NCBI GenBank assembly: GCA_025934355.1
Contig: JAICYF010000005.1
Span: forward strand, 1-41,020
Source of the DNA: Acidothermaceae bacterium
GTDB lineage: Bacteria > Actinomycetota > Actinomycetes > Acidothermales > Acidothermaceae
Reading direction: 5' to 3'
Length of the DNA: 41,020 nt
In this document: positions 1-41,020 of the stretch, in pieces
How positions within the stretch are numbered: position 1 is the first letter of the stretch
Layout: each line of letters starts with the position of its first letter
Notes under the pieces: model-generated
The model's database searches: none
Told to the model about the DNA's origin: nothing
The model's input: only the letters and a program-made list of their open reading frames with translations
Made by a program: the position numbers and the translations under genes

Positions 1-1
1 C

Positions 2-157
2 GCGACGTCGGGGGGCGGTCGGGCCGCGATCGTGTTCGATCCGGCGACGCTGCTGCCGTTGGAGTCCGAGGCCGTCGCCGCGGGCGGGGCGGTGACCGCC
101 CGTCAGACGGTGACTAGCATCACCACGACGAACAACGCCCCCGCCACCATTTCGTGA
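2..157 (+). CDS. C-terminal end of a protein cut by the window edge, function uncertain
   Basis: An open frame enters from the left edge and ends at a TGA at 155-157, giving about 51 residues. The readable part contains AAIVFDPATLLPLESE followed by a Thr/Ala-rich end. The phrase FDPAT-x-LL recalls the C-terminal part of actinobacterial CU044_5270-type proteins, which often sit beside ECF sigma factors, but that is only a resemblance. The start and most of the gene lie outside the window. It converges on the citrate synthase gene. The reading could also be chance, since high-GC DNA has long open frames. Confidence 0.45.
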   Translation, partial: ATSGGGRAAIVFDPATLLPLESEAVAAGGAVTARQTVTSITTTNNAPATIS

Positions 158-158
158 A

Positions 159-171
159 CGGCACTGTGCCG
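159..171. terminator. Short hairpin between convergent genes
   Basis: CGGCA-CTG-TGCCG forms a 5-bp stem with a 3-base loop immediately after the left-edge stop codon and 24 bases from the citrate synthase stop. It has no T-run, so it is at best a weak terminator for convergent transcription. Confidence 0.25.
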
Positions 172-194
172 CGGCGCCGGCTGACGCGCTGCGG

Positions 195-1496
195 TTATTG
201 CGGCTGATACGTACGCTCCGTCGGCCCGACGTACAACTGCCGCGGACGACCGATCTTGTTTTGCTTGTCGGTCACGCACTCGCGCCAGTGTGCGATCCAC
301 CCAGGCAATCTTCCAACCGCGAACAGCACGGTGAACATGTTTGCCGGGAAACCGATCGCGCGATAGAGCAAGCCGGTGTAGAAGTCGACGTTCGGATACA
401 ACTTGCGGGATATGAAGTACTCGTCGGAAAGCGCCACGGACTCTAGTTCGATCGCGATATCAAGTAGGTCATCCTTCTTCCCGAGCTGCAGCAGGACTTG
501 ATCCAAAAGCTTCTTGATAATGGCCGCGCGAGGATCGTAGCTCTTGTATACGCGGTGGCCAAAGCCCATGAGCCGGGTACCACTTTGGCGATCCTTCACG
601 CTGCCTACAAAGCGCGCGACGTCCCCGCCGCCGCTTTTGATGTCTTCGAGCATCTCGACGACGGCCTGGTTCGCGCCGCCATGGAGAGGTCCGGAGAGTG
701 CAGAGATGCCGGCGACCACTGAACTCAACAGACTTGCTCGAGCGGAGCCGGCAAGTCGCACCGTTGAAGTGCTGCAATTTTGCTCGTGGTCGGCATGCAG
801 AATGAAGGCGACGTCTAACGCGCGCTCTATGACTGGGTCGCTCTCGTAACCATCGCCAGGTGAGCCGAACAGGTTGCCTAGGAAATCGCCCGCGTAGCTG
901 GACGTCGACGGAGTGGATCGTGGTAAGGAACCGCCGCTCGATGCCTTGTAGGTGAGCGCCGCGAGAATAGAAAACGCGCCGATTAGTCTGGCCGTGGCCA
1001 ACTCGGCGGCAGAGTCGTCGAACGCATCGAAGGCGTCCGACGAAACACCAGACAGCGCAGAGACGCCAGCAGACAGCATCGCCATTGGGTGCGTGTTTGA
1101 CGGCATCGCGGAGAACACCGGTTGAAGTGTGCGCGCTAGTTCGGTGCCTTCAGCCATTCCGGCGTTCAGGCTGGCGAGCTGATCTTGTGTGGGCAGTTCC
1201 CCAGTTGTGAGGAGATGCACCACGTCGCAGAACGTCGCGTGTTCCGCTAGCTGGTTGACCGGGTAGCCGCGATACCGAACGATCCCGGCGTCGCCGTCGA
1301 TGTACGTGATGTTCGACGCACAGGACGCCGTGTTGGCGAAACCGATGTCGAGTGTCACCAGGCCGGACTCCGCGAGCAGGGTGCCGATGTTGAATGCGCT
1401 CGCGCCTTCCGTGCCGGATATCACTTCGAAGTCAACCGAGTCGCCATTCGCCCTCTTTAGGCGTACTCGGTCGGCACCGTCAACACCATCCTGCAT
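195..1496 (-). CDS. gltA: Citrate synthase (type II, hexameric-type)
   Basis: This enzyme condenses oxaloacetate with acetyl-CoA to citrate in the cytoplasm. Seen in the sequence: HADHEQN (residues 234-240), GPLHGGAN with the first catalytic His (about 272), GFGHRVYK with the second (about 314), and the VDFYTG segment with the catalytic Asp. I place the start at the ATG at 1496 because GGGAG lies nine bases upstream and the resulting 433 residues match the usual family length. An in-frame ATG at 1580 would add 28 residues without a good ribosome site. The gene stands alone on the minus strand, next to an IclR regulator and a catabolic cluster producing acetyl-CoA and probably oxaloacetate or pyruvate. 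It may therefore be a second, pathway-dedicated citrate or methylcitrate synthase. Sequence alone cannot separate these two. Confidence 0.93.
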   Translation of the reverse strand: MQDGVDGADRVRLKRANGDSVDFEVISGTEGASAFNIGTLLAESGLVTLDIGFANTASCASNITYIDGDAGIVRYRGYPVNQLAEHATFCDVVHLLTTGELPTQDQLASLNAGMAEGTELARTLQPVFSAMPSNTHPMAMLSAGVSALSGVSSDAFDAFDDSAAELATARLIGAFSILAALTYKASSGGSLPRSTPSTSSYAGDFLGNLFGSPGDGYESDPVIERALDVAFILHADHEQNCSTSTVRLAGSARASLLSSVVAGISALSGPLHGGANQAVVEMLEDIKSGGGDVARFVGSVKDRQSGTRLMGFGHRVYKSYDPRAAIIKKLLDQVLLQLGKKDDLLDIAIELESVALSDEYFISRKLYPNVDFYTGLLYRAIGFPANMFTVLFAVGRLPGWIAHWRECVTDKQNKIGRPRQLYVGPTERTYQPQ

Positions 1497-1860
1497 TGAG
1501 ACACACTCCCTAGCTGCTTGCTCCGCTACCGCGAGCGCGGAGCGCACGCGAGCGTTGCCATCACCCGTCGACGACATCATTGCCTAGCTGGTCAAGCATG
1601 ACCTTCCGCCCGCCGACCCCCGGGGGGTGCTTGAACGCAAGTTTGCTACCGAGTGTGGCCCAGGGAGGCACGCCGGTCATCGTCGTCGTCTCGCATTGTG
1701 AGCGTTGGCGTGATCGAGGACGGTTCAAGCTGGCGGCGCATCCAGCCGCTGCGCCGTTGAGCGCGGAATGAAAGGCAGCGTGCTGATCACCCGGCGTTCC
1801 CCCGCCGATCACCCGGCTCAGTGCTCGGCCGTGCTTGGACTCGTGTCCGGCGCGTCGAAT
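1497..1860. other. Non-coding stretch upstream of citrate synthase
   Basis: About 360 bases separate the citrate synthase start from the IclR stop, both on the minus strand. I see no protein-like reading. Small open frames here lack ribosome sites and recognisable composition. The stretch probably holds the citrate synthase promoter and leader. Its only clear structure is the 11-bp direct repeat at 1785-1817. Confidence 0.5.
1785..1817. repeat. Two direct copies of GATCACCCGGC, 22-bp period
   Basis: GATCACCCGGC occurs at 1785-1795 and again at 1807-1817, a centre-to-centre spacing of 22 bp, close to two helical turns. It lies in the non-coding stretch upstream of citrate synthase and just past the IclR stop. 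The helical phasing suits a cooperative DNA-binding protein, but no regulator is known for it. Confidence 0.5.
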
Positions 1861-2694
1861 CTAAATCGCGACCTCGTCGGGCCCTGCAGGCTCGGCGAGC
1901 GCGGCGCCGTAACCCGTCTCGACGTCGTACCCGCCGAAGATGCTCGACGGGAGCATTTTCAAGTTCTTCTCCACGCTTAACGCAGCCTGCTGTAGCGGCC
2001 GGCGCAGCGTGTCGAGCCGTCCAAGATAATTCTCAGCCGGCGCGGGAATCGAGATCGCGGCGACGACCCGGCCGGTCTGGTCGCGGATAGCCGTGGCCAG
2101 GCAGGCGACTCCTAGCTGGCGCTCTTCCAGGTCATAGGCAAAACCTGTGCGGCGCACCTCCTCCAGCTGTGTGCGCAGCAACGCAGGGGAGTTGCGCGTG
2201 TGCGGCGTGAACCGACGCAGAGGGGCGCTGAGAACCCGGTCTACGACGGGACCCGGGGCGCCAGCCAGGAGTACCTTCCCCAACGCAGTCGCGTACAGCG
2301 GGTTGCGGGCACCGGGTCGCGTGTTCACGCGGCCGGCGACGTGGCTCGTCTTGAGCAGGTAGACCAAGTGAGACCCTTCGCGCACCGCCAGGTGAGCCTG
2401 GAGTCGGACGTCCTCGGCGAGGCGCTCTAGCGCTATCTGGGCTCGATCGTGCAGCGCTCGCATCAAGGGCGCCTGGGTGCCGACCTCGAACATCCAGATT
2501 GCGAGGCGATAGCGCCCGCTCGCGGTGCGCTCGAGTGCCCCTGCCGCGGTCAGACTCACCAGCAGCCGATGCGCGCTTGCGCGCGTCATGCCAAGCAGTT
2601 CGGCGCACTGGCTTACGCCGAGCTGCGGATGCTGCCGGAAGAGTTCCAGGACGGTGAACGCCTTGAGAACAGTGGTTGACGGCTCTGTTGGCAT
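1861..2694 (-). CDS. IclR-family transcriptional regulator
   Basis: A 277-residue protein with the IclR layout. An N-terminal winged helix-turn-helix (about residues 10-70, including LGVSQCAELLGMTRASAHRL) is followed by an effector-binding domain (about 85-250). The latter carries the family-typical YATALGKVLLA segment and the late GVACLATAIRD and AISIPAP segments. The ATG at 2694 is chosen because GGGAGGTGG lies just upstream; in-frame codons further up have no such site. IclR proteins usually bind a small aromatic or organic-acid metabolite and control an adjacent catabolic operon. Here the gene is divergent from the RraA/CoA-transferase genes, so it probably controls the cluster and itself. 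Repeated CGTCTC half-sites in the shared promoter region are candidate targets. Confidence 0.9.
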   Translation of the reverse strand: MPTEPSTTVLKAFTVLELFRQHPQLGVSQCAELLGMTRASAHRLLVSLTAAGALERTASGRYRLAIWMFEVGTQAPLMRALHDRAQIALERLAEDVRLQAHLAVREGSHLVYLLKTSHVAGRVNTRPGARNPLYATALGKVLLAGAPGPVVDRVLSAPLRRFTPHTRNSPALLRTQLEEVRRTGFAYDLEERQLGVACLATAIRDQTGRVVAAISIPAPAENYLGRLDTLRRPLQQAALSVEKNLKMLPSSIFGGYDVETGYGAALAEPAGPDEVAI

Positions 2695-2823
2695 GCGCTC
2701 CACCTCCCTATTCGTCGCCAGCCGCAGCGCCGCCGCTGCGGCCCGTCGGCGGTGACCGCCGATGGGCGGATGCATCGGATACTCGCACGCATCCTGACCG
2801 CGTGGGCCAACCGCGAGTAACAA

Positions 2824-2922
2824 ATGCGTCTCGCTACTCAAGACGTCACCGTAGACATGCGTCTCTCATGGAGGGTAGCTCTGAGTGTCACGCGGCGCCG
2901 CCAGGCTCTGGCGCGACGTCTC
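2824..2922. promoter_or_regulatory. Divergent promoter/operator region with repeated CGTCTC half-sites
   Basis: Between the iclR-type gene and the RraA-like gene, ATGCGTCTC occurs at 2824-2832 and 2857-2865 (33 bp apart, three helical turns). CGTCTC occurs again at 2917-2922 within GCGACGTCTC. A possible -35-like TAGACA (2852-2857) precedes the second copy, but no convincing -10 was found. Related GAGAC/GTCTC palindromes occur upstream of the ABC importer (14015) and between the MFS and aldo/keto reductase genes (21251). I infer an operator region, plausibly for the IclR protein. Confidence 0.4.
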
Positions 2923-2945
2923 CGCCGTCGGCGATAGAGGGAGCC

Positions 2946-3659
2946 ATGTACAGGAGCGTCAACAGGGTGGGGCGTCAGGTTCCTGAGGCGGTGGAGCACC
3001 GACTCGGTCGAATCGACACCGCAACTCTTTCCGATGCGATGGGTCGACACGGCGCGATGTCGCACCGCATCCGGCCGCTTGATCTTGGTATGAAGATCGT
3101 CGGCTCAGCGCTTACGGTGCAGTGCCCGCGCAACGACAACCTCATGGTCCACAAGGCGCTTCAGCTCGCCCGCCCGGGCGATGTCCTGGTTGTCGACACC
3201 GGCGGCACATACGACGCCACGGTTCTCGGTAGGAACATGGCGCTGTTTGCGAACCGGGTCGGCGTAGTGGGCGCCGTAATAGACGGGAGCGTCCGCGACC
3301 GCTCCGGGATCATCAGCATCCCTTTTCCAGTCTTCTGCGTCGGGCTCGTGCCCAGGTCTGCCGTCAAGCATGCGATGGGGTCGGTCGACGTCCCGATCGT
3401 GTGCGGTGGTGTCGTCGTGCAGCCTGGCGACATCGTCGTCGGTGACGAGGACGGCGTTGTCGTCGTACCGCACCAGATCGCCGAAGAAGTTGCCGAAGCC
3501 GCCGAAAAACGTTTGGAGATGGAAAATCAGCAGGCCCTGGACGTGGTTGACAATGATCTCCCACTCGAAATCCTCTATGGCGACACTTGGGTCGACGAAC
3601 GGCTCGAACCCAACCTGCACGAGCCCTTTCAGGTCCCCGGTCACATCAACCCGCGCTAA
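2946..3659 (+). CDS. RraA-like 4-hydroxy-4-methyl-2-oxoglutarate aldolase / oxaloacetate decarboxylase family protein
   Basis: This 237-residue protein is of the RraA/HMG-aldolase fold. It shows the GDVLVVDTGG segment and the metal/substrate-site phrase GAVIDGSVRDRSGI, in which R117 and D118 match the family's conserved Arg-Asp pair. Characterised members with intact motifs are divalent-metal class II aldolases that release pyruvate from 4-hydroxy-4-methyl-2-oxoglutarate or 4-carboxy-4-hydroxy-2-oxoadipate, and they also decarboxylate oxaloacetate. Others (RraA itself) only bind RNase E. The catabolic neighbours favour the enzyme. The ATG at 2946 follows a purine-rich AGAGGGAG; translation from further upstream would give a non-family, Pro/Arg-rich leader. 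The CoA-transferase gene starts 12 bases after its stop, so the two are co-transcribed. Confidence 0.82.
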   Translation: MYRSVNRVGRQVPEAVEHRLGRIDTATLSDAMGRHGAMSHRIRPLDLGMKIVGSALTVQCPRNDNLMVHKALQLARPGDVLVVDTGGTYDATVLGRNMALFANRVGVVGAVIDGSVRDRSGIISIPFPVFCVGLVPRSAVKHAMGSVDVPIVCGGVVVQPGDIVVGDEDGVVVVPHQIAEEVAEAAEKRLEMENQQALDVVDNDLPLEILYGDTWVDERLEPNLHEPFQVPGHINPR

Positions 3660-3671
3660 GCGGGGCTCCAC

Positions 3672-5087
3672 ATGGACAAGGTTTACTCGTCTGCTGCGGA
3701 GGCAGTGGCTGACATCCCTGACGGTGCGAGCATCGCGGTCTCTGGATTCGGCATCGGCCACCGCTTTCCGACGTCGCTCATCGTCGCTCTTCGAGACCAG
3801 GGCACCCGACGACTGTGCGTAATTTGCAACTCGCTCGGCGCACCCGGTCAACTGCGTGCACAGATCCTTGCCGAGAACGGTCAGATTTCCCGATTGATTA
3901 CCGCGTTCTCCGCCCGGCCGGGGATGCGCTCGGAGACCGAGGGTCAGATCGCCCGAGGGGAAGTTGAGCTCGAGCTGGTCTCGCAGGGCGTGCTCGTTGA
4001 GAGATTGCGTGCGGGGGCCTCGGGCGTCCCCGCGTATTACTCGCCGACAGGCGCCGACACTGTCTTGGGAGTGGGCAAGGAAATTCGCGACTTCGACGGA
4101 CGGTCTTACGTGCTCGAGTCTGCGTTGCGGCCTGACTTTGCTTTTCTGCGCGCACACCGTGCGGACCGCTACGGCAACCTGGAGTTCCGCGGCGGCAGCC
4201 AGAACTTCAATCCGGTCTTCGGCAAGGCGGCTAAGGTGGCCATCGCGGAGGCGGATGAGATCGTCGAGGTCGGCGACATTCCGCCCGACAGGGTGGGACT
4301 TGCGGGCGCGTTCGTCGCACGCGTCGTGCCAAGCACCGTCAAGGTTGATGTGGCCACCGCCGCCGTGCGCCCTGGCCGGGGGGCCGACACTTTCCGGAGC
4401 TACTTCGACAAGGCGGCCCTTAGCCGCTCAGCTATCGCACAACGTGCTACGCGTCTGTTGCCGGACGGCAGTGTCGTGAACCTTGGCGTTGGAATACCGA
4501 CGCTCGTCTCGAACTGTATTGACGACCGCGACATCATGTTGCACGCAGAGAACGGCATCCTCGGTTACGGTCCGCTCATCGATGGAGATGCCTTCGATCC
4601 CGACATCTACAACGCGGGCGGCGGCTTCGTCTCGCTGCGCCCAGGCGCGTCATTCTTTGACAGCACAACGTCGTTCGACCTTGCGCACGCCGGTGCACTA
4701 GACGCGGTGATTCTTGGTGGTTATCAGGTCGATGAAACCGCGAGCCTTGCCAATTGGAGCACACCAGACATGGTCGGCGGCGGAATCGGGGGAGCTATGG
4801 ACCTTGCTTCGAGCGGGAGCATGCTCGTCGTCCTGATGGAACATCTCGACAGCAAGGGACGGCCCAAACTCGTTCGCGAATGCACCTACCCGTTGACCGC
4901 CCGCGCGTGCGTCGACGTCGTCATCACCGACCTCGCGTTGTTCAGACGGCGCGGCGACCGCTTCGTCATCGAGGAAGTCGCTCCGGGCTTCACCGTTGAC
5001 GAAGTGCTATCGCTAACCGAGATGGGTGTCGACGTCTCGCCCGACGTGAAGACGCTCTCGGGCGAGCCCTCAGCGAGCATTGCGTGA
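3672..5087 (+). CDS. Family I CoA-transferase with fused alpha and beta halves
   Basis: A 471-residue protein that moves CoA between carboxylic acids. The alpha half (about 1-235) carries the glycine-rich AVSGFGIGHRFP segment and GNLEFRGGSQNFNP. The beta half (about 245-471) carries NLGVGIPTLVSNCI and the catalytic glutamate E293 in HAENGILGYGP, the expected position for 3-oxoacid CoA-transferases. The length suits a fused enzyme of the SCOT or acetate/glutaconate CoA-transferase group; many bacteria keep the halves as separate genes. The substrate cannot be read from the sequence. Lying directly behind the RraA-like gene, it probably activates or exchanges CoA on an organic acid in this pathway. 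Its start at 3672 follows CGGGGCTCC and is otherwise unremarkable. Confidence 0.88.
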   Translation: MDKVYSSAAEAVADIPDGASIAVSGFGIGHRFPTSLIVALRDQGTRRLCVICNSLGAPGQLRAQILAENGQISRLITAFSARPGMRSETEGQIARGEVELELVSQGVLVERLRAGASGVPAYYSPTGADTVLGVGKEIRDFDGRSYVLESALRPDFAFLRAHRADRYGNLEFRGGSQNFNPVFGKAAKVAIAEADEIVEVGDIPPDRVGLAGAFVARVVPSTVKVDVATAAVRPGRGADTFRSYFDKAALSRSAIAQRATRLLPDGSVVNLGVGIPTLVSNCIDDRDIMLHAENGILGYGPLIDGDAFDPDIYNAGGGFVSLRPGASFFDSTTSFDLAHAGALDAVILGGYQVDETASLANWSTPDMVGGGIGGAMDLASSGSMLVVLMEHLDSKGRPKLVRECTYPLTARACVDVVITDLALFRRRGDRFVIEEVAPGFTVDEVLSLTEMGVDVSPDVKTLSGEPSASIA

Positions 5088-5098
5088 CCTGACCGTGT

Positions 5099-5120
5099 GA
5101 CCTGGAGCCGGTAGCAGGTC
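5099..5120 (+). terminator. Weak hairpin after the CoA-transferase gene
   Basis: GACCTG (5099-5104) and CAGGTC (5115-5120) can pair with a 10-base loop, 12 bases past the stop. There is no T-run. With the 172-base gap before the next gene it may mark a transcript end. The half-site GAGACAG at 5155-5161 in the same gap recurs in the palindrome at 21251. Confidence 0.25.
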
Positions 5121-5259
5121 GCCGCTCAGCTTTTCGTGATGACGTTCGACATCCGAGACAGAACGCTGGGACTCGTCGCGACCGCCGCCAGATACTGCCG
5201 CTTGACCGGTCGAGAACATGACCGGCTTGATGACTTATCCCGCCCAAGGTTGGTGAAGC

Positions 5260-6162
5260 ATGACAAGGCGCCGCGTCGCGATCGTGGGCTCGGGCAATAT
5301 TGGCACCGATCTCATGGTCAAGGCGTTGCGCTCCGAGCATCTCGAAGTTGCCGCAGTCGTCGGCATCGACCCGAACTCGGATGGTCTGTCGCGCGCGAGA
5401 GCAGCCGGCGTCGACGCATCCGCCGAGGGCGTCGACTGGTTATTGACGCAGGACCCGCTTCCGGACCTCGTGTTTGAAGCGACGTCAGCGAAAGCGCATG
5501 CGGCGAACGCACCGAAATATGCGGAGGCGGGAGTCCAAGCGATCGACCTGACACCGGCCGCCGTCGGGCCATTCGTCGTCCCGTCGGTCAACCTAGTCGA
5601 GCATCTAGACACCCCGAACCTCAACATGATCACGTGCGGCGGACAGGCGACCATTCCGATCGTCGCTGCGGTGAGTGCGGTGGTTGAGGTGCCCTACGCA
5701 GAGATCGTCGCCTCAATCGCGTCTCGGTCCGCTGGACCAGGAACGCGCGCAAATATCGATGAATTCACGATCACGACCGCGCGCGGCGTCGAAGAGATCG
5801 GCGGTGCGGCGCGTGGGAAGGCGATCATCGTTCTCAATCCGATGGAACCTCCGATGATCATGCGGGACACGGTCTTTTGCGCCCTGCCTGAAGAAGCCGA
5901 TCACGAGAAGATCGCGCGGTCGATCGAGGCGATGGTCGCCCACGTTAGGGACTACGTACCGGGATACCGTCTCATTGCCGAGCCTCAGTTCGATGATCCG
6001 CGACCTGAGTGGGACGGCTGGGGGCGCGTCACCGTTCTCCTCGAAATCGAAGGAAACGGCGACTATCTGCCTTCATACGCCGGCAACCTCGACATCATGA
6101 CGGCCGCCGCGATTCGCGTTGGTGAGCAGCTCGCACGAACCGAAGGGCGTCACGGCCGATGA
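5260..6162 (+). CDS. mhpF: Acetaldehyde dehydrogenase (acylating)
   Basis: This enzyme oxidises acetaldehyde (or another short aldehyde) with NAD+ and CoA to the acyl-CoA. At 300 residues it has family length. An N-terminal Rossmann segment [15 protein letters not shown] binds NAD, and the catalytic cysteine is C126 in [11 protein letters not shown], where the family places it. The dimerisation/aldolase-contact half follows, including [16 protein letters not shown]. It overlaps the following aldolase gene by four bases (ATGA), as in known mhpFE/dmpFG pairs, whose products form a complex that channels the aldehyde. No 2-oxopent-4-enoate hydratase or ring-cleavage gene lies nearby, so the upstream chemistry is not the standard meta-cleavage route. 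Confidence 0.93.
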
Positions 6163-7196
6163 GCGAGATCGATCTCCGAATCACCGACTCCACCCTGCGA
6201 GACGGCAGTCACGCTATGGGTCACCAATTCCACGTGGACGACGTGCGGGCCACCGTTCGTGCCCTCGACCGCGCCGGAGTTCCGGTCATCGAAGTGGCTC
6301 ACGGCGACGGTCTCGGGGGCTCGTCGTTCAACTATGGGTTCTCCGCGACCGACGAGATGGCCCTTGTCGATGTCGCCGTCGAGGAAGCGCGTACGGCGAA
6401 GATCGCTGTGCTCCTCTTGCCTGGGGTTGGCACCACAAATCATCTTCGTGCCGCTGCCGACCGCGGTGTACGTGTCGTCCGCGTCGCGACGCACTGCACC
6501 GAAGCAGACATCGCGACCGAACACTTCGAGATTGCCCGCGAGTTAGGTCTTGAGACCGTGGGCTTCCTCATGCTGTCGCACATGCTCGATCCGGCCGCCC
6601 TCGCGGTGCAGGCGCGAATCATGGTCGACGCAGGTGCCGAATGCGTGTATGTCGTCGACTCTGCCGGGGCTCTCGTTCTTGATGACGCTGGCGATCGCGT
6701 CGCAGCGATCGTGAGCGCGGTCGGCGACGCCGCCCAGGTCGGCTATCACGGCCACAACAACCTCGCACTCGGGGTTGCCAACTCGGTGCTGGCCTATCGC
6801 GCGGGCGCGCGGCAAATCGATGGGGCGACGTGCGCACTCGGCGCAGGAGCAGGGAACTCCCCGACCGAGGTTCTCGCGGCGGTCTTCGCGCGGCTTGGCA
6901 TCGCCACCGGAATCGATCTCGCGGCGATTCTCGACGCGGCCCATGATGTTGTGCGTCCCTACATGAAGCGCGAACCGACCATGGACCGAAACTCGGTCAT
7001 CATGGGGTATGCCGGTGTCTACTCGAGCTTTCTGCTCCACGCGGAGCGCGCTGGCCGACGGTATGGGGTGCCGCCGCACAAGATATTGGAAGAGGTGGGG
7101 CGGCGTCGCTATGTCGGCGGTCAAGAGGACATGCTCATCGACATCGCGATCGGTATGGCTAGCGACACTGCCCGCGTGGCGGAGAGGGAACGCTGA
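6159..7196 (+). CDS. mhpE: 4-Hydroxy-2-oxovalerate aldolase
   Basis: A class II aldolase that cleaves 4-hydroxy-2-oxoacids into pyruvate and an aldehyde, which is passed to the acylating dehydrogenase encoded just upstream. The 345-residue protein is a DRE-TIM barrel with [15 protein letters not shown] (R14, D15, H18), metal ligands H197 and H199 in YHGHNN, and [12 protein letters not shown]. The C-terminal [16 protein letters not shown] region contacts the dehydrogenase in solved homologues. Its start overlaps the dehydrogenase stop, and its own stop is two bases before the next GTG, so translation is probably coupled. It may accept a longer 4-hydroxy-2-oxoacid than the classical substrate; the sequence does not decide this. 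Confidence 0.93.
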
Positions 7197-7198
7197 CC

Positions 7199-7744
7199 GT
7201 GGAGCTTTCACTCGAAGAAATCGGCGAGCTGCTTGCGTACATCGATCGTCTCGACGCTGCTGAGGTCGAGATAACGCTCGGGGATCTGCACCTGCTTGTC
7301 CGTCGCGCAGGTGCTGTGGCCTCGCCAGCCGGCGACGCGACCGTTAAGGACACCGGCCGTGCGCAGGAGATCGTGCCTGCAGACTCCGCTCGAGACTCCA
7401 TTGCGCAGCCGGCCGCGGCATCGGAACCGGCGGTGAGCGCCCCCGCGCCGACGGTCGCCGCCGCGGCGCTCGACGAATGGCTGCAAGCCGAGAAGGCCGG
7501 TGAGGCGCAGATCATCCGCTCCCCTATGGTCGGCACCTTCTACCGTGCGAAAGACCCGGGCGCGCCCCCCTTTGTCGAGATTGGCTCCGAGGTCACGCCG
7601 GATGACGTCGTGTGCCTAGTCGAGGTCATGAAGCTGTTCCATTCCGTTGCCGCCAGAACCGCAGGTGTGGTGCGCGCTGTCTTCGTCGCCGACAACGAGG
7701 TTGTCGAACACATGCAGCCGCTCATGGCTGTGACGCAGGCGTAA
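7199..7744 (+). CDS. Biotin carboxyl carrier protein (AccB type)
   Basis: A 181-residue protein that carries carboxylated biotin between the biotin carboxylase and a carboxyltransferase. The N-terminal 38 residues (LSLEEIGELLAYIDRLDAAE, then EITLGDLHLLVRR) resemble the AccB N-terminal segment. A long Ala/Pro linker (about 45-95) follows, then a biotinyl domain beginning SPMVGTFYR. The biotinylated lysine is K145 in VEVMKLFHS. Two bases separate its GTG start from the preceding aldolase stop. Free-standing carriers of this kind usually serve acetyl-CoA carboxylase. Here the only carboxyltransferases nearby are of the pyruvate/oxaloacetate type, so it probably works with those. Confidence 0.9.
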   Translation: MELSLEEIGELLAYIDRLDAAEVEITLGDLHLLVRRAGAVASPAGDATVKDTGRAQEIVPADSARDSIAQPAAASEPAVSAPAPTVAAAALDEWLQAEKAGEAQIIRSPMVGTFYRAKDPGAPPFVEIGSEVTPDDVVCLVEVMKLFHSVAARTAGVVRAVFVADNEVVEHMQPLMAVTQA

Positions 7745-7764
7745 GGCGAGGGTCGGAGCGCCGA

Positions 7765-9141
7765 ATGCCTGCCGCGATCGCGATTGGCCGCGTCTTCATC
7801 GCCAACAGAGGCGAGGTCGCCGTGCGTATCGTGCGCGCCTGCCAGAAGCTCGGACTCGAGTCCGTAGTCGGTTTCGCCGAGCCCGACCGCTCGTCGCTCG
7901 CCGTACGCCTCGCCGACCGTGCCATCTGCATCGGACCTGCGCGGGCCAGTGAGAGCTACCTCGACCACGAAAGAGTGGTCTCCGCCGCAATCGCGACCGG
8001 GTGTGACGCGGTGCATCCCGGCTACGGTTTCGTCGCCGAATCTGCTGACTTCGCCGAACTATGTCGCGCGCAAGGTCTCGTCTTTGTCGGACCGTCGTCC
8101 GAGGTTCTCCGGTCAATGGGCGACAAGAGCGCGGCAAGGACCGCCGCGATGGCTGCAGGCGTGCCGGTGCTGCCGGGTAGCCCGCCGCTTGCAAGCCTCG
8201 ATGACATCGCTCTCGAAACTCTTGAGTTTCCGTTGTTGCTGAAGGCAGTTGCTGGAGGTGGCGGGCGCGGTATCCGGGTGGTCGAAGACGCGAGCGCACT
8301 CGCCGGCGCCTTTGACATAGCCTGCAGAGAGGCGCAAGCGTCGTTCGGCGATGGTCGCGTTTATCTCGAAAAGCTGATTCGGCGTGCGCGGCATCTCGAG
8401 GTGCAGGTGCTCGCTGACGGGCACGGAACAGTGGTTCACCTGGGCGAGCGTGAATGCTCCGTTCAGCGACGGCACCAGAAGGTGCTCGAGGAGGCACCCG
8501 CGGTCGTCGATCCGTCGGTGCGGCGGTCCGTGCTCGATTCTGCCGTCCAGCTCGCGGATTGGCTTGGCTACCAAGGTGCCGGCACTGTCGAATACGTGCT
8601 CGACGCCGATACGGGCGACGCGTGGTTCATCGAGATGAACCCGCGACTTCAGGTCGAGCACGGCGTCACGGAGCAGGTGACCGGCGTCGACATCGTGGGT
8701 CAGCAACTCGTGATCGCGGCCGGGCATTCCCTGGCATTTGGCCAAGACGACGTGCTTACGAGCGGCCACGCGATCCAATGGCGAATGACGGCCGAATCAG
8801 TCGAGGACGGACTTATTCCGAGGCCCGGTCTCATCACGCGCTGGCAACCGCCGGAATCGATCGGACTACGCATAGACACGCATTGCTACGCCGGCTACGC
8901 AGTTCCACCGTTCTACGATTCGCTTCTCGCAAAGCTGATTGCCTACGGACCGACGCGCGAGGACGCGATACGCCGTCTCGATAGCGCAGCGGCGTCGTTC
9001 GAAGTCGTCGGCGTGCCAACCACCCTTGATCTTTGCCGCGCGGTCTTGGCGGAGCCGGACTTCCAGCGTGGCGACGTCTCGACCACGTGGCTCGACGGCG
9101 TCATCGAAGCAATCGGCGAGAGGCGAAGCGTTGGGACGTAG
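7765..9141 (+). CDS. Biotin carboxylase subunit
   Basis: This ATP-grasp enzyme carboxylates the biotin of the carrier protein using bicarbonate and ATP. The 458-residue length is normal for a stand-alone subunit. Seen: N-terminal IANRGEVAVRIVRAC, HPGYGFVAESADFA, the glycine-rich ATP loop KAVAGGGGRGIR (about 160-171), the bicarbonate/biotin-site segment ERECSVQRRHQKVLEEAP, and the metal-binding EMNPRLQVEH. The ATG at 7765 has GGAG six bases upstream and gives the family N-terminus; a longer in-frame reading overlaps the carrier gene and is rejected. Its end overlaps the TTG start of the carboxyltransferase by eleven bases. There is no fused biotinyl domain, consistent with the separate carrier gene. 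Confidence 0.93.
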   Translation: MPAAIAIGRVFIANRGEVAVRIVRACQKLGLESVVGFAEPDRSSLAVRLADRAICIGPARASESYLDHERVVSAAIATGCDAVHPGYGFVAESADFAELCRAQGLVFVGPSSEVLRSMGDKSAARTAAMAAGVPVLPGSPPLASLDDIALETLEFPLLLKAVAGGGGRGIRVVEDASALAGAFDIACREAQASFGDGRVYLEKLIRRARHLEVQVLADGHGTVVHLGERECSVQRRHQKVLEEAPAVVDPSVRRSVLDSAVQLADWLGYQGAGTVEYVLDADTGDAWFIEMNPRLQVEHGVTEQVTGVDIVGQQLVIAAGHSLAFGQDDVLTSGHAIQWRMTAESVEDGLIPRPGLITRWQPPESIGLRIDTHCYAGYAVPPFYDSLLAKLIAYGPTREDAIRRLDSAAASFEVVGVPTTLDLCRAVLAEPDFQRGDVSTTWLDGVIEAIGERRSVGT

Positions 9142-10606
9142 GGTCGCAATCGTAGACACGACGATCCGTGACGGGCATCAGTCGCTCTGGGCGTCACGGA
9201 TGTCGACGGCGATGATGCTTCCGGTGGCTGAACACCTTGAGCGTTCGGGCGTCGATTCCGTCGACATCATGAGCCATGCGTGCTTCGACGCCGCCGTCCG
9301 GTTCGTCGGCGACAACCCGCTCGAGCGCATGCGCGTACTACGCAGAATCATGCCTACCCCCGCGTTGGCCACGAGCCATTCCGGCAGCGACTTCTGGGGG
9401 TTCAAGTCGGTGGCGCCCGATGTCGCGCGACTCGACCTCGATCTGGCCATCGACACCGGTGTCGATCGATTGCGTTTCATCAACGGCTTGCTCGACTTCG
9501 ATCCGATCGTTGACAGCGCGCGGCATGCCAAGAGTCGAGGTGTCGCCACGATCGGCGCGCTCGTTTTTTCGGAAAGCCCGGTGCACACCGATGAGCTGTA
9601 CGAGAGGAAGGCGCGCGAGATTGTCGAGCGTGCTGACGTCGACTGGATCATGATCAAGGACTCTGGCGGGCTGCTGACGTCGGAGCGTGCAGGCTCGCTG
9701 ATTGACGCCGTACGACGTGGGGCCGGCACGAAGAAGGTCACCCTCCACGGTCACAGCATGACCGGGCTCGCCCATCGGGTGTACATGATTGGTGTCGAGC
9801 ATGGTGTCGACGAAGTGCAGTGCGCCATTTGGCCGCTCGCACTGGGGACGTCGCAGCCTTCGACGCAACGCATCGTCCGCAACTTGCGTGAAGAGGGTTA
9901 CCAGGTAGACGTCGACGACGCCGAGATTGACGCGGCGAGTGTTTACCTGACTCGCCTCGCCCGCGCAAAGGGGCTGCCGCTTGGTGAAGCCCCGGAGTAC
10001 GACCACTTTCACTACCGTCATCAGGTTCCCGGCGGCATGATGTCGAACCTTCGAGCGCAGCTCGCGGACGCTGGTCTGCTTGATCGGCTCGATTCCCTGC
10101 TGGAAGAGACCGCGCGGGTGCGCGAGGAACTCGGCTGGCCGACGATGGTGACTCCGTACTCGCAGTTCGTCGGCAGCCAAGCGCTACTCAACGTCGTCCA
10201 CGGCGAGCGCTACTCAGTCGTGCCTGACCAGATCAAGAAGTACGCCATGGGCCACTACGGGAAACTGCTCGCACCGGTAGATCCCAACGTGCTCGACAGA
10301 ATCATGAACAACGGGTCACCCGGCATCGACGAGAAGGCGGAGGCGCCGGCGCCTGTTCTCGATGAGATGCGCCGCCGCCTCCCTCGTGCGTCGGACGAAG
10401 AGCTGTTGTTGCGCGCGCTCTGTCCCGAAGACGCTGTCGAGCGGGTTATTGCCGGCGGCGGGATTGCCGACGCGGGTATCGGCCCGCTCACCGGCAGCGA
10501 CGTCGCGGGCATCGGAAAACTCGTGGGTCATCTGGCTGGACGGGCGAAACCCGGCGGTGAGGTCGTGTTCGAACAGGGTGATTTGCGCGTGCGGGTAAGG
10601 GGCTGA
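9131..10606 (+). CDS. PYC/OadA-type carboxyltransferase subunit, paralogue 1
   Basis: This TIM-barrel carboxyltransferase moves a carboxyl group between biotin and an oxo-acid. Of 491 residues, the catalytic parts are conserved: metal-site DTTIRDGHQSLW (D9, R13), the carbamylated-lysine position K176 in MIKDSGGLL, and metal ligands H206 and H208 in LHGHSMTG. It also has the FHYRHQVPGGMMSN and ELGWPTMVTPYSQFV segments. The usual LLRGxN substrate segment is replaced by ATSHSGSDFWGF, so pyruvate/oxaloacetate is not certain. It has no biotinyl domain and instead ends in GEVVFEQGDLRVRVRG, resembling the carrier N-terminus. The TTG at 9131 is chosen for GAGAGG upstream and for agreement with the family N-terminus; it overlaps the biotin carboxylase gene. 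A close paralogue lies at 23201. Confidence 0.88.
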   Translation: MGRRVAIVDTTIRDGHQSLWASRMSTAMMLPVAEHLERSGVDSVDIMSHACFDAAVRFVGDNPLERMRVLRRIMPTPALATSHSGSDFWGFKSVAPDVARLDLDLAIDTGVDRLRFINGLLDFDPIVDSARHAKSRGVATIGALVFSESPVHTDELYERKAREIVERADVDWIMIKDSGGLLTSERAGSLIDAVRRGAGTKKVTLHGHSMTGLAHRVYMIGVEHGVDEVQCAIWPLALGTSQPSTQRIVRNLREEGYQVDVDDAEIDAASVYLTRLARAKGLPLGEAPEYDHFHYRHQVPGGMMSNLRAQLADAGLLDRLDSLLEETARVREELGWPTMVTPYSQFVGSQALLNVVHGERYSVVPDQIKKYAMGHYGKLLAPVDPNVLDRIMNNGSPGIDEKAEAPAPVLDEMRRRLPRASDEELLLRALCPEDAVERVIAGGGIADAGIGPLTGSDVAGIGKLVGHLAGRAKPGGEVVFEQGDLRVRVRG

Positions 10607-10610
10607 CTGA

Positions 10611-11768
10611 GTGAGCATTCGCGGTAAAGCGTTCATCGCGGGCGCCTACGAACATCCGGGTCGGGAGCTGCCGGATCTTTCCCTCGCCCAAATTCATGCT
10701 GAGGTGGCGCTTGGCGCTCTCGCTGACGCCGGGCTGTCGCTGTCAGATGTGAACGCGTATTTCTGCGACGGACAGTTCGGCTTTGGCGGCATCTCGATGG
10801 CCGACTACCTCGGTCTGTCGGTTCGATACACCGACTCCACGAATACTGGCGGGTCATCTTATATCGGCCACGTCGGCCACGCGGCCGCTGCGATCGCGGC
10901 AGGCAAGTTTGATGTCGCGCTCATTACGATGGCCGGCAAACCGCGCACGCAGGGCCGCGTTCGTCCGACGTTCCAAATCGCTCCCGAATACGCGTTTGAG
11001 GAAGTGTTCGGCCCCACGACGCTTGGCATGTACGCCCTGGCGGCGAGCCGGCACATGTACGAGTACGGGACCACCAGCGAACAGCTCGCCGAGATCCGGG
11101 TGGCTGCGTCATGGCATGCGCAGTTCAATCCCCACGCGCTGATGCGGACGCCGGTGACGGTCGAGGATGTGCTCGCTTCACCGATGGTGAGCGATCCGCT
11201 GCATCGGCTCGACTCCTGCCTGATTACCGACGGTGGCGGTGCGGTGGTTGTCGTGAGTCCTGATGTGGCTCGCAGCCTTGACCGCCAATGCGTGAAGGTG
11301 CTCGGCCATGGTGAGGCAGCGAAACACCTCGGCGGCGGGCGTATTGACCTGACGTACACGGGCGCGGTGTGGTCGGGCCCACAGGCTTTCGAGGAAGCAG
11401 GTATCACACCCGCCGATGTTGATTACGCGTCGATCTACGACTCGTTCACAATCACCGTCCTCCAAATCGTCGAAGATCTCGGATTCTGCGAGAAGGGGCA
11501 AGGCGGCGCCTTCGTGAGTGATGGCGGGCTGATTGCGCCCGACGGCCGGCTGCCGTTCAACACCGATGGCGGTGGCCTCTGCAACAACCATCCGGCCAGC
11601 CGCGGAGGTATGACAAAGATCATCGAGGCGGTGCGTCAACTCCGTGGCGAAGCGGCCCCACAGGTGCAGGTCCGCGACTGTGAGATCGCAGTGGCCCACG
11701 GCAACGGGGGGTCGCTGGCGACCCGTACGGGCGCCGCCACTCTTGTGCTCGGGAGGGAGGACACGTGA
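10611..11768 (+). CDS. Thiolase-fold protein lacking thiolase cysteines, possible Ltp2-like aldolase
   Basis: A 385-residue protein of the SCP2-type thiolase superfamily, starting at GTG 10611 four bases after the carboxyltransferase stop. The nucleophile region reads STNTGGSS with no cysteine, and the C-terminal CxG motif is AHGNGGS. The histidine in NNHPASRGG is retained. It is followed, with a four-base overlap, by a DUF35 protein. In cholesterol side-chain degradation the thiolase-like Ltp2, paired with a DUF35 partner, is a retro-aldolase that releases propionyl-CoA. By analogy this pair may cleave a beta-hydroxyacyl-CoA rather than act as a thiolase. This is inference; a plain acyl-CoA acetyltransferase label would ignore the missing cysteine. 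Confidence 0.8.
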   Translation: MSIRGKAFIAGAYEHPGRELPDLSLAQIHAEVALGALADAGLSLSDVNAYFCDGQFGFGGISMADYLGLSVRYTDSTNTGGSSYIGHVGHAAAAIAAGKFDVALITMAGKPRTQGRVRPTFQIAPEYAFEEVFGPTTLGMYALAASRHMYEYGTTSEQLAEIRVAASWHAQFNPHALMRTPVTVEDVLASPMVSDPLHRLDSCLITDGGGAVVVVSPDVARSLDRQCVKVLGHGEAAKHLGGGRIDLTYTGAVWSGPQAFEEAGITPADVDYASIYDSFTITVLQIVEDLGFCEKGQGGAFVSDGGLIAPDGRLPFNTDGGGLCNNHPASRGGMTKIIEAVRQLRGEAAPQVQVRDCEIAVAHGNGGSLATRTGAATLVLGREDT

Positions 11769-12208
11769 GCGAACTCGGCAGCCTCCCGACACCCGTGCCA
11801 CCAGTGAACCCTGAAACACGCGTCTTCTGGGATGCGACGGCCAATGGCCGGCTATTGCTGCCCCGATGCACGGTGTGCGGCAGCGTCTTTTGGTATCCCA
11901 AGACCCTCTGCGGTGCCTGTGGTTCCGTCGCCGTGGAGTGGATCGAATCGTCAGGGCTGGGCATCGTGTACAGCTGCACGGTGACGCGGCGCGGTGTGGG
12001 CGATTATCGCGATGCCGTGCCGTACGTCCTTGCCTATGTCGAACTTGACGAGGGCCCGCGGGTGATGACGAATATCGTTGATTGCCCGCCTGAAGACGTC
12101 GCGATCGGACAGCGAGTCGCGGTGGTTTTCCACGACACGGGTGCAGGTTGCTCGCTGCCGCGGTTCAGACCGGTAGCCCAGACCGGCTCGCAAGGGTTGC
12201 CGTCGTGA
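11765..12208 (+). CDS. DUF35 zinc-ribbon/OB-fold partner protein
   Basis: This 147-residue protein has the DUF35 layout. A short helical N-terminus (NPETRVFWDATANGRLLL) precedes a rubredoxin-like zinc ribbon with CTVCG and CGACG (four cysteines). An OB fold follows (SSGLGIVYSCTVTRR and VPYVLAYVEL onwards). Such proteins bind acyl-CoA and pair with thiolase-fold enzymes encoded next to them. In steroid degradation they complete an aldolase or hydratase complex. The GTG start at 11765 overlaps the thiolase-fold gene's stop (GTGA), and its own stop overlaps the next GTG the same way, so the three genes are translationally linked. It is unlikely to be an enzyme alone. Confidence 0.87.
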   Translation: MSELGSLPTPVPPVNPETRVFWDATANGRLLLPRCTVCGSVFWYPKTLCGACGSVAVEWIESSGLGIVYSCTVTRRGVGDYRDAVPYVLAYVELDEGPRVMTNIVDCPPEDVAIGQRVAVVFHDTGAGCSLPRFRPVAQTGSQGLPS

Positions 12209-13212
12209 CGTTCCGCGGATTGCCTCGCGTGGCGCTCGTCGCGACGGGGGGCACAATCGGCGCGCGGGGCCGAGGGCCTCTTGACCATGAGTACTCCGAC
12301 CACACCACTCGGGTGCCGGTCAGCGAACTGCTCACCCGGTTGCCCGATGTCGCCACGTACGCCGAAGTGTGCGCGGCCCACGACCTGATCGCGGAGCGCA
12401 GCACCGCGTTTGGGTACGCGGAGTGGATCGCGCTCGTCGCGAACGTGCGCGAGTTGCATCGTGACCACCCGGGACTCTCCGGTGTCGTCATCACGCACGG
12501 CACAGGCACGCTCGAGGAGACCGGGTATTTCCTCGGGCTGGCCCTCGATGTGCCGGTCGCCGTGGTCATCGTCGGGAGCCTGCGGCCCGTCGATTACCTA
12601 AGCAGCGACGCTGACCTCAACGTCGTCAACGCCGTCCGCGTCGCCGCTGACCCGCTGACGGTTGAGATGGGTCCGGTCGTGGTACTCAACGACGAAATCC
12701 ACGCTGCACGTGACGTCACGAAAACGTCCACTCACCGAGTCGACGCATTTCGCAGTCGCGACAGCGGTCCACTGGGGTATGTCGAGGGTGACGCGGTCAC
12801 CTACTACCGTCGGCCGACCCGTCGGCACAGTCCCGACACTGAGCTTTCGGTCGCAACCGACGCAGCGCTCCCACGCGTGGATATCCATTACTCGCACGCC
12901 GGTGCGGACGGTGCCGCCATCGATGCATTTGTCGCGCACGGCGCAGGCGCCATCGTGAGCGCATCGATGCCGTCGGGCCATGTCACTCCCGACGAGGAGG
13001 CGGCTCTCGCTCGAGCGCGTGACGCTGGCGTCGTCACCGTCATGAGCTCGCGTGCCGGATCCGGGCGGGTCTTTCAGCGTGCGTCGTTGCGTCGCCACGG
13101 GATAGTCACGGCCGACAACCTCACTCCTCAGAAAGCTCGCGTGCTGACTGCGCTCGCATTAACGCAGACGACCGACCCCGCGGCGGTGCAGTCCTTCTTC
13201 GACCGCTATTAA
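12205..13212 (+). CDS. Asparaginase-family amidohydrolase with altered catalytic triad
   Basis: A 335-residue cytoplasmic protein (no signal peptide) of the L-asparaginase fold. The nucleophile-loop motif VATGGTIGA (T17) and the second signature VITHGTGTLEETGYFL are clear, and the triad lysine is K173 in ARDVTK. In characterised asparaginases the second signature reads HGTDT, where the Asp belongs to the Thr-Lys-Asp triad. Here it is HGTGT, with glycine at 101. The enzyme may therefore have a different substrate or activity. The GTG at 12205 overlaps the DUF35 stop, so it is expressed with the thiolase-fold/DUF35 pair, an unusual place for an asparagine enzyme. BioY follows after 22 bases. 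Confidence 0.85.
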   Translation: MTFRGLPRVALVATGGTIGARGRGPLDHEYSDHTTRVPVSELLTRLPDVATYAEVCAAHDLIAERSTAFGYAEWIALVANVRELHRDHPGLSGVVITHGTGTLEETGYFLGLALDVPVAVVIVGSLRPVDYLSSDADLNVVNAVRVAADPLTVEMGPVVVLNDEIHAARDVTKTSTHRVDAFRSRDSGPLGYVEGDAVTYYRRPTRRHSPDTELSVATDAALPRVDIHYSHAGADGAAIDAFVAHGAGAIVSASMPSGHVTPDEEAALARARDAGVVTVMSSRAGSGRVFQRASLRRHGIVTADNLTPQKARVLTALALTQTTDPAAVQSFFDRY

Positions 13213-13234
13213 CTTCTCGCCGAAAGAGGTGCCC

Positions 13235-13834
13235 ATGTCCGTCTCATCAGTGGCTCAGAGCCGTCCGGTGGTGCTCGCCGACCTCGTTCCCGCAACCAGA
13301 CTGCGCGACCTCGCTTTTGTGATCGCCGGTGCTGGATTCGTCGGCGTGGCGGCGCAGATATCGGTTCCCCTGCCCAACACGCCCGTGCCGGTCACGGGTC
13401 AGACCTTCGCCGTGTTTTTGACGGGCGCCGCGCTCGGGTCACGACGATCACTCGCCAGCATGGCGCTGTACCTCGTTGCCGGCGCGGCGGGGGTCCCGTG
13501 GTTCGCCGGACACCAGTCGGGATGGGGGGGTCCGGCTTTCGGCTACATCATCGGGTTCTTGATCGCTGCTGCGGTGGTGGGCCGCCTTGCGGCGGCCGGG
13601 GGCGACCGAACGCCAGCGCGGACTGTGGTCACGATGCTCCTGGGCACCGTGACGATTTACGCGGTGGGCGTGCCATGGCTCATGGCCTATGCGCACATGA
13701 ACGTTCCGAGTGCCATCAGTGCGGGAGTGCGGCCGTTTCTTGCCGGCGACGTGCTGAAGGTGTTGCTCGCCGCCGGTCTGCTGCCTGCGGCTTGGTGGGG
13801 CGTCGGGCGCCTGCGTGGGCATCAGCAGCACTAA
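13235..13834 (+). CDS. bioY: Biotin transporter BioY (ECF S-component)
   Basis: BioY is a six-helix membrane protein that binds biotin and imports it, alone or with an energy-coupling factor module. The 199-residue product has the family phrase VPVTGQTFAVFLTGAALGSR, followed by YLVAGAAGVPWFAG and FGYIIGFLIAA. It ends with a long hydrophobic stretch and a basic tail. The ATG at 13235 has AAAGAGG upstream; a GTG six bases earlier lies inside that site. No bioM/bioN genes are visible. Lying at the end of the operon that encodes the biotin carrier, carboxylase and carboxyltransferase, it most likely secures biotin for that enzyme. The 284 bases after it, up to the ABC importer, hold no gene I can support. 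Confidence 0.92.
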   Translation: MSVSSVAQSRPVVLADLVPATRLRDLAFVIAGAGFVGVAAQISVPLPNTPVPVTGQTFAVFLTGAALGSRRSLASMALYLVAGAAGVPWFAGHQSGWGGPAFGYIIGFLIAAAVVGRLAAAGGDRTPARTVVTMLLGTVTIYAVGVPWLMAYAHMNVPSAISAGVRPFLAGDVLKVLLAAGLLPAAWWGVGRLRGHQQH

Positions 13835-14014
13835 GCGGCAACACCATCCCGCGGTTGCACCATCTCGTACTTGACTGCTCAGGTCGCACCTCGTTGCCTA
13901 GGCGCGGACCTCCAAAGATCGCATTGGCTTGCTCAGCTGCGGTGGCGGCCATTGTTAGGCGTGTGGCGACGGACGAACAAGCCGTGTTTCGGAGCCGACG
14001 CCGATGAAGCGCGC

Positions 14015-14037
14015 GAGACGTCTCATTACCCGAGACG
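14015..14037. promoter_or_regulatory. GAGACGTCTC palindrome plus a third GAGACG half-site
   Basis: A perfect 10-bp palindrome GAGACGTCTC (14015-14024) is followed by GAGACG at 14032-14037, about 90 bases upstream of the binding-protein gene. The same half-site occurs in the iclR/RraA promoter region (2824-2922), and a near-identical palindrome lies at 21251. I infer an operator of a cluster-specific regulator. Confidence 0.4.
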
Positions 14038-14118
14038 CGGACCTAGGGTCGATGAGGGGTTCCCTCGTTACGCTCCTACATCTCCCGACGGGGCCGCCAC
14101 GAACGGAAGGCCAGATAG

Positions 14119-15222
14119 ATGCCCAACTCATTCCGCAGGGGTCGGGTCCTCGTGACCCTGACCGCGACGCTTGCGATGATCGCGGCGTGCAGTGGAGGGT
14201 CAAAGGGAAGCACGGGCACGAGCGGCGCAAGCTCGAGCAGTGCATCGACCCCGCCAACCGCAGCGACCACATCGGCCGCAGCTTCTGCGGACACCAGCTC
14301 CGCTGATCTCGAGGCCGCGGCCAAGAAAGAAGGCTCGCTTCTCTTCTACGCATCCGTCACCGAAACCTCGGCGAAGGCGCTTGCCGACGCCTTCGGCAAG
14401 AAGTACGGGATCGACACACAGGTGCTCCGGATCACCAGCGCGCAGCTGGCCGATAGGTTCTCGGCGGAAGCGGCCGCGGGCGCCCCGGCGGCAGACGCGG
14501 TCCTCATCTCCCGCACCGGGTTTACGACCGAAGCCGACAGCAAGGGATACCTCGTCCCGCTGAAGGAGGCCGGGATCCCCGGCTACCCAGGTGATCTCCC
14601 GACGCAGTTCATCAAGGACGACGAGGGCACGGCCGTCGTCATGGTTCAGGCCGCGGGTATCGGTTACAACACGGACCTCGTGAAGGGCGATGACATCCCG
14701 AAGAGCTGGAACGATCTGCTGAATCCGAAGTGGAAGGGCAAGATCGGTGTCGCAGACCCCAAGTCTTCGGCGTCGTACGTCGCAGAGTGGAACACCGTGG
14801 CGCAAGGGGTAGGTTCCGACTTCCTCAGCAAGCTCGGCGCACAGAAGATAAAGTCCTATGCCAGCGGCGCTCCTGCAGCTCAGGCCCTCGCGGCGGGCGA
14901 AATCGCGTTCAACCCGATGACGCTCTCGTCCCTCATCAATGAACCGAAGGCGAAAGGCGCTCCGGTCGACATCGTGGTTCCCGACCTGACAAGTGGTGCC
15001 GAGGTCGTGCTCGGCATCGCGGCCAAGGCCAAGCACCCCAACGCTGCCCGATTGTTCGCGCAGTACGCGCTGTCGCAGGAGGGTGCAAAGGTACTGGCTG
15101 ACGCAGCGGGCGAGATTTCTCCATATGACGCAGCCAAGTTGCCAAAGGACTATCACTCTCCTGATCTGGCAACCGCGCTGCCGATGACTAACGAGATTCT
15201 TGCCAAGATGGGCCTTGGCTGA
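14119..15222 (+). CDS. ABC transporter substrate-binding lipoprotein (family 1, Fe3+/organic-anion type)
   Basis: A 367-residue exported lipoprotein. Its signal sequence ends in the lipobox IAAC with the lipidated cysteine at 24, followed by a Ser/Thr/Ala linker to about residue 60. The binding domain begins LEAAAKKEGSLLFYASVTE. It contains TSAQLADRFSAEAAAG, AAGIGYNTDLVKGDDIPKSW and NPKWKGKIGVADP, all typical of the family that binds ferric iron, thiamine, sulfonates/phosphonates or small carboxylates. The ligand cannot be read. The permease and ATPase genes follow. Association with a TcuA-like dehydrogenase suggests an organic acid as ligand rather than iron. A strong promoter is not obvious, but palindromic GAGAC half-sites precede it. 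Confidence 0.9.
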   Translation: MPNSFRRGRVLVTLTATLAMIAACSGGSKGSTGTSGASSSSASTPPTAATTSAAASADTSSADLEAAAKKEGSLLFYASVTETSAKALADAFGKKYGIDTQVLRITSAQLADRFSAEAAAGAPAADAVLISRTGFTTEADSKGYLVPLKEAGIPGYPGDLPTQFIKDDEGTAVVMVQAAGIGYNTDLVKGDDIPKSWNDLLNPKWKGKIGVADPKSSASYVAEWNTVAQGVGSDFLSKLGAQKIKSYASGAPAAQALAAGEIAFNPMTLSSLINEPKAKGAPVDIVVPDLTSGAEVVLGIAAKAKHPNAARLFAQYALSQEGAKVLADAAGEISPYDAAKLPKDYHSPDLATALPMTNEILAKMGLG

Positions 15223-15295
15223 CCGAGTCCCGGCGAGCGACCGTCGTCGGATTGCGTCGTCGCGCACTGTGAGTTCAAGCGAAGGAAGAGCACCG

Positions 15296-17095
15296 ATGCA
15301 ACGCAGCAAGGGAACGCCACTCACTCGGGTGGCGTTCCCGCGCCGCATGGTGCCGTTGCCCGCGAGCGGCCGACTTGGCACTTTCGTGATCGGCCGCCGC
15401 CGTGTCAGTCCCTTCACGGCGGTGGGTGTGGCGCTGGGTGTTCTCGCCGCGTTTCTCGCGGTGTATCCCATCGCACGGGTGATTGTCGGGCTATTCGTCA
15501 CCGACGGTCGTCTCAGCGTGGCCCCGCTGAGAGATGCCTATTCAATCCCGGATTTTTGGCAGCTCATCGGCAACACCGTCGCAGTGGTCGTCGCGAGTAG
15601 TGCGTTGGCCCTCGTGATGGGTTCTGTGCTCGCTTGGCTAAATGAGCGGACCGATGCGCGCCTGGGCATTGTGACTGACTCGTTGCCGATGATCCCGTTC
15701 CTTCTGCCGCCGATCGCAGGCGCAGTCGGATGGGTGCTGCTCCTATCGCCGCGTGCAGGCCTCATGAACGGCGTGATTAGGGCTGCACTCGACAAGGTCG
15801 GAGTCTCCCTCAACGAGGGCCCATTCAACATTTTCACTTGGTACGGGCTGATCTTTGTCTACCTGCTCTACCAGGTTCCTTACGTCTTTCTTATGGTGTC
15901 GGCGGGTCTTCGGGCCAGCGACCCTAGCCTCGACGAGCAGTCACGCGTGTGTGGCGCGTCGTCATGGCGCACGCTGTGGCGCGTTACGTTCCCTGCCACA
16001 CGCCAGAGCCTCGGCGCTGCGGTCTTGCTCATGATGTGGCAGGGATTCTCTCTGTTCTCCGTGCCCGTGATTATCGGGACTGGAGCCCGGATCGACGTGC
16101 TGTCGGTGCGCATCGTCAACCTGTTGTCGTTCTCGTTTCCACCTCGTACGGGCGCCGCAGTGGGGCTCAGCTTCGTGGTGGTGCTCTTCGTTGGTGTGAC
16201 ATGGCTCTTGCAGCTGCGACTGTTGCGCTCGGGCCGCCACGCGACGATCGGCGGGAAGGGCCAGCGCGCAGTGCGTCTCGAGCTTGGGAGGTGGAAGTGG
16301 CCAGCGCGGGCGCTCGTTCTCGGTTATGGCGCCGTGGCAGTGGTTCTTCCGATCGTCGCGCTTGTGGTCGTTGCGCTCAACGGATACTGGACGACGAACA
16401 TCAACTGGGGTCGACTTAGTTTCACCGCCTTTCGCGAGTCGGTGTTCGGCGATCGCTTGACGCTCACCTCGATCAAAAACAGCGTTTCGATCAGCGTCCT
16501 AGGCGCGACCATCGGCATGGCCGTCGCTGCGATGGTGTCACTCGTAGTGATGCGTCGACGCGGACGGCTCGTCCAAGCGATGGACGGCGCGATCAAGCTG
16601 CCTTCCGTGTTCCCGCACCTCGTGATCGCAGTGGGATTCATCCTTGCCTTCGCAGGCGCACCGTTCAAGCTGGGTGGTACCACCGTCATCTTGCTGCTCG
16701 CATATATCAGCATCTACCTACCGCAAGGGTCGGTCGCCGCAGACTCTGCCGTGGCGCAGGTCGGGCGCGAGCTTTCGGAGGCGTCGCACGTAAGCGGTGC
16801 TGGCGGTGGCCGAACCTTCGCTCGCGTTTTTCTGCCACTCATCGTGCCCGGAGTCGTGGCCGGATGGGCGTTCCTGTTCGCGCATATGGCCGGCGACCTC
16901 ACCGCTTCCGCCGTACTCGCAGGGACGACGAATATGGTGGTCGGCTTCCGGATCCTTCAAGTGTTTGACAATGGCTCATACGCCCAGCTTGCGTCACTCG
17001 CATTAGTGCTTACCGCGATCACAGTGGTCGTCGTGACACTCGCTCTCGTGCTAGCACAGCGCCGCGGCCGATGGCGACAGCGGACGACGAGATAA
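15296..17095 (+). CDS. ABC transporter permease, two fused permease domains
   Basis: A 599-residue inner-membrane protein with about twelve hydrophobic segments. It consists of two BPD-type permease domains in tandem (about 45-320 and 340-590), as in FbpB-like importers. Each half has an EAA-loop: EQSRVCGASSWRTLWRVTFP in the first and ELSEASHVSGAGGGRTFARV in the second, where the ATPase docks. The ATG at 15296 follows GAAGGAAGAG; an upstream reading would overlap the binding-protein gene and is rejected. It forms the channel for the lipoprotein encoded 73 bases upstream and the ATPase encoded 43 bases downstream. One fused permease means a homodimer is not required. Confidence 0.92.
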   Translation: MQRSKGTPLTRVAFPRRMVPLPASGRLGTFVIGRRRVSPFTAVGVALGVLAAFLAVYPIARVIVGLFVTDGRLSVAPLRDAYSIPDFWQLIGNTVAVVVASSALALVMGSVLAWLNERTDARLGIVTDSLPMIPFLLPPIAGAVGWVLLLSPRAGLMNGVIRAALDKVGVSLNEGPFNIFTWYGLIFVYLLYQVPYVFLMVSAGLRASDPSLDEQSRVCGASSWRTLWRVTFPATRQSLGAAVLLMMWQGFSLFSVPVIIGTGARIDVLSVRIVNLLSFSFPPRTGAAVGLSFVVVLFVGVTWLLQLRLLRSGRHATIGGKGQRAVRLELGRWKWPARALVLGYGAVAVVLPIVALVVVALNGYWTTNINWGRLSFTAFRESVFGDRLTLTSIKNSVSISVLGATIGMAVAAMVSLVVMRRRGRLVQAMDGAIKLPSVFPHLVIAVGFILAFAGAPFKLGGTTVILLLAYISIYLPQGSVAADSAVAQVGRELSEASHVSGAGGGRTFARVFLPLIVPGVVAGWAFLFAHMAGDLTASAVLAGTTNMVVGFRILQVFDNGSYAQLASLALVLTAITVVVVTLALVLAQRRGRWRQRTTR

Positions 17096-17138
17096 CCGCA
17101 CGACCGGACTTATCGATTTCGTGAACGAGGAAGTGGAC

Positions 17139-18308
17139 GTGACATCCGACATGGAGGCCACATTGACGCCAAGGAGTCCTGACGTGGATTCTGTGGCCGC
17201 GCCACGCCGCGTCGTCGTCAGCGTTCGCGACATCGTCAAGCGCTTTCAGCGGGCAGGCGGGAGCGTCACAAATGCCGTCGACAACGTCGGGTTTGACCTG
17301 TTGGCCGGCGAGTTCTTGGTACTCCTCGGACCCAGCGGCTGCGGAAAGACGACGCTGTTGCGCACGATCGCCGGGCTCGAGCGGCCCGACGGCGGCACCA
17401 TCGAGATAGACGGTCGGTTGTGCGACTCCTCCGAGAATGGCGTTCACGTGCCGACTGAGCGACGCCGGCTCGGGATGATCTTTCAGTCGTATGCGCTGTG
17501 GCCGCACATGACCGTTTTCGACAACGTCGCCTATCCGTTGCGCAGCCAGCGCAAGCACAACAAGCGCGACATCGCCGATCGCGTGGAGCGAGTACTCACG
17601 ATGGTCGGCATTCCCGAACTGACGAAGCAGTATCCGGGCCAGATGAGCGGAGGGCAGCAGCAACGCGTGGCCCTTGCTCGCGCGCTTGTCGCGGGCAGCG
17701 ATCTCGTCCTCTTCGACGAGCCGCTGTCGAATGTCGACGCTCGCGTGCGTGAACAACTCAGATTTGAACTCGCCACGATGCAGCGAGACCTCGGTTTTGC
17801 CGCCGTCTACGTTACCCACGATCAATCCGAGGCCATGGGCCTGGCGCATCGGATAGCCGTCATGGAGTCGGGAAAGATCGTTCAGATCGGTTCTCCGCGC
17901 GAGATCTACGACGAGGCGGCCTCGCGCTATGTCGCCAACTTCGTAGGCACCAGCAACGAGATTCGCGGGAGGGTGCAGTCGGTCGAGCCGGACGGCACGG
18001 CATCCGTCACGACCGTGATAGGAACATTCGTCGGCACGTTGAGCAAGCCCGACATCGCTGCCGGCGACGAGGTCATTCTCGTGTGGCGCCCCGAGGACGG
18101 TGAGCCGAGCATCGAAGAACCGGCATCGAGCAACCGTTTCCGCGCGGTAGTCGAGGCGGCCCTCTTTCTTGGCTCGCATACCGAATACAGCATTCGCGTT
18201 GGTGAGAGCCGCTTTCGTCTATGGCGCGCGAGCCGGCGCCAGCTCAGCACTGACGCTGAAATCTGGGTGACTGTCGACGCGGCGAGCATGCGCATTCTCC
18301 GCCCCTGA
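17139..18308 (+). CDS. ABC transporter ATP-binding protein
   Basis: The cytoplasmic ATPase energising the preceding permease. Seen in about 389 residues: Walker A GPSGCGKTT, Q-loop IFQSYALWPHMTV, signature MSGGQQQRVALARAL, Walker B DLVLFDEPLSNVDAR and switch histidine VYVTHDQSEAMG. A C-terminal TOBE-type domain follows (from about 235), as in FbpC/PotA-like proteins. The GTG at 17139 is preferred because GAGG lies eight bases upstream; an in-frame GTG at 17121 and ATG at 17151 are alternatives. The stretch after the start up to about residue 25 is poorly conserved. The TcuA-like dehydrogenase gene follows after 64 bases and may share the transcript. Confidence 0.92.
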   Translation: MTSDMEATLTPRSPDVDSVAAPRRVVVSVRDIVKRFQRAGGSVTNAVDNVGFDLLAGEFLVLLGPSGCGKTTLLRTIAGLERPDGGTIEIDGRLCDSSENGVHVPTERRRLGMIFQSYALWPHMTVFDNVAYPLRSQRKHNKRDIADRVERVLTMVGIPELTKQYPGQMSGGQQQRVALARALVAGSDLVLFDEPLSNVDARVREQLRFELATMQRDLGFAAVYVTHDQSEAMGLAHRIAVMESGKIVQIGSPREIYDEAASRYVANFVGTSNEIRGRVQSVEPDGTASVTTVIGTFVGTLSKPDIAAGDEVILVWRPEDGEPSIEEPASSNRFRAVVEAALFLGSHTEYSIRVGESRFRLWRASRRQLSTDAEIWVTVDAASMRILRP

Positions 18309-18372
18309 CATTCGCCAACTTCAGCACCTTCGGGCCGCCTTTTGCGAAGCAACACCGAGATTGGGAGAGTTC

Positions 18373-19860
18373 ATGACGAGCGAGAGCTACGATGTCGTCG
18401 TTGTCGGTGCGGGAAACGCCGCGTTTTCGGCGGCGCACGCCGCCCGAGAAGAGGGAAGCACTGTTTGCGTGCTCGAGAAGGCGCCCGAAGCGGAACTGGG
18501 GGGGAACTCCTACTTCACGCTTGGGTCGTTCCGGACGACGTATGACGGTCTCGCCGATGTCATGTGTATCGTCGACGACCCTGGCGACGTCAGCACCGAC
18601 ACGCACGAGTTACCTTCGTACACGAAGGATGATTTCGCTGCTGACATGCGGCGCGTCACCAAGGGACGCACCGACGAACAGCTCACGCGAGTGCTCGTTG
18701 AGAATTCGTTTACCACGCTGCAGTGGCTTCATCGACATGGAATCAAGTTCAAGCTGCAGTCCGATAATCAGGTCTTCGAGGTCAATGGCAAGAAGCGCTT
18801 TTGGGGTGGCGGCACGATCGCGGTCGTCGGCGGCGGCATCGGTCTTATCGAGCAACACTTGTCGGCTGCCAAGAACTCGGGAATCGTGGTGAAGACAGAG
18901 CACCGGATGGTTGGCTTCCAACAGGGACCTACTGGCGAGGTGTCCGGCGTCGTGTGCCAAACGCCGAGCGGGCAAAAGGTGATTGAAGGAAAGTCTGTGG
19001 TTCTTGCGTCAGGCGGATTTGAGGCTGACGCGAGACTGCGTGCTACATACCTCGGTCCGGGCTGGGAGACGGCCCGCGTGCGGGGAAGCCGCTACAACAC
19101 CGGCGAGGCGCTCATGGCGGCGCTCGACTACGGCGCTCAGTCGTTCGGAAACTGGTCAGGCGCGCATGCGGTGGCGTGGGACAAGAACGCCGGTGTCTTC
19201 GGCAACCGCGTTCTGACAAACAAGCTGCAGCGGCATTCATATCCATTCGGCATCATGGTGAACACCGATGGTCGGCGGTTCATCGACGAGGCGTCGGACT
19301 TCCGCAACTACACGTACGCCATGGTGGGAGCAGCCATCTTGCGTCAACCTGGCGGCGTCGCCTTCCAGATCTTCGACAAGCAGGGCTCGGGGATGCTGCG
19401 GACGGATTACGGACACGAGGGCATCACGCGGGTGACGGCGGACTCCATCAAAGATCTGGCCGAAAAGATGGAGGTTGATCCCGACGCGCTGTGCGCGACG
19501 ATCGACGAGTTCAACGCCGGTGTTCAAGAGACGCCGTTTGACCCCACGGTCCTCGACGGCAAGCGAACCGTCGGAGTGAACCCGCCCAAGAGCAACTGGG
19601 CGCGCAAAATCATCGAACCGCCCTTCATAGCCTTTCCGACCGTGTGTGCGATCACGTTCACCTACGGCGGTCTGCGCGTCGACACTGACGCCCGCGTGCT
19701 GGACCAGCGCGATCAGCCCGTCCCGGGTCTACACGCGGCAGGCGAAGTGGTTGGCGGGTTGTTCTACGAGAACTATCCCGGGGGCTCAGGTCTGATGTCG
19801 GGTGCAGTCTTCGGCTACCGAGCCGGCAAGTCTGCGGCGGCGTACAGCAAGAGCCGATGA
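18373..19860 (+). CDS. FAD-dependent dehydrogenase, TcuA/fumarate-reductase-like
   Basis: A 495-residue flavoprotein of the FAD_binding_2 (fumarate reductase/succinate dehydrogenase) superfamily. The N-terminal FAD site reads YDVVVVGAGNAAFSAAHAA, then VLEKAPEAELGGNSYFT. The middle contains VVLASGGFEAD and the C-terminus GLHAAGEVVGGLFYENYPGG. The LEKAPExxxGGNS phrase and overall length recall TcuA, which oxidises tricarballylate to cis-aconitate, but 3-ketosteroid dehydrogenase-like enzymes share the fold. There is no export signal. The ATG at 18373 has GGGAGAG just upstream. It follows the ABC importer genes, so it probably oxidises the imported compound. No tcuB gene is adjacent; the membrane Fe-S protein at 24882 could accept its electrons. 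Confidence 0.83.
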   Translation: MTSESYDVVVVGAGNAAFSAAHAAREEGSTVCVLEKAPEAELGGNSYFTLGSFRTTYDGLADVMCIVDDPGDVSTDTHELPSYTKDDFAADMRRVTKGRTDEQLTRVLVENSFTTLQWLHRHGIKFKLQSDNQVFEVNGKKRFWGGGTIAVVGGGIGLIEQHLSAAKNSGIVVKTEHRMVGFQQGPTGEVSGVVCQTPSGQKVIEGKSVVLASGGFEADARLRATYLGPGWETARVRGSRYNTGEALMAALDYGAQSFGNWSGAHAVAWDKNAGVFGNRVLTNKLQRHSYPFGIMVNTDGRRFIDEASDFRNYTYAMVGAAILRQPGGVAFQIFDKQGSGMLRTDYGHEGITRVTADSIKDLAEKMEVDPDALCATIDEFNAGVQETPFDPTVLDGKRTVGVNPPKSNWARKIIEPPFIAFPTVCAITFTYGGLRVDTDARVLDQRDQPVPGLHAAGEVVGGLFYENYPGGSGLMSGAVFGYRAGKSAAAYSKSR

Positions 19861-19864
19861 GGTG

Positions 19865-19896
19865 CCGCGCAGCGTCGCGACGTGAACGCTGCGCGG
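19865..19896. terminator. Strong hairpin between convergent genes
   Basis: CCGCGCAGCGT (19865-19875) and ACGCTGCGCGG (19886-19896) pair perfectly over 11 bp with a 10-base loop. The hairpin starts four bases past the dehydrogenase stop and lies 30 bases from the convergent MFS gene stop. It lacks a T-run, as is common in high-GC actinobacteria, and could act on both strands. Confidence 0.65.
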
Positions 19897-19926
19897 AAAC
19901 TATGGCGCACGCAGGTGGCGGTCGAC

Positions 19927-21108
19927 CTATGCGCGGTCGAACGGCTTGCGTGCGACTAGTAGGGCGCTGCCTGCCAGCATCCCGCAGAGCGTGAGGAAAA
20001 TAGCTGCGATCCCTGTCGCGCCGGCGACCGCACCGACAGCGACCGGAACCGAGAGCTGACCCAGCCGGTTGCCTGACAGGCGCACGCCGAGGGCGGTCCC
20101 GCGAAGGCCAGCGGGTGCTCGGCCAGCCACCCAGGCCATCGTCAGCGGTTGCCCGAGCCCGAGTCCGAGTCCGATCAACACCATGAGCATGAAGAGCACC
20201 GGCACCGACCCGATCGCTGGCAGGAGTCCTAGTGCCGCGGCGGCGCAGGCGATGCTTAGGACCAGCAGTCGATGTGGCCCGAACCCGCGCGCGAGGACGC
20301 CGATTAACAGTCGAGTCGTCATGGAAGCGATCGCGCGCGCCGCGAGCAGCAGGCCGACGGTTCTGGGCGTGATACCGCGACTCTCGCCGAACGCGGGGAG
20401 GTAAGTAACGAGCACGTCAACGGTCGAGAGCACGGCGAGGCTTGCAAACATCGCTTCGCCCATCCCGCGCACCCTTAGCACTTTCCGCACCGCCGGAAGC
20501 GTCGCGGCCCGCGTGGCGAGATCCTCCCCCCGTGCCGTGGTGGGTACGCGTGCCAGCGTCGCCGCCACGATGCTCCCAGTCACCGCTATCGCCGCCGACG
20601 CAGTCAGTGCAACCGTCGTCCCTTGCCCGCCCTGCCACAGCGACGCCGCCATCGCCGGGCCGATCGCCTGTCCGAGCGAGACCATTACCGTGGTTCCCCC
20701 GAATCGGGCGCCATGGTCCTTGTCGCCGCCGGCGTTCGCCACGAGTGTCTGCAAGGCGACGGTGGCGAGCGTCTGCCCGAGGCCCACAATCGCCAGCATC
20801 GCGACGAGCGCAGCGATGTTGTGGGCGAAGACGAGTGCGATTCCGGTGGCAGCGATTAACGCAGTGCCGCTCGCCATGAAGAGCGCCTCGCCGAATCGGT
20901 CGGCGAGGCGGCCGGCAGGCACGGCGGCAAACAGCGCGAGCGCGGCAAAGGAGGCTCCTAGAACGCCAAGCTCGACAGGCGTCGCACCAAGGTGAACGGC
21001 TTGGTACGACACGATGACCCTGATGGCTTGGACAGCCGTCGTCAGCAGCAAGGTCACGAGCAGTGTTCGCAAGTACCACGTTCTCGCGGTCTTCACGTTG
21101 TCGGCCAC
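19927..21108 (-). CDS. Major facilitator superfamily transporter
   Basis: A 393-residue membrane protein with twelve predicted hydrophobic segments. The MFS loop 2-3 signature appears as AGRLADRFGEALFMASG, and the later loop as ARAIASMTTRLLIGVLARGFG. Its length and composition suit a drug/metabolite:proton antiporter or a small-molecule importer; the substrate is not readable. The GTG start at 21108 has no good ribosome site, but it gives a typical short basic N-terminus before the first helix. The gene is divergent from the aldo/keto reductase gene across a 216-base region that carries the GAGACAGTCTC palindrome, which suggests shared control. Confidence 0.9.
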   Translation of the reverse strand: MADNVKTARTWYLRTLLVTLLLTTAVQAIRVIVSYQAVHLGATPVELGVLGASFAALALFAAVPAGRLADRFGEALFMASGTALIAATGIALVFAHNIAALVAMLAIVGLGQTLATVALQTLVANAGGDKDHGARFGGTTVMVSLGQAIGPAMAASLWQGGQGTTVALTASAAIAVTGSIVAATLARVPTTARGEDLATRAATLPAVRKVLRVRGMGEAMFASLAVLSTVDVLVTYLPAFGESRGITPRTVGLLLAARAIASMTTRLLIGVLARGFGPHRLLVLSIACAAAALGLLPAIGSVPVLFMLMVLIGLGLGLGQPLTMAWVAGRAPAGLRGTALGVRLSGNRLGQLSVPVAVGAVAGATGIAAIFLTLCGMLAGSALLVARKPFDRA

Positions 21109-21250
21109 CCATCACGTCGACCGCGGGTAGGCGCGCTGGCCGGCGGGTGACCGGCGATGCGCGACCTTTGGCCCACGCTCTGCACCGGGCCCGGTCTCGT
21201 CGATGATGCGACGACAGGGCCGCACCGCCATGGTCGGCGTCACCAATGGC

Positions 21251-21261
21251 GAGACAGTCTC
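21251..21261. promoter_or_regulatory. GAGACAGTCTC palindrome in the MFS/aldo-keto reductase divergent region
   Basis: GAGAC-A-GTCTC is a perfect inverted repeat 64 bases upstream of the aldo/keto reductase ATG and about 140 bases upstream of the MFS start. It nearly matches GAGACGTCTC at 14015 and shares its half-site with 2824-2922 and 5155, so it is a candidate operator. Confidence 0.4.
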
Positions 21262-21324
21262 GTGGACGGCGTGGCCGAGGGTGAGGATCGTGGTCCACGT
21301 CGGATCTGGGTCGCGGTGAGGGTC

Positions 21325-22329
21325 ATGGAACACACTTTCTTGGGCCGCAGCGGTGTGCGCGTGCCCCGCGTCGCGCTCGGGACGGCGACGTTTGGGCTGC
21401 AGTGTGACGAGAGTGAGTCCCGGGCGATCCTCGACCACGCGGTGGACCTTGGTTCGACCTGGTTGGACACGTCGACGAGCTATCCGCTGGGTAGCGGGCC
21501 CACCGTCGTCGGCGTCACCGAGGCGCTCCTTGGTCGCTGGTTGCGAGGTCGGCGCGAGAGCTGCTTTGTGTCGACGAAGGTGTACAACCGAACCGGCCCC
21601 GCGCCGTGGCAGCTTGGCCTGTCGCGGCACCACGTGATCAGCGCGGTCGACGGCTCGCTGGCTCGACTTGGCGCCGACTACATCGATCTGTTGCAGTTGC
21701 ACCGCTGGGACGCGCGAACCCCAGTGGAGGAGACGCTCGAGGCTCTTCGCATCCTGGTTGAGTCAGGCAAGGTTCGCTATGTCGGCTGCTGCAACTTCAT
21801 GGCATACCAGATGGCGCAGGCGATCACGCTGAGCGAGGTTTGCCGGCTACCGCTGCTGCAGACCGCGCAGCTGCGTTACAACCTGCTCACCAGAGGACCC
21901 GAAATAGAGGCTTTCCAGCTTTGCCGCGAGAAAGACGTGACCGTGCTCGCGTTCAACGTTCTCGCCGGGGGGATCCTCGCGGGCAAGTACGAGCGCGGTA
22001 AGGAACCGAGCTCGGAAAGCCGGTTTAGCGTTGGCGAAGCGGGCGAGCGTTACCGGGCACGCTATTGGAACGACACGACGTTCGACATCGTTGAGCGCGT
22101 CCGTGCGATCGCCAAGGAAGTGGGTGTTGCGATGCCCACGCTCGCAACGGCCTGGGTGCTCAGTCGACCTGAGGTCGTCGCCGTCATCGGCGCAAGCAAG
22201 GCAAGCCATGTCGACACCGCCTTCGAAGCACTGCAGCTAAAGCTGGACGACGATGTGGTCGCCGCGCTCGACGAGGCGACCGCCGAACGACGCCGTCCGA
22301 CGGAGGAGATCCAGTTTGAGTCCAGCTGA
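21325..22329 (+). CDS. Aldo/keto reductase
   Basis: A 334-residue NAD(P)H-dependent reductase of carbonyl compounds. The AKR catalytic tetrad is complete: Asp and Tyr in LDTSTSYP, Lys in VSTKVYN, His in LLQLHRWD. The cofactor-binding end includes AFNVLAGGILAGKY and VIGASKASHVDTAFEAL. The ATG at 21325 fits the family start (MEHTFLGRSGVRVPRVALG), with GAGGG a few bases upstream; a longer in-frame reading lacks homology. Its substrate is unknown. A 41-base gap containing AGGAGG separates it from the ComA-like gene, so they are in one operon and may act on successive intermediates. Confidence 0.9.
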   Translation: MEHTFLGRSGVRVPRVALGTATFGLQCDESESRAILDHAVDLGSTWLDTSTSYPLGSGPTVVGVTEALLGRWLRGRRESCFVSTKVYNRTGPAPWQLGLSRHHVISAVDGSLARLGADYIDLLQLHRWDARTPVEETLEALRILVESGKVRYVGCCNFMAYQMAQAITLSEVCRLPLLQTAQLRYNLLTRGPEIEAFQLCREKDVTVLAFNVLAGGILAGKYERGKEPSSESRFSVGEAGERYRARYWNDTTFDIVERVRAIAKEVGVAMPTLATAWVLSRPEVVAVIGASKASHVDTAFEALQLKLDDDVVAALDEATAERRRPTEEIQFESS

Positions 22330-22359
22330 CAATCCACCACTGCCCGAGGGGCCAACACT

Positions 22360-22365
22360 AGGAGG
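22360..22365 (+). promoter_or_regulatory. Ribosome binding site deciding a TTG start
   Basis: AGGAGG lies five bases before TTG at 22371. No ATG or GTG at this spacing gives the ComA-like N-terminus, so the site fixes TTG as the start. Confidence 0.8.
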
Positions 22366-22370
22366 ATCTC

Positions 22371-23204
22371 TTGACAGACCAGAGCCCAGACCGTGCCTTC
22401 CCATTCCTGCGTCTCAACGACCGCGCGCAGCGGCCGCGCTCCGTGGGACTGACAGAGATTCGCGGTCCCTACTACACGGCTATGGGTCCTGCCTACCTTC
22501 GCGACCTGCTTGAGTCAGTGGGGCAGCATGTCGACTCGTTCAAGTTCCCAGGCGCCTCCATGCCGCTGATGTCGCGAGCGACACTCGCGGCCTTTATCGA
22601 CGCCTGCCACGACCACGGTGTGCAGGTCTCGACGGGCGGTCTGATCGAGTTCGTTCTGACCCGAGGCCCCGAAGCCGTCGAGAACTACTTCAATGCCATT
22701 CGCGACTACGAGTTCGACATCGTTGAAATTTCGGTGGGAATGCTCGCGGTGCCTCCGTCGGACTACCTGCGTCTGATTAAACGCGGCAAGAAGGCCGGGC
22801 TTCATGTGAAGGCCGAGGTCGGCGTGCAGTTCGGTGCGGGCGGCACCTCGTCGGTCTCCGAGCTCGAGGCCGAGGGCATCAGCGACCCGGCCTGGGCGGT
22901 TGAGCGCGCCAAGCGGGCATTCGACGCGGGCGCCGACATTGTGCTGCTCGAATCCGAGGGCGTGACCGAGCAGGTGCGCGAATGGCGCACCGACGTGCCG
23001 GCCGCGTTCATTCGAGAGTTCGGCCTGGAACGCGTGATGTTTGAGGCAGCCGACCCGCCGGTGTTCGAGTGGTACGTCAAAAACTACGGCCCCGAGGTCA
23101 ATCTGTTCATCGACCACAGCCAGATTTACCAGCTCGAGTGCCTGCGCTCCGGCATCTGGGGAACCAAGAACCTCTGGGGCCGAGTCATCACCTACAAGGG
23201 ATGA
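22371..23204 (+). CDS. ComA-like (phosphosulfolactate synthase family) protein
   Basis: A 277-residue TIM-barrel protein of the ComA family. Seen are RPRSVGLTEIRGPYY, VDSFKFPGASMPLM, GGLIEFVLTRG, DIVEISVGML, KAEVGVQF and the late NLFIDHSQIYQLECLRSGIWG. Known members join sulfite to phosphoenolpyruvate, making 2-phospho-3-sulfolactate for coenzyme M (methanogens) or sulfolactate (Bacillus YitD). No coenzyme M genes are visible here, and the neighbours are an aldo/keto reductase and a carboxyltransferase, whose ATG overlaps its stop (ATGA). It could run in reverse, releasing sulfite, or be a relative with a different nucleophile. The family call is fairly safe; the reaction is not. Confidence 0.8.
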   Translation: MTDQSPDRAFPFLRLNDRAQRPRSVGLTEIRGPYYTAMGPAYLRDLLESVGQHVDSFKFPGASMPLMSRATLAAFIDACHDHGVQVSTGGLIEFVLTRGPEAVENYFNAIRDYEFDIVEISVGMLAVPPSDYLRLIKRGKKAGLHVKAEVGVQFGAGGTSSVSELEAEGISDPAWAVERAKRAFDAGADIVLLESEGVTEQVREWRTDVPAAFIREFGLERVMFEAADPPVFEWYVKNYGPEVNLFIDHSQIYQLECLRSGIWGTKNLWGRVITYKG

Positions 23205-24727
23205 CGGCCACCACCGAACCCGGCGCTGCGAAGCGAAGCACCGGCGGCGCCCGGGAGATCACGATCACCGACACAACGTTGCGTGACGGTCACCAGTCGT
23301 TGTGGGCGGCGCGGATGCCGACCGCCATGATGCTGCCGGTTGCGCGGCACCAGGAGCGGGCTGGTTCGGGCCTCGTTGACGTGTTGGGTCACACCCATCA
23401 TGTGACTGCGGTGCGTTTCCTCCAGGAAAACCCGTGGGAGCGGCTCCGAGCGCTCCGCCGCATCTTCCAGCGTCGCCCCATGGTGGCGGGGCTCGGCGGG
23501 CAGGTGTTCGGCGTGTTCGACCGCGCGCCGGACGACGTTCGGCACGCCTTCCTTGAGCAGTTGGTCGAGTGCGGTGTCTCGTACGTGAGGGACGCACACG
23601 GGTTGCTCGATGTCGACTCCTACGTCGCGAACCTCGGCTACGCAAAGCGACTTGGCGCGCGGACGATCGCCGGTCTCGTCTTCAGTGAGAGCCCGGTGCA
23701 CACCGACGAGCTGTACGCGTCCCGCGCGCGAGAGATCATTGAGCGGGCCGATGCCGACTGGATCATGATCAAAGACTCAAGCGGGCTGTTAACTCCGGAA
23801 CGCACCGCCACGTTGGTACCCGCGCTCCGCGCCGCCGTCGGCGACCGGGTGCTGACCCTGCACAGCCACTGCATCACCGGCCTCGCCGGTCGCGTTTACA
23901 TGGTTGGTGTCGCGCACGGTGTCGACGACGTGCACTGCGCGATCTGGCCCCTCGCGCTGGGCTCATCGCAGCCGTCGCTTGCAACGGTCGCTCGCAACCT
24001 CAGGGAGGAGGGTTACCGAGTCGACATCGACGACCGCGAGATCGAACAGGCGAGCGAGTTCCTCGTTCAGGAAGCGCGATCGCGCGGTCTACCACTTGGC
24101 ACGGCGCTCGAGTATGACCAGTTCCACTATCGGCACCAGATGCCGGGCGGGATGCTCACGAACCTCGAGGTGCAGTTGCGCGATGCAGGTCTAGCTGACA
24201 GATTCGGTGAAATCCTCGCCGAGACATCGCGCGTGCGCGAGGAACTCGGTTGGCCGACGATGGTGACGCCGTACTCCCAGTTCGTCGTCAACCAGGCCGT
24301 GCTGAACGTGATAGACGGCGACCGCTATGCCACGGTGCCAGACCAGGTGAAGATGTATGCGCTCGGCTACTACGGCGCCCTTCTCGCTCCTGTTGATCCG
24401 AACGTCCTCGACCGCATTGTGACGAATGGGTCTCCCGCGATTACTGCCGACGCTGGTGATGTGCCTCACGCGTTACCGGGGTTGCGGAGGCAATTTCTGC
24501 AGGCGGACGACGCGCAGTTGCTGTTGAGGTTCATGTGCGCGGGCCCGGACGTAGACCGAATGCTCGAGCGGGAAGCTCGTGATCCGTCGACTAACGAGCC
24601 GGGCCTTGCACCCAGTTCGAGCCGTATCGCGGGACTGGTCGGTGTCCTTTCGCGGATCACCGAACGAGGCGTGGGCGGCGAGGTGGTCGTCGAGCGGCAA
24701 GGGCTGCGCGTGCGCGTGCGTAGCTGA
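23201..24727 (+). CDS. PYC/OadA-type carboxyltransferase subunit, paralogue 2
   Basis: A 508-residue paralogue of the protein encoded at 9131, with long identical stretches such as ELGWPTMVTPYSQFV and LLAPVDPNVLDRI. The active-site set is kept: DTTLRDGHQSLW (D24), K191 in MIKDSSGLL, H221 and H223 in LHSHCITG. The substrate segment is MVAGLGGQVFGVF, different both from the usual LLRGxN and from paralogue 1, so the two probably use different carboxyl acceptors or donors. An 18-residue Ala/Gly-rich N-terminal extension precedes the barrel. It has no biotinyl domain. The tail GGEVVVERQGLRVRVRS again resembles the biotin carrier N-terminus. No second carrier or biotin carboxylase gene is present, so both paralogues probably share the set at 7199-9141. 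Confidence 0.87.
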   Translation: MTATTEPGAAKRSTGGAREITITDTTLRDGHQSLWAARMPTAMMLPVARHQERAGSGLVDVLGHTHHVTAVRFLQENPWERLRALRRIFQRRPMVAGLGGQVFGVFDRAPDDVRHAFLEQLVECGVSYVRDAHGLLDVDSYVANLGYAKRLGARTIAGLVFSESPVHTDELYASRAREIIERADADWIMIKDSSGLLTPERTATLVPALRAAVGDRVLTLHSHCITGLAGRVYMVGVAHGVDDVHCAIWPLALGSSQPSLATVARNLREEGYRVDIDDREIEQASEFLVQEARSRGLPLGTALEYDQFHYRHQMPGGMLTNLEVQLRDAGLADRFGEILAETSRVREELGWPTMVTPYSQFVVNQAVLNVIDGDRYATVPDQVKMYALGYYGALLAPVDPNVLDRIVTNGSPAITADAGDVPHALPGLRRQFLQADDAQLLLRFMCAGPDVDRMLEREARDPSTNEPGLAPSSSRIAGLVGVLSRITERGVGGEVVVERQGLRVRVRS

Positions 24728-24737
24728 TCACTGCCGC

Positions 24738-24763
24738 ACCGACCGGGGTCGGTCCAGACCGAC
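24738..24763 (+). terminator. Alternative overlapping hairpins after the second carboxyltransferase
   Basis: ACCGAC-CGGG-GTCGGT (24738-24753) starts ten bases past the stop. The same middle arm can instead pair as GTCGGTC-CA-GACCGAC (24748-24763). There is no T-run. It may end the cluster transcript; the two mutually exclusive pairings could also be chance in GC-rich DNA. Confidence 0.35.
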
Positions 24764-24881
24764 ATCTTCCGTCGCGGCGCGCGGCAAGAGACCACCAGAC
24801 ACTGTCTCGACCGACCAGCCTGTAACGATGGTGCCTGGCCGCATCCAGCAACGGCCAGGAAGAGCAACCGGAGGTCGGGTA

Positions 24882-26963
24882 ATGCTCCGCATCGTCGTAG
24901 GCATGGTCGCCACTGCGGTCGCGTTCGCTGTCGCCGGACGACGGATGTGGTGGCTGTTGCGACTCATCAGGGTCGGGCAGCCAGCCGCTGACCGGGTCGG
25001 CGACCAACGCGCGACGCCGGTGAAGGGCCTGAAGTCTCAGGCCACTGAGGTGATCGGCCAGCAGCGATTGCTGAAATGGACCGTCTCAGGTGTTGCCCAC
25101 GCCTTCACGTTTTGGGCGTTCATCGTTTTGATGCTGACCATCGCCGAGGCATATGGCGCGCTGTTTGACGATCACTTCGGCATCGGGGGTTGGGCCGGCC
25201 TCGGCTTCATCGAGGACTTCTTCGCGGTGGCCGTGTTGGTCGCATTGCTGGTCTTCACGGGAATCCGGTATCGGCAGTCGCCCGCTAGACGTGGCCGCGC
25301 CTCGCGCTTCTACCATTCGCACACCGCTGCTGCCTGGGGCATCCTGGGCATGATTTTCGCCGTCATCGCGACCCTGCTGCTGTATCGCGGCGCGCAGATG
25401 AACACCGATCACTTCCCGTACCGGCCCTACGGCTGGTCGTTCGCCTCGTGGGTTATCTCCAAGTGGTTGCATCCCCTGGGTGCCGCCAACCAAGGCATCG
25501 AAACGTTCTTCATCCTCGCCCAACTCGTTGTGGTGCTGTCCTTCCTGGTGTTTGTCACATACTCCAAGCACCTGCACATTGTCTTCGCACCGATCAACGT
25601 GTACTTTGCGCGATCGCCCGACTCATTGGGGCCGTTGCTTCCGATGTATTCCGGCGATCACCGGATTGACTTCGAGAACCCCTCTGAGGAAGACAACTTC
25701 GGCCGCGGCCGCATCGAGGACTTCACGATGAAGGGCCTGGTCGATCTCGCGACCTGCACCGAGTGCGGGCGTTGTCAATCACAATGCCCGGCCTGGAACA
25801 CCGGAAAGGTGCTTAATCCCAAGCTGATTGTCACGGATCTGCGCGACCACTGGTTCGAAGAGGCACCACGGCTGCTCTCCGGTAAGGAGGCGGCTGAGTC
25901 GCTGCCGCCGCTCGTCGGGGTCGCGGAGGCGAACGGCGTCATCGATCCCGAAGCATTGTGGGCGTGCACGTCGTGCGGCGCCTGCGTGAACGAATGCCCC
26001 GTCGACATCGAGCACGTCGACCACATCATGGACATGCGTCGCCACCAGGTGCTGGTCGAGTCAGCTTTTCCCTCCGAGGCGGGAGGGATGTTGCGCAATC
26101 TGGAGAACGCCGGGAACCCGTGGGGCATGCCGTCGTCCACTCGGTTGGCTTGGACGGAAGGACTCTCGTTCAACATTCGGGTCATCGGCCCTGGTCAAAC
26201 CATCCCGGACGACGTTGAGTACCTGTACTGGGTCGGGTGTGCCGGGGCATCTGACGATCGGGCGCGACACACGACGCGCGCGTTTGCCGAATTGCTCAAC
26301 CTGGCTGGTGTCTCCTTCGCGGTGCTTGGGCCGCAGGAGACGTGCACCGGTGACCCGGCACGTCGTATAGGCAACGAGTTCGTCTACCAAATGCTGGCTC
26401 AACAGAACGTGTCGACCCTGACAAAGGCCAAGGTCCGCAAGATCGTCGCCACCTGCCCGCATTGTTTCAACACGATCGGGCGTGAGTATCCGCAGCTGGG
26501 CGGCAACTTTGAGGTGGTCCACCACAGTCAACTGCTGGAGCAGCTGGTCGCGGACGGGCGGCTCGCGCCCACGTCGTCCGTCGACTTGGCGGTCACCTAT
26601 CACGACCCGTGCTTTCTCGGCAGGCACAACAAGGTCTACGACGAACCGCGCTCGGTGCTCGACGCCGTGCCCGGCGTGACATCGACCGAGATGCCTCGTT
26701 GCAAAGGACGCGGATTCTGTTGCGGCGCGGGTGGCGCGCGCATGTGGATGGAGGAGCGGGTCGGCAAGCGCATCAACCACGAGCGCATCGACGAGGCGCT
26801 GTCGCTTGATCCGGACGTCGTCGCGACCGCGTGCCCGTACTGCCGGGTGATGCTCGGCGACGCGGTCAAAGACAGGCAGGCGTCAGGAAGCGCGCGTGAC
26901 GACGTTGTGGTCATCGACGTGGCCGAGGTGCTGCTGCGCTCAGTGCGACGAACCGACGGCTAA
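24882..26963 (+). CDS. Membrane Fe-S oxidoreductase, EtfD/HdrD-like
   Basis: A 693-residue membrane-bound electron-transfer protein. The N-terminal 240 residues contain several transmembrane helices resembling the nitrate reductase gamma (heme b) domain. Two 4Fe-4S motifs follow: CTECGRCQSQCP from C292 and CTSCGACVNECP from C362. Then come two CCG-type cysteine-rich domains (TCPHCFNTIG and FCCGAGGARM ... ACPYC). This order matches the mycobacterial Rv0338c/EtfD type, which passes electrons from ETF and acyl-CoA dehydrogenases to the quinone pool. GGAGG seven bases upstream fixes the ATG at 24882. It follows the cluster by 154 bases and could take electrons from the TcuA-like dehydrogenase, but it may simply be a housekeeping gene. 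Confidence 0.9.
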   Translation: MLRIVVGMVATAVAFAVAGRRMWWLLRLIRVGQPAADRVGDQRATPVKGLKSQATEVIGQQRLLKWTVSGVAHAFTFWAFIVLMLTIAEAYGALFDDHFGIGGWAGLGFIEDFFAVAVLVALLVFTGIRYRQSPARRGRASRFYHSHTAAAWGILGMIFAVIATLLLYRGAQMNTDHFPYRPYGWSFASWVISKWLHPLGAANQGIETFFILAQLVVVLSFLVFVTYSKHLHIVFAPINVYFARSPDSLGPLLPMYSGDHRIDFENPSEEDNFGRGRIEDFTMKGLVDLATCTECGRCQSQCPAWNTGKVLNPKLIVTDLRDHWFEEAPRLLSGKEAAESLPPLVGVAEANGVIDPEALWACTSCGACVNECPVDIEHVDHIMDMRRHQVLVESAFPSEAGGMLRNLENAGNPWGMPSSTRLAWTEGLSFNIRVIGPGQTIPDDVEYLYWVGCAGASDDRARHTTRAFAELLNLAGVSFAVLGPQETCTGDPARRIGNEFVYQMLAQQNVSTLTKAKVRKIVATCPHCFNTIGREYPQLGGNFEVVHHSQLLEQLVADGRLAPTSSVDLAVTYHDPCFLGRHNKVYDEPRSVLDAVPGVTSTEMPRCKGRGFCCGAGGARMWMEERVGKRINHERIDEALSLDPDVVATACPYCRVMLGDAVKDRQASGSARDDVVVIDVAEVLLRSVRRTDG

Positions 26964-26983
26964 CCCTCCCCCCGAACCCCGAC

Positions 26984-27025
26984 TGGCGTGCAGTTACGGG
27001 CCTAGAACACCGGAACTGCACGCCA
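26984..27025. terminator. 12-bp perfect inverted repeat between convergent genes
   Basis: TGGCGTGCAGTT (26984-26995) pairs perfectly with AACTGCACGCCA (27014-27025) across an 18-base loop; the stem can extend by three pairs after one mismatch. It lies between the Fe-S protein stop and the convergent glycosyltransferase stop, so it is probably a bidirectional terminator. A further GCAGTTA-GGGC piece at 27041-27051 resembles the left arm and suggests a repeat family. Confidence 0.6.
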
Positions 27026-27044
27026 AATGGGGGCCGGGCGGCAG

Positions 27045-29276
27045 TTAGGGCGTGGACGACGCGGTCGTAGTCGGGGTTGCCGTCGGGGTGACGGTTGCGG
27101 TTGCAGTCGCAGTCGGTGTCGTCGTCGCGGGCGATGAAGATGACGCGCTAGCCGACGGCGATCGGCTGGCTCGCGCACTGGACGTCGTCGGTTGGGCGCT
27201 TGGCCCGGACGACGCCGGCGGCTTGGTGCTTGCCGGGGCTGAAGCGGGTGGGGTGGCGCGATGCCCTTGCGCGGGACCGATCACACTAGGCGGCGCCACT
27301 GGGCGATGCCCCGGTGACAGCAGAGCCAGGACGGCGATCGCGACCGCCCCAGCCCCGAACAACCCGCCCGCGGCCAGCGACAGCCGCCGGGTGGGCGACG
27401 ATCGCAGGAACTCGGTGCGTCGGCGTGCGCGCAGGTCGGCCGGCAGCGCGGCGCGTTGCGCGGCAACCGAGTTCACCAGCGCCGTGCCGTACGCGATGGT
27501 TGGCCACAACAACAACCCGGCGGTGAGCGGGCCGGCGTATCCCCGCGGATGCGTCATCGCGGCCGCGATGCCGCCAAGTCCGGCGAGCATCAACAGCGTC
27601 TCGCCCCAGTTGCCCTTGACGGCGTCGAGCAGCTTCGCCTCTTCCGTCGTCTTTGGCGTCCGCAGGAATTCCGCCTGCTTGGCGAAAAGCGCCTGCACCG
27701 ACGCGCGAGCGGTGATCAAAGACGTCGATTGCCAGATGAGAAACGCGCCGATCGCGTCGCGCCACGCCGCCCCCGTGCGACGCCGCAGCAAGGCCACCGC
27801 CCGCACGATTCCGATACCCACGAGAAGTCCGATAGTGGCGATCAAAAAGCCAGACAGTTTGCGGAACAGCAGTCCGCCGCCACTCGCGATGTTGATGGCG
27901 CCGCCGAGCAAGAAAAAGAAGAACAGCAGCGCGAGAAAGTCGCCGTACCACTGGAGCGCGCCCGAAAGGTAAGCCCAGCGCTGACCGAGGGAGAGCCGGT
28001 TCCTGCCGTCACCGAAGCCCGAAACCAGCGAGCGCCAGTGCATGCGCAGAATCTGAATCCCGCCGAAGCACCAACGAAATCGCTGGCCCTTCAATGCCTC
28101 GAACGTCAACGGCATCACGCCGTAACCGAACGATTTGTCGACGTGCAAACCGGACCAGCCAGCCCGCAACAGTCGCAGCGACAACTCGGCGTCCTCCGTG
28201 ATGCACCACTCGTCCCACCCGCCGACGTCCTCCAAGGCGCGCCGCCGAATCAGTCCCATGGTTCCGGCGAAAATCGCGCCGTCACGCTCGTTGCGCGAGG
28301 GTTGGGAGACCGCGAAGAAATACGAGTACGAGTAGTACAGCCGCCGGTAGTACGACGCGTGCTGCCAGTCGCGGTAGTCCTGCGGTGCTTGAATGAAGCC
28401 CACCGACGCTTCGGCGAACAAGGGCGCGCATCGCCGTAAGAAGTCGGGGTCCATGTGGTAGTCGGCGTCGACTACGCCGATGAGGTCAGCGGCGGGATCG
28501 GTGAGATTGGCCAGCGCGTAGTTCAACGCGCCCGACTTGTAACCCGGCCAGTCGTCGAGATGGGCGAACTTCACGCCGTTGTCACGACACCAAGCCTCAA
28601 TCGGACGCCACAGTTGTTCGTCGTCGGTGTTGTCGTCAATCGCGACCACTTCGTAGCGCGGATAGTCAAGCTCGCGCAACGCCGAAAGGGTGGCGATGAC
28701 CATCTCGGGTGGCTCGTTGTGCGCTGGCACATGCAAACTGACGAACGGCAGTTCGCCGCCAGGCACAACCGCAGGCGCGCCACGAGCGACGCGACGCCGC
28801 CAATGCTCACTCGCCAGCGCGTCGCACAATTCCCACAGATACGCGCAGCCGAGCACGGCCGCGAATACCTCAAGCACCCATAGCGCCATACCGCCCGCTT
28901 CGGACGCCGCTGGCATTCCTGCGGTGAACGTCCACTGCAACATGAACGCCAGGTAAGCCACGAACAAGAAAATCGTCGACGACCAGCACACGTGCCCGCG
29001 CGCGTTCCACCGGCGGGTCGCCGGTAACCACAGCAACGACATGACGGTCAGTGCGAGCAACGCCGCGTAGAGATTCCGATGCGTCACGCCGAGACCGCGC
29101 AGCACACCGTAGGTGACGACGTCCGCGGCGGCAGTGCCGATCAGAGCGAGCAACAGCCGTCGACTCCACGGCCACGCACCAGCAGGACGCAGCCGCCAGC
29201 TTGGCCACGGCAACAACAGCACGATGTTGCTGAGAATGCTGGCGACGAGTCCGGCGATCAAAAAAGTGGCGAGCAC
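27045..29276 (-). CDS. Cellulose-synthase-like membrane glycosyltransferase (GT2)
   Basis: A 743-residue membrane protein, probably a processive glycosyltransferase exporting a polysaccharide. Four N-terminal hydrophobic segments (about 1-160) precede a GT2 catalytic domain. That domain has FVSLHVPAHNEPPEMV, IDDNTDD, the UDP-sugar-binding VVDADYHMDPDF, the base-bearing TEDAELSLRLL, and QRFRWCFG, the QxxRW motif of cellulose/chitin/hyaluronan synthases. Further membrane helices follow, then a Ser/Thr/Pro/Ala-rich tail of about 85 residues. There is no PilZ domain, no BcsB-like gene and no cellulase gene nearby, so the polymer is unknown. The gene is alone on the minus strand and convergent with the Fe-S protein gene. 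Confidence 0.9.
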   Translation of the reverse strand: MLATFLIAGLVASILSNIVLLLPWPSWRLRPAGAWPWSRRLLLALIGTAAADVVTYGVLRGLGVTHRNLYAALLALTVMSLLWLPATRRWNARGHVCWSSTIFLFVAYLAFMLQWTFTAGMPAASEAGGMALWVLEVFAAVLGCAYLWELCDALASEHWRRRVARGAPAVVPGGELPFVSLHVPAHNEPPEMVIATLSALRELDYPRYEVVAIDDNTDDEQLWRPIEAWCRDNGVKFAHLDDWPGYKSGALNYALANLTDPAADLIGVVDADYHMDPDFLRRCAPLFAEASVGFIQAPQDYRDWQHASYYRRLYYSYSYFFAVSQPSRNERDGAIFAGTMGLIRRRALEDVGGWDEWCITEDAELSLRLLRAGWSGLHVDKSFGYGVMPLTFEALKGQRFRWCFGGIQILRMHWRSLVSGFGDGRNRLSLGQRWAYLSGALQWYGDFLALLFFFFLLGGAINIASGGGLLFRKLSGFLIATIGLLVGIGIVRAVALLRRRTGAAWRDAIGAFLIWQSTSLITARASVQALFAKQAEFLRTPKTTEEAKLLDAVKGNWGETLLMLAGLGGIAAAMTHPRGYAGPLTAGLLLWPTIAYGTALVNSVAAQRAALPADLRARRRTEFLRSSPTRRLSLAAGGLFGAGAVAIAVLALLSPGHRPVAPPSVIGPAQGHRATPPASAPASTKPPASSGPSAQPTTSSARASRSPSASASSSSPATTTPTATATATVTPTATPTTTASSTP
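27048..27300 (-). repeat. Low-complexity Ser/Thr/Pro/Ala coding tail
   Basis: The last 85 or so codons of the glycosyltransferase read as Ser, Thr, Pro and Ala runs with an imperfect Thr-Ala-Thr-Pro alternation. On the plus strand this shows as degenerate GTCG/GGTTGC repeats, most regular at 27055-27130. Such tails are typical of extracytoplasmic linkers and vary by slippage. Confidence 0.6.
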
Positions 29277-29337
29277 ACTGACTCCCAGGTATCAACCCGT
29301 CGTCATCCGCGTCCCCGAGCGCCGTAGGGGGTAAACG

Positions 29338-30228
29338 TCAGGAGCCAGCGTCGGCCAAAACGGCGTCGAGTGTGCCGCTGCCAATTGCCGCCATCAACGG
29401 GTTGTCGGACGAGTGCGCAAGGAACGCCAGCGACAGCCCACACGCCCAGCCGCGAGCTCGGGCCCATGTGTCGTCGTCCGCGTTGCCGTAGGCGGAACGG
29501 AAAGCGGCGCGTTCGGTGGCGGAAAACGCCATCCACGCAACGGAAAGGTCGGTCGCCGGATCGCCGGACGTCAGATCGCCGAAGTCGAGGACGGCGGCCA
29601 ACTCGCCGTCGCGCACCAGCAAGTTGGCCGGGTGCAGGTCACCATGCAGCCACACCGACGGTCCGGACGACGTCGGGCGGGCGACCGCGTCGTCCCACAC
29701 GCGCGTTACCGCGTCAACAGGCACCTGCTCGGAGACATCGCTCAACCGAAGCCGAAACGCGTCGTCGCGCGCTGCGAGCGGAACACCGCGAAACGGGTTG
29801 ACCGGCGCGTCGGCTGGCGCGGGTTGATGCAGCGCGCGCAAAAACGAACCGAGCGCGGCCGCGGCGGCGGCCGGGTCGGCGAACGGAACGCGCGCGGCGA
29901 TTTCACCATCCAGGTACGGCACCACGCTCCACCGCCACGGATAACCAAGCGCCGGGACGCCGACGTGCGTCGGCGCTGGTATCGGCAGCGGAAGCCGCGG
30001 CGCCAACAACGACAGCCAGGTCTGCTCGTGCTCGACCAGAGCTGCGGCTAGCGCACGTCGCGGCAGTCGGACGACGAGCTCGTCGCCGAGGCGGAACAGC
30101 ACGTTGTCCCAACCGTTCGCGAGCAGCGCCAATGGCAGGTCGGCTAGCTCCGGATGCTGCAAGACGAGCAGCTCGCGAACGATCGGGGCGCTCAGATCGA
30201 TCTCGGCAGGCGGTGTCGGCGCTGGCAC
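29338..30228 (-). CDS. APH-family phosphotransferase (aminoglycoside phosphotransferase-like)
   Basis: A 296-residue cytoplasmic protein of the APH/choline-kinase fold. The N-lobe has GWDNVLFRLGDELVVRLPRR, containing the nucleotide-lysine/arginine strand. The catalytic loop is WLHGDLHPANLLV, with Asp and Asn in place, and the metal-binding aspartate is in VLDFGDLTSGDPATDL. Proteins annotated this way in soil actinobacteria phosphorylate many small hydroxylated molecules, not only aminoglycosides, so resistance should not be assumed. The GTG start at 30228 follows TAGGCGA. The VOC protein and dcd genes lie upstream on the same strand. Confidence 0.87.
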   Translation of the reverse strand: MPAPTPPAEIDLSAPIVRELLVLQHPELADLPLALLANGWDNVLFRLGDELVVRLPRRALAAALVEHEQTWLSLLAPRLPLPIPAPTHVGVPALGYPWRWSVVPYLDGEIAARVPFADPAAAAAALGSFLRALHQPAPADAPVNPFRGVPLAARDDAFRLRLSDVSEQVPVDAVTRVWDDAVARPTSSGPSVWLHGDLHPANLLVRDGELAAVLDFGDLTSGDPATDLSVAWMAFSATERAAFRSAYGNADDDTWARARGWACGLSLAFLAHSSDNPLMAAIGSGTLDAVLADAGS

Positions 30229-30266
30229 GTCGCCTAGTCTCCCGCCCTCCTTCTCGGCCCGCGAAG

Positions 30267-30626
30267 CTAGCCCTGGCAGAGGCAGAACGGATGCCCCACG
30301 GGGTCGGCGAACACGCGGAACGTCGGATGCTCGGCGGAGTCGTCAAGCAACTCGGCGCCGAGCTCGAGCGCGCGGGCGTGTTCGGCGTCCATGTCGTCGA
30401 CCATGAAGTCGATATGCGCCTGCTGCGGCGCGGTCGGGTCGGGCCAGCGCGGTGGCACGTGGTCAGGCGCCAGCTGCAGCGAGAGCACGACGTCGCCCCC
30501 AGCGTCGAGCTCGATCCAGTCGCCGTCGTTACGGACGATCGGCCAGCCGGTGAGCGCCGAGTAAAACTGCGCGAGCGCGGCTGGGTCGGGGCAGTCGAAA
30601 CAGATGCTGCCGAGCTTCATAGCCAT
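30267..30626 (-). CDS. VOC (glyoxalase/bleomycin-resistance fold) protein
   Basis: A 119-residue protein of the vicinal-oxygen-chelate fold. The N-terminal beta-alpha-beta unit is MKLGSICFDCPDPAALAQFYSALTG, and the ending RVFADPVGHPFCLCQG is common to actinobacterial VOC proteins of unknown substrate. Metal-ligand candidates include His in HIDFMV and His near the C-terminus, but the ligand set is not clear. The ATG at 30626 has AGAGG six to seven bases upstream; a second in-frame ATG lies six bases on. The function is unknown. Confidence 0.85.
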   Translation of the reverse strand: MAMKLGSICFDCPDPAALAQFYSALTGWPIVRNDGDWIELDAGGDVVLSLQLAPDHVPPRWPDPTAPQQAHIDFMVDDMDAEHARALELGAELLDDSAEHPTFRVFADPVGHPFCLCQG

Positions 30627-30690
30627 GAGGGACCTCTGCGAGACGTCGGGCTCCGGCCGAGCCTCCGGTCAAACCCGAATCAGACCCGAG

Positions 30691-31266
30691 TCAAACCTGG
30701 GTGCGGTGGAAGTTCTGCCAGCTGCGGCTCGGGGTCGGGCCGCGTTGCCCTTGATATCGCGAGCCATAGACAGAACTGCCGTACGGGTGCTCGGACGGCG
30801 ATGACGTGCGGAACAAGCACAGCTGGCCGATCTTCATCCCGGGCCAGAGCTTGATCGGCAGGTTCGCGACGTTCGACAGCTCAAGGGTCACGTGGCCGGA
30901 GAATCCGGGGTCGATCCAGCCGGCCGTCGAGTGGGTCAACAACCCGAGCCGGCCGAGCGACGACTTGCCCTCGAGGCGCCCGGCGACGTCGTCCGGGAGT
31001 GAAATGACCTCGTACGTGGAGGCCAGCACGAACTCGCCAGGGTGCAAGATGAACGGCTCATCGTCGTCCGGCGTGACCTCGCGGGTGAGGTCGGCCTGCT
31101 CGATGGACGGGTCGATGTGGGGGTAGCGATGGTTCTCAAACACCCGGAAGTACTTGTCGATGCGCACGTCGACGCTCGACGGCTGGATCATGCCCGAGTC
31201 GTAGGGCTCGAGAACGACGCGGCCCTTGTCGATCTCGGTGCGGATGTCGCGGTCGGAGAGCAGCAC
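30691..31266 (-). CDS. dcd: dCTP deaminase
   Basis: This enzyme deaminates dCTP to dUTP, and in actinobacteria often goes on to dUMP, feeding thymidylate synthesis. The 191-residue product is of normal length, with the starting phrase [13 protein letters not shown] and the trimer-core [15 protein letters not shown]. The active-site block [19 protein letters not shown] carries the catalytic glutamate. The C-terminal [13 protein letters not shown] closes over the nucleotide. The GTG at 31266 has little ribosome site but gives the exact family N-terminus. Nothing here links it to the catabolic cluster. Confidence 0.96.
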
Positions 31267-31328
31267 GCGCGCAATCTACCGGGAAGCGGTGGTCAGCGGT
31301 GAGGCCGTGTCGCGCGTAGGCTGAACGC

Positions 31329-31658
31329 ATGTTGCTGTTCGTGCTGCTCGCGATCCTGGTCGTGCTGTTCATCGTGCTGCCGCTCATCGGGTTGGCGGTC
31401 TGGGCGCTCGTCAGCGTCGGCATCGTTGGCGTCGTCATCGGCGGCCTGGCCCGGCTTGCGCTGCCCGGCCGGCAGACCATCGGCGTCATCGCGACGGTGC
31501 TGCTGGGCTGGATCGGCTCGATTATCGGCAGCTTCATCGGCTTTCACGTCATCCACACCGGCAAGATCCTGACGATCCTGCTGGAGATTGGCGTGGCGGC
31601 GGCCCTCATCGCGATTTACGCGGGCTCCGACCGCCGCAATCACCACATGTCGCGCTGA
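31329..31658 (+). CDS. Small membrane protein, GlsB/YeaQ/YmgE family
   Basis: A 109-residue protein with three hydrophobic segments. The glycine-rich middle GGLARLALPGRQTIGVIATVLLG, followed by WIGSIIGSFIGF, matches the transglycosylase-associated (GlsB/YeaQ/YmgE) family seen in stress responses. The N-terminal helix is long and the C-terminus is basic (DRRNHHMSR). The role is unknown. It is divergent from dcd and convergent, with a 19-base gap, on the BAAT-like gene. Confidence 0.8.
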   Translation: MLLFVLLAILVVLFIVLPLIGLAVWALVSVGIVGVVIGGLARLALPGRQTIGVIATVLLGWIGSIIGSFIGFHVIHTGKILTILLEIGVAAALIAIYAGSDRRNHHMSR

Positions 31659-31677
31659 CCCGAACGCCGTCACCGCG

Positions 31678-32928
31678 TCACAGCGAGCCGAGAAGCGACA
31701 GCACCTTGGCCCAGCTGGCGCTCTGCGATGCGACATCGCCGGCTTGCGAGCCGCCCAGCTTGATCAGCGCCGTCCCGCCGATCGGCTGGTACGGGAAGGT
31801 GCCGACACCATGGCCGGCGTCGTCGTATTGCAGCGCTTCGTGCGGATAGGGATTCTTCGCGGCGTCGAGTTCGTCGCTGATCTGCATGGCCCACGGCGCT
31901 GAGTTCCACAGTGCGTCGTCGACGCCGGCGATGGCGAGCACGGGCCCGGAGATGTGGTCGACCGAAATCGGCTGTTGCGGGACGGGTTGGCCGGCCAGCA
32001 GCCACGCGTTACCCGCGGAGTCGTTTTGCGCCGGGTTGACCAAGGCGGACGGCGAATACACGACCGCGCCGTGGAACAGGTCGGGGGAGTTGTCGGCGAG
32101 CAGCAGCGCCGCCTCGCTTCCCCGCGAGTAGCCCATGACGAGCACGTGCGCGGGATCGACGCCGGGTGACCGCGCCAGGATCTCGCCCGCCGTTTTGAAG
32201 TACTCGAGCGGAATGTTCTCCAGCTGCGCTGGCAGCCCAGGCGCATCGAAGTAGGCAACCGTCAACGCCGGGTATCCGTGGGCGGCGAGCAAGGCGGCGG
32301 TGAACACCTGCTGCATGCCACCCTCCGCGCCACCGAAGACGAGCACCCCAGGTCGGCGCTCGCTCGTCGGCGCGGGCTCGAAGAGGACGCCCTCGACCTT
32401 GTCTGCGGCGAGCGTGAGGGTTCGCGCCGTCTCGCCGGACGCCAGCCAGTTTCGCTCGACCGTCGTCGACGCGATCTGCTGACCGTTGGCGGTCACCTCG
32501 ACCTGGACGGGCAGCTTGGTCTGCTCCTGAGGGGGCACCGGGATGAAGTACTTGTCGTCGTCCTCACTCGGAGGGATGCGCATCGCCCAGAACAGCCCCA
32601 TGCCGTCGGCGCCGGCGTAGGTGCCGGACGTCGGCACCGACCGGCTTAGGTCGACGACACCCGCGTCGTCCGCCGTGAAATCGGCATACGACTGCCACAC
32701 CTGATTGATGCCGCTCGTCGCTTGCGCGGTGACGGTGACCTTCTCGCCTTTCGCGAGGCCGGTCACCGTCAGGTGGATGGGTTGGTCGAACAAGGCGTCC
32801 GGCTGGTCGACCTCGACGGCGGGATGGCGCGCCGGGCTGCTGCTGGTGCACGCCTGGGCAGCCGCCAGCGCGGCAAGGGTGACGACAGCCGCCACCACCG
32901 GCCGTGACGACCGTCGATGACTAGACAC
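31678..32928 (-). CDS. BAAT/acyl-CoA thioesterase-like hydrolase, predicted lipoprotein
   Basis: A protein of about 416 residues. The signal sequence ends in the lipobox AAQAC, giving a surface lipoprotein. A beta-sandwich domain (about 30-160) like the N-domain of bile-acid-CoA:amino-acid N-acyltransferase/acyl-CoA thioesterases is followed by an alpha/beta hydrolase domain. That domain has the nucleophile elbow GYSRGSE (Ser), the acid in AGVDDALW and the base in DDAGHGVG. In the animal enzymes the nucleophile is Cys or Ser; Ser suggests a hydrolase. No CoA thioester is expected outside the cell, so another ester is likely. I chose the GTG at 32928; an in-frame TTG two codons earlier is equally unsupported by a ribosome site. 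Confidence 0.82.
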   Translation of the reverse strand: MSSHRRSSRPVVAAVVTLAALAAAQACTSSSPARHPAVEVDQPDALFDQPIHLTVTGLAKGEKVTVTAQATSGINQVWQSYADFTADDAGVVDLSRSVPTSGTYAGADGMGLFWAMRIPPSEDDDKYFIPVPPQEQTKLPVQVEVTANGQQIASTTVERNWLASGETARTLTLAADKVEGVLFEPAPTSERRPGVLVFGGAEGGMQQVFTAALLAAHGYPALTVAYFDAPGLPAQLENIPLEYFKTAGEILARSPGVDPAHVLVMGYSRGSEAALLLADNSPDLFHGAVVYSPSALVNPAQNDSAGNAWLLAGQPVPQQPISVDHISGPVLAIAGVDDALWNSAPWAMQISDELDAAKNPYPHEALQYDDAGHGVGTFPYQPIGGTALIKLGGSQAGDVASQSASWAKVLSLLGSL

Positions 32929-32948
32929 CGTCAATTACTAGCGGATGG

Positions 32949-33485
32949 CTAGTGGGCGACGACGAGTTCCGCCGCGCGCTGCACCTGGTTGAGGTGCGCG
33001 ATGTCGTGGCCGGCCATCTTCCGCAGGAGCTCGTCGAAGGTTTCGGGGCCCTGCTCGGAGTGGTTCGCCGTCCGGCTCCAGGCTTTCTTCGGCGCGGCTT
33101 TGAACACCAGCAGATTGGCGGCGCGCAAGCCGCCCCACGCGTCGAGCAGCTCGTCGAACGGCGGACGCGGCATCGGTGCCCAAAGCTTCTCGTCGTAGCC
33201 CGGGTAGGTGGGGTTATCAGCGGTCAGCATCAGCCGGCCGCGGAACCCGAAGACCAGGTCGACGTCGAAGAGGTGCCCGGTGATTTGGGCGATCGGCCAC
33301 TCGCCGGGCTCCGGCGGCTGGTTCAGCTGAACCGGCGTGAGGCCTTGGGTGAGCTGCCGCCAGGCGGCGACGGTGTGGCTCATCGTCTCTAGCGGGTCGT
33401 CGTTCTCGGCGAGCTTCAGCAGCGCCTGCTTGTAGGTGGCCGGCTCGGTGCTGGCGTCGGGCATGCGGATGGGTTCGGTAGGCAC
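32949..33485 (-). CDS. DinB-like (four-helix) protein
   Basis: A 178-residue protein resembling the DinB/YfiT four-helix metalloprotein superfamily. The phrase GEWPIAQITGHLFDVDLVFGFR gives the first His ligand, and KMAGHDIAHLNQVQRAAEL gives two more at the C-terminus. Members include thiol-S-transferases and many uncharacterised proteins. The GTG at 33485 is preferred, since GGAG lies five bases upstream; the ATG at 33464 is a second choice. It may be co-transcribed with the BAAT-like gene 20 bases on. The function is unknown. Confidence 0.8.
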   Translation of the reverse strand: MPTEPIRMPDASTEPATYKQALLKLAENDDPLETMSHTVAAWRQLTQGLTPVQLNQPPEPGEWPIAQITGHLFDVDLVFGFRGRLMLTADNPTYPGYDEKLWAPMPRPPFDELLDAWGGLRAANLLVFKAAPKKAWSRTANHSEQGPETFDELLRKMAGHDIAHLNQVQRAAELVVAH

Positions 33486-33599
33486 AGCGTCTCCATCGGG
33501 TAGGTGGTTTGAGTCGGACGGCGACGCTGCCGCGATGGCTTGTGTTCTACCGGCTCCCCGGCCCTGCCAGCCAGTGGATTTCGGTCGCCGAGCGGCTGC

Positions 33600-33645
33600 G
33601 CTGGTAGACGTTCGCCGGCTTCTATCCCGCCGGACGTCTACCAGC
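33600..33645. repeat. 12-bp perfect inverted repeat upstream of the diguanylate cyclase gene
   Basis: GCTGGTAGACGT (33600-33611) and ACGTCTACCAGC (33634-33645) form a perfect inverted repeat with a 22-base spacer in the divergent region between the DinB-like and diguanylate cyclase genes. It could be an operator pair, a leader hairpin or an interspersed repeat. Confidence 0.6.
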
Positions 33646-33715
33646 TCGGACACCGAGTGGCCCGCGCAACAGCTCGATTCCTTGATTCGGGCCGCTGGCG
33701 ACCGATGTAGAGGGA

Positions 33716-35593
33716 ATGAGACAGCCGCGCACGCCGACGTCCCGGCTGCTGCGTAGGGGCAGCGGCAGGGCCGCGCGAGCGGCCGCGTCGTCCGACGTGA
33801 CGGCCCGGCAGAGCTTCATCGACGCTCTGCTCGAGACGGTCGACGTCGGCATCGTGTCGTGTGACGCCGATGGTGTCTTTGTCGTCAGCAACCGAGCCGA
33901 ACGGGAGATGTTCGGGCTCGACGGCGCCGGGCTGACGGGCATGCTGCCACCCGATCTGAAGTCGCTGATCGACGTGATCGAACCGTCCGGGGGGCGCGTC
34001 GAGCCGGACGACTACCCGCTGATGCGCGCGCTGCGCGGGGAAGACGTGGGGGACGTCGACATGCTGGTCGGTCCGGTCGGCGGGCCGCATCGGGAGATCG
34101 TCGTCCGAGGTCGGCAGATTTTGGCGCCCTCTGGCGAGGTCTTGGGCGCGGTCGCGGCGCTGACCGACGTGACAACCGAGCGCAAGGCGGCGCGGGCGTT
34201 GACCGAGGAGCACAACCGGCTTGTCGAGGCGCAACGGCTCGGCCAGCTGGGCAGCTTCGAGTACGACTTCGCCACTGACTCATGGACCTACTCCGACCAG
34301 CTGCGTGCGCTGTGGGGGGTGGAGACCGAGCCGTTCACGCCAAAGATGACCGTGCCGCTGGTGGTGCCGGAGGATCGTGCGCACTTCTCTGAAGCGTGGG
34401 AGACCGCGTGCGAGCGCGGCGGCATCCACAGCTACGAGTGCCGGATCAGGCGGGCCAACGATGGCGCCGAACGGCTGCTGCGGTCGAACATCGAGATTGA
34501 GCTCTCGGACGACGGCGTGCCGGTGCACGCCCGCGGAACGTACATGGACGTCACCGACATCGACGTCGCCACCAGGGCAGCGAAGCGGGCGACCGCGTTC
34601 TTTGACGCCGTGTTGACGGCCAGCCCAGACCACACGTTCATCACCGATCGGGAGACCGGCGCGATCATTTACGGCTCGCGCACGTCGGAGATTCTCGGCC
34701 TCACCGCAGAACAGCTCGACGCGATCGGAGAGCGGCGTGTCACCGAGCTCGCACATCCCGACGACCAGGACGAAGTCCGCGTCGTCGAGGCTCGCGCGGC
34801 CGAGTTGGACGACGGCCAGGTGACCCAGGTGCGATATCGCGCCCGGCACGCGGACGGCTCGTGGCGGTGGCTGAACCGGCGGGTGACGCCGTTCAGACGA
34901 GACGCGTCGGGGCGGGTCGTCGAGCTGCTCTCGGTCGTGCGAGACGTGACCGAAATCGTCGACGCCGAGGACCGGCTGACTCACGCGGCTATGCACGACC
35001 ACCTGACCGGGCTGCCAAACCGGGCGCTGCTGATGCAGCGGCTGGAGGCTGCGCTGGCGCGCGGCTGGCGGGACGGGCGCGAGGTCGCGGTGCTGTTTTG
35101 CGACCTAGACGGGTTCAAGCTCGTCAACGACACGGGCGGGCACGCGGCTGGCGACGCCGTCCTGTTGGAGACGGCTCGTCGACTGGAGACCGTGTTACGC
35201 ACCGGCGACACGGTCGGTCGAGTGGGCGGCGACGAGTTCGTCGTCATCGTCGAGCCTTGGGACCGTTTCGACCGCCGGGTTGGTCCGTCGGAGGCTGACG
35301 ACCGGGTGCTTGCCCTGCGGGTGGCGGAGCGGATCGCCGTCGCCATGCGGGAGCCGATCTGGTTCGACGGCATGTCTTACGTGGTGACGGTCAGTATCGG
35401 GATCGCGTACGGGGACAGCGCGCGGTCGTCTGCGGCAGGCGCGCTAGAGGCGGACGAGGCCCTGCACGCGGCGGACCTGGCGATGTACCGCGCGAAGGAC
35501 CGCGGCAAGAACCGGTACGAGCTGGCATCGTCGACGGCTTCAAAGCCAGCCGGCATTCCGGCTCAGCGCACTGCTGGCGCGCCGGTACAGTAG
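33716..35593 (+). CDS. Diguanylate cyclase with three PAS domains
   Basis: A 625-residue protein making cyclic di-GMP from GTP. Three PAS domains come first: about 30-150, starting FIDALLETVDVGIVSCDADG; about 165-285; and about 295-425, with its PAC end LSVVRDVTEIVDAEDRL. A GGDEF domain follows from about 428 (HDHLTGLPNRALL), with an intact active site RVGGDEFVVIVE. The product-inhibition site RTGD sits five residues upstream, so feedback control is expected. There is no EAL domain, and no transmembrane segment is evident, so it is probably a soluble sensor, the PAS domains binding an unknown cofactor or ligand. The ribosome site (AGAGGG) is unusually close to the ATG. Confidence 0.93.
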   Translation: MRQPRTPTSRLLRRGSGRAARAAASSDVTARQSFIDALLETVDVGIVSCDADGVFVVSNRAEREMFGLDGAGLTGMLPPDLKSLIDVIEPSGGRVEPDDYPLMRALRGEDVGDVDMLVGPVGGPHREIVVRGRQILAPSGEVLGAVAALTDVTTERKAARALTEEHNRLVEAQRLGQLGSFEYDFATDSWTYSDQLRALWGVETEPFTPKMTVPLVVPEDRAHFSEAWETACERGGIHSYECRIRRANDGAERLLRSNIEIELSDDGVPVHARGTYMDVTDIDVATRAAKRATAFFDAVLTASPDHTFITDRETGAIIYGSRTSEILGLTAEQLDAIGERRVTELAHPDDQDEVRVVEARAAELDDGQVTQVRYRARHADGSWRWLNRRVTPFRRDASGRVVELLSVVRDVTEIVDAEDRLTHAAMHDHLTGLPNRALLMQRLEAALARGWRDGREVAVLFCDLDGFKLVNDTGGHAAGDAVLLETARRLETVLRTGDTVGRVGGDEFVVIVEPWDRFDRRVGPSEADDRVLALRVAERIAVAMREPIWFDGMSYVVTVSIGIAYGDSARSSAAGALEADEALHAADLAMYRAKDRGKNRYELASSTASKPAGIPAQRTAGAPVQ

Positions 35594-35649
35594 GGGTCGC
35601 TCACCTGGTCGCTGTCGGGCGTTGGTTTCCGGCTCGGCTGGGATGGCGC

Positions 35650-35720
35650 GCGGGTGTAGTTCAATGGCAGAACATCAGCTTCCCAAGCTGACAGTGCGGG
35701 TTCGATTCCCGTCACCCGCT
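35650..35720 (+). tRNA. tRNA-Gly (anticodon CCC)
   Basis: A full cloverleaf of 71 bases. The acceptor stem is GCGGGTG paired with CACCCGC. The D-arm is GTTC/GAAC, and the anticodon stem TCAGC/GCTGA encloses the loop TTCCCAA with anticodon CCC at 35682-35684. The T-arm is GCGGG-TTCGATT-CCCGT with one G-T pair. The discriminator is T35720, and the 3' CCA is not encoded. It reads the glycine codon GGG. Confidence 0.95.
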
Positions 35721-35772
35721 CTTTGTGTCACCCGCGCTTCGGCGGCGCTCGCGCTTCCCGGACCGCGCGCGG

Positions 35773-37026
35773 TCACTGCAAAGCGATGACACCAGCCTCG
35801 ATCGGCGCTTGCTCGCCGTAGGGCGCCCCGGTCACGACGAAGACGAAGCCGGGACGACGCCAGGAGCCGGGGCTTTCCAGCGGAATCGTAAATCGGCTGT
35901 AACCCCTGGGCATCGGCGATGAGAGCCGCGTCCACTTGCCGGGATCGCCGAGCGCCCGGTTGAGGAAGAAGTCTTGGTCGCTGTTGGCGCTGACCACGAT
36001 GGTGCCCATCGGGTCGCCTGAATCGGACCATGACACAGTCGGCGCGGCTGACGGCGCGTAGCCGTCCTGGTCGAGAAGCTCCAGCGCAGGCGATTCGGCG
36101 AACCGCTCGGGATCGGCGGCCAGCTTGTAACGCACCGGGTAGTAGGTGTCTGAGACGCCGTACTCGTACGTCATGATCCACAGGCTCTCGTGCACCTGCG
36201 CGACCGTGGTCATGCCCGGACGGTTGCTGTAGGTCTCGCCCACGGCGTCGTTGACGACCGGGCCCCACGTCAGCAAGTCAGTGCTGGTTTGGTGCGCAAG
36301 CTTCTGACCGTAACTCGGGTCGCGTTGATCGGAGTAGTAGCAAATAAGCCGGTCGCGGTGCAGCAACAGGAACGGCTCCCACACGGGAGTGTTGCCGTTT
36401 TGGGCTACCGGCGGCCCGCCCACCGCCACGGTGCTGAGGAATTGCCAGGTCACGCCCTGGTCCACGCTGGCGTACAGCACAATCTTCGTGCTTGAGAAAT
36501 CAAGTGAGTTCGCCGCGCACAAGACGGTGTCTTTTGGGAAACCGGCAAATGCCCGCGGCAACTCGTATAAATACGGCTGCAACCAGAAACGGCCGGCGTC
36601 GCCGTTGTTAGGCACATTGCTCAGCGGCTGCCAGATGCGGCCGCCGTCGGTGCTGCGGAATATTGGGAATCCACCCGCCTGTGAAAAATTGAACTGCTGG
36701 AAGGTCGCGAGGAAGGTCTGCGAGCTGCCCGGGCGCAAGCCGCTGAGGCGTAGGGCTCGCGCGTACGACGCGCCTGGTCCGGCGTCATCAACGACCACAG
36801 GCCCAAACGGAACCGTGTCATCCGGATTGCCCGGGCCGTTGCCGGCTGCCGCGTATGCGGGTTCGGCAACGCCACCTAAAGAAAGGCCCACGACGGCGGC
36901 CGCGCCGGTCTTAAGAAATGTGCGGCGCGAAAGTTTCGAAAGCGAAAGTTTCGCGACCCAGTCACTCCCGCTATCGAGTAGTTGAGCAGGAGAAGGCGCG
37001 GCTGATTCGGATTGACGAGATTCCAT
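35773..37026 (-). CDS. Tat-exported sialidase-fold (BNR/Asp-box) protein, possibly GH93-like
   Basis: A 417-residue protein with a twin-arginine signal: SRRTFLKTG near residue 33, then a hydrophobic stretch and an AYA-A cleavage region at about 60. The mature part has Asp-box repeats STDGGRIW and SVDQGVTW, the hallmark of six-bladed sialidase-like propellers. The stretch VWEPFLLLHRDRLICYYSD, followed by QRDPSYGQKLAHQ, recalls GH93 exo-arabinanases more than true sialidases, and I see no arginine triad. It is probably a secreted glycosidase acting on plant or microbial polysaccharide; the substrate is unproven. GAGG seven bases upstream supports the ATG at 37026. A 14-bp palindrome (35761-35774) overlaps its stop. 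Confidence 0.82.
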   Translation of the reverse strand: MESRQSESAAPSPAQLLDSGSDWVAKLSLSKLSRRTFLKTGAAAVVGLSLGGVAEPAYAAAGNGPGNPDDTVPFGPVVVDDAGPGASYARALRLSGLRPGSSQTFLATFQQFNFSQAGGFPIFRSTDGGRIWQPLSNVPNNGDAGRFWLQPYLYELPRAFAGFPKDTVLCAANSLDFSSTKIVLYASVDQGVTWQFLSTVAVGGPPVAQNGNTPVWEPFLLLHRDRLICYYSDQRDPSYGQKLAHQTSTDLLTWGPVVNDAVGETYSNRPGMTTVAQVHESLWIMTYEYGVSDTYYPVRYKLAADPERFAESPALELLDQDGYAPSAAPTVSWSDSGDPMGTIVVSANSDQDFFLNRALGDPGKWTRLSSPMPRGYSRFTIPLESPGSWRRPGFVFVVTGAPYGEQAPIEAGVIALQ

Positions 37027-37175
37027 GATCTACCTCGCTCCACGAAGTTCCCTGCCGCCATCGGATAGCGATGTTCACGCGAACGGGCAGCAGGTTTCGG
37101 ACCTTATCTCAGGCATTCGCGGAGCTGTCAACACGCAAATCGTTCGAGACTTCTGCGCACGACAACACGGTCGCA

Positions 37176-38321
37176 TCAAGGTCGAAGCCGCTGCCTGAGT
37201 TGCGCGGCTCGGCGGGTGAGGTGATCGCGCTCAAGAGTGTTCGTCGCAACTCGGGTAGCTTCGGCGTAAAGATCAGCCGCGATATCGAGGTCGCCGGCGC
37301 GTTCGTGCAGATACGCCATGGCGGCGGCGAGGCGCGGCAATCCTGAATCCAGCAGGGCCAGCTCAGCCAGACCGGCCTGCGGCCCGTCAGCCTCGCCGAT
37401 CGCCACCGCGCGGTTCAGCTGAACCACCGGACTTCCGTTCCGCCGCAGCAACTCGTCGTACCACTCCACCATCTGCACCCAGTCGGTCTCGGCGGCCGTC
37501 TGTGCGTCAGCGTGTAGCGCGGCGATCGCCGCCTGCGCTTGATACTCGCCCAGCCGGTCGCGCGCCAACGCCGCCTGCAGAATCCCCACGCCGTCCGCAA
37601 TCAATTTCGTGTCCCACAGCGAACGGTCCTGCTCGCTTAGCGGCACCAACCGGCCTTCAGAATCGGTGCGCGACGCCCGGCGCGCGTGGTGCAGCAGCAT
37701 CAACGCGAGCAGTCCCGACACCTCGGGCTCGTCGATTTGCGCCGCCAGCTGCCGGGTCAGCCGGACGGCCTCCGCGGCCAGGTCGACGTCCCCGCCGTAA
37801 CCCTCGTTGAAGACCAGGTACAGCACCCGCAACACGGTCGCCAGATCGCCAGGGCGGTCGAGCGGCTCGCCGGCGATTCGCGCCTTGGCCCGGCTGATCC
37901 GCTGCGCCATCGTCGCCTCGGGCACCAGGTAGGCCGACGCAATCTGCTTCGTCGTGAGTCCGCCGACCGCGCGCAACGTCAAAGCGACCGCGGACGACGG
38001 GGAAAGCGCCGGGTGCGCGCACAAGAAGTACAGCCACAGCGAGTCATCGGTTTCTATCGCTGGGCCGGCCGGCGGCTCGACCGCCACCGCGACTTCACGT
38101 TCACGTCGCGACGCCTCGGAACGCATCTGGTCGAGGTACTTGCGCCAGGCGGTCGTAACGAGCCACGCCCTTGCGTCGTCCGGGGTGTTCGTTGGCCACG
38201 TGCGCAACGCGCTGACCACTGCCTCCTGGACGGCGTCCTCGGCCGACGCGAAATCCGCTCCGCGCCGGACGAGGACGCCGATGACCACGGGCGTGAGTTG
38301 CCGCAGCAACGCCTCGTTCAC
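37176..38321 (-). CDS. ECF sigma factor of the ECF42 type with C-terminal TPR-like extension
   Basis: A 381-residue RNA polymerase sigma factor. Sigma region 2 (about 10-75) includes FASAEDAVQEAVVSALRTWP, and region 4 (about 110-165) includes GGLTTKQIASAYLVPEATMAQRISRAK. A long C-terminal extension (about 175-381) rich in helical repeats defines the ECF42 group, which replaces the usual anti-sigma control. Its GTG start overlaps the stop of the upstream DGPF-domain gene (GTGA), the standard ECF42 partner. ECF42 factors are reported to drive their own DGPF operon; a matching promoter lies at 38784-38810. The activating signal is unknown. Confidence 0.92.
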   Translation of the reverse strand: MNEALLRQLTPVVIGVLVRRGADFASAEDAVQEAVVSALRTWPTNTPDDARAWLVTTAWRKYLDQMRSEASRREREVAVAVEPPAGPAIETDDSLWLYFLCAHPALSPSSAVALTLRAVGGLTTKQIASAYLVPEATMAQRISRAKARIAGEPLDRPGDLATVLRVLYLVFNEGYGGDVDLAAEAVRLTRQLAAQIDEPEVSGLLALMLLHHARRASRTDSEGRLVPLSEQDRSLWDTKLIADGVGILQAALARDRLGEYQAQAAIAALHADAQTAAETDWVQMVEWYDELLRRNGSPVVQLNRAVAIGEADGPQAGLAELALLDSGLPRLAAAMAYLHERAGDLDIAADLYAEATRVATNTLERDHLTRRAAQLRQRLRP

Positions 38322-38731
38322 TCGGTGACCGTCTCCGGCATCTCAAGGAATGGCCGCACCTCGAGCCACTCGTAAATCGGCTCGCCGCCGGGTCCTGGAG
38401 CGGCGGACAGTTCGCCTGCCAGCTCGACGGCGCGCTCCCAAGAGTCGACGTCGATGACCATCCAGCCCGCGATCAGGTCTTTCGTCTCCGGGAACGGGCC
38501 GTCGACGACCGGCGGCTTGCCCTCGCCGTCGTACCGCACGAACGCGCCGTCCATCGACACCGCCTGGCCGTCGACGAACTCGCCGGTTCCTACAAGCCGG
38601 ACGGCGAAGTCACGCATGAACTTCATGTGCGCGTCGACTTCTTCCGGGGTCCAGCTGTCCATCGGCGCGCAGTTGATCGCCGGGATCGGGCTACCGCCGC
38701 CGCGGTAGTGCTTCAGCAGCAGGTACTTCAT
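38318..38731 (-). CDS. DGPF-domain (YCII-related) protein, ECF42 partner
   Basis: A 137-residue protein of the YCII-related fold with the naming motif VVDGPFPETKDLIAGWMVID and the usual start MKYLLLKHYRG. Such proteins are encoded next to ECF42 sigma factors throughout actinobacteria and are their main known targets; their biochemical role is unknown. It precedes and overlaps the sigma factor gene, so both come from one transcript. AAGGAG eight bases before the ATG at 38731 is a good ribosome site. Confidence 0.92.
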   Translation of the reverse strand: MKYLLLKHYRGGGSPIPAINCAPMDSWTPEEVDAHMKFMRDFAVRLVGTGEFVDGQAVSMDGAFVRYDGEGKPPVVDGPFPETKDLIAGWMVIDVDSWERAVELAGELSAAPGPGGEPIYEWLEVRPFLEMPETVTE

Positions 38732-38783
38732 GGGAGGTCTCCTTCGCCGTCCTGCGGCCTATCGTGGCCGCGCTCACCCCATG

Positions 38784-38810
38784 GACGGAGCCGGTTCGGC
38801 GTTCTCGACA
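38784..38810 (-). promoter_or_regulatory. Candidate ECF42-dependent promoter
   Basis: On the minus strand, TGTCGA (38810-38805) is followed after 17 bases by CGTC (38787-38784), 53 bases before the DGPF ATG. As I recall, ECF42 promoters carry TGTCGA at -35 and CGA/TC at -10, which this matches. It would make the DGPF-sigma operon autoregulated. Confidence 0.6.
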
Positions 38811-39052
38811 TCGGTGGCCTAGGAAATTCCGGCCCGCGTCGACCACGCCGGGCGGTGAACCGCGATCAAGAGAATCGACCGATCTACGGAATAGGATTTG
38901 CCGGTTCGCTGAGATGATAATTGCCGATTGACGCTGCGGCTGCGCCCGCGATGACGCCCGCCTGCAGGCAGCCGCACGGCGTTCTCGTGCTACCGGTCGC
39001 CGCCGTTGGACCGTGATGTATCTGGAGCGGCATCACCGCGCTCTCTAGCTGT

Positions 39053-39066
39053 GTGACGCGCGTCAC
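39053..39066. promoter_or_regulatory. Perfect 14-bp palindrome resembling a CRP/FNR site
   Basis: GTGACGCGCGTCAC is a perfect palindrome. With flanks it reads TGTGA-CGCGCG-TCACG, one base from the CRP-type consensus TGTGA-N6-TCACA. It ends 20 bases before the phospholipase-like ATG, next to the ribosome site, where a bound regulator could block transcription. Confidence 0.45.
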
Positions 39067-39086
39067 GCAGCCTTGGGGAGGTTGGT

Positions 39087-41020
39087 ATGCCCGGTCATTT
39101 CACCCACATCTACACCGCGCGCCGAGTCGCGGACTTGCTCGCAAGCGGCGACTTCACCGACTGGCCGCAAATGGGCGCGGGTGGTGACGCGGTCAGCCAC
39201 TACGACCCCACGACCTGCGGCCAGCTCATGCACAAGTGGGAGAAGTTCACCGCCGTCGGCGCCATCGGCCCCGACCTGTTCTTCTTCTCGCAGGACTGGA
39301 GCAACGACATCCTCGGGCCGCGCTCTGACGACATCATGCTTGCGCTGGCCATCTACTACTACTTCGACGCCGCGAGCGAGCTTGACTGGGAGCCGCTGCT
39401 CATCATCCTGCAGGACGTCAACTCAACGCTGACCGCGATCATCCGGTTTCTCATCAAGATTCAGAAGATCTGGGACGGCTTCGTCACCGTCTGGGACAAC
39501 ACGATAGGCCCGCTGGTCGACGCGGCGTCAGAGTTGCTCGACGACCTCACCGGCGGCATCTTGGGTGAGCTGCAGACCGGCCTTCAGGAGCTGCTCAACT
39601 CCATAGAAACCGTTGGCGTGCAGGAACTTTCGACGTACGCGGACCTGTGGGGCGCGATGAACACGGTCATCGCGAAGGGCTGGCCGGAGGAAACGTTTCT
39701 CTGGAGTGACATGACGCACTACCGGCGGACCTCAGCGGTCTGCCAGGCCCTGGTGCACCAAGCCGAGTTGCAACGCGACGGCACGAAAGAAGGCGAAGAG
39801 CGCTTTGAGCAATTCCTCGCGTTCTCGCTTGGCTACATCACGCACATCGGCACCGACACGATCGCGCACTCCTTCGTCAACGAGCAGTGCGGCGGCCCCT
39901 ATCGCGACCACCCCACTCGCCATCACCTCATCGAAAACCACATCGACGCCTGGAACTACTCGCAGAGCGGCGATGGTGGCACGATCCCGACCGACCCGTG
40001 GGGCAAGACGGACGACTACCCGGAGGTTTCGTCATCCGCGCTGTGGTTCGCCGTGCAATTCACCCCGGACGACCCGCATGGCAAACAGCGACCGTCACCG
40101 CTTTCCGACGACCCCGACACCCGCAAAGCGCAGCTGGACGTCGACGGCGAGATGCCGATGTGGATGGCCGAGGCGATCGTCGCCGCGCTGAAGGAGACCT
40201 TCCTCGACCACCCGCACCCGAAGATCTACCAGGGCGACGCGTACCAGCAGCAAATCGACGAGGGCAAGCTGACCACGATGGTCAAGTCGGTCACCGGCCA
40301 TGGGCTCGACCGGCCGTTTGACGAGTTGCTCAACGCGATCGCACCGCCGCCGTCCTTCTCGGTGCCGACCGGCTTCCCGCTGCCGTGGGAAGTCGCGACG
40401 GCGTACCGGCTGATGATCACGCTCTACAAGGTGAACTTCAACGGTGGCTGGGAATTGCCGAAGCCGCGGGTGCCCGACTTCGTCATCGTGCCGCCGCAGT
40501 CAGACTTCACAAACCTGTTTCAGCCGCCCGACTTCTCCGGCGTCGACAGCGACAACCCGATCGAGGACGTCTGCGACGTCTTCATCGCGCTCGTCGAATG
40601 GGTCGTGAAGGAGATCGCCGCGGTAATCCAACTGATCGGCGATCTCATCAAGGCCGGCCTCAGCCCGTGGACGTACGAGATTCGCATGCGTCTCTATGAG
40701 ATCGCACTCAAGATCTGGGACGTCGTAACGAAGACGCATGACGTCTTGGCACATACCGGGCTGCTGATGCCGCACGCGGAACAGCGCTACGAAGACAACG
40801 GCGAGCTTAAGTGGCCGAACGAGATCGACCTGCCGCTGATCACGTTAGGAGCGACGATCGACGGCGCGTTCAAGCAAGCGCTCGCCGACGCGATCGATCC
40901 GCTCGGCAATCTCGACAAGAACGAAAGCGTGGTCGTGAGCCATTCGGTGCGCGACCCGAACATGCCGTACTACCCGGTCATGCAGTACCACGCCGACGGC
41001 CACACTCCCGATGACTGGGA
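39087..41020 (+). CDS. Zinc-dependent phospholipase C-like protein, cut by the window edge
   Basis: An uninterrupted frame of at least 644 codons runs off the right end. The N-terminus GHFTHIYTARRVADLLASG, then IGPDLFFFSQDW, and the block YITHIGTDTIAHSF (H253, D257, H261) followed by HHLIENHIDAW (H279, E283) match the metal ligands of the zinc phospholipase C family. A helical stretch of about 120 residues (100-220), with IIRFLIKIQKIWDGF and further amphipathic helices, is inserted between the first and second ligand groups. A second helical region follows at about 490-560. There is no signal peptide. GGGGAGG five bases upstream makes the start secure. It may hydrolyse phospholipid or merely keep the fold. 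Confidence 0.85.
   Translation, partial: MPGHFTHIYTARRVADLLASGDFTDWPQMGAGGDAVSHYDPTTCGQLMHKWEKFTAVGAIGPDLFFFSQDWSNDILGPRSDDIMLALAIYYYFDAASELDWEPLLIILQDVNSTLTAIIRFLIKIQKIWDGFVTVWDNTIGPLVDAASELLDDLTGGILGELQTGLQELLNSIETVGVQELSTYADLWGAMNTVIAKGWPEETFLWSDMTHYRRTSAVCQALVHQAELQRDGTKEGEERFEQFLAFSLGYITHIGTDTIAHSFVNEQCGGPYRDHPTRHHLIENHIDAWNYSQSGDGGTIPTDPWGKTDDYPEVSSSALWFAVQFTPDDPHGKQRPSPLSDDPDTRKAQLDVDGEMPMWMAEAIVAALKETFLDHPHPKIYQGDAYQQQIDEGKLTTMVKSVTGHGLDRPFDELLNAIAPPPSFSVPTGFPLPWEVATAYRLMITLYKVNFNGGWELPKPRVPDFVIVPPQSDFTNLFQPPDFSGVDSDNPIEDVCDVFIALVEWVVKEIAAVIQLIGDLIKAGLSPWTYEIRMRLYEIALKIWDVVTKTHDVLAHTGLLMPHAEQRYEDNGELKWPNEIDLPLITLGATIDGAFKQALADAIDPLGNLDKNESVVVSHSVRDPNMPYYPVMQYHADGHTPDDW

Follow-up and report, generated by a model that had tools for sequence, protein, structure and literature searches.

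A biotin-dependent gene cluster with two carboxyltransferases in an Acidothermaceae bacterium: possible involvement in ketone carboxylation

Introduction

Which substrate is carboxylated when a single biotin carrier and a single biotin carboxylase are encoded next to two carboxyltransferases, several aldolase-like enzymes and a CoA-transferase? This question is raised by a gene cluster of an Acidothermaceae bacterium (assembly GCA_025934355.1, contig JAICYF010000005.1, positions 1-41,020; genome 84% complete). This stretch of 41,020 nucleotides is called the window hereafter. Carboxyltransferases of this type are commonly annotated after enzymes acting on pyruvate or oxaloacetate, but related biotin enzymes carboxylate ketones. 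Rhodococcus rhodochrous GD02 (Hpe) and Sphingobium SYK-6 (Acv) use acetovanillone and 4-hydroxyacetophenone, and the homologous three-part enzyme of the Hpe pathway, HpeCBA, converts phosphorylated aryl ketones into beta-keto acids at the cost of one ATP (PMC9618137). Its homologue XccBCA is implicated in ketone carboxylation in Aromatoleum aromaticum EbN1, in the context of 4-ethylphenol and 4-hydroxyacetophenone (PMC9618137). Ketones are also carboxylated without biotin, by acetone carboxylase (Acx) and acetophenone carboxylase (Apc), which produce 3-oxoacids en route to CoA thioesters (PMC5543143, PMC5214803).

Organisation of the cluster

Genes were assigned from Pfam and NCBIfam profile matches, GC3, gene spacing and catalytic motifs. 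The following features were retained.

195-1580, minus strand: citrate synthase, at the edge of the cluster
1861-2694, minus strand: IclR-type regulator (PF01614, 120 bits; PF09339), divergent from the operon
2946-3659, plus strand: RraA-like class II pyruvate aldolase/oxaloacetate decarboxylase homologue (PF03737, 158 bits; GSVRD motif)
3672-5087, plus strand: fused 3-oxoacid (SCOT/PcaIJ-type) CoA-transferase (TIGR02429)
5260-6162, plus strand: MhpF-type acylating aldehyde dehydrogenase (TIGR03215, 452 bits, over the cut-off; catalytic Cys motif CGGQ)
6159-7196, plus strand: MhpE-type 4-hydroxy-2-oxoacid aldolase (TIGR03217, 483 bits, over the cut-off; best solved structure 4lrs)
7199-7744, plus strand: biotin carboxyl carrier protein (BCCP), the sole one of the cluster (PF00364; EVMK biotinylation motif)
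7765-9141, plus strand: biotin carboxylase (BC), the sole one of the cluster (PF00289, PF02786, PF02785)
9131-10606, plus strand: carboxyltransferase CT1 (PF02436, PF00682; TTG start inferred)
10611-11768, plus strand: thiolase-superfamily protein, retro-aldolase-like (NF006010, 632 bits, over the cut-off)
11765-12208, plus strand: DUF35 partner of the thiolase-like protein, zinc ribbon plus OB-fold (PF12172 and PF01796, both ChsH2-type; four-Cys zinc motif)
12205-13212, plus strand: asparaginase-family protein (PF00710, PF17763)
13229-13834, plus strand: BioY biotin transporter (PF02632, 133.5 bits)
14119-18308, plus strand: ABC importer (binding protein 14119-15222, fused permease 15296-17095, ATPase 17121-18308)
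18361-19860, plus strand: TcuA-like flavoprotein dehydrogenase (NF006130, 546 bits for a cut-off of 369; below the TIGR02485 cut-off)
19927-21108, minus strand: MFS transporter
21325-22329, plus strand: aldo-keto reductase (AKR; PF00248, 211 bits)
22371-23204, plus strand: ComA-like TIM-barrel protein (PF02679, 241 bits)
23201-24727, plus strand: carboxyltransferase CT2 (PF02436, PF00682)
24882-26963, plus strand: membrane Fe-S protein (Fer4 and two CCG domains), about 150 bp after CT2

In the profile scan of the window genes, all these genes correspond to intact frames with strong family matches. Every gene listed in a first-pass annotation of this DNA was recovered, including the one biotin carrier, the one biotin carboxylase and the two carboxyltransferases, and its view is supported in so far as the cluster is catabolic and biotin-dependent and encodes several C-C lyases beside a CoA-transferase. 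The IclR regulator, the asparaginase, the MFS transporter, the AKR and the membrane Fe-S protein were absent from that list; membership of the last one in the cluster is uncertain. From 2946 to 19860, every gene lies on the plus strand, with short gaps or 4-bp overlaps (the largest gaps are 172 and 284 bp), and this region is therefore likely to form one or two operons. Past the minus-strand MFS gene, a second run contains the AKR, the ComA-like protein and CT2, with a 4-bp overlap between the last two genes.

The two carboxyltransferases

CT1 and CT2 are 56% identical. No other PYC/OadA-type carboxyltransferase was found in the 84%-complete genome, and a classical pyruvate carboxylase is absent. 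Both proteins score under every NCBIfam equivalog cut-off for carboxyltransferases of the pyruvate carboxylase (PC), OadA and 5S types. The predicted structure of CT1 (pLDDT 83) matches PC-beta, OadA and 5S with TM-scores of 0.80-0.84, normalised to the query length, and with 28-32% identity in the fold alignments. This model yields the known fold and nothing beyond.

Residue alignment shows that CT1 and CT2 have kept the metal-binding Asp, the active-site Lys, the HxH motif and the Thr/Ser residue, in common with PC-beta, OadA alpha and transcarboxylase 5S. However, the Arg of the LRGQN motif, intact in all PC/OadA/5S sequences examined, is replaced by Ser in CT1 and by Gly in CT2. In PC, we take this Arg to participate in substrate binding, in the 2-oxoacid pocket. 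Among the relatives, the position is occupied by Thr at five loci (L027, L029, L032, L033 and L150) and by Ala in the Comamonadaceae (L042-L044), while a locus with dikinase genes (L028) has kept the Arg and lost the Lys instead. Relatives syntenic with the aryl-ketone carboxylases hpe and acv also have a residue other than Arg here. Loss of the Arg was also considered as a marker of association with a CoA-transferase; this idea was rejected because most CoA-transferase-linked relatives retain the residue.

In the phylogenetic tree, CT1, CT2 and the Comamonadaceae sequences L042-L044 form one clade (SH-aLRT 100). A distance of 1.36 changes per site, with a support of 100, lies between PC/OadA/5S and the branch holding this clade. 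This branch is large and mostly uncharacterised, and it includes carboxyltransferases of clusters syntenic with hpe and acv (L150 for instance); the Hpe, Acv and Xcc families are represented in the tree by such syntenic loci, in place of the characterised HpeB, AcvD/E and XccC. CT1 and CT2 stand apart from this syntenic group in the free tree, although a constraint joining them is not rejected (AU p = 0.073). The first-pass annotation had the carboxyltransferases acting on 2-oxoacids. Loss of the Arg from both proteins and the long branch separating them from PC/OadA/5S argue against this assignment, and conversion of pyruvate into oxaloacetate was rejected as the main reading of their role on the same residue and tree evidence.

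The CoA-transferase and the thiolase-like/DUF35 pair

The fused CoA-transferase scores 206.7 bits with TIGR02429, over the cut-off of 128.5, and just under the cut-off of TIGR02428. It has the catalytic Glu motif ENG, its nearest solved structures are succinyl-CoA:3-ketoacid CoA-transferases, and it is 61-62% identical to its counterparts at L042-L044.

For the thiolase-superfamily protein, the role of a plain thiolase was rejected because its nucleophilic Cys is missing: the alignment shows NTGGSS where thiolases have NACAS, with Gly in place of Cys. Ltp2 and Sal retro-aldolases likewise have a thiolase fold without the nucleophilic Cys, a Tyr base in a YDxF motif and a DUF35 partner (PMC12329534). 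The present protein has a YDSF motif at residue 276 and an adjoining DUF35 gene, so that the Cys loss and the motif match the catalytic-Tyr signature of these aldolases. As judged from these residues, the pair is probably a retro-aldolase, resembling Ltp2-ChsH2(DUF35) and Sal-Shy(DUF35). Differences should nevertheless be mentioned. The thiolase-like protein keeps the His of the HP motif, whereas the second catalytic residue (Tyr344 in Ltp2, the Cys of YDCY in Sal) is unmatched, Ltp2 Tyr344 aligning near a Ser. As it has no counterpart of the second catalytic Tyr of Ltp2, the protein is not certain to be an aldolase; Sal also does without this Tyr. Moreover, the pair has no MaoC hydratase domain and adjoins a CoA-transferase instead of steroid genes. 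The predicted structure of the thiolase-like protein reaches a pLDDT of 41 only.

Conservation of the core in other bacteria

A core made of a carboxyltransferase, BCCP, BC, the 3-oxoacid CoA-transferase and the thiolase-like/DUF35 pair is common to the cluster, to Comamonadaceae MAGs and to a member of the Bacillota. In the Comamonadaceae locus L043, identities are 55% for the carboxyltransferase, 61% for the fused CoA-transferase, 63% for the thiolase-like protein and 46% for the DUF35 protein, and BCCP and BC are also present; the same six functions are encoded at L045 (Pseudogracilibacillus auburnensis). More broadly, of 82 family loci, 20, belonging to about 10 genera, have a CoA-transferase gene at most 10 kb from the carboxyltransferase, against none of 24 PC-type controls (p = 0.003), and the same figures were obtained for a classical thiolase within 10 kb (20/82 against 0/24, p = 0.003), in tests that ignore relatedness, with relatives that are not independent and a small control set. 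The other genes are much less constant: BioY is near 4 of the 82 relatives, MhpE/F near one, and neither RraA nor the ComA-like gene near any. The thiolase-like/DUF35 pair is also found beside the same type of fused CoA-transferase, this time without the carboxylase, in Agrobacterium vitis and Allorhizobium. The carboxylase, CoA-transferase and thiolase-like/DUF35 core thus recurs in other bacteria, and MhpFE and RraA fall outside it.

Proposed pathway and relation to known systems

Considering these properties, the cluster may be devoted to biotin-dependent carboxylation of a ketone, followed by formation of a CoA thioester and C-C cleavage, a reading that we hold to be evenly balanced. BCCP, BC and CT1 would most likely add CO2 beside the carbonyl of a ketone other than a 2-oxoacid; this step would consume one ATP and yield a 3-oxoacid. 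CT2 would be a second carboxyltransferase of the same three-part carboxylase and would share its carrier. The fused CoA-transferase would then turn the 3-oxoacid into its CoA thioester; as the partner conserved outside the window is a 3-oxoacid CoA-transferase, a carboxylated ketone would fit well. The thiolase-like/DUF35 pair would make or break a C-C bond in the CoA thioester, probably by retro-aldol cleavage, leaving acetyl-CoA and a second acyl-CoA or a carbonyl compound. The aldolase could equally act first and free the ketone to be carboxylated. BioY would provide biotin, the ABC importer would take up the growth substrate, and the MhpFE, RraA, TcuA-like, AKR and ComA-like enzymes would probably prepare or finish a particular substrate.

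The closest known systems are Hpe and Acv, with which the cluster has in common a three-part biotin carboxylase (BCCP, BC and CT; here 7199-10606) containing a PYC/OadA-type carboxyltransferase. There, the beta-keto acid product later becomes a CoA thioester and is cleaved (PMC9618137); here, such a sequence of events is proposed from the genes. However, a CoA-transferase replaces the CoA ligase, the Cys-less thiolase-like/DUF35 pair replaces HpeF, and the cluster also has additional lyases, genes for transport and a second carboxyltransferase. A point against the ketone pathway is the absence from the window of the Hpe/Acv kinase and phosphatase: the two-part PEP-synthase-like kinase was not found among the window genes scanned, and no match to a HAD family, the type of phosphatase represented by HpeD/AcvF, occurs in 195-26963. 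XccBCA, likened here from its description, differs in substrate and pathway context. Acx and Apc differ further, as enzymes of a different protein family that do not depend on biotin. A search of mostly open-access literature found neither a described ketone pathway combining a biotin-dependent carboxylase with a CoA-transferase nor any pathway described with the complete gene set. To this extent the earlier statement that no described pathway has this gene set holds, but Hpe, Acv and Xcc have a similar three-part carboxylase (PMC9618137).

Known ketone carboxylation is limited to Acx/Apc, without biotin, and to Hpe/Acv/Xcc, with biotin and one ATP, as shown on phosphorylated aryl ketones (PMC9618137, PMC5543143, PMC5214803). 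Related enzymes have been described for no more than a few ketones of the lignin type, and the cluster seems to be a broader, mostly unstudied form of the biotin-dependent process. More speculatively, and in our opinion doubtfully, it may be imagined that many Actinomycetota (including Corynebacterium), as well as Proteobacteria and some Bacillota, possess a large, mostly unstudied family of biotin-dependent carboxylases that acts on ordinary ketones, non-phosphorylated and partly aliphatic, together with a 3-oxoacid CoA-transferase and a C-C cleavage step; in the window, a retro-aldolase would both make the ketone and process the carboxylated product, with two carboxyltransferases on one carrier. 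If true, biotin-dependent ketone carboxylation tied to a 3-oxoacid CoA-transferase would be far commoner than the literature indicates, and many proteins now annotated as "pyruvate carboxylase subunit B" or "oxaloacetate decarboxylase alpha" would be misnamed. Defined residues and neighbouring genes make the ketone-carboxylation reading directly testable.

Alternative explanations

An improbable alternative is that CT1, CT2 or both carboxylate pyruvate released by MhpE and RraA, the oxaloacetate meeting MhpF-derived acetyl-CoA at citrate synthase in an anaplerotic function tied to a meta-like lower pathway. MhpE and MhpF are indeed bona fide by family and motif, so that pyruvate would form, no classical pyruvate carboxylase is present in the genome, and citrate synthase adjoins the cluster. 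However, the LRGQN Arg has gone from both carboxyltransferases, and a long branch separates them from PC/OadA/5S. Conservation of the core does not extend to MhpFE and RraA, the citrate synthase gene occupies the opposite strand behind the divergent IclR gene, and a 3-oxoacid CoA-transferase would be unneeded. The earlier scheme, in which carboxylation funnels both halves of the substrate to citrate, relied on MhpFE and RraA, which lie outside the conserved core, and is unsupported.

The other alternatives concern the presence of two carboxyltransferases. Two adjacent catabolic operons, one (2946-19860) with CT1 and another (AKR, ComA-like protein, CT2 and perhaps the Fe-S protein) handling a different substrate and borrowing BCCP and BC, would account for the minus-strand MFS gene between the runs, for the differing pocket residues of CT2 and for the ComA-like protein, whose relatives elsewhere pair with MmgE/PrpD and which is missing from all 82 loci. 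We consider this arrangement unlikely, though less so than pyruvate carboxylation: CT1 and CT2 are close relatives of each other, several carboxyltransferases also occur together elsewhere (at least two per locus at L031, L034, L051, L055, L102 and L111), and no second BCCP or BC lies beside CT2. Still less probable would be a functional pair, working either as a mixed CT1/CT2 carboxyltransferase or by transcarboxylation, one protein removing CO2 from a donor acid and the other adding it to an acceptor, with BC only priming the carrier. Two carboxyltransferases with one carrier and one BC would suit such a device, and the same layout is seen again in unrelated lineages, among them L031 and L034, where the two proteins have diverged to 44-45% identity. 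Nevertheless, CT1 and CT2 are encoded in separate runs at a distance of 12 kb, each protein keeps the full catalytic set, and biotin transcarboxylation, where known, combines proteins of unlike folds (12S with 5S).

Accessory genes

The RraA-like protein scores below the NCBIfam equivalog cut-offs. All genes of the ABC importer are under the 2-aminoethylphosphonate equivalog cut-offs, and import of this compound was rejected on these scores. The ComA-like protein reaches 78 bits with TIGR03849 (archaeal ComA), for a cut-off of 280, and represents a distinct subfamily whose close relatives adjoin MmgE/PrpD genes and not carboxylases. The window showed no further recognisable CoM gene; coenzyme M biosynthesis and an epoxide-CoM pathway were rejected on these three grounds. 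Among the annotated window genes there is no ring-cleavage dioxygenase or FAA-type hydratase (FAA_hydrolase), and the 2-oxopent-4-enoate hydratase of the MhpDEF set was not found beside MhpE and MhpF, in agreement with the first-pass annotation. Four FAA_hydrolase matches and a pca-like region are found elsewhere in the genome.

Organization of the gene cluster

The cluster is real and unusual. The first-pass annotation described it correctly. All the genes that it named are real and intact, with strong family assignments. Start sites and spacing indicate a tight run from the RraA gene to the TcuA-like gene, separated from a second run by an MFS gene on the minus strand.

1861-2694, divergent from the plus-strand run: IclR regulator
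2946-19860, plus: first run, RraA to TcuA-like
21325-24727, plus: second run, with AKR, ComA-like and the carboxyltransferase CT2

Two carboxyltransferases, CT1 (9131-10606, plus) and CT2 (23201-24727, plus), accompany a single biotin carboxyl carrier protein (BCCP) and a single biotin carboxylase (BC). No other PYC_OADA carboxyltransferase was found in the source MAG (3.19 Mb, 84% complete), where three acyl-CoA-type carboxyltransferase matches lie elsewhere.

An asparaginase-family gene (12205-13212) is located within the catabolic run and overlaps the DUF35 gene by 4 bp. Further along the window, 37176-38321 (minus) encodes an ECF sigma-factor N-terminal part with a long additional C-terminal part. 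Elsewhere in the genome (G000 C262, L189) lies a pca-like region whose genes are of CoA-transferase, thiolase, cycloisomerase-like and hydroxylase-like types, which suggests that the organism can use 4-hydroxybenzoate or protocatechuate.

Active site and phylogeny of the carboxyltransferases

CT1 and CT2 (56% identity) are of the PYC/OadA type by sequence and fold, and neither has lost the metal Asp, the HxH motif, the Thr/Ser or the active-site Lys. The LRGQN motif, intact in PC-beta, OadA, transcarboxylase 5S and the ordinary PC-type proteins of the same class examined, is lost from both: CT1 has Ser, and CT2 has Gly, in place of its Arg. This position is Ala in Comamonadaceae L042-L044 and Thr in L027, L029, L032, L033 and L150. 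Because the LRGQN Arg (621 in R. etli pyruvate carboxylase, PC) contacts pyruvate in PC structures, the fact that CT1 and CT2 lack it speaks against their using a small 2-oxoacid as substrate.

In a 66-row tree, CT1, CT2 and L042-L044 form one clade (SH-aLRT 100) inside a wide branch that 1.36 changes per site divide from PC, OadA and 5S. At least three changes are required at the Arg position on this tree. A topology that groups the CT1/CT2 clade with the hpe/acv-like one (aryl-ketone pathways) was not rejected (AU p = 0.073), so that both clades may share a single Arg loss.

Among the relatives, L028, L031, L034, L035, L036, L070, L090 and L111 have Glu, Gly or Tyr where the active-site Lys is expected, and carboxyltransferases L031b and L034a have Asn at one metal His, which suggests that some family members have altered metal sites. 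Loci L031, L034, L051, L055, L102 and L111, from unrelated lineages, each carry two to three diverged carboxyltransferases with few BC/BCCP genes.

Conserved gene partners

A scan of genome contigs gave 79 relatives. L043 associates the carboxyltransferase with a fused CoA-transferase, BCCP, a thiolase-like protein, DUF35 and BC; L045, from the Bacillota, covers the same six functions and adds AcnX and a TRAP transporter, and L042 and L044 have the carboxylase and CoA-transferase. In Actinomycetota L025, L080, L085, L091, L092, L095 and Corynebacterium loci, the CoA-transferase genes beside the carboxylase are split and accompanied by a classical thiolase. A CoA-transferase lies within 10 kb of 20 of 82 relatives, versus none of 24 PC-type controls (p = 0.003, the loci not being independent); the linked loci span about 10 genera. 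Across the 82 loci, MhpE/F is found near the carboxylase once (Leucobacter), and RraA and ComA-like genes never.

In Corynebacterium L093, L098, L099, L103, L104 and L108-L110, carboxyltransferase, BCCP and BC lie near CoA-transferase A/B, a classical thiolase and IclR, an arrangement found in many species of the genus. We know of no function for these carboxylase and CoA-transferase A/B sets.

ComA-like proteins 53-57% identical to that of the window are paired with MmgE/PrpD genes in L121, L122 and L123 (hosts of this pairing are Salinibacter, Methylosinus and haloarchaea). This subfamily is annotated as phosphosulfolactate synthase, yet is distinct from archaeal ComA.

The thiolase-like/DUF35 pair

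The thiolase-like protein of the window lacks the nucleophilic Cys (NTGGSS, versus NACAS in L028) and carries a YDSF motif. In the DUF35-dependent retro-aldolases Ltp2 and Sal, the base is the Tyr of YDHF/YDCY (PMC12329534). YDSF matches this Tyr, but the second catalytic residue of Ltp2/Sal is not matched. Homologous pairs (64-68%) on plasmids adjoin SDR, MaoC and acyl-CoA dehydrogenase genes, and in Agrobacterium vitis and Allorhizobium a fused CoA-transferase without carboxylase. Given this motif and these neighbours, the pair likely cleaves a CoA thioester, retro-aldol cleavage being the best guess.

On plasmids of the Agrobacterium vitis group (L177, 9614-13386, and L182), an Asp/Glu-racemase-family gene forms a single run with thiolase-like, DUF35 and fused CoA-transferase genes; the carboxylase is absent.

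Ketone carboxylation as the proposed route

The first-pass annotation had proposed that both halves of the substrate reach citrate through carboxylation of a 2-oxoacid. This is probably wrong: the LRGQN Arg is lost, and MhpE/F and RraA, on which the scheme relied, are accessory since they rarely or never accompany relatives. A variant of biotin-dependent ketone carboxylation is the better reading. HpeCBA converts phosphorylated aryl ketones to beta-keto acids at the cost of one ATP (PMC9618137). Synteny links L150 to hpeHICBAD, which encodes a PEP-type kinase pair, BCCP, BC, carboxyltransferase and HAD phosphatase. The Hpe kinase and phosphatase are missing from the window, so its cluster is not a member of the Hpe pathway; its carboxylase probably works as HpeCBA does.

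In such a ketone carboxylation, BC, BCCP and carboxyltransferase would convert a ketone, HCO3- and ATP to a 3-oxoacid, which the CoA-transferase would transform, with succinyl-CoA, into a 3-oxoacyl-CoA. The thiolase-like/DUF35 pair would then break a C-C bond, directly or once AKR has reduced the substrate. Alternatively, the pair would act before the carboxylase, freeing the ketone for carboxylation. We infer the whole route from anatomy, homology and the HpeCBA analogy.

In Rhodococcus plasmids (L028, 9724-15774, and L148), genes for a dikinase, BCCP, BC, carboxyltransferase, DUF35, a Cys-containing thiolase and a Tyr-type phosphatase are consecutive, which looks like an hpe cluster variant with thiolytic cleavage.

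Follow-up and report, generated by a model that had tools for sequence, protein, structure and literature searches.

Judged from its sequence, the ComA-like protein encoded at positions 22371-23204 of the window (the whole 41,020-nucleotide stretch of Acidothermaceae DNA analysed here) is not a phosphosulfolactate (PSL) synthase, because it fails the curated model of that enzyme and has lost its E[AG]RESG loop as well as the lysine of its ExGxK motif. Sequence and structural model together indicate that it is most likely a catalytic member of an HSA32-like branch of the ComA superfamily that keeps the ancestral chemistry. Our tentative reading, to which we give somewhat less than even confidence, is a metal-dependent enolate-type lyase or hydratase that acts on an unsaturated polycarboxylate in a self-contained acid catabolic route.

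The open reading frame is confirmed as a real gene of the PF02679 ComA family, and its product is distantly related to the enzyme that serves coenzyme M synthesis in methanogenic archaea. The frame is open from end to end, begins with a TTG codon preceded by AGGAGG and encodes 277 amino acids that match PF02679 at 240.8 bits (Pfam cut-off, 25.2). An AlphaFold2 model (pLDDT 84.6, pTM 0.84) has its best PDB matches in 1qwg (Methanocaldococcus jannaschii ComA; TM 0.77/0.85) and then Bacillus subtilis 1u83, and this ComA-type TIM barrel, with the Pfam score, upholds the family membership proposed in the earlier note. The nearest relatives are from two other actinobacteria, Micromonospora sp. CP22 (81% identity) and Glaciibacter superstes (75%). 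Translational coupling had been claimed on both sides of the gene. It stands towards the downstream carboxyltransferase, whose ATG at 23201 overlaps the ComA-like stop codon at 23202-23204 (ATGA, 23201-23204), but not towards the aldo/keto reductase, which lies in the same direction without overlap and whose stop at 22329 is followed by a 41-nt gap.

The TIGR03849 model of PSL synthase (EC 4.4.1.19) gave 78.3 bits for the window protein against a cut-off of 280, about 200 bits short, with M. jannaschii ComA and XcbB1, a coenzyme M enzyme of the bacterium Xanthobacter, as positive controls (326 bits each); a YitD part-sequence scored 227 bits. The ExGxK lysine after strand 5 (K137, M. jannaschii numbering) is Gln153 in the window protein and Gln in 91/91 branch members; it is kept in M. 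jannaschii ComA, YitD, XcbB1 and 16 other actinobacterial ComAs in which the motif was readable. After strand 6, ESEG(V/I)TE stands in place of the E[AG]RESG loop (RESG to ESEG); every one of the 17 further actinobacterial ComAs parsed still has this loop, as EARESG or EGRESG. The superfamily core is retained: the superfamily alignment shows K58, E119, E149, E194, E225 and N244, which are shared with M. jannaschii ComA, and R259. The 'many motifs' of the earlier match to PSL synthase hold for this core, but the motifs specific to that enzyme are absent. Little or no variation is seen in the superfamily alignment at K58, E119, E149, E225 and other positions, and most of the kept core residues lie at the C-terminal ends of barrel strands in the AlphaFold2 model, so the protein is predicted still to be an enzyme.

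An alternative, raised in the earlier note, is that the protein works much like a PSL synthase and that its operon serves sulfonate catabolism, with sulfite being released from, or added to, a sulfonated acid. Pfam ComA membership and the retained Lys58 and acidic core agree with it, as does another ComA branch found beside a TauE/SafE sulfite exporter on a Natrinema plasmid, but the shortfall on the PSL-synthase model, the branch-wide loss of lysine and loop, the lack of any identified sulfite-handling gene among the shared operon genes and the absence of ComB (PF04029) from the 84%-complete genome of the window organism leave it distinctly improbable. No coenzyme M or sulfolactate partner gene was present among the window proteins scanned, in agreement with the earlier observation that none was in view. 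The active site has probably been rebuilt in a way that makes sulfite handling improbable, and sulfite chemistry is not supported here. A SuyB/altronate-hydrolase-type gene (PF04295) is present in the window genome on a contig (C283) other than the window's. The Natrinema halophilum plasmid gene (L098 5905-8690) belongs to a different ComA branch, with the lysine kept and RESG lost, and also has LLM oxidoreductases and a TRAP transporter nearby; its product is a better candidate for sulfonate degradation.

The other proposal of the earlier note, a different nucleophile acting with phosphoenolpyruvate (PEP) or a related enol, survives as far as another nucleophile or related enol chemistry is concerned, given the conserved Lys58 and strand-end acidic residues. 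PEP itself is an unlikely substrate, since the protein has lost the loop that PSL synthases retain. Addition of a nucleophile other than sulfite to PEP within the operon, for which the fold in common with a PEP-using enzyme might speak, has in our view only the slightest chance of being correct: the RESG loop of the reference PSL synthases and other actinobacterial ComAs is missing, and no operon gene that makes or consumes a PEP-derived phosphate ester was identified.

Scanning of GTDB genomes yielded 418 relatives of the window protein; the 80 best, which were fetched, span many phyla, and further relatives occur on plasmids of haloarchaea, Salinibacter and methanotrophs. In the tree, a long, fully supported stem (100/99) sets this branch apart from all reference ComAs, and the window protein groups with those of Micromonospora and Glaciibacter in a clade of their own (100/100), again on a long stem. 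Residues specific to the branch (E29, R31, K147, Q153, a QFGAGG segment and D248-H249-S250-Q251) suggest a rebuilt pocket. The trio further carries G62A, F64M and F124M, at positions invariant in the rest of the branch, and P148A as another pocket change; since the first three alter otherwise invariant residues, the trio may act on another substrate than the MmgE-linked members described below. Among the sampled genomes of the class, only one more homologue was found, 55% identical and without the operon genes around it. In a Planctomycetia relative, the matched part of the ComA-like gene contains an in-frame stop codon (L061 10001-10819). Neither an assayed member of the bacterial branch nor a function assignment for it was found in the literature; the fold and superfamily are already known, and the window operon is, to our knowledge, an undescribed setting for the branch. 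The plasmid-borne members examined carry the NCBI annotation 'phosphosulfolactate synthase', so sulfonate metabolism may be wrongly inferred wherever the branch occurs, including its GTDB relatives.

The closest named relative appears to be plant HSA32. An approximate HSA32 sequence gave 38-41% identity, with 38% for the window protein against 23% for M. jannaschii ComA, and we take this approximate sequence to fall inside the branch. Kinship of the branch with HSA32, as read from these sequences, is a lead only. HSA32 acts with HSP101 in heat-stress memory (PMC11840417), and it is not involved in sulfolipid synthesis according to the title of a 2006 paper cited in PMC5415614. Both points, with the 38% identity to the approximate sequence, would suit a non-catalytic or protective protein comparable to HSA32 stabilizing HSP101, but the bacterial members keep strand-end acids that the approximate plant sequence alters (E149 to M, E194 to D) and in three genera the gene is a fixed part of a catabolic operon, which makes such a role very unlikely.

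Of 94 loci of the branch, 69 have an MmgE/PrpD gene adjacent to the ComA-like gene or close by. In all, 64 MmgE/PrpD genes were scored as upstream and co-directional, often with an overlap or a gap of no more than 60 nt, and the nearest solved relatives of this partner are cis-aconitate decarboxylase and 2-methylcitrate dehydratase. No third partner recurs with the pair, as no other family occurs in more than 4 of 82 immediate-neighbour proteins and those occurrences are scattered, and no paper naming both members of the pair was found in the open-access literature. MmgE/PrpD is absent beside the window ComA-like gene, and the 84%-complete window genome contains no match to it, so the link between this context and that of the window operon would be by analogy; the MmgE/PrpD copies of the Micromonospora and Glaciibacter genomes are on contigs other than those of the operon. 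On a Bradyrhizobium guangxiense plasmid (L097 5238-8666), MmgE/PrpD, PrpF and another ComA branch are encoded in one operon, near a gene for a tripartite tricarboxylate transporter component.

Gene by gene, one operon recurs in the window, Micromonospora and Glaciibacter, which bears out the catabolic-operon setting proposed earlier. The shared order is RraA-like, DmpF, DmpG, ABC binding protein, permease and ATPase, TcuA-like, aldo/keto reductase, ComA-like and MFS, with IclR beside it, so that the ComA-like gene is near the end (Table 1). The RraA-like orthologue of Micromonospora, 75% identical, scores 176.2 bits on NF006731 (cut-off, 179). The TcuA-like protein is 71% identical to the Micromonospora copy and 67% to that of Glaciibacter, and NCBIfam may name it too specifically; in the class, TcuA homologues are mostly 46-52% identical, and no other operon gene lies within about 1.5 kb of those fetched. 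In Glaciibacter the operon is preceded by unrelated genes, so it looks self-contained. In that genome it abuts genes resembling a mobile or conjugative element (L124 4897-13744).

Table 1. Features of the window that belong to, or adjoin, the shared operon.
Feature	Position	Strand	Remarks
IclR-family regulator	1861..2841	-	Orthologues adjoin the operon in Micromonospora and Glaciibacter
RraA-family aldolase/decarboxylase-like protein	2946..3659	+	Shared with both genomes
Acylating acetaldehyde dehydrogenase (DmpF type)	5260..6162	+	TIGR03215, 452 bits (cut-off 282); shared
4-Hydroxy-2-oxovalerate aldolase (DmpG type)	6159..7196	+	TIGR03217, 483 bits (cut-off 286); shared
ABC importer substrate-binding protein	14119..15222	+	Shared
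ABC importer fused permease	15200..17095	+	Shared
ABC importer ATPase	17121..18308	+	Shared
TcuA-like FAD dehydrogenase (tricarballylate dehydrogenase family)	18373..19860	+	NF006130, 546.3 bits (cut-off 369); shared
MFS transporter	19927..21108	-	Inverted in the window; downstream of the ComA-like gene in Micromonospora and Glaciibacter
Aldo/keto reductase	21325..22329	+	PF00248, 210.7 bits; start inferred from the Glaciibacter and Micromonospora copies
ComA-superfamily protein, HSA32-like branch	22371..23204	+	277 aa, TIM barrel; Pfam and alignment
PYC/OADA-type carboxyltransferase	23201..24727	+	Window-only addition; ATGA overlap; paralogue (55%) of 8939-10606

A CoA transferase, a biotin carboxylase, a BCCP, two carboxyltransferases, a thiolase and BioY were found only in the window and not in the other two stretches. 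The biotin carboxylase, BCCP and the two carboxyltransferase paralogues are inserted in and after the operon (7199-10606, 23201-24727), and the BioY-like gene, named from its sequence, is at 13229-13834. The downstream carboxyltransferase, which the earlier note had taken as functional context, was rejected in that role: it is a paralogue of the 8939-10606 copy and lies outside the shared operon, being absent from it in both other genomes. Directly downstream of it, 24882-26963 encodes a membrane-anchored Fe-S protein with two CCG domains (heterodisulfide-reductase-like), and a tRNA-Gly (ccc) gene is located at 35650-35721.

ComA chemistry is an addition, and the characterized reaction of the superfamily is addition or elimination at C-S. 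As MmgE/PrpD enzymes make or use, and TcuA-type dehydrogenases make, acids with a C=C bond, this chemistry points to addition or elimination on an unsaturated polycarboxylate; the same substrate class is suggested by the Bradyrhizobium ComA branch with its MmgE/PrpD, PrpF and tricarboxylate transporter component. We infer the metal use, reaction, substrate and order of steps of the ComA-like enzyme as follows. A metal-stabilized enolate would form beside a carboxylate, and the adjacent carbon would undergo conjugate addition or elimination. The substrate would probably be an unsaturated di- or tricarboxylate rather than PEP and sulfite, and the nucleophile or leaving group would most likely be water. 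In most relatives, the MmgE/PrpD enzyme, of a dehydratase or decarboxylase family, may supply or consume the unsaturated acid. In the window operon, uptake by the ABC importer would be followed by formation of the double bond by the TcuA-like dehydrogenase, the aldo/keto reductase could adjust a carbonyl, and the RraA-like protein and DmpG/DmpF would cut the product to pyruvate and an acyl-CoA. The operon genes could not be assembled into a full route that leads from a tricarboxylate to a 4-hydroxy-2-oxo acid.

Cleavage of C-C bonds offers another account of the same operon, in which a lyase of the retro-aldol or retro-Claisen type would act on a branched hydroxy- or keto-polycarboxylate and feed RraA and DmpG/F. 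Aldolase-type barrels rank after the ComA structures among the PDB matches of this TIM-barrel fold, and three other operon genes encode aldolase-type or acyl-forming enzymes; however, such generic fold matches, at a TM of about 0.5, carry little information, and the superfamily is characterized for C-S rather than C-C reactions, so that we consider a C-C lyase unlikely. The enolate-type lyase or hydratase could be extended to the branch as a whole, as a new class of metal-dependent hydratases or lyases for aconitate-type acids, widespread as a pair with MmgE/PrpD, recruited here into a new catabolic pathway and revealing the ancestral activity behind plant HSA32, but we regard this extension as doubtful. 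With its importer and recognizable end enzymes, the operon provides a tractable handle on the real substrate of the branch, a matter of relevance to the MmgE/PrpD-linked modules and perhaps to the descent of HSA32.

Compared with known systems, the window protein resembles ComA, XcbB1 and YitD in its PF02679 match, its TIM barrel (1qwg, 1u83) and residues K58, E119, E149, E194, E225 and N244, but differs in the Gln at the ExGxK position, the missing RESG loop and an extra QFGAGG segment, and no coenzyme M or sulfolactate genes were identified near its gene. With the approximate HSA32 sequence it shares the motifs TEIRGPYY/TEMRGPHY, KFxGGS, STG and DHSQIxxLECLR, whereas the plant protein is heat-induced, tied to HSP101 and lacks several of the strand-end acidic residues. 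The two-gene MmgE/PrpD and ComA-like modules of many bacterial phyla and haloarchaea belong to the same branch (50-64% identity to the window protein), but the window, Micromonospora and Glaciibacter proteins stand in their separate clade, in an operon without MmgE/PrpD. The operon has in common with tricarballylate utilization (Tcu) a TcuA-family FAD dehydrogenase above the curated cut-off; it differs in having an ABC importer instead of the Salmonella-type transporter, no identified TcuB, and extra RraA, DmpFG, AKR and ComA-like genes. Like the known DmpG/DmpF systems, the shared operon encodes DmpG and DmpF proteins that both pass their equivalog cut-offs; it differs in that no gene for aromatic meta-cleavage was identified in it.
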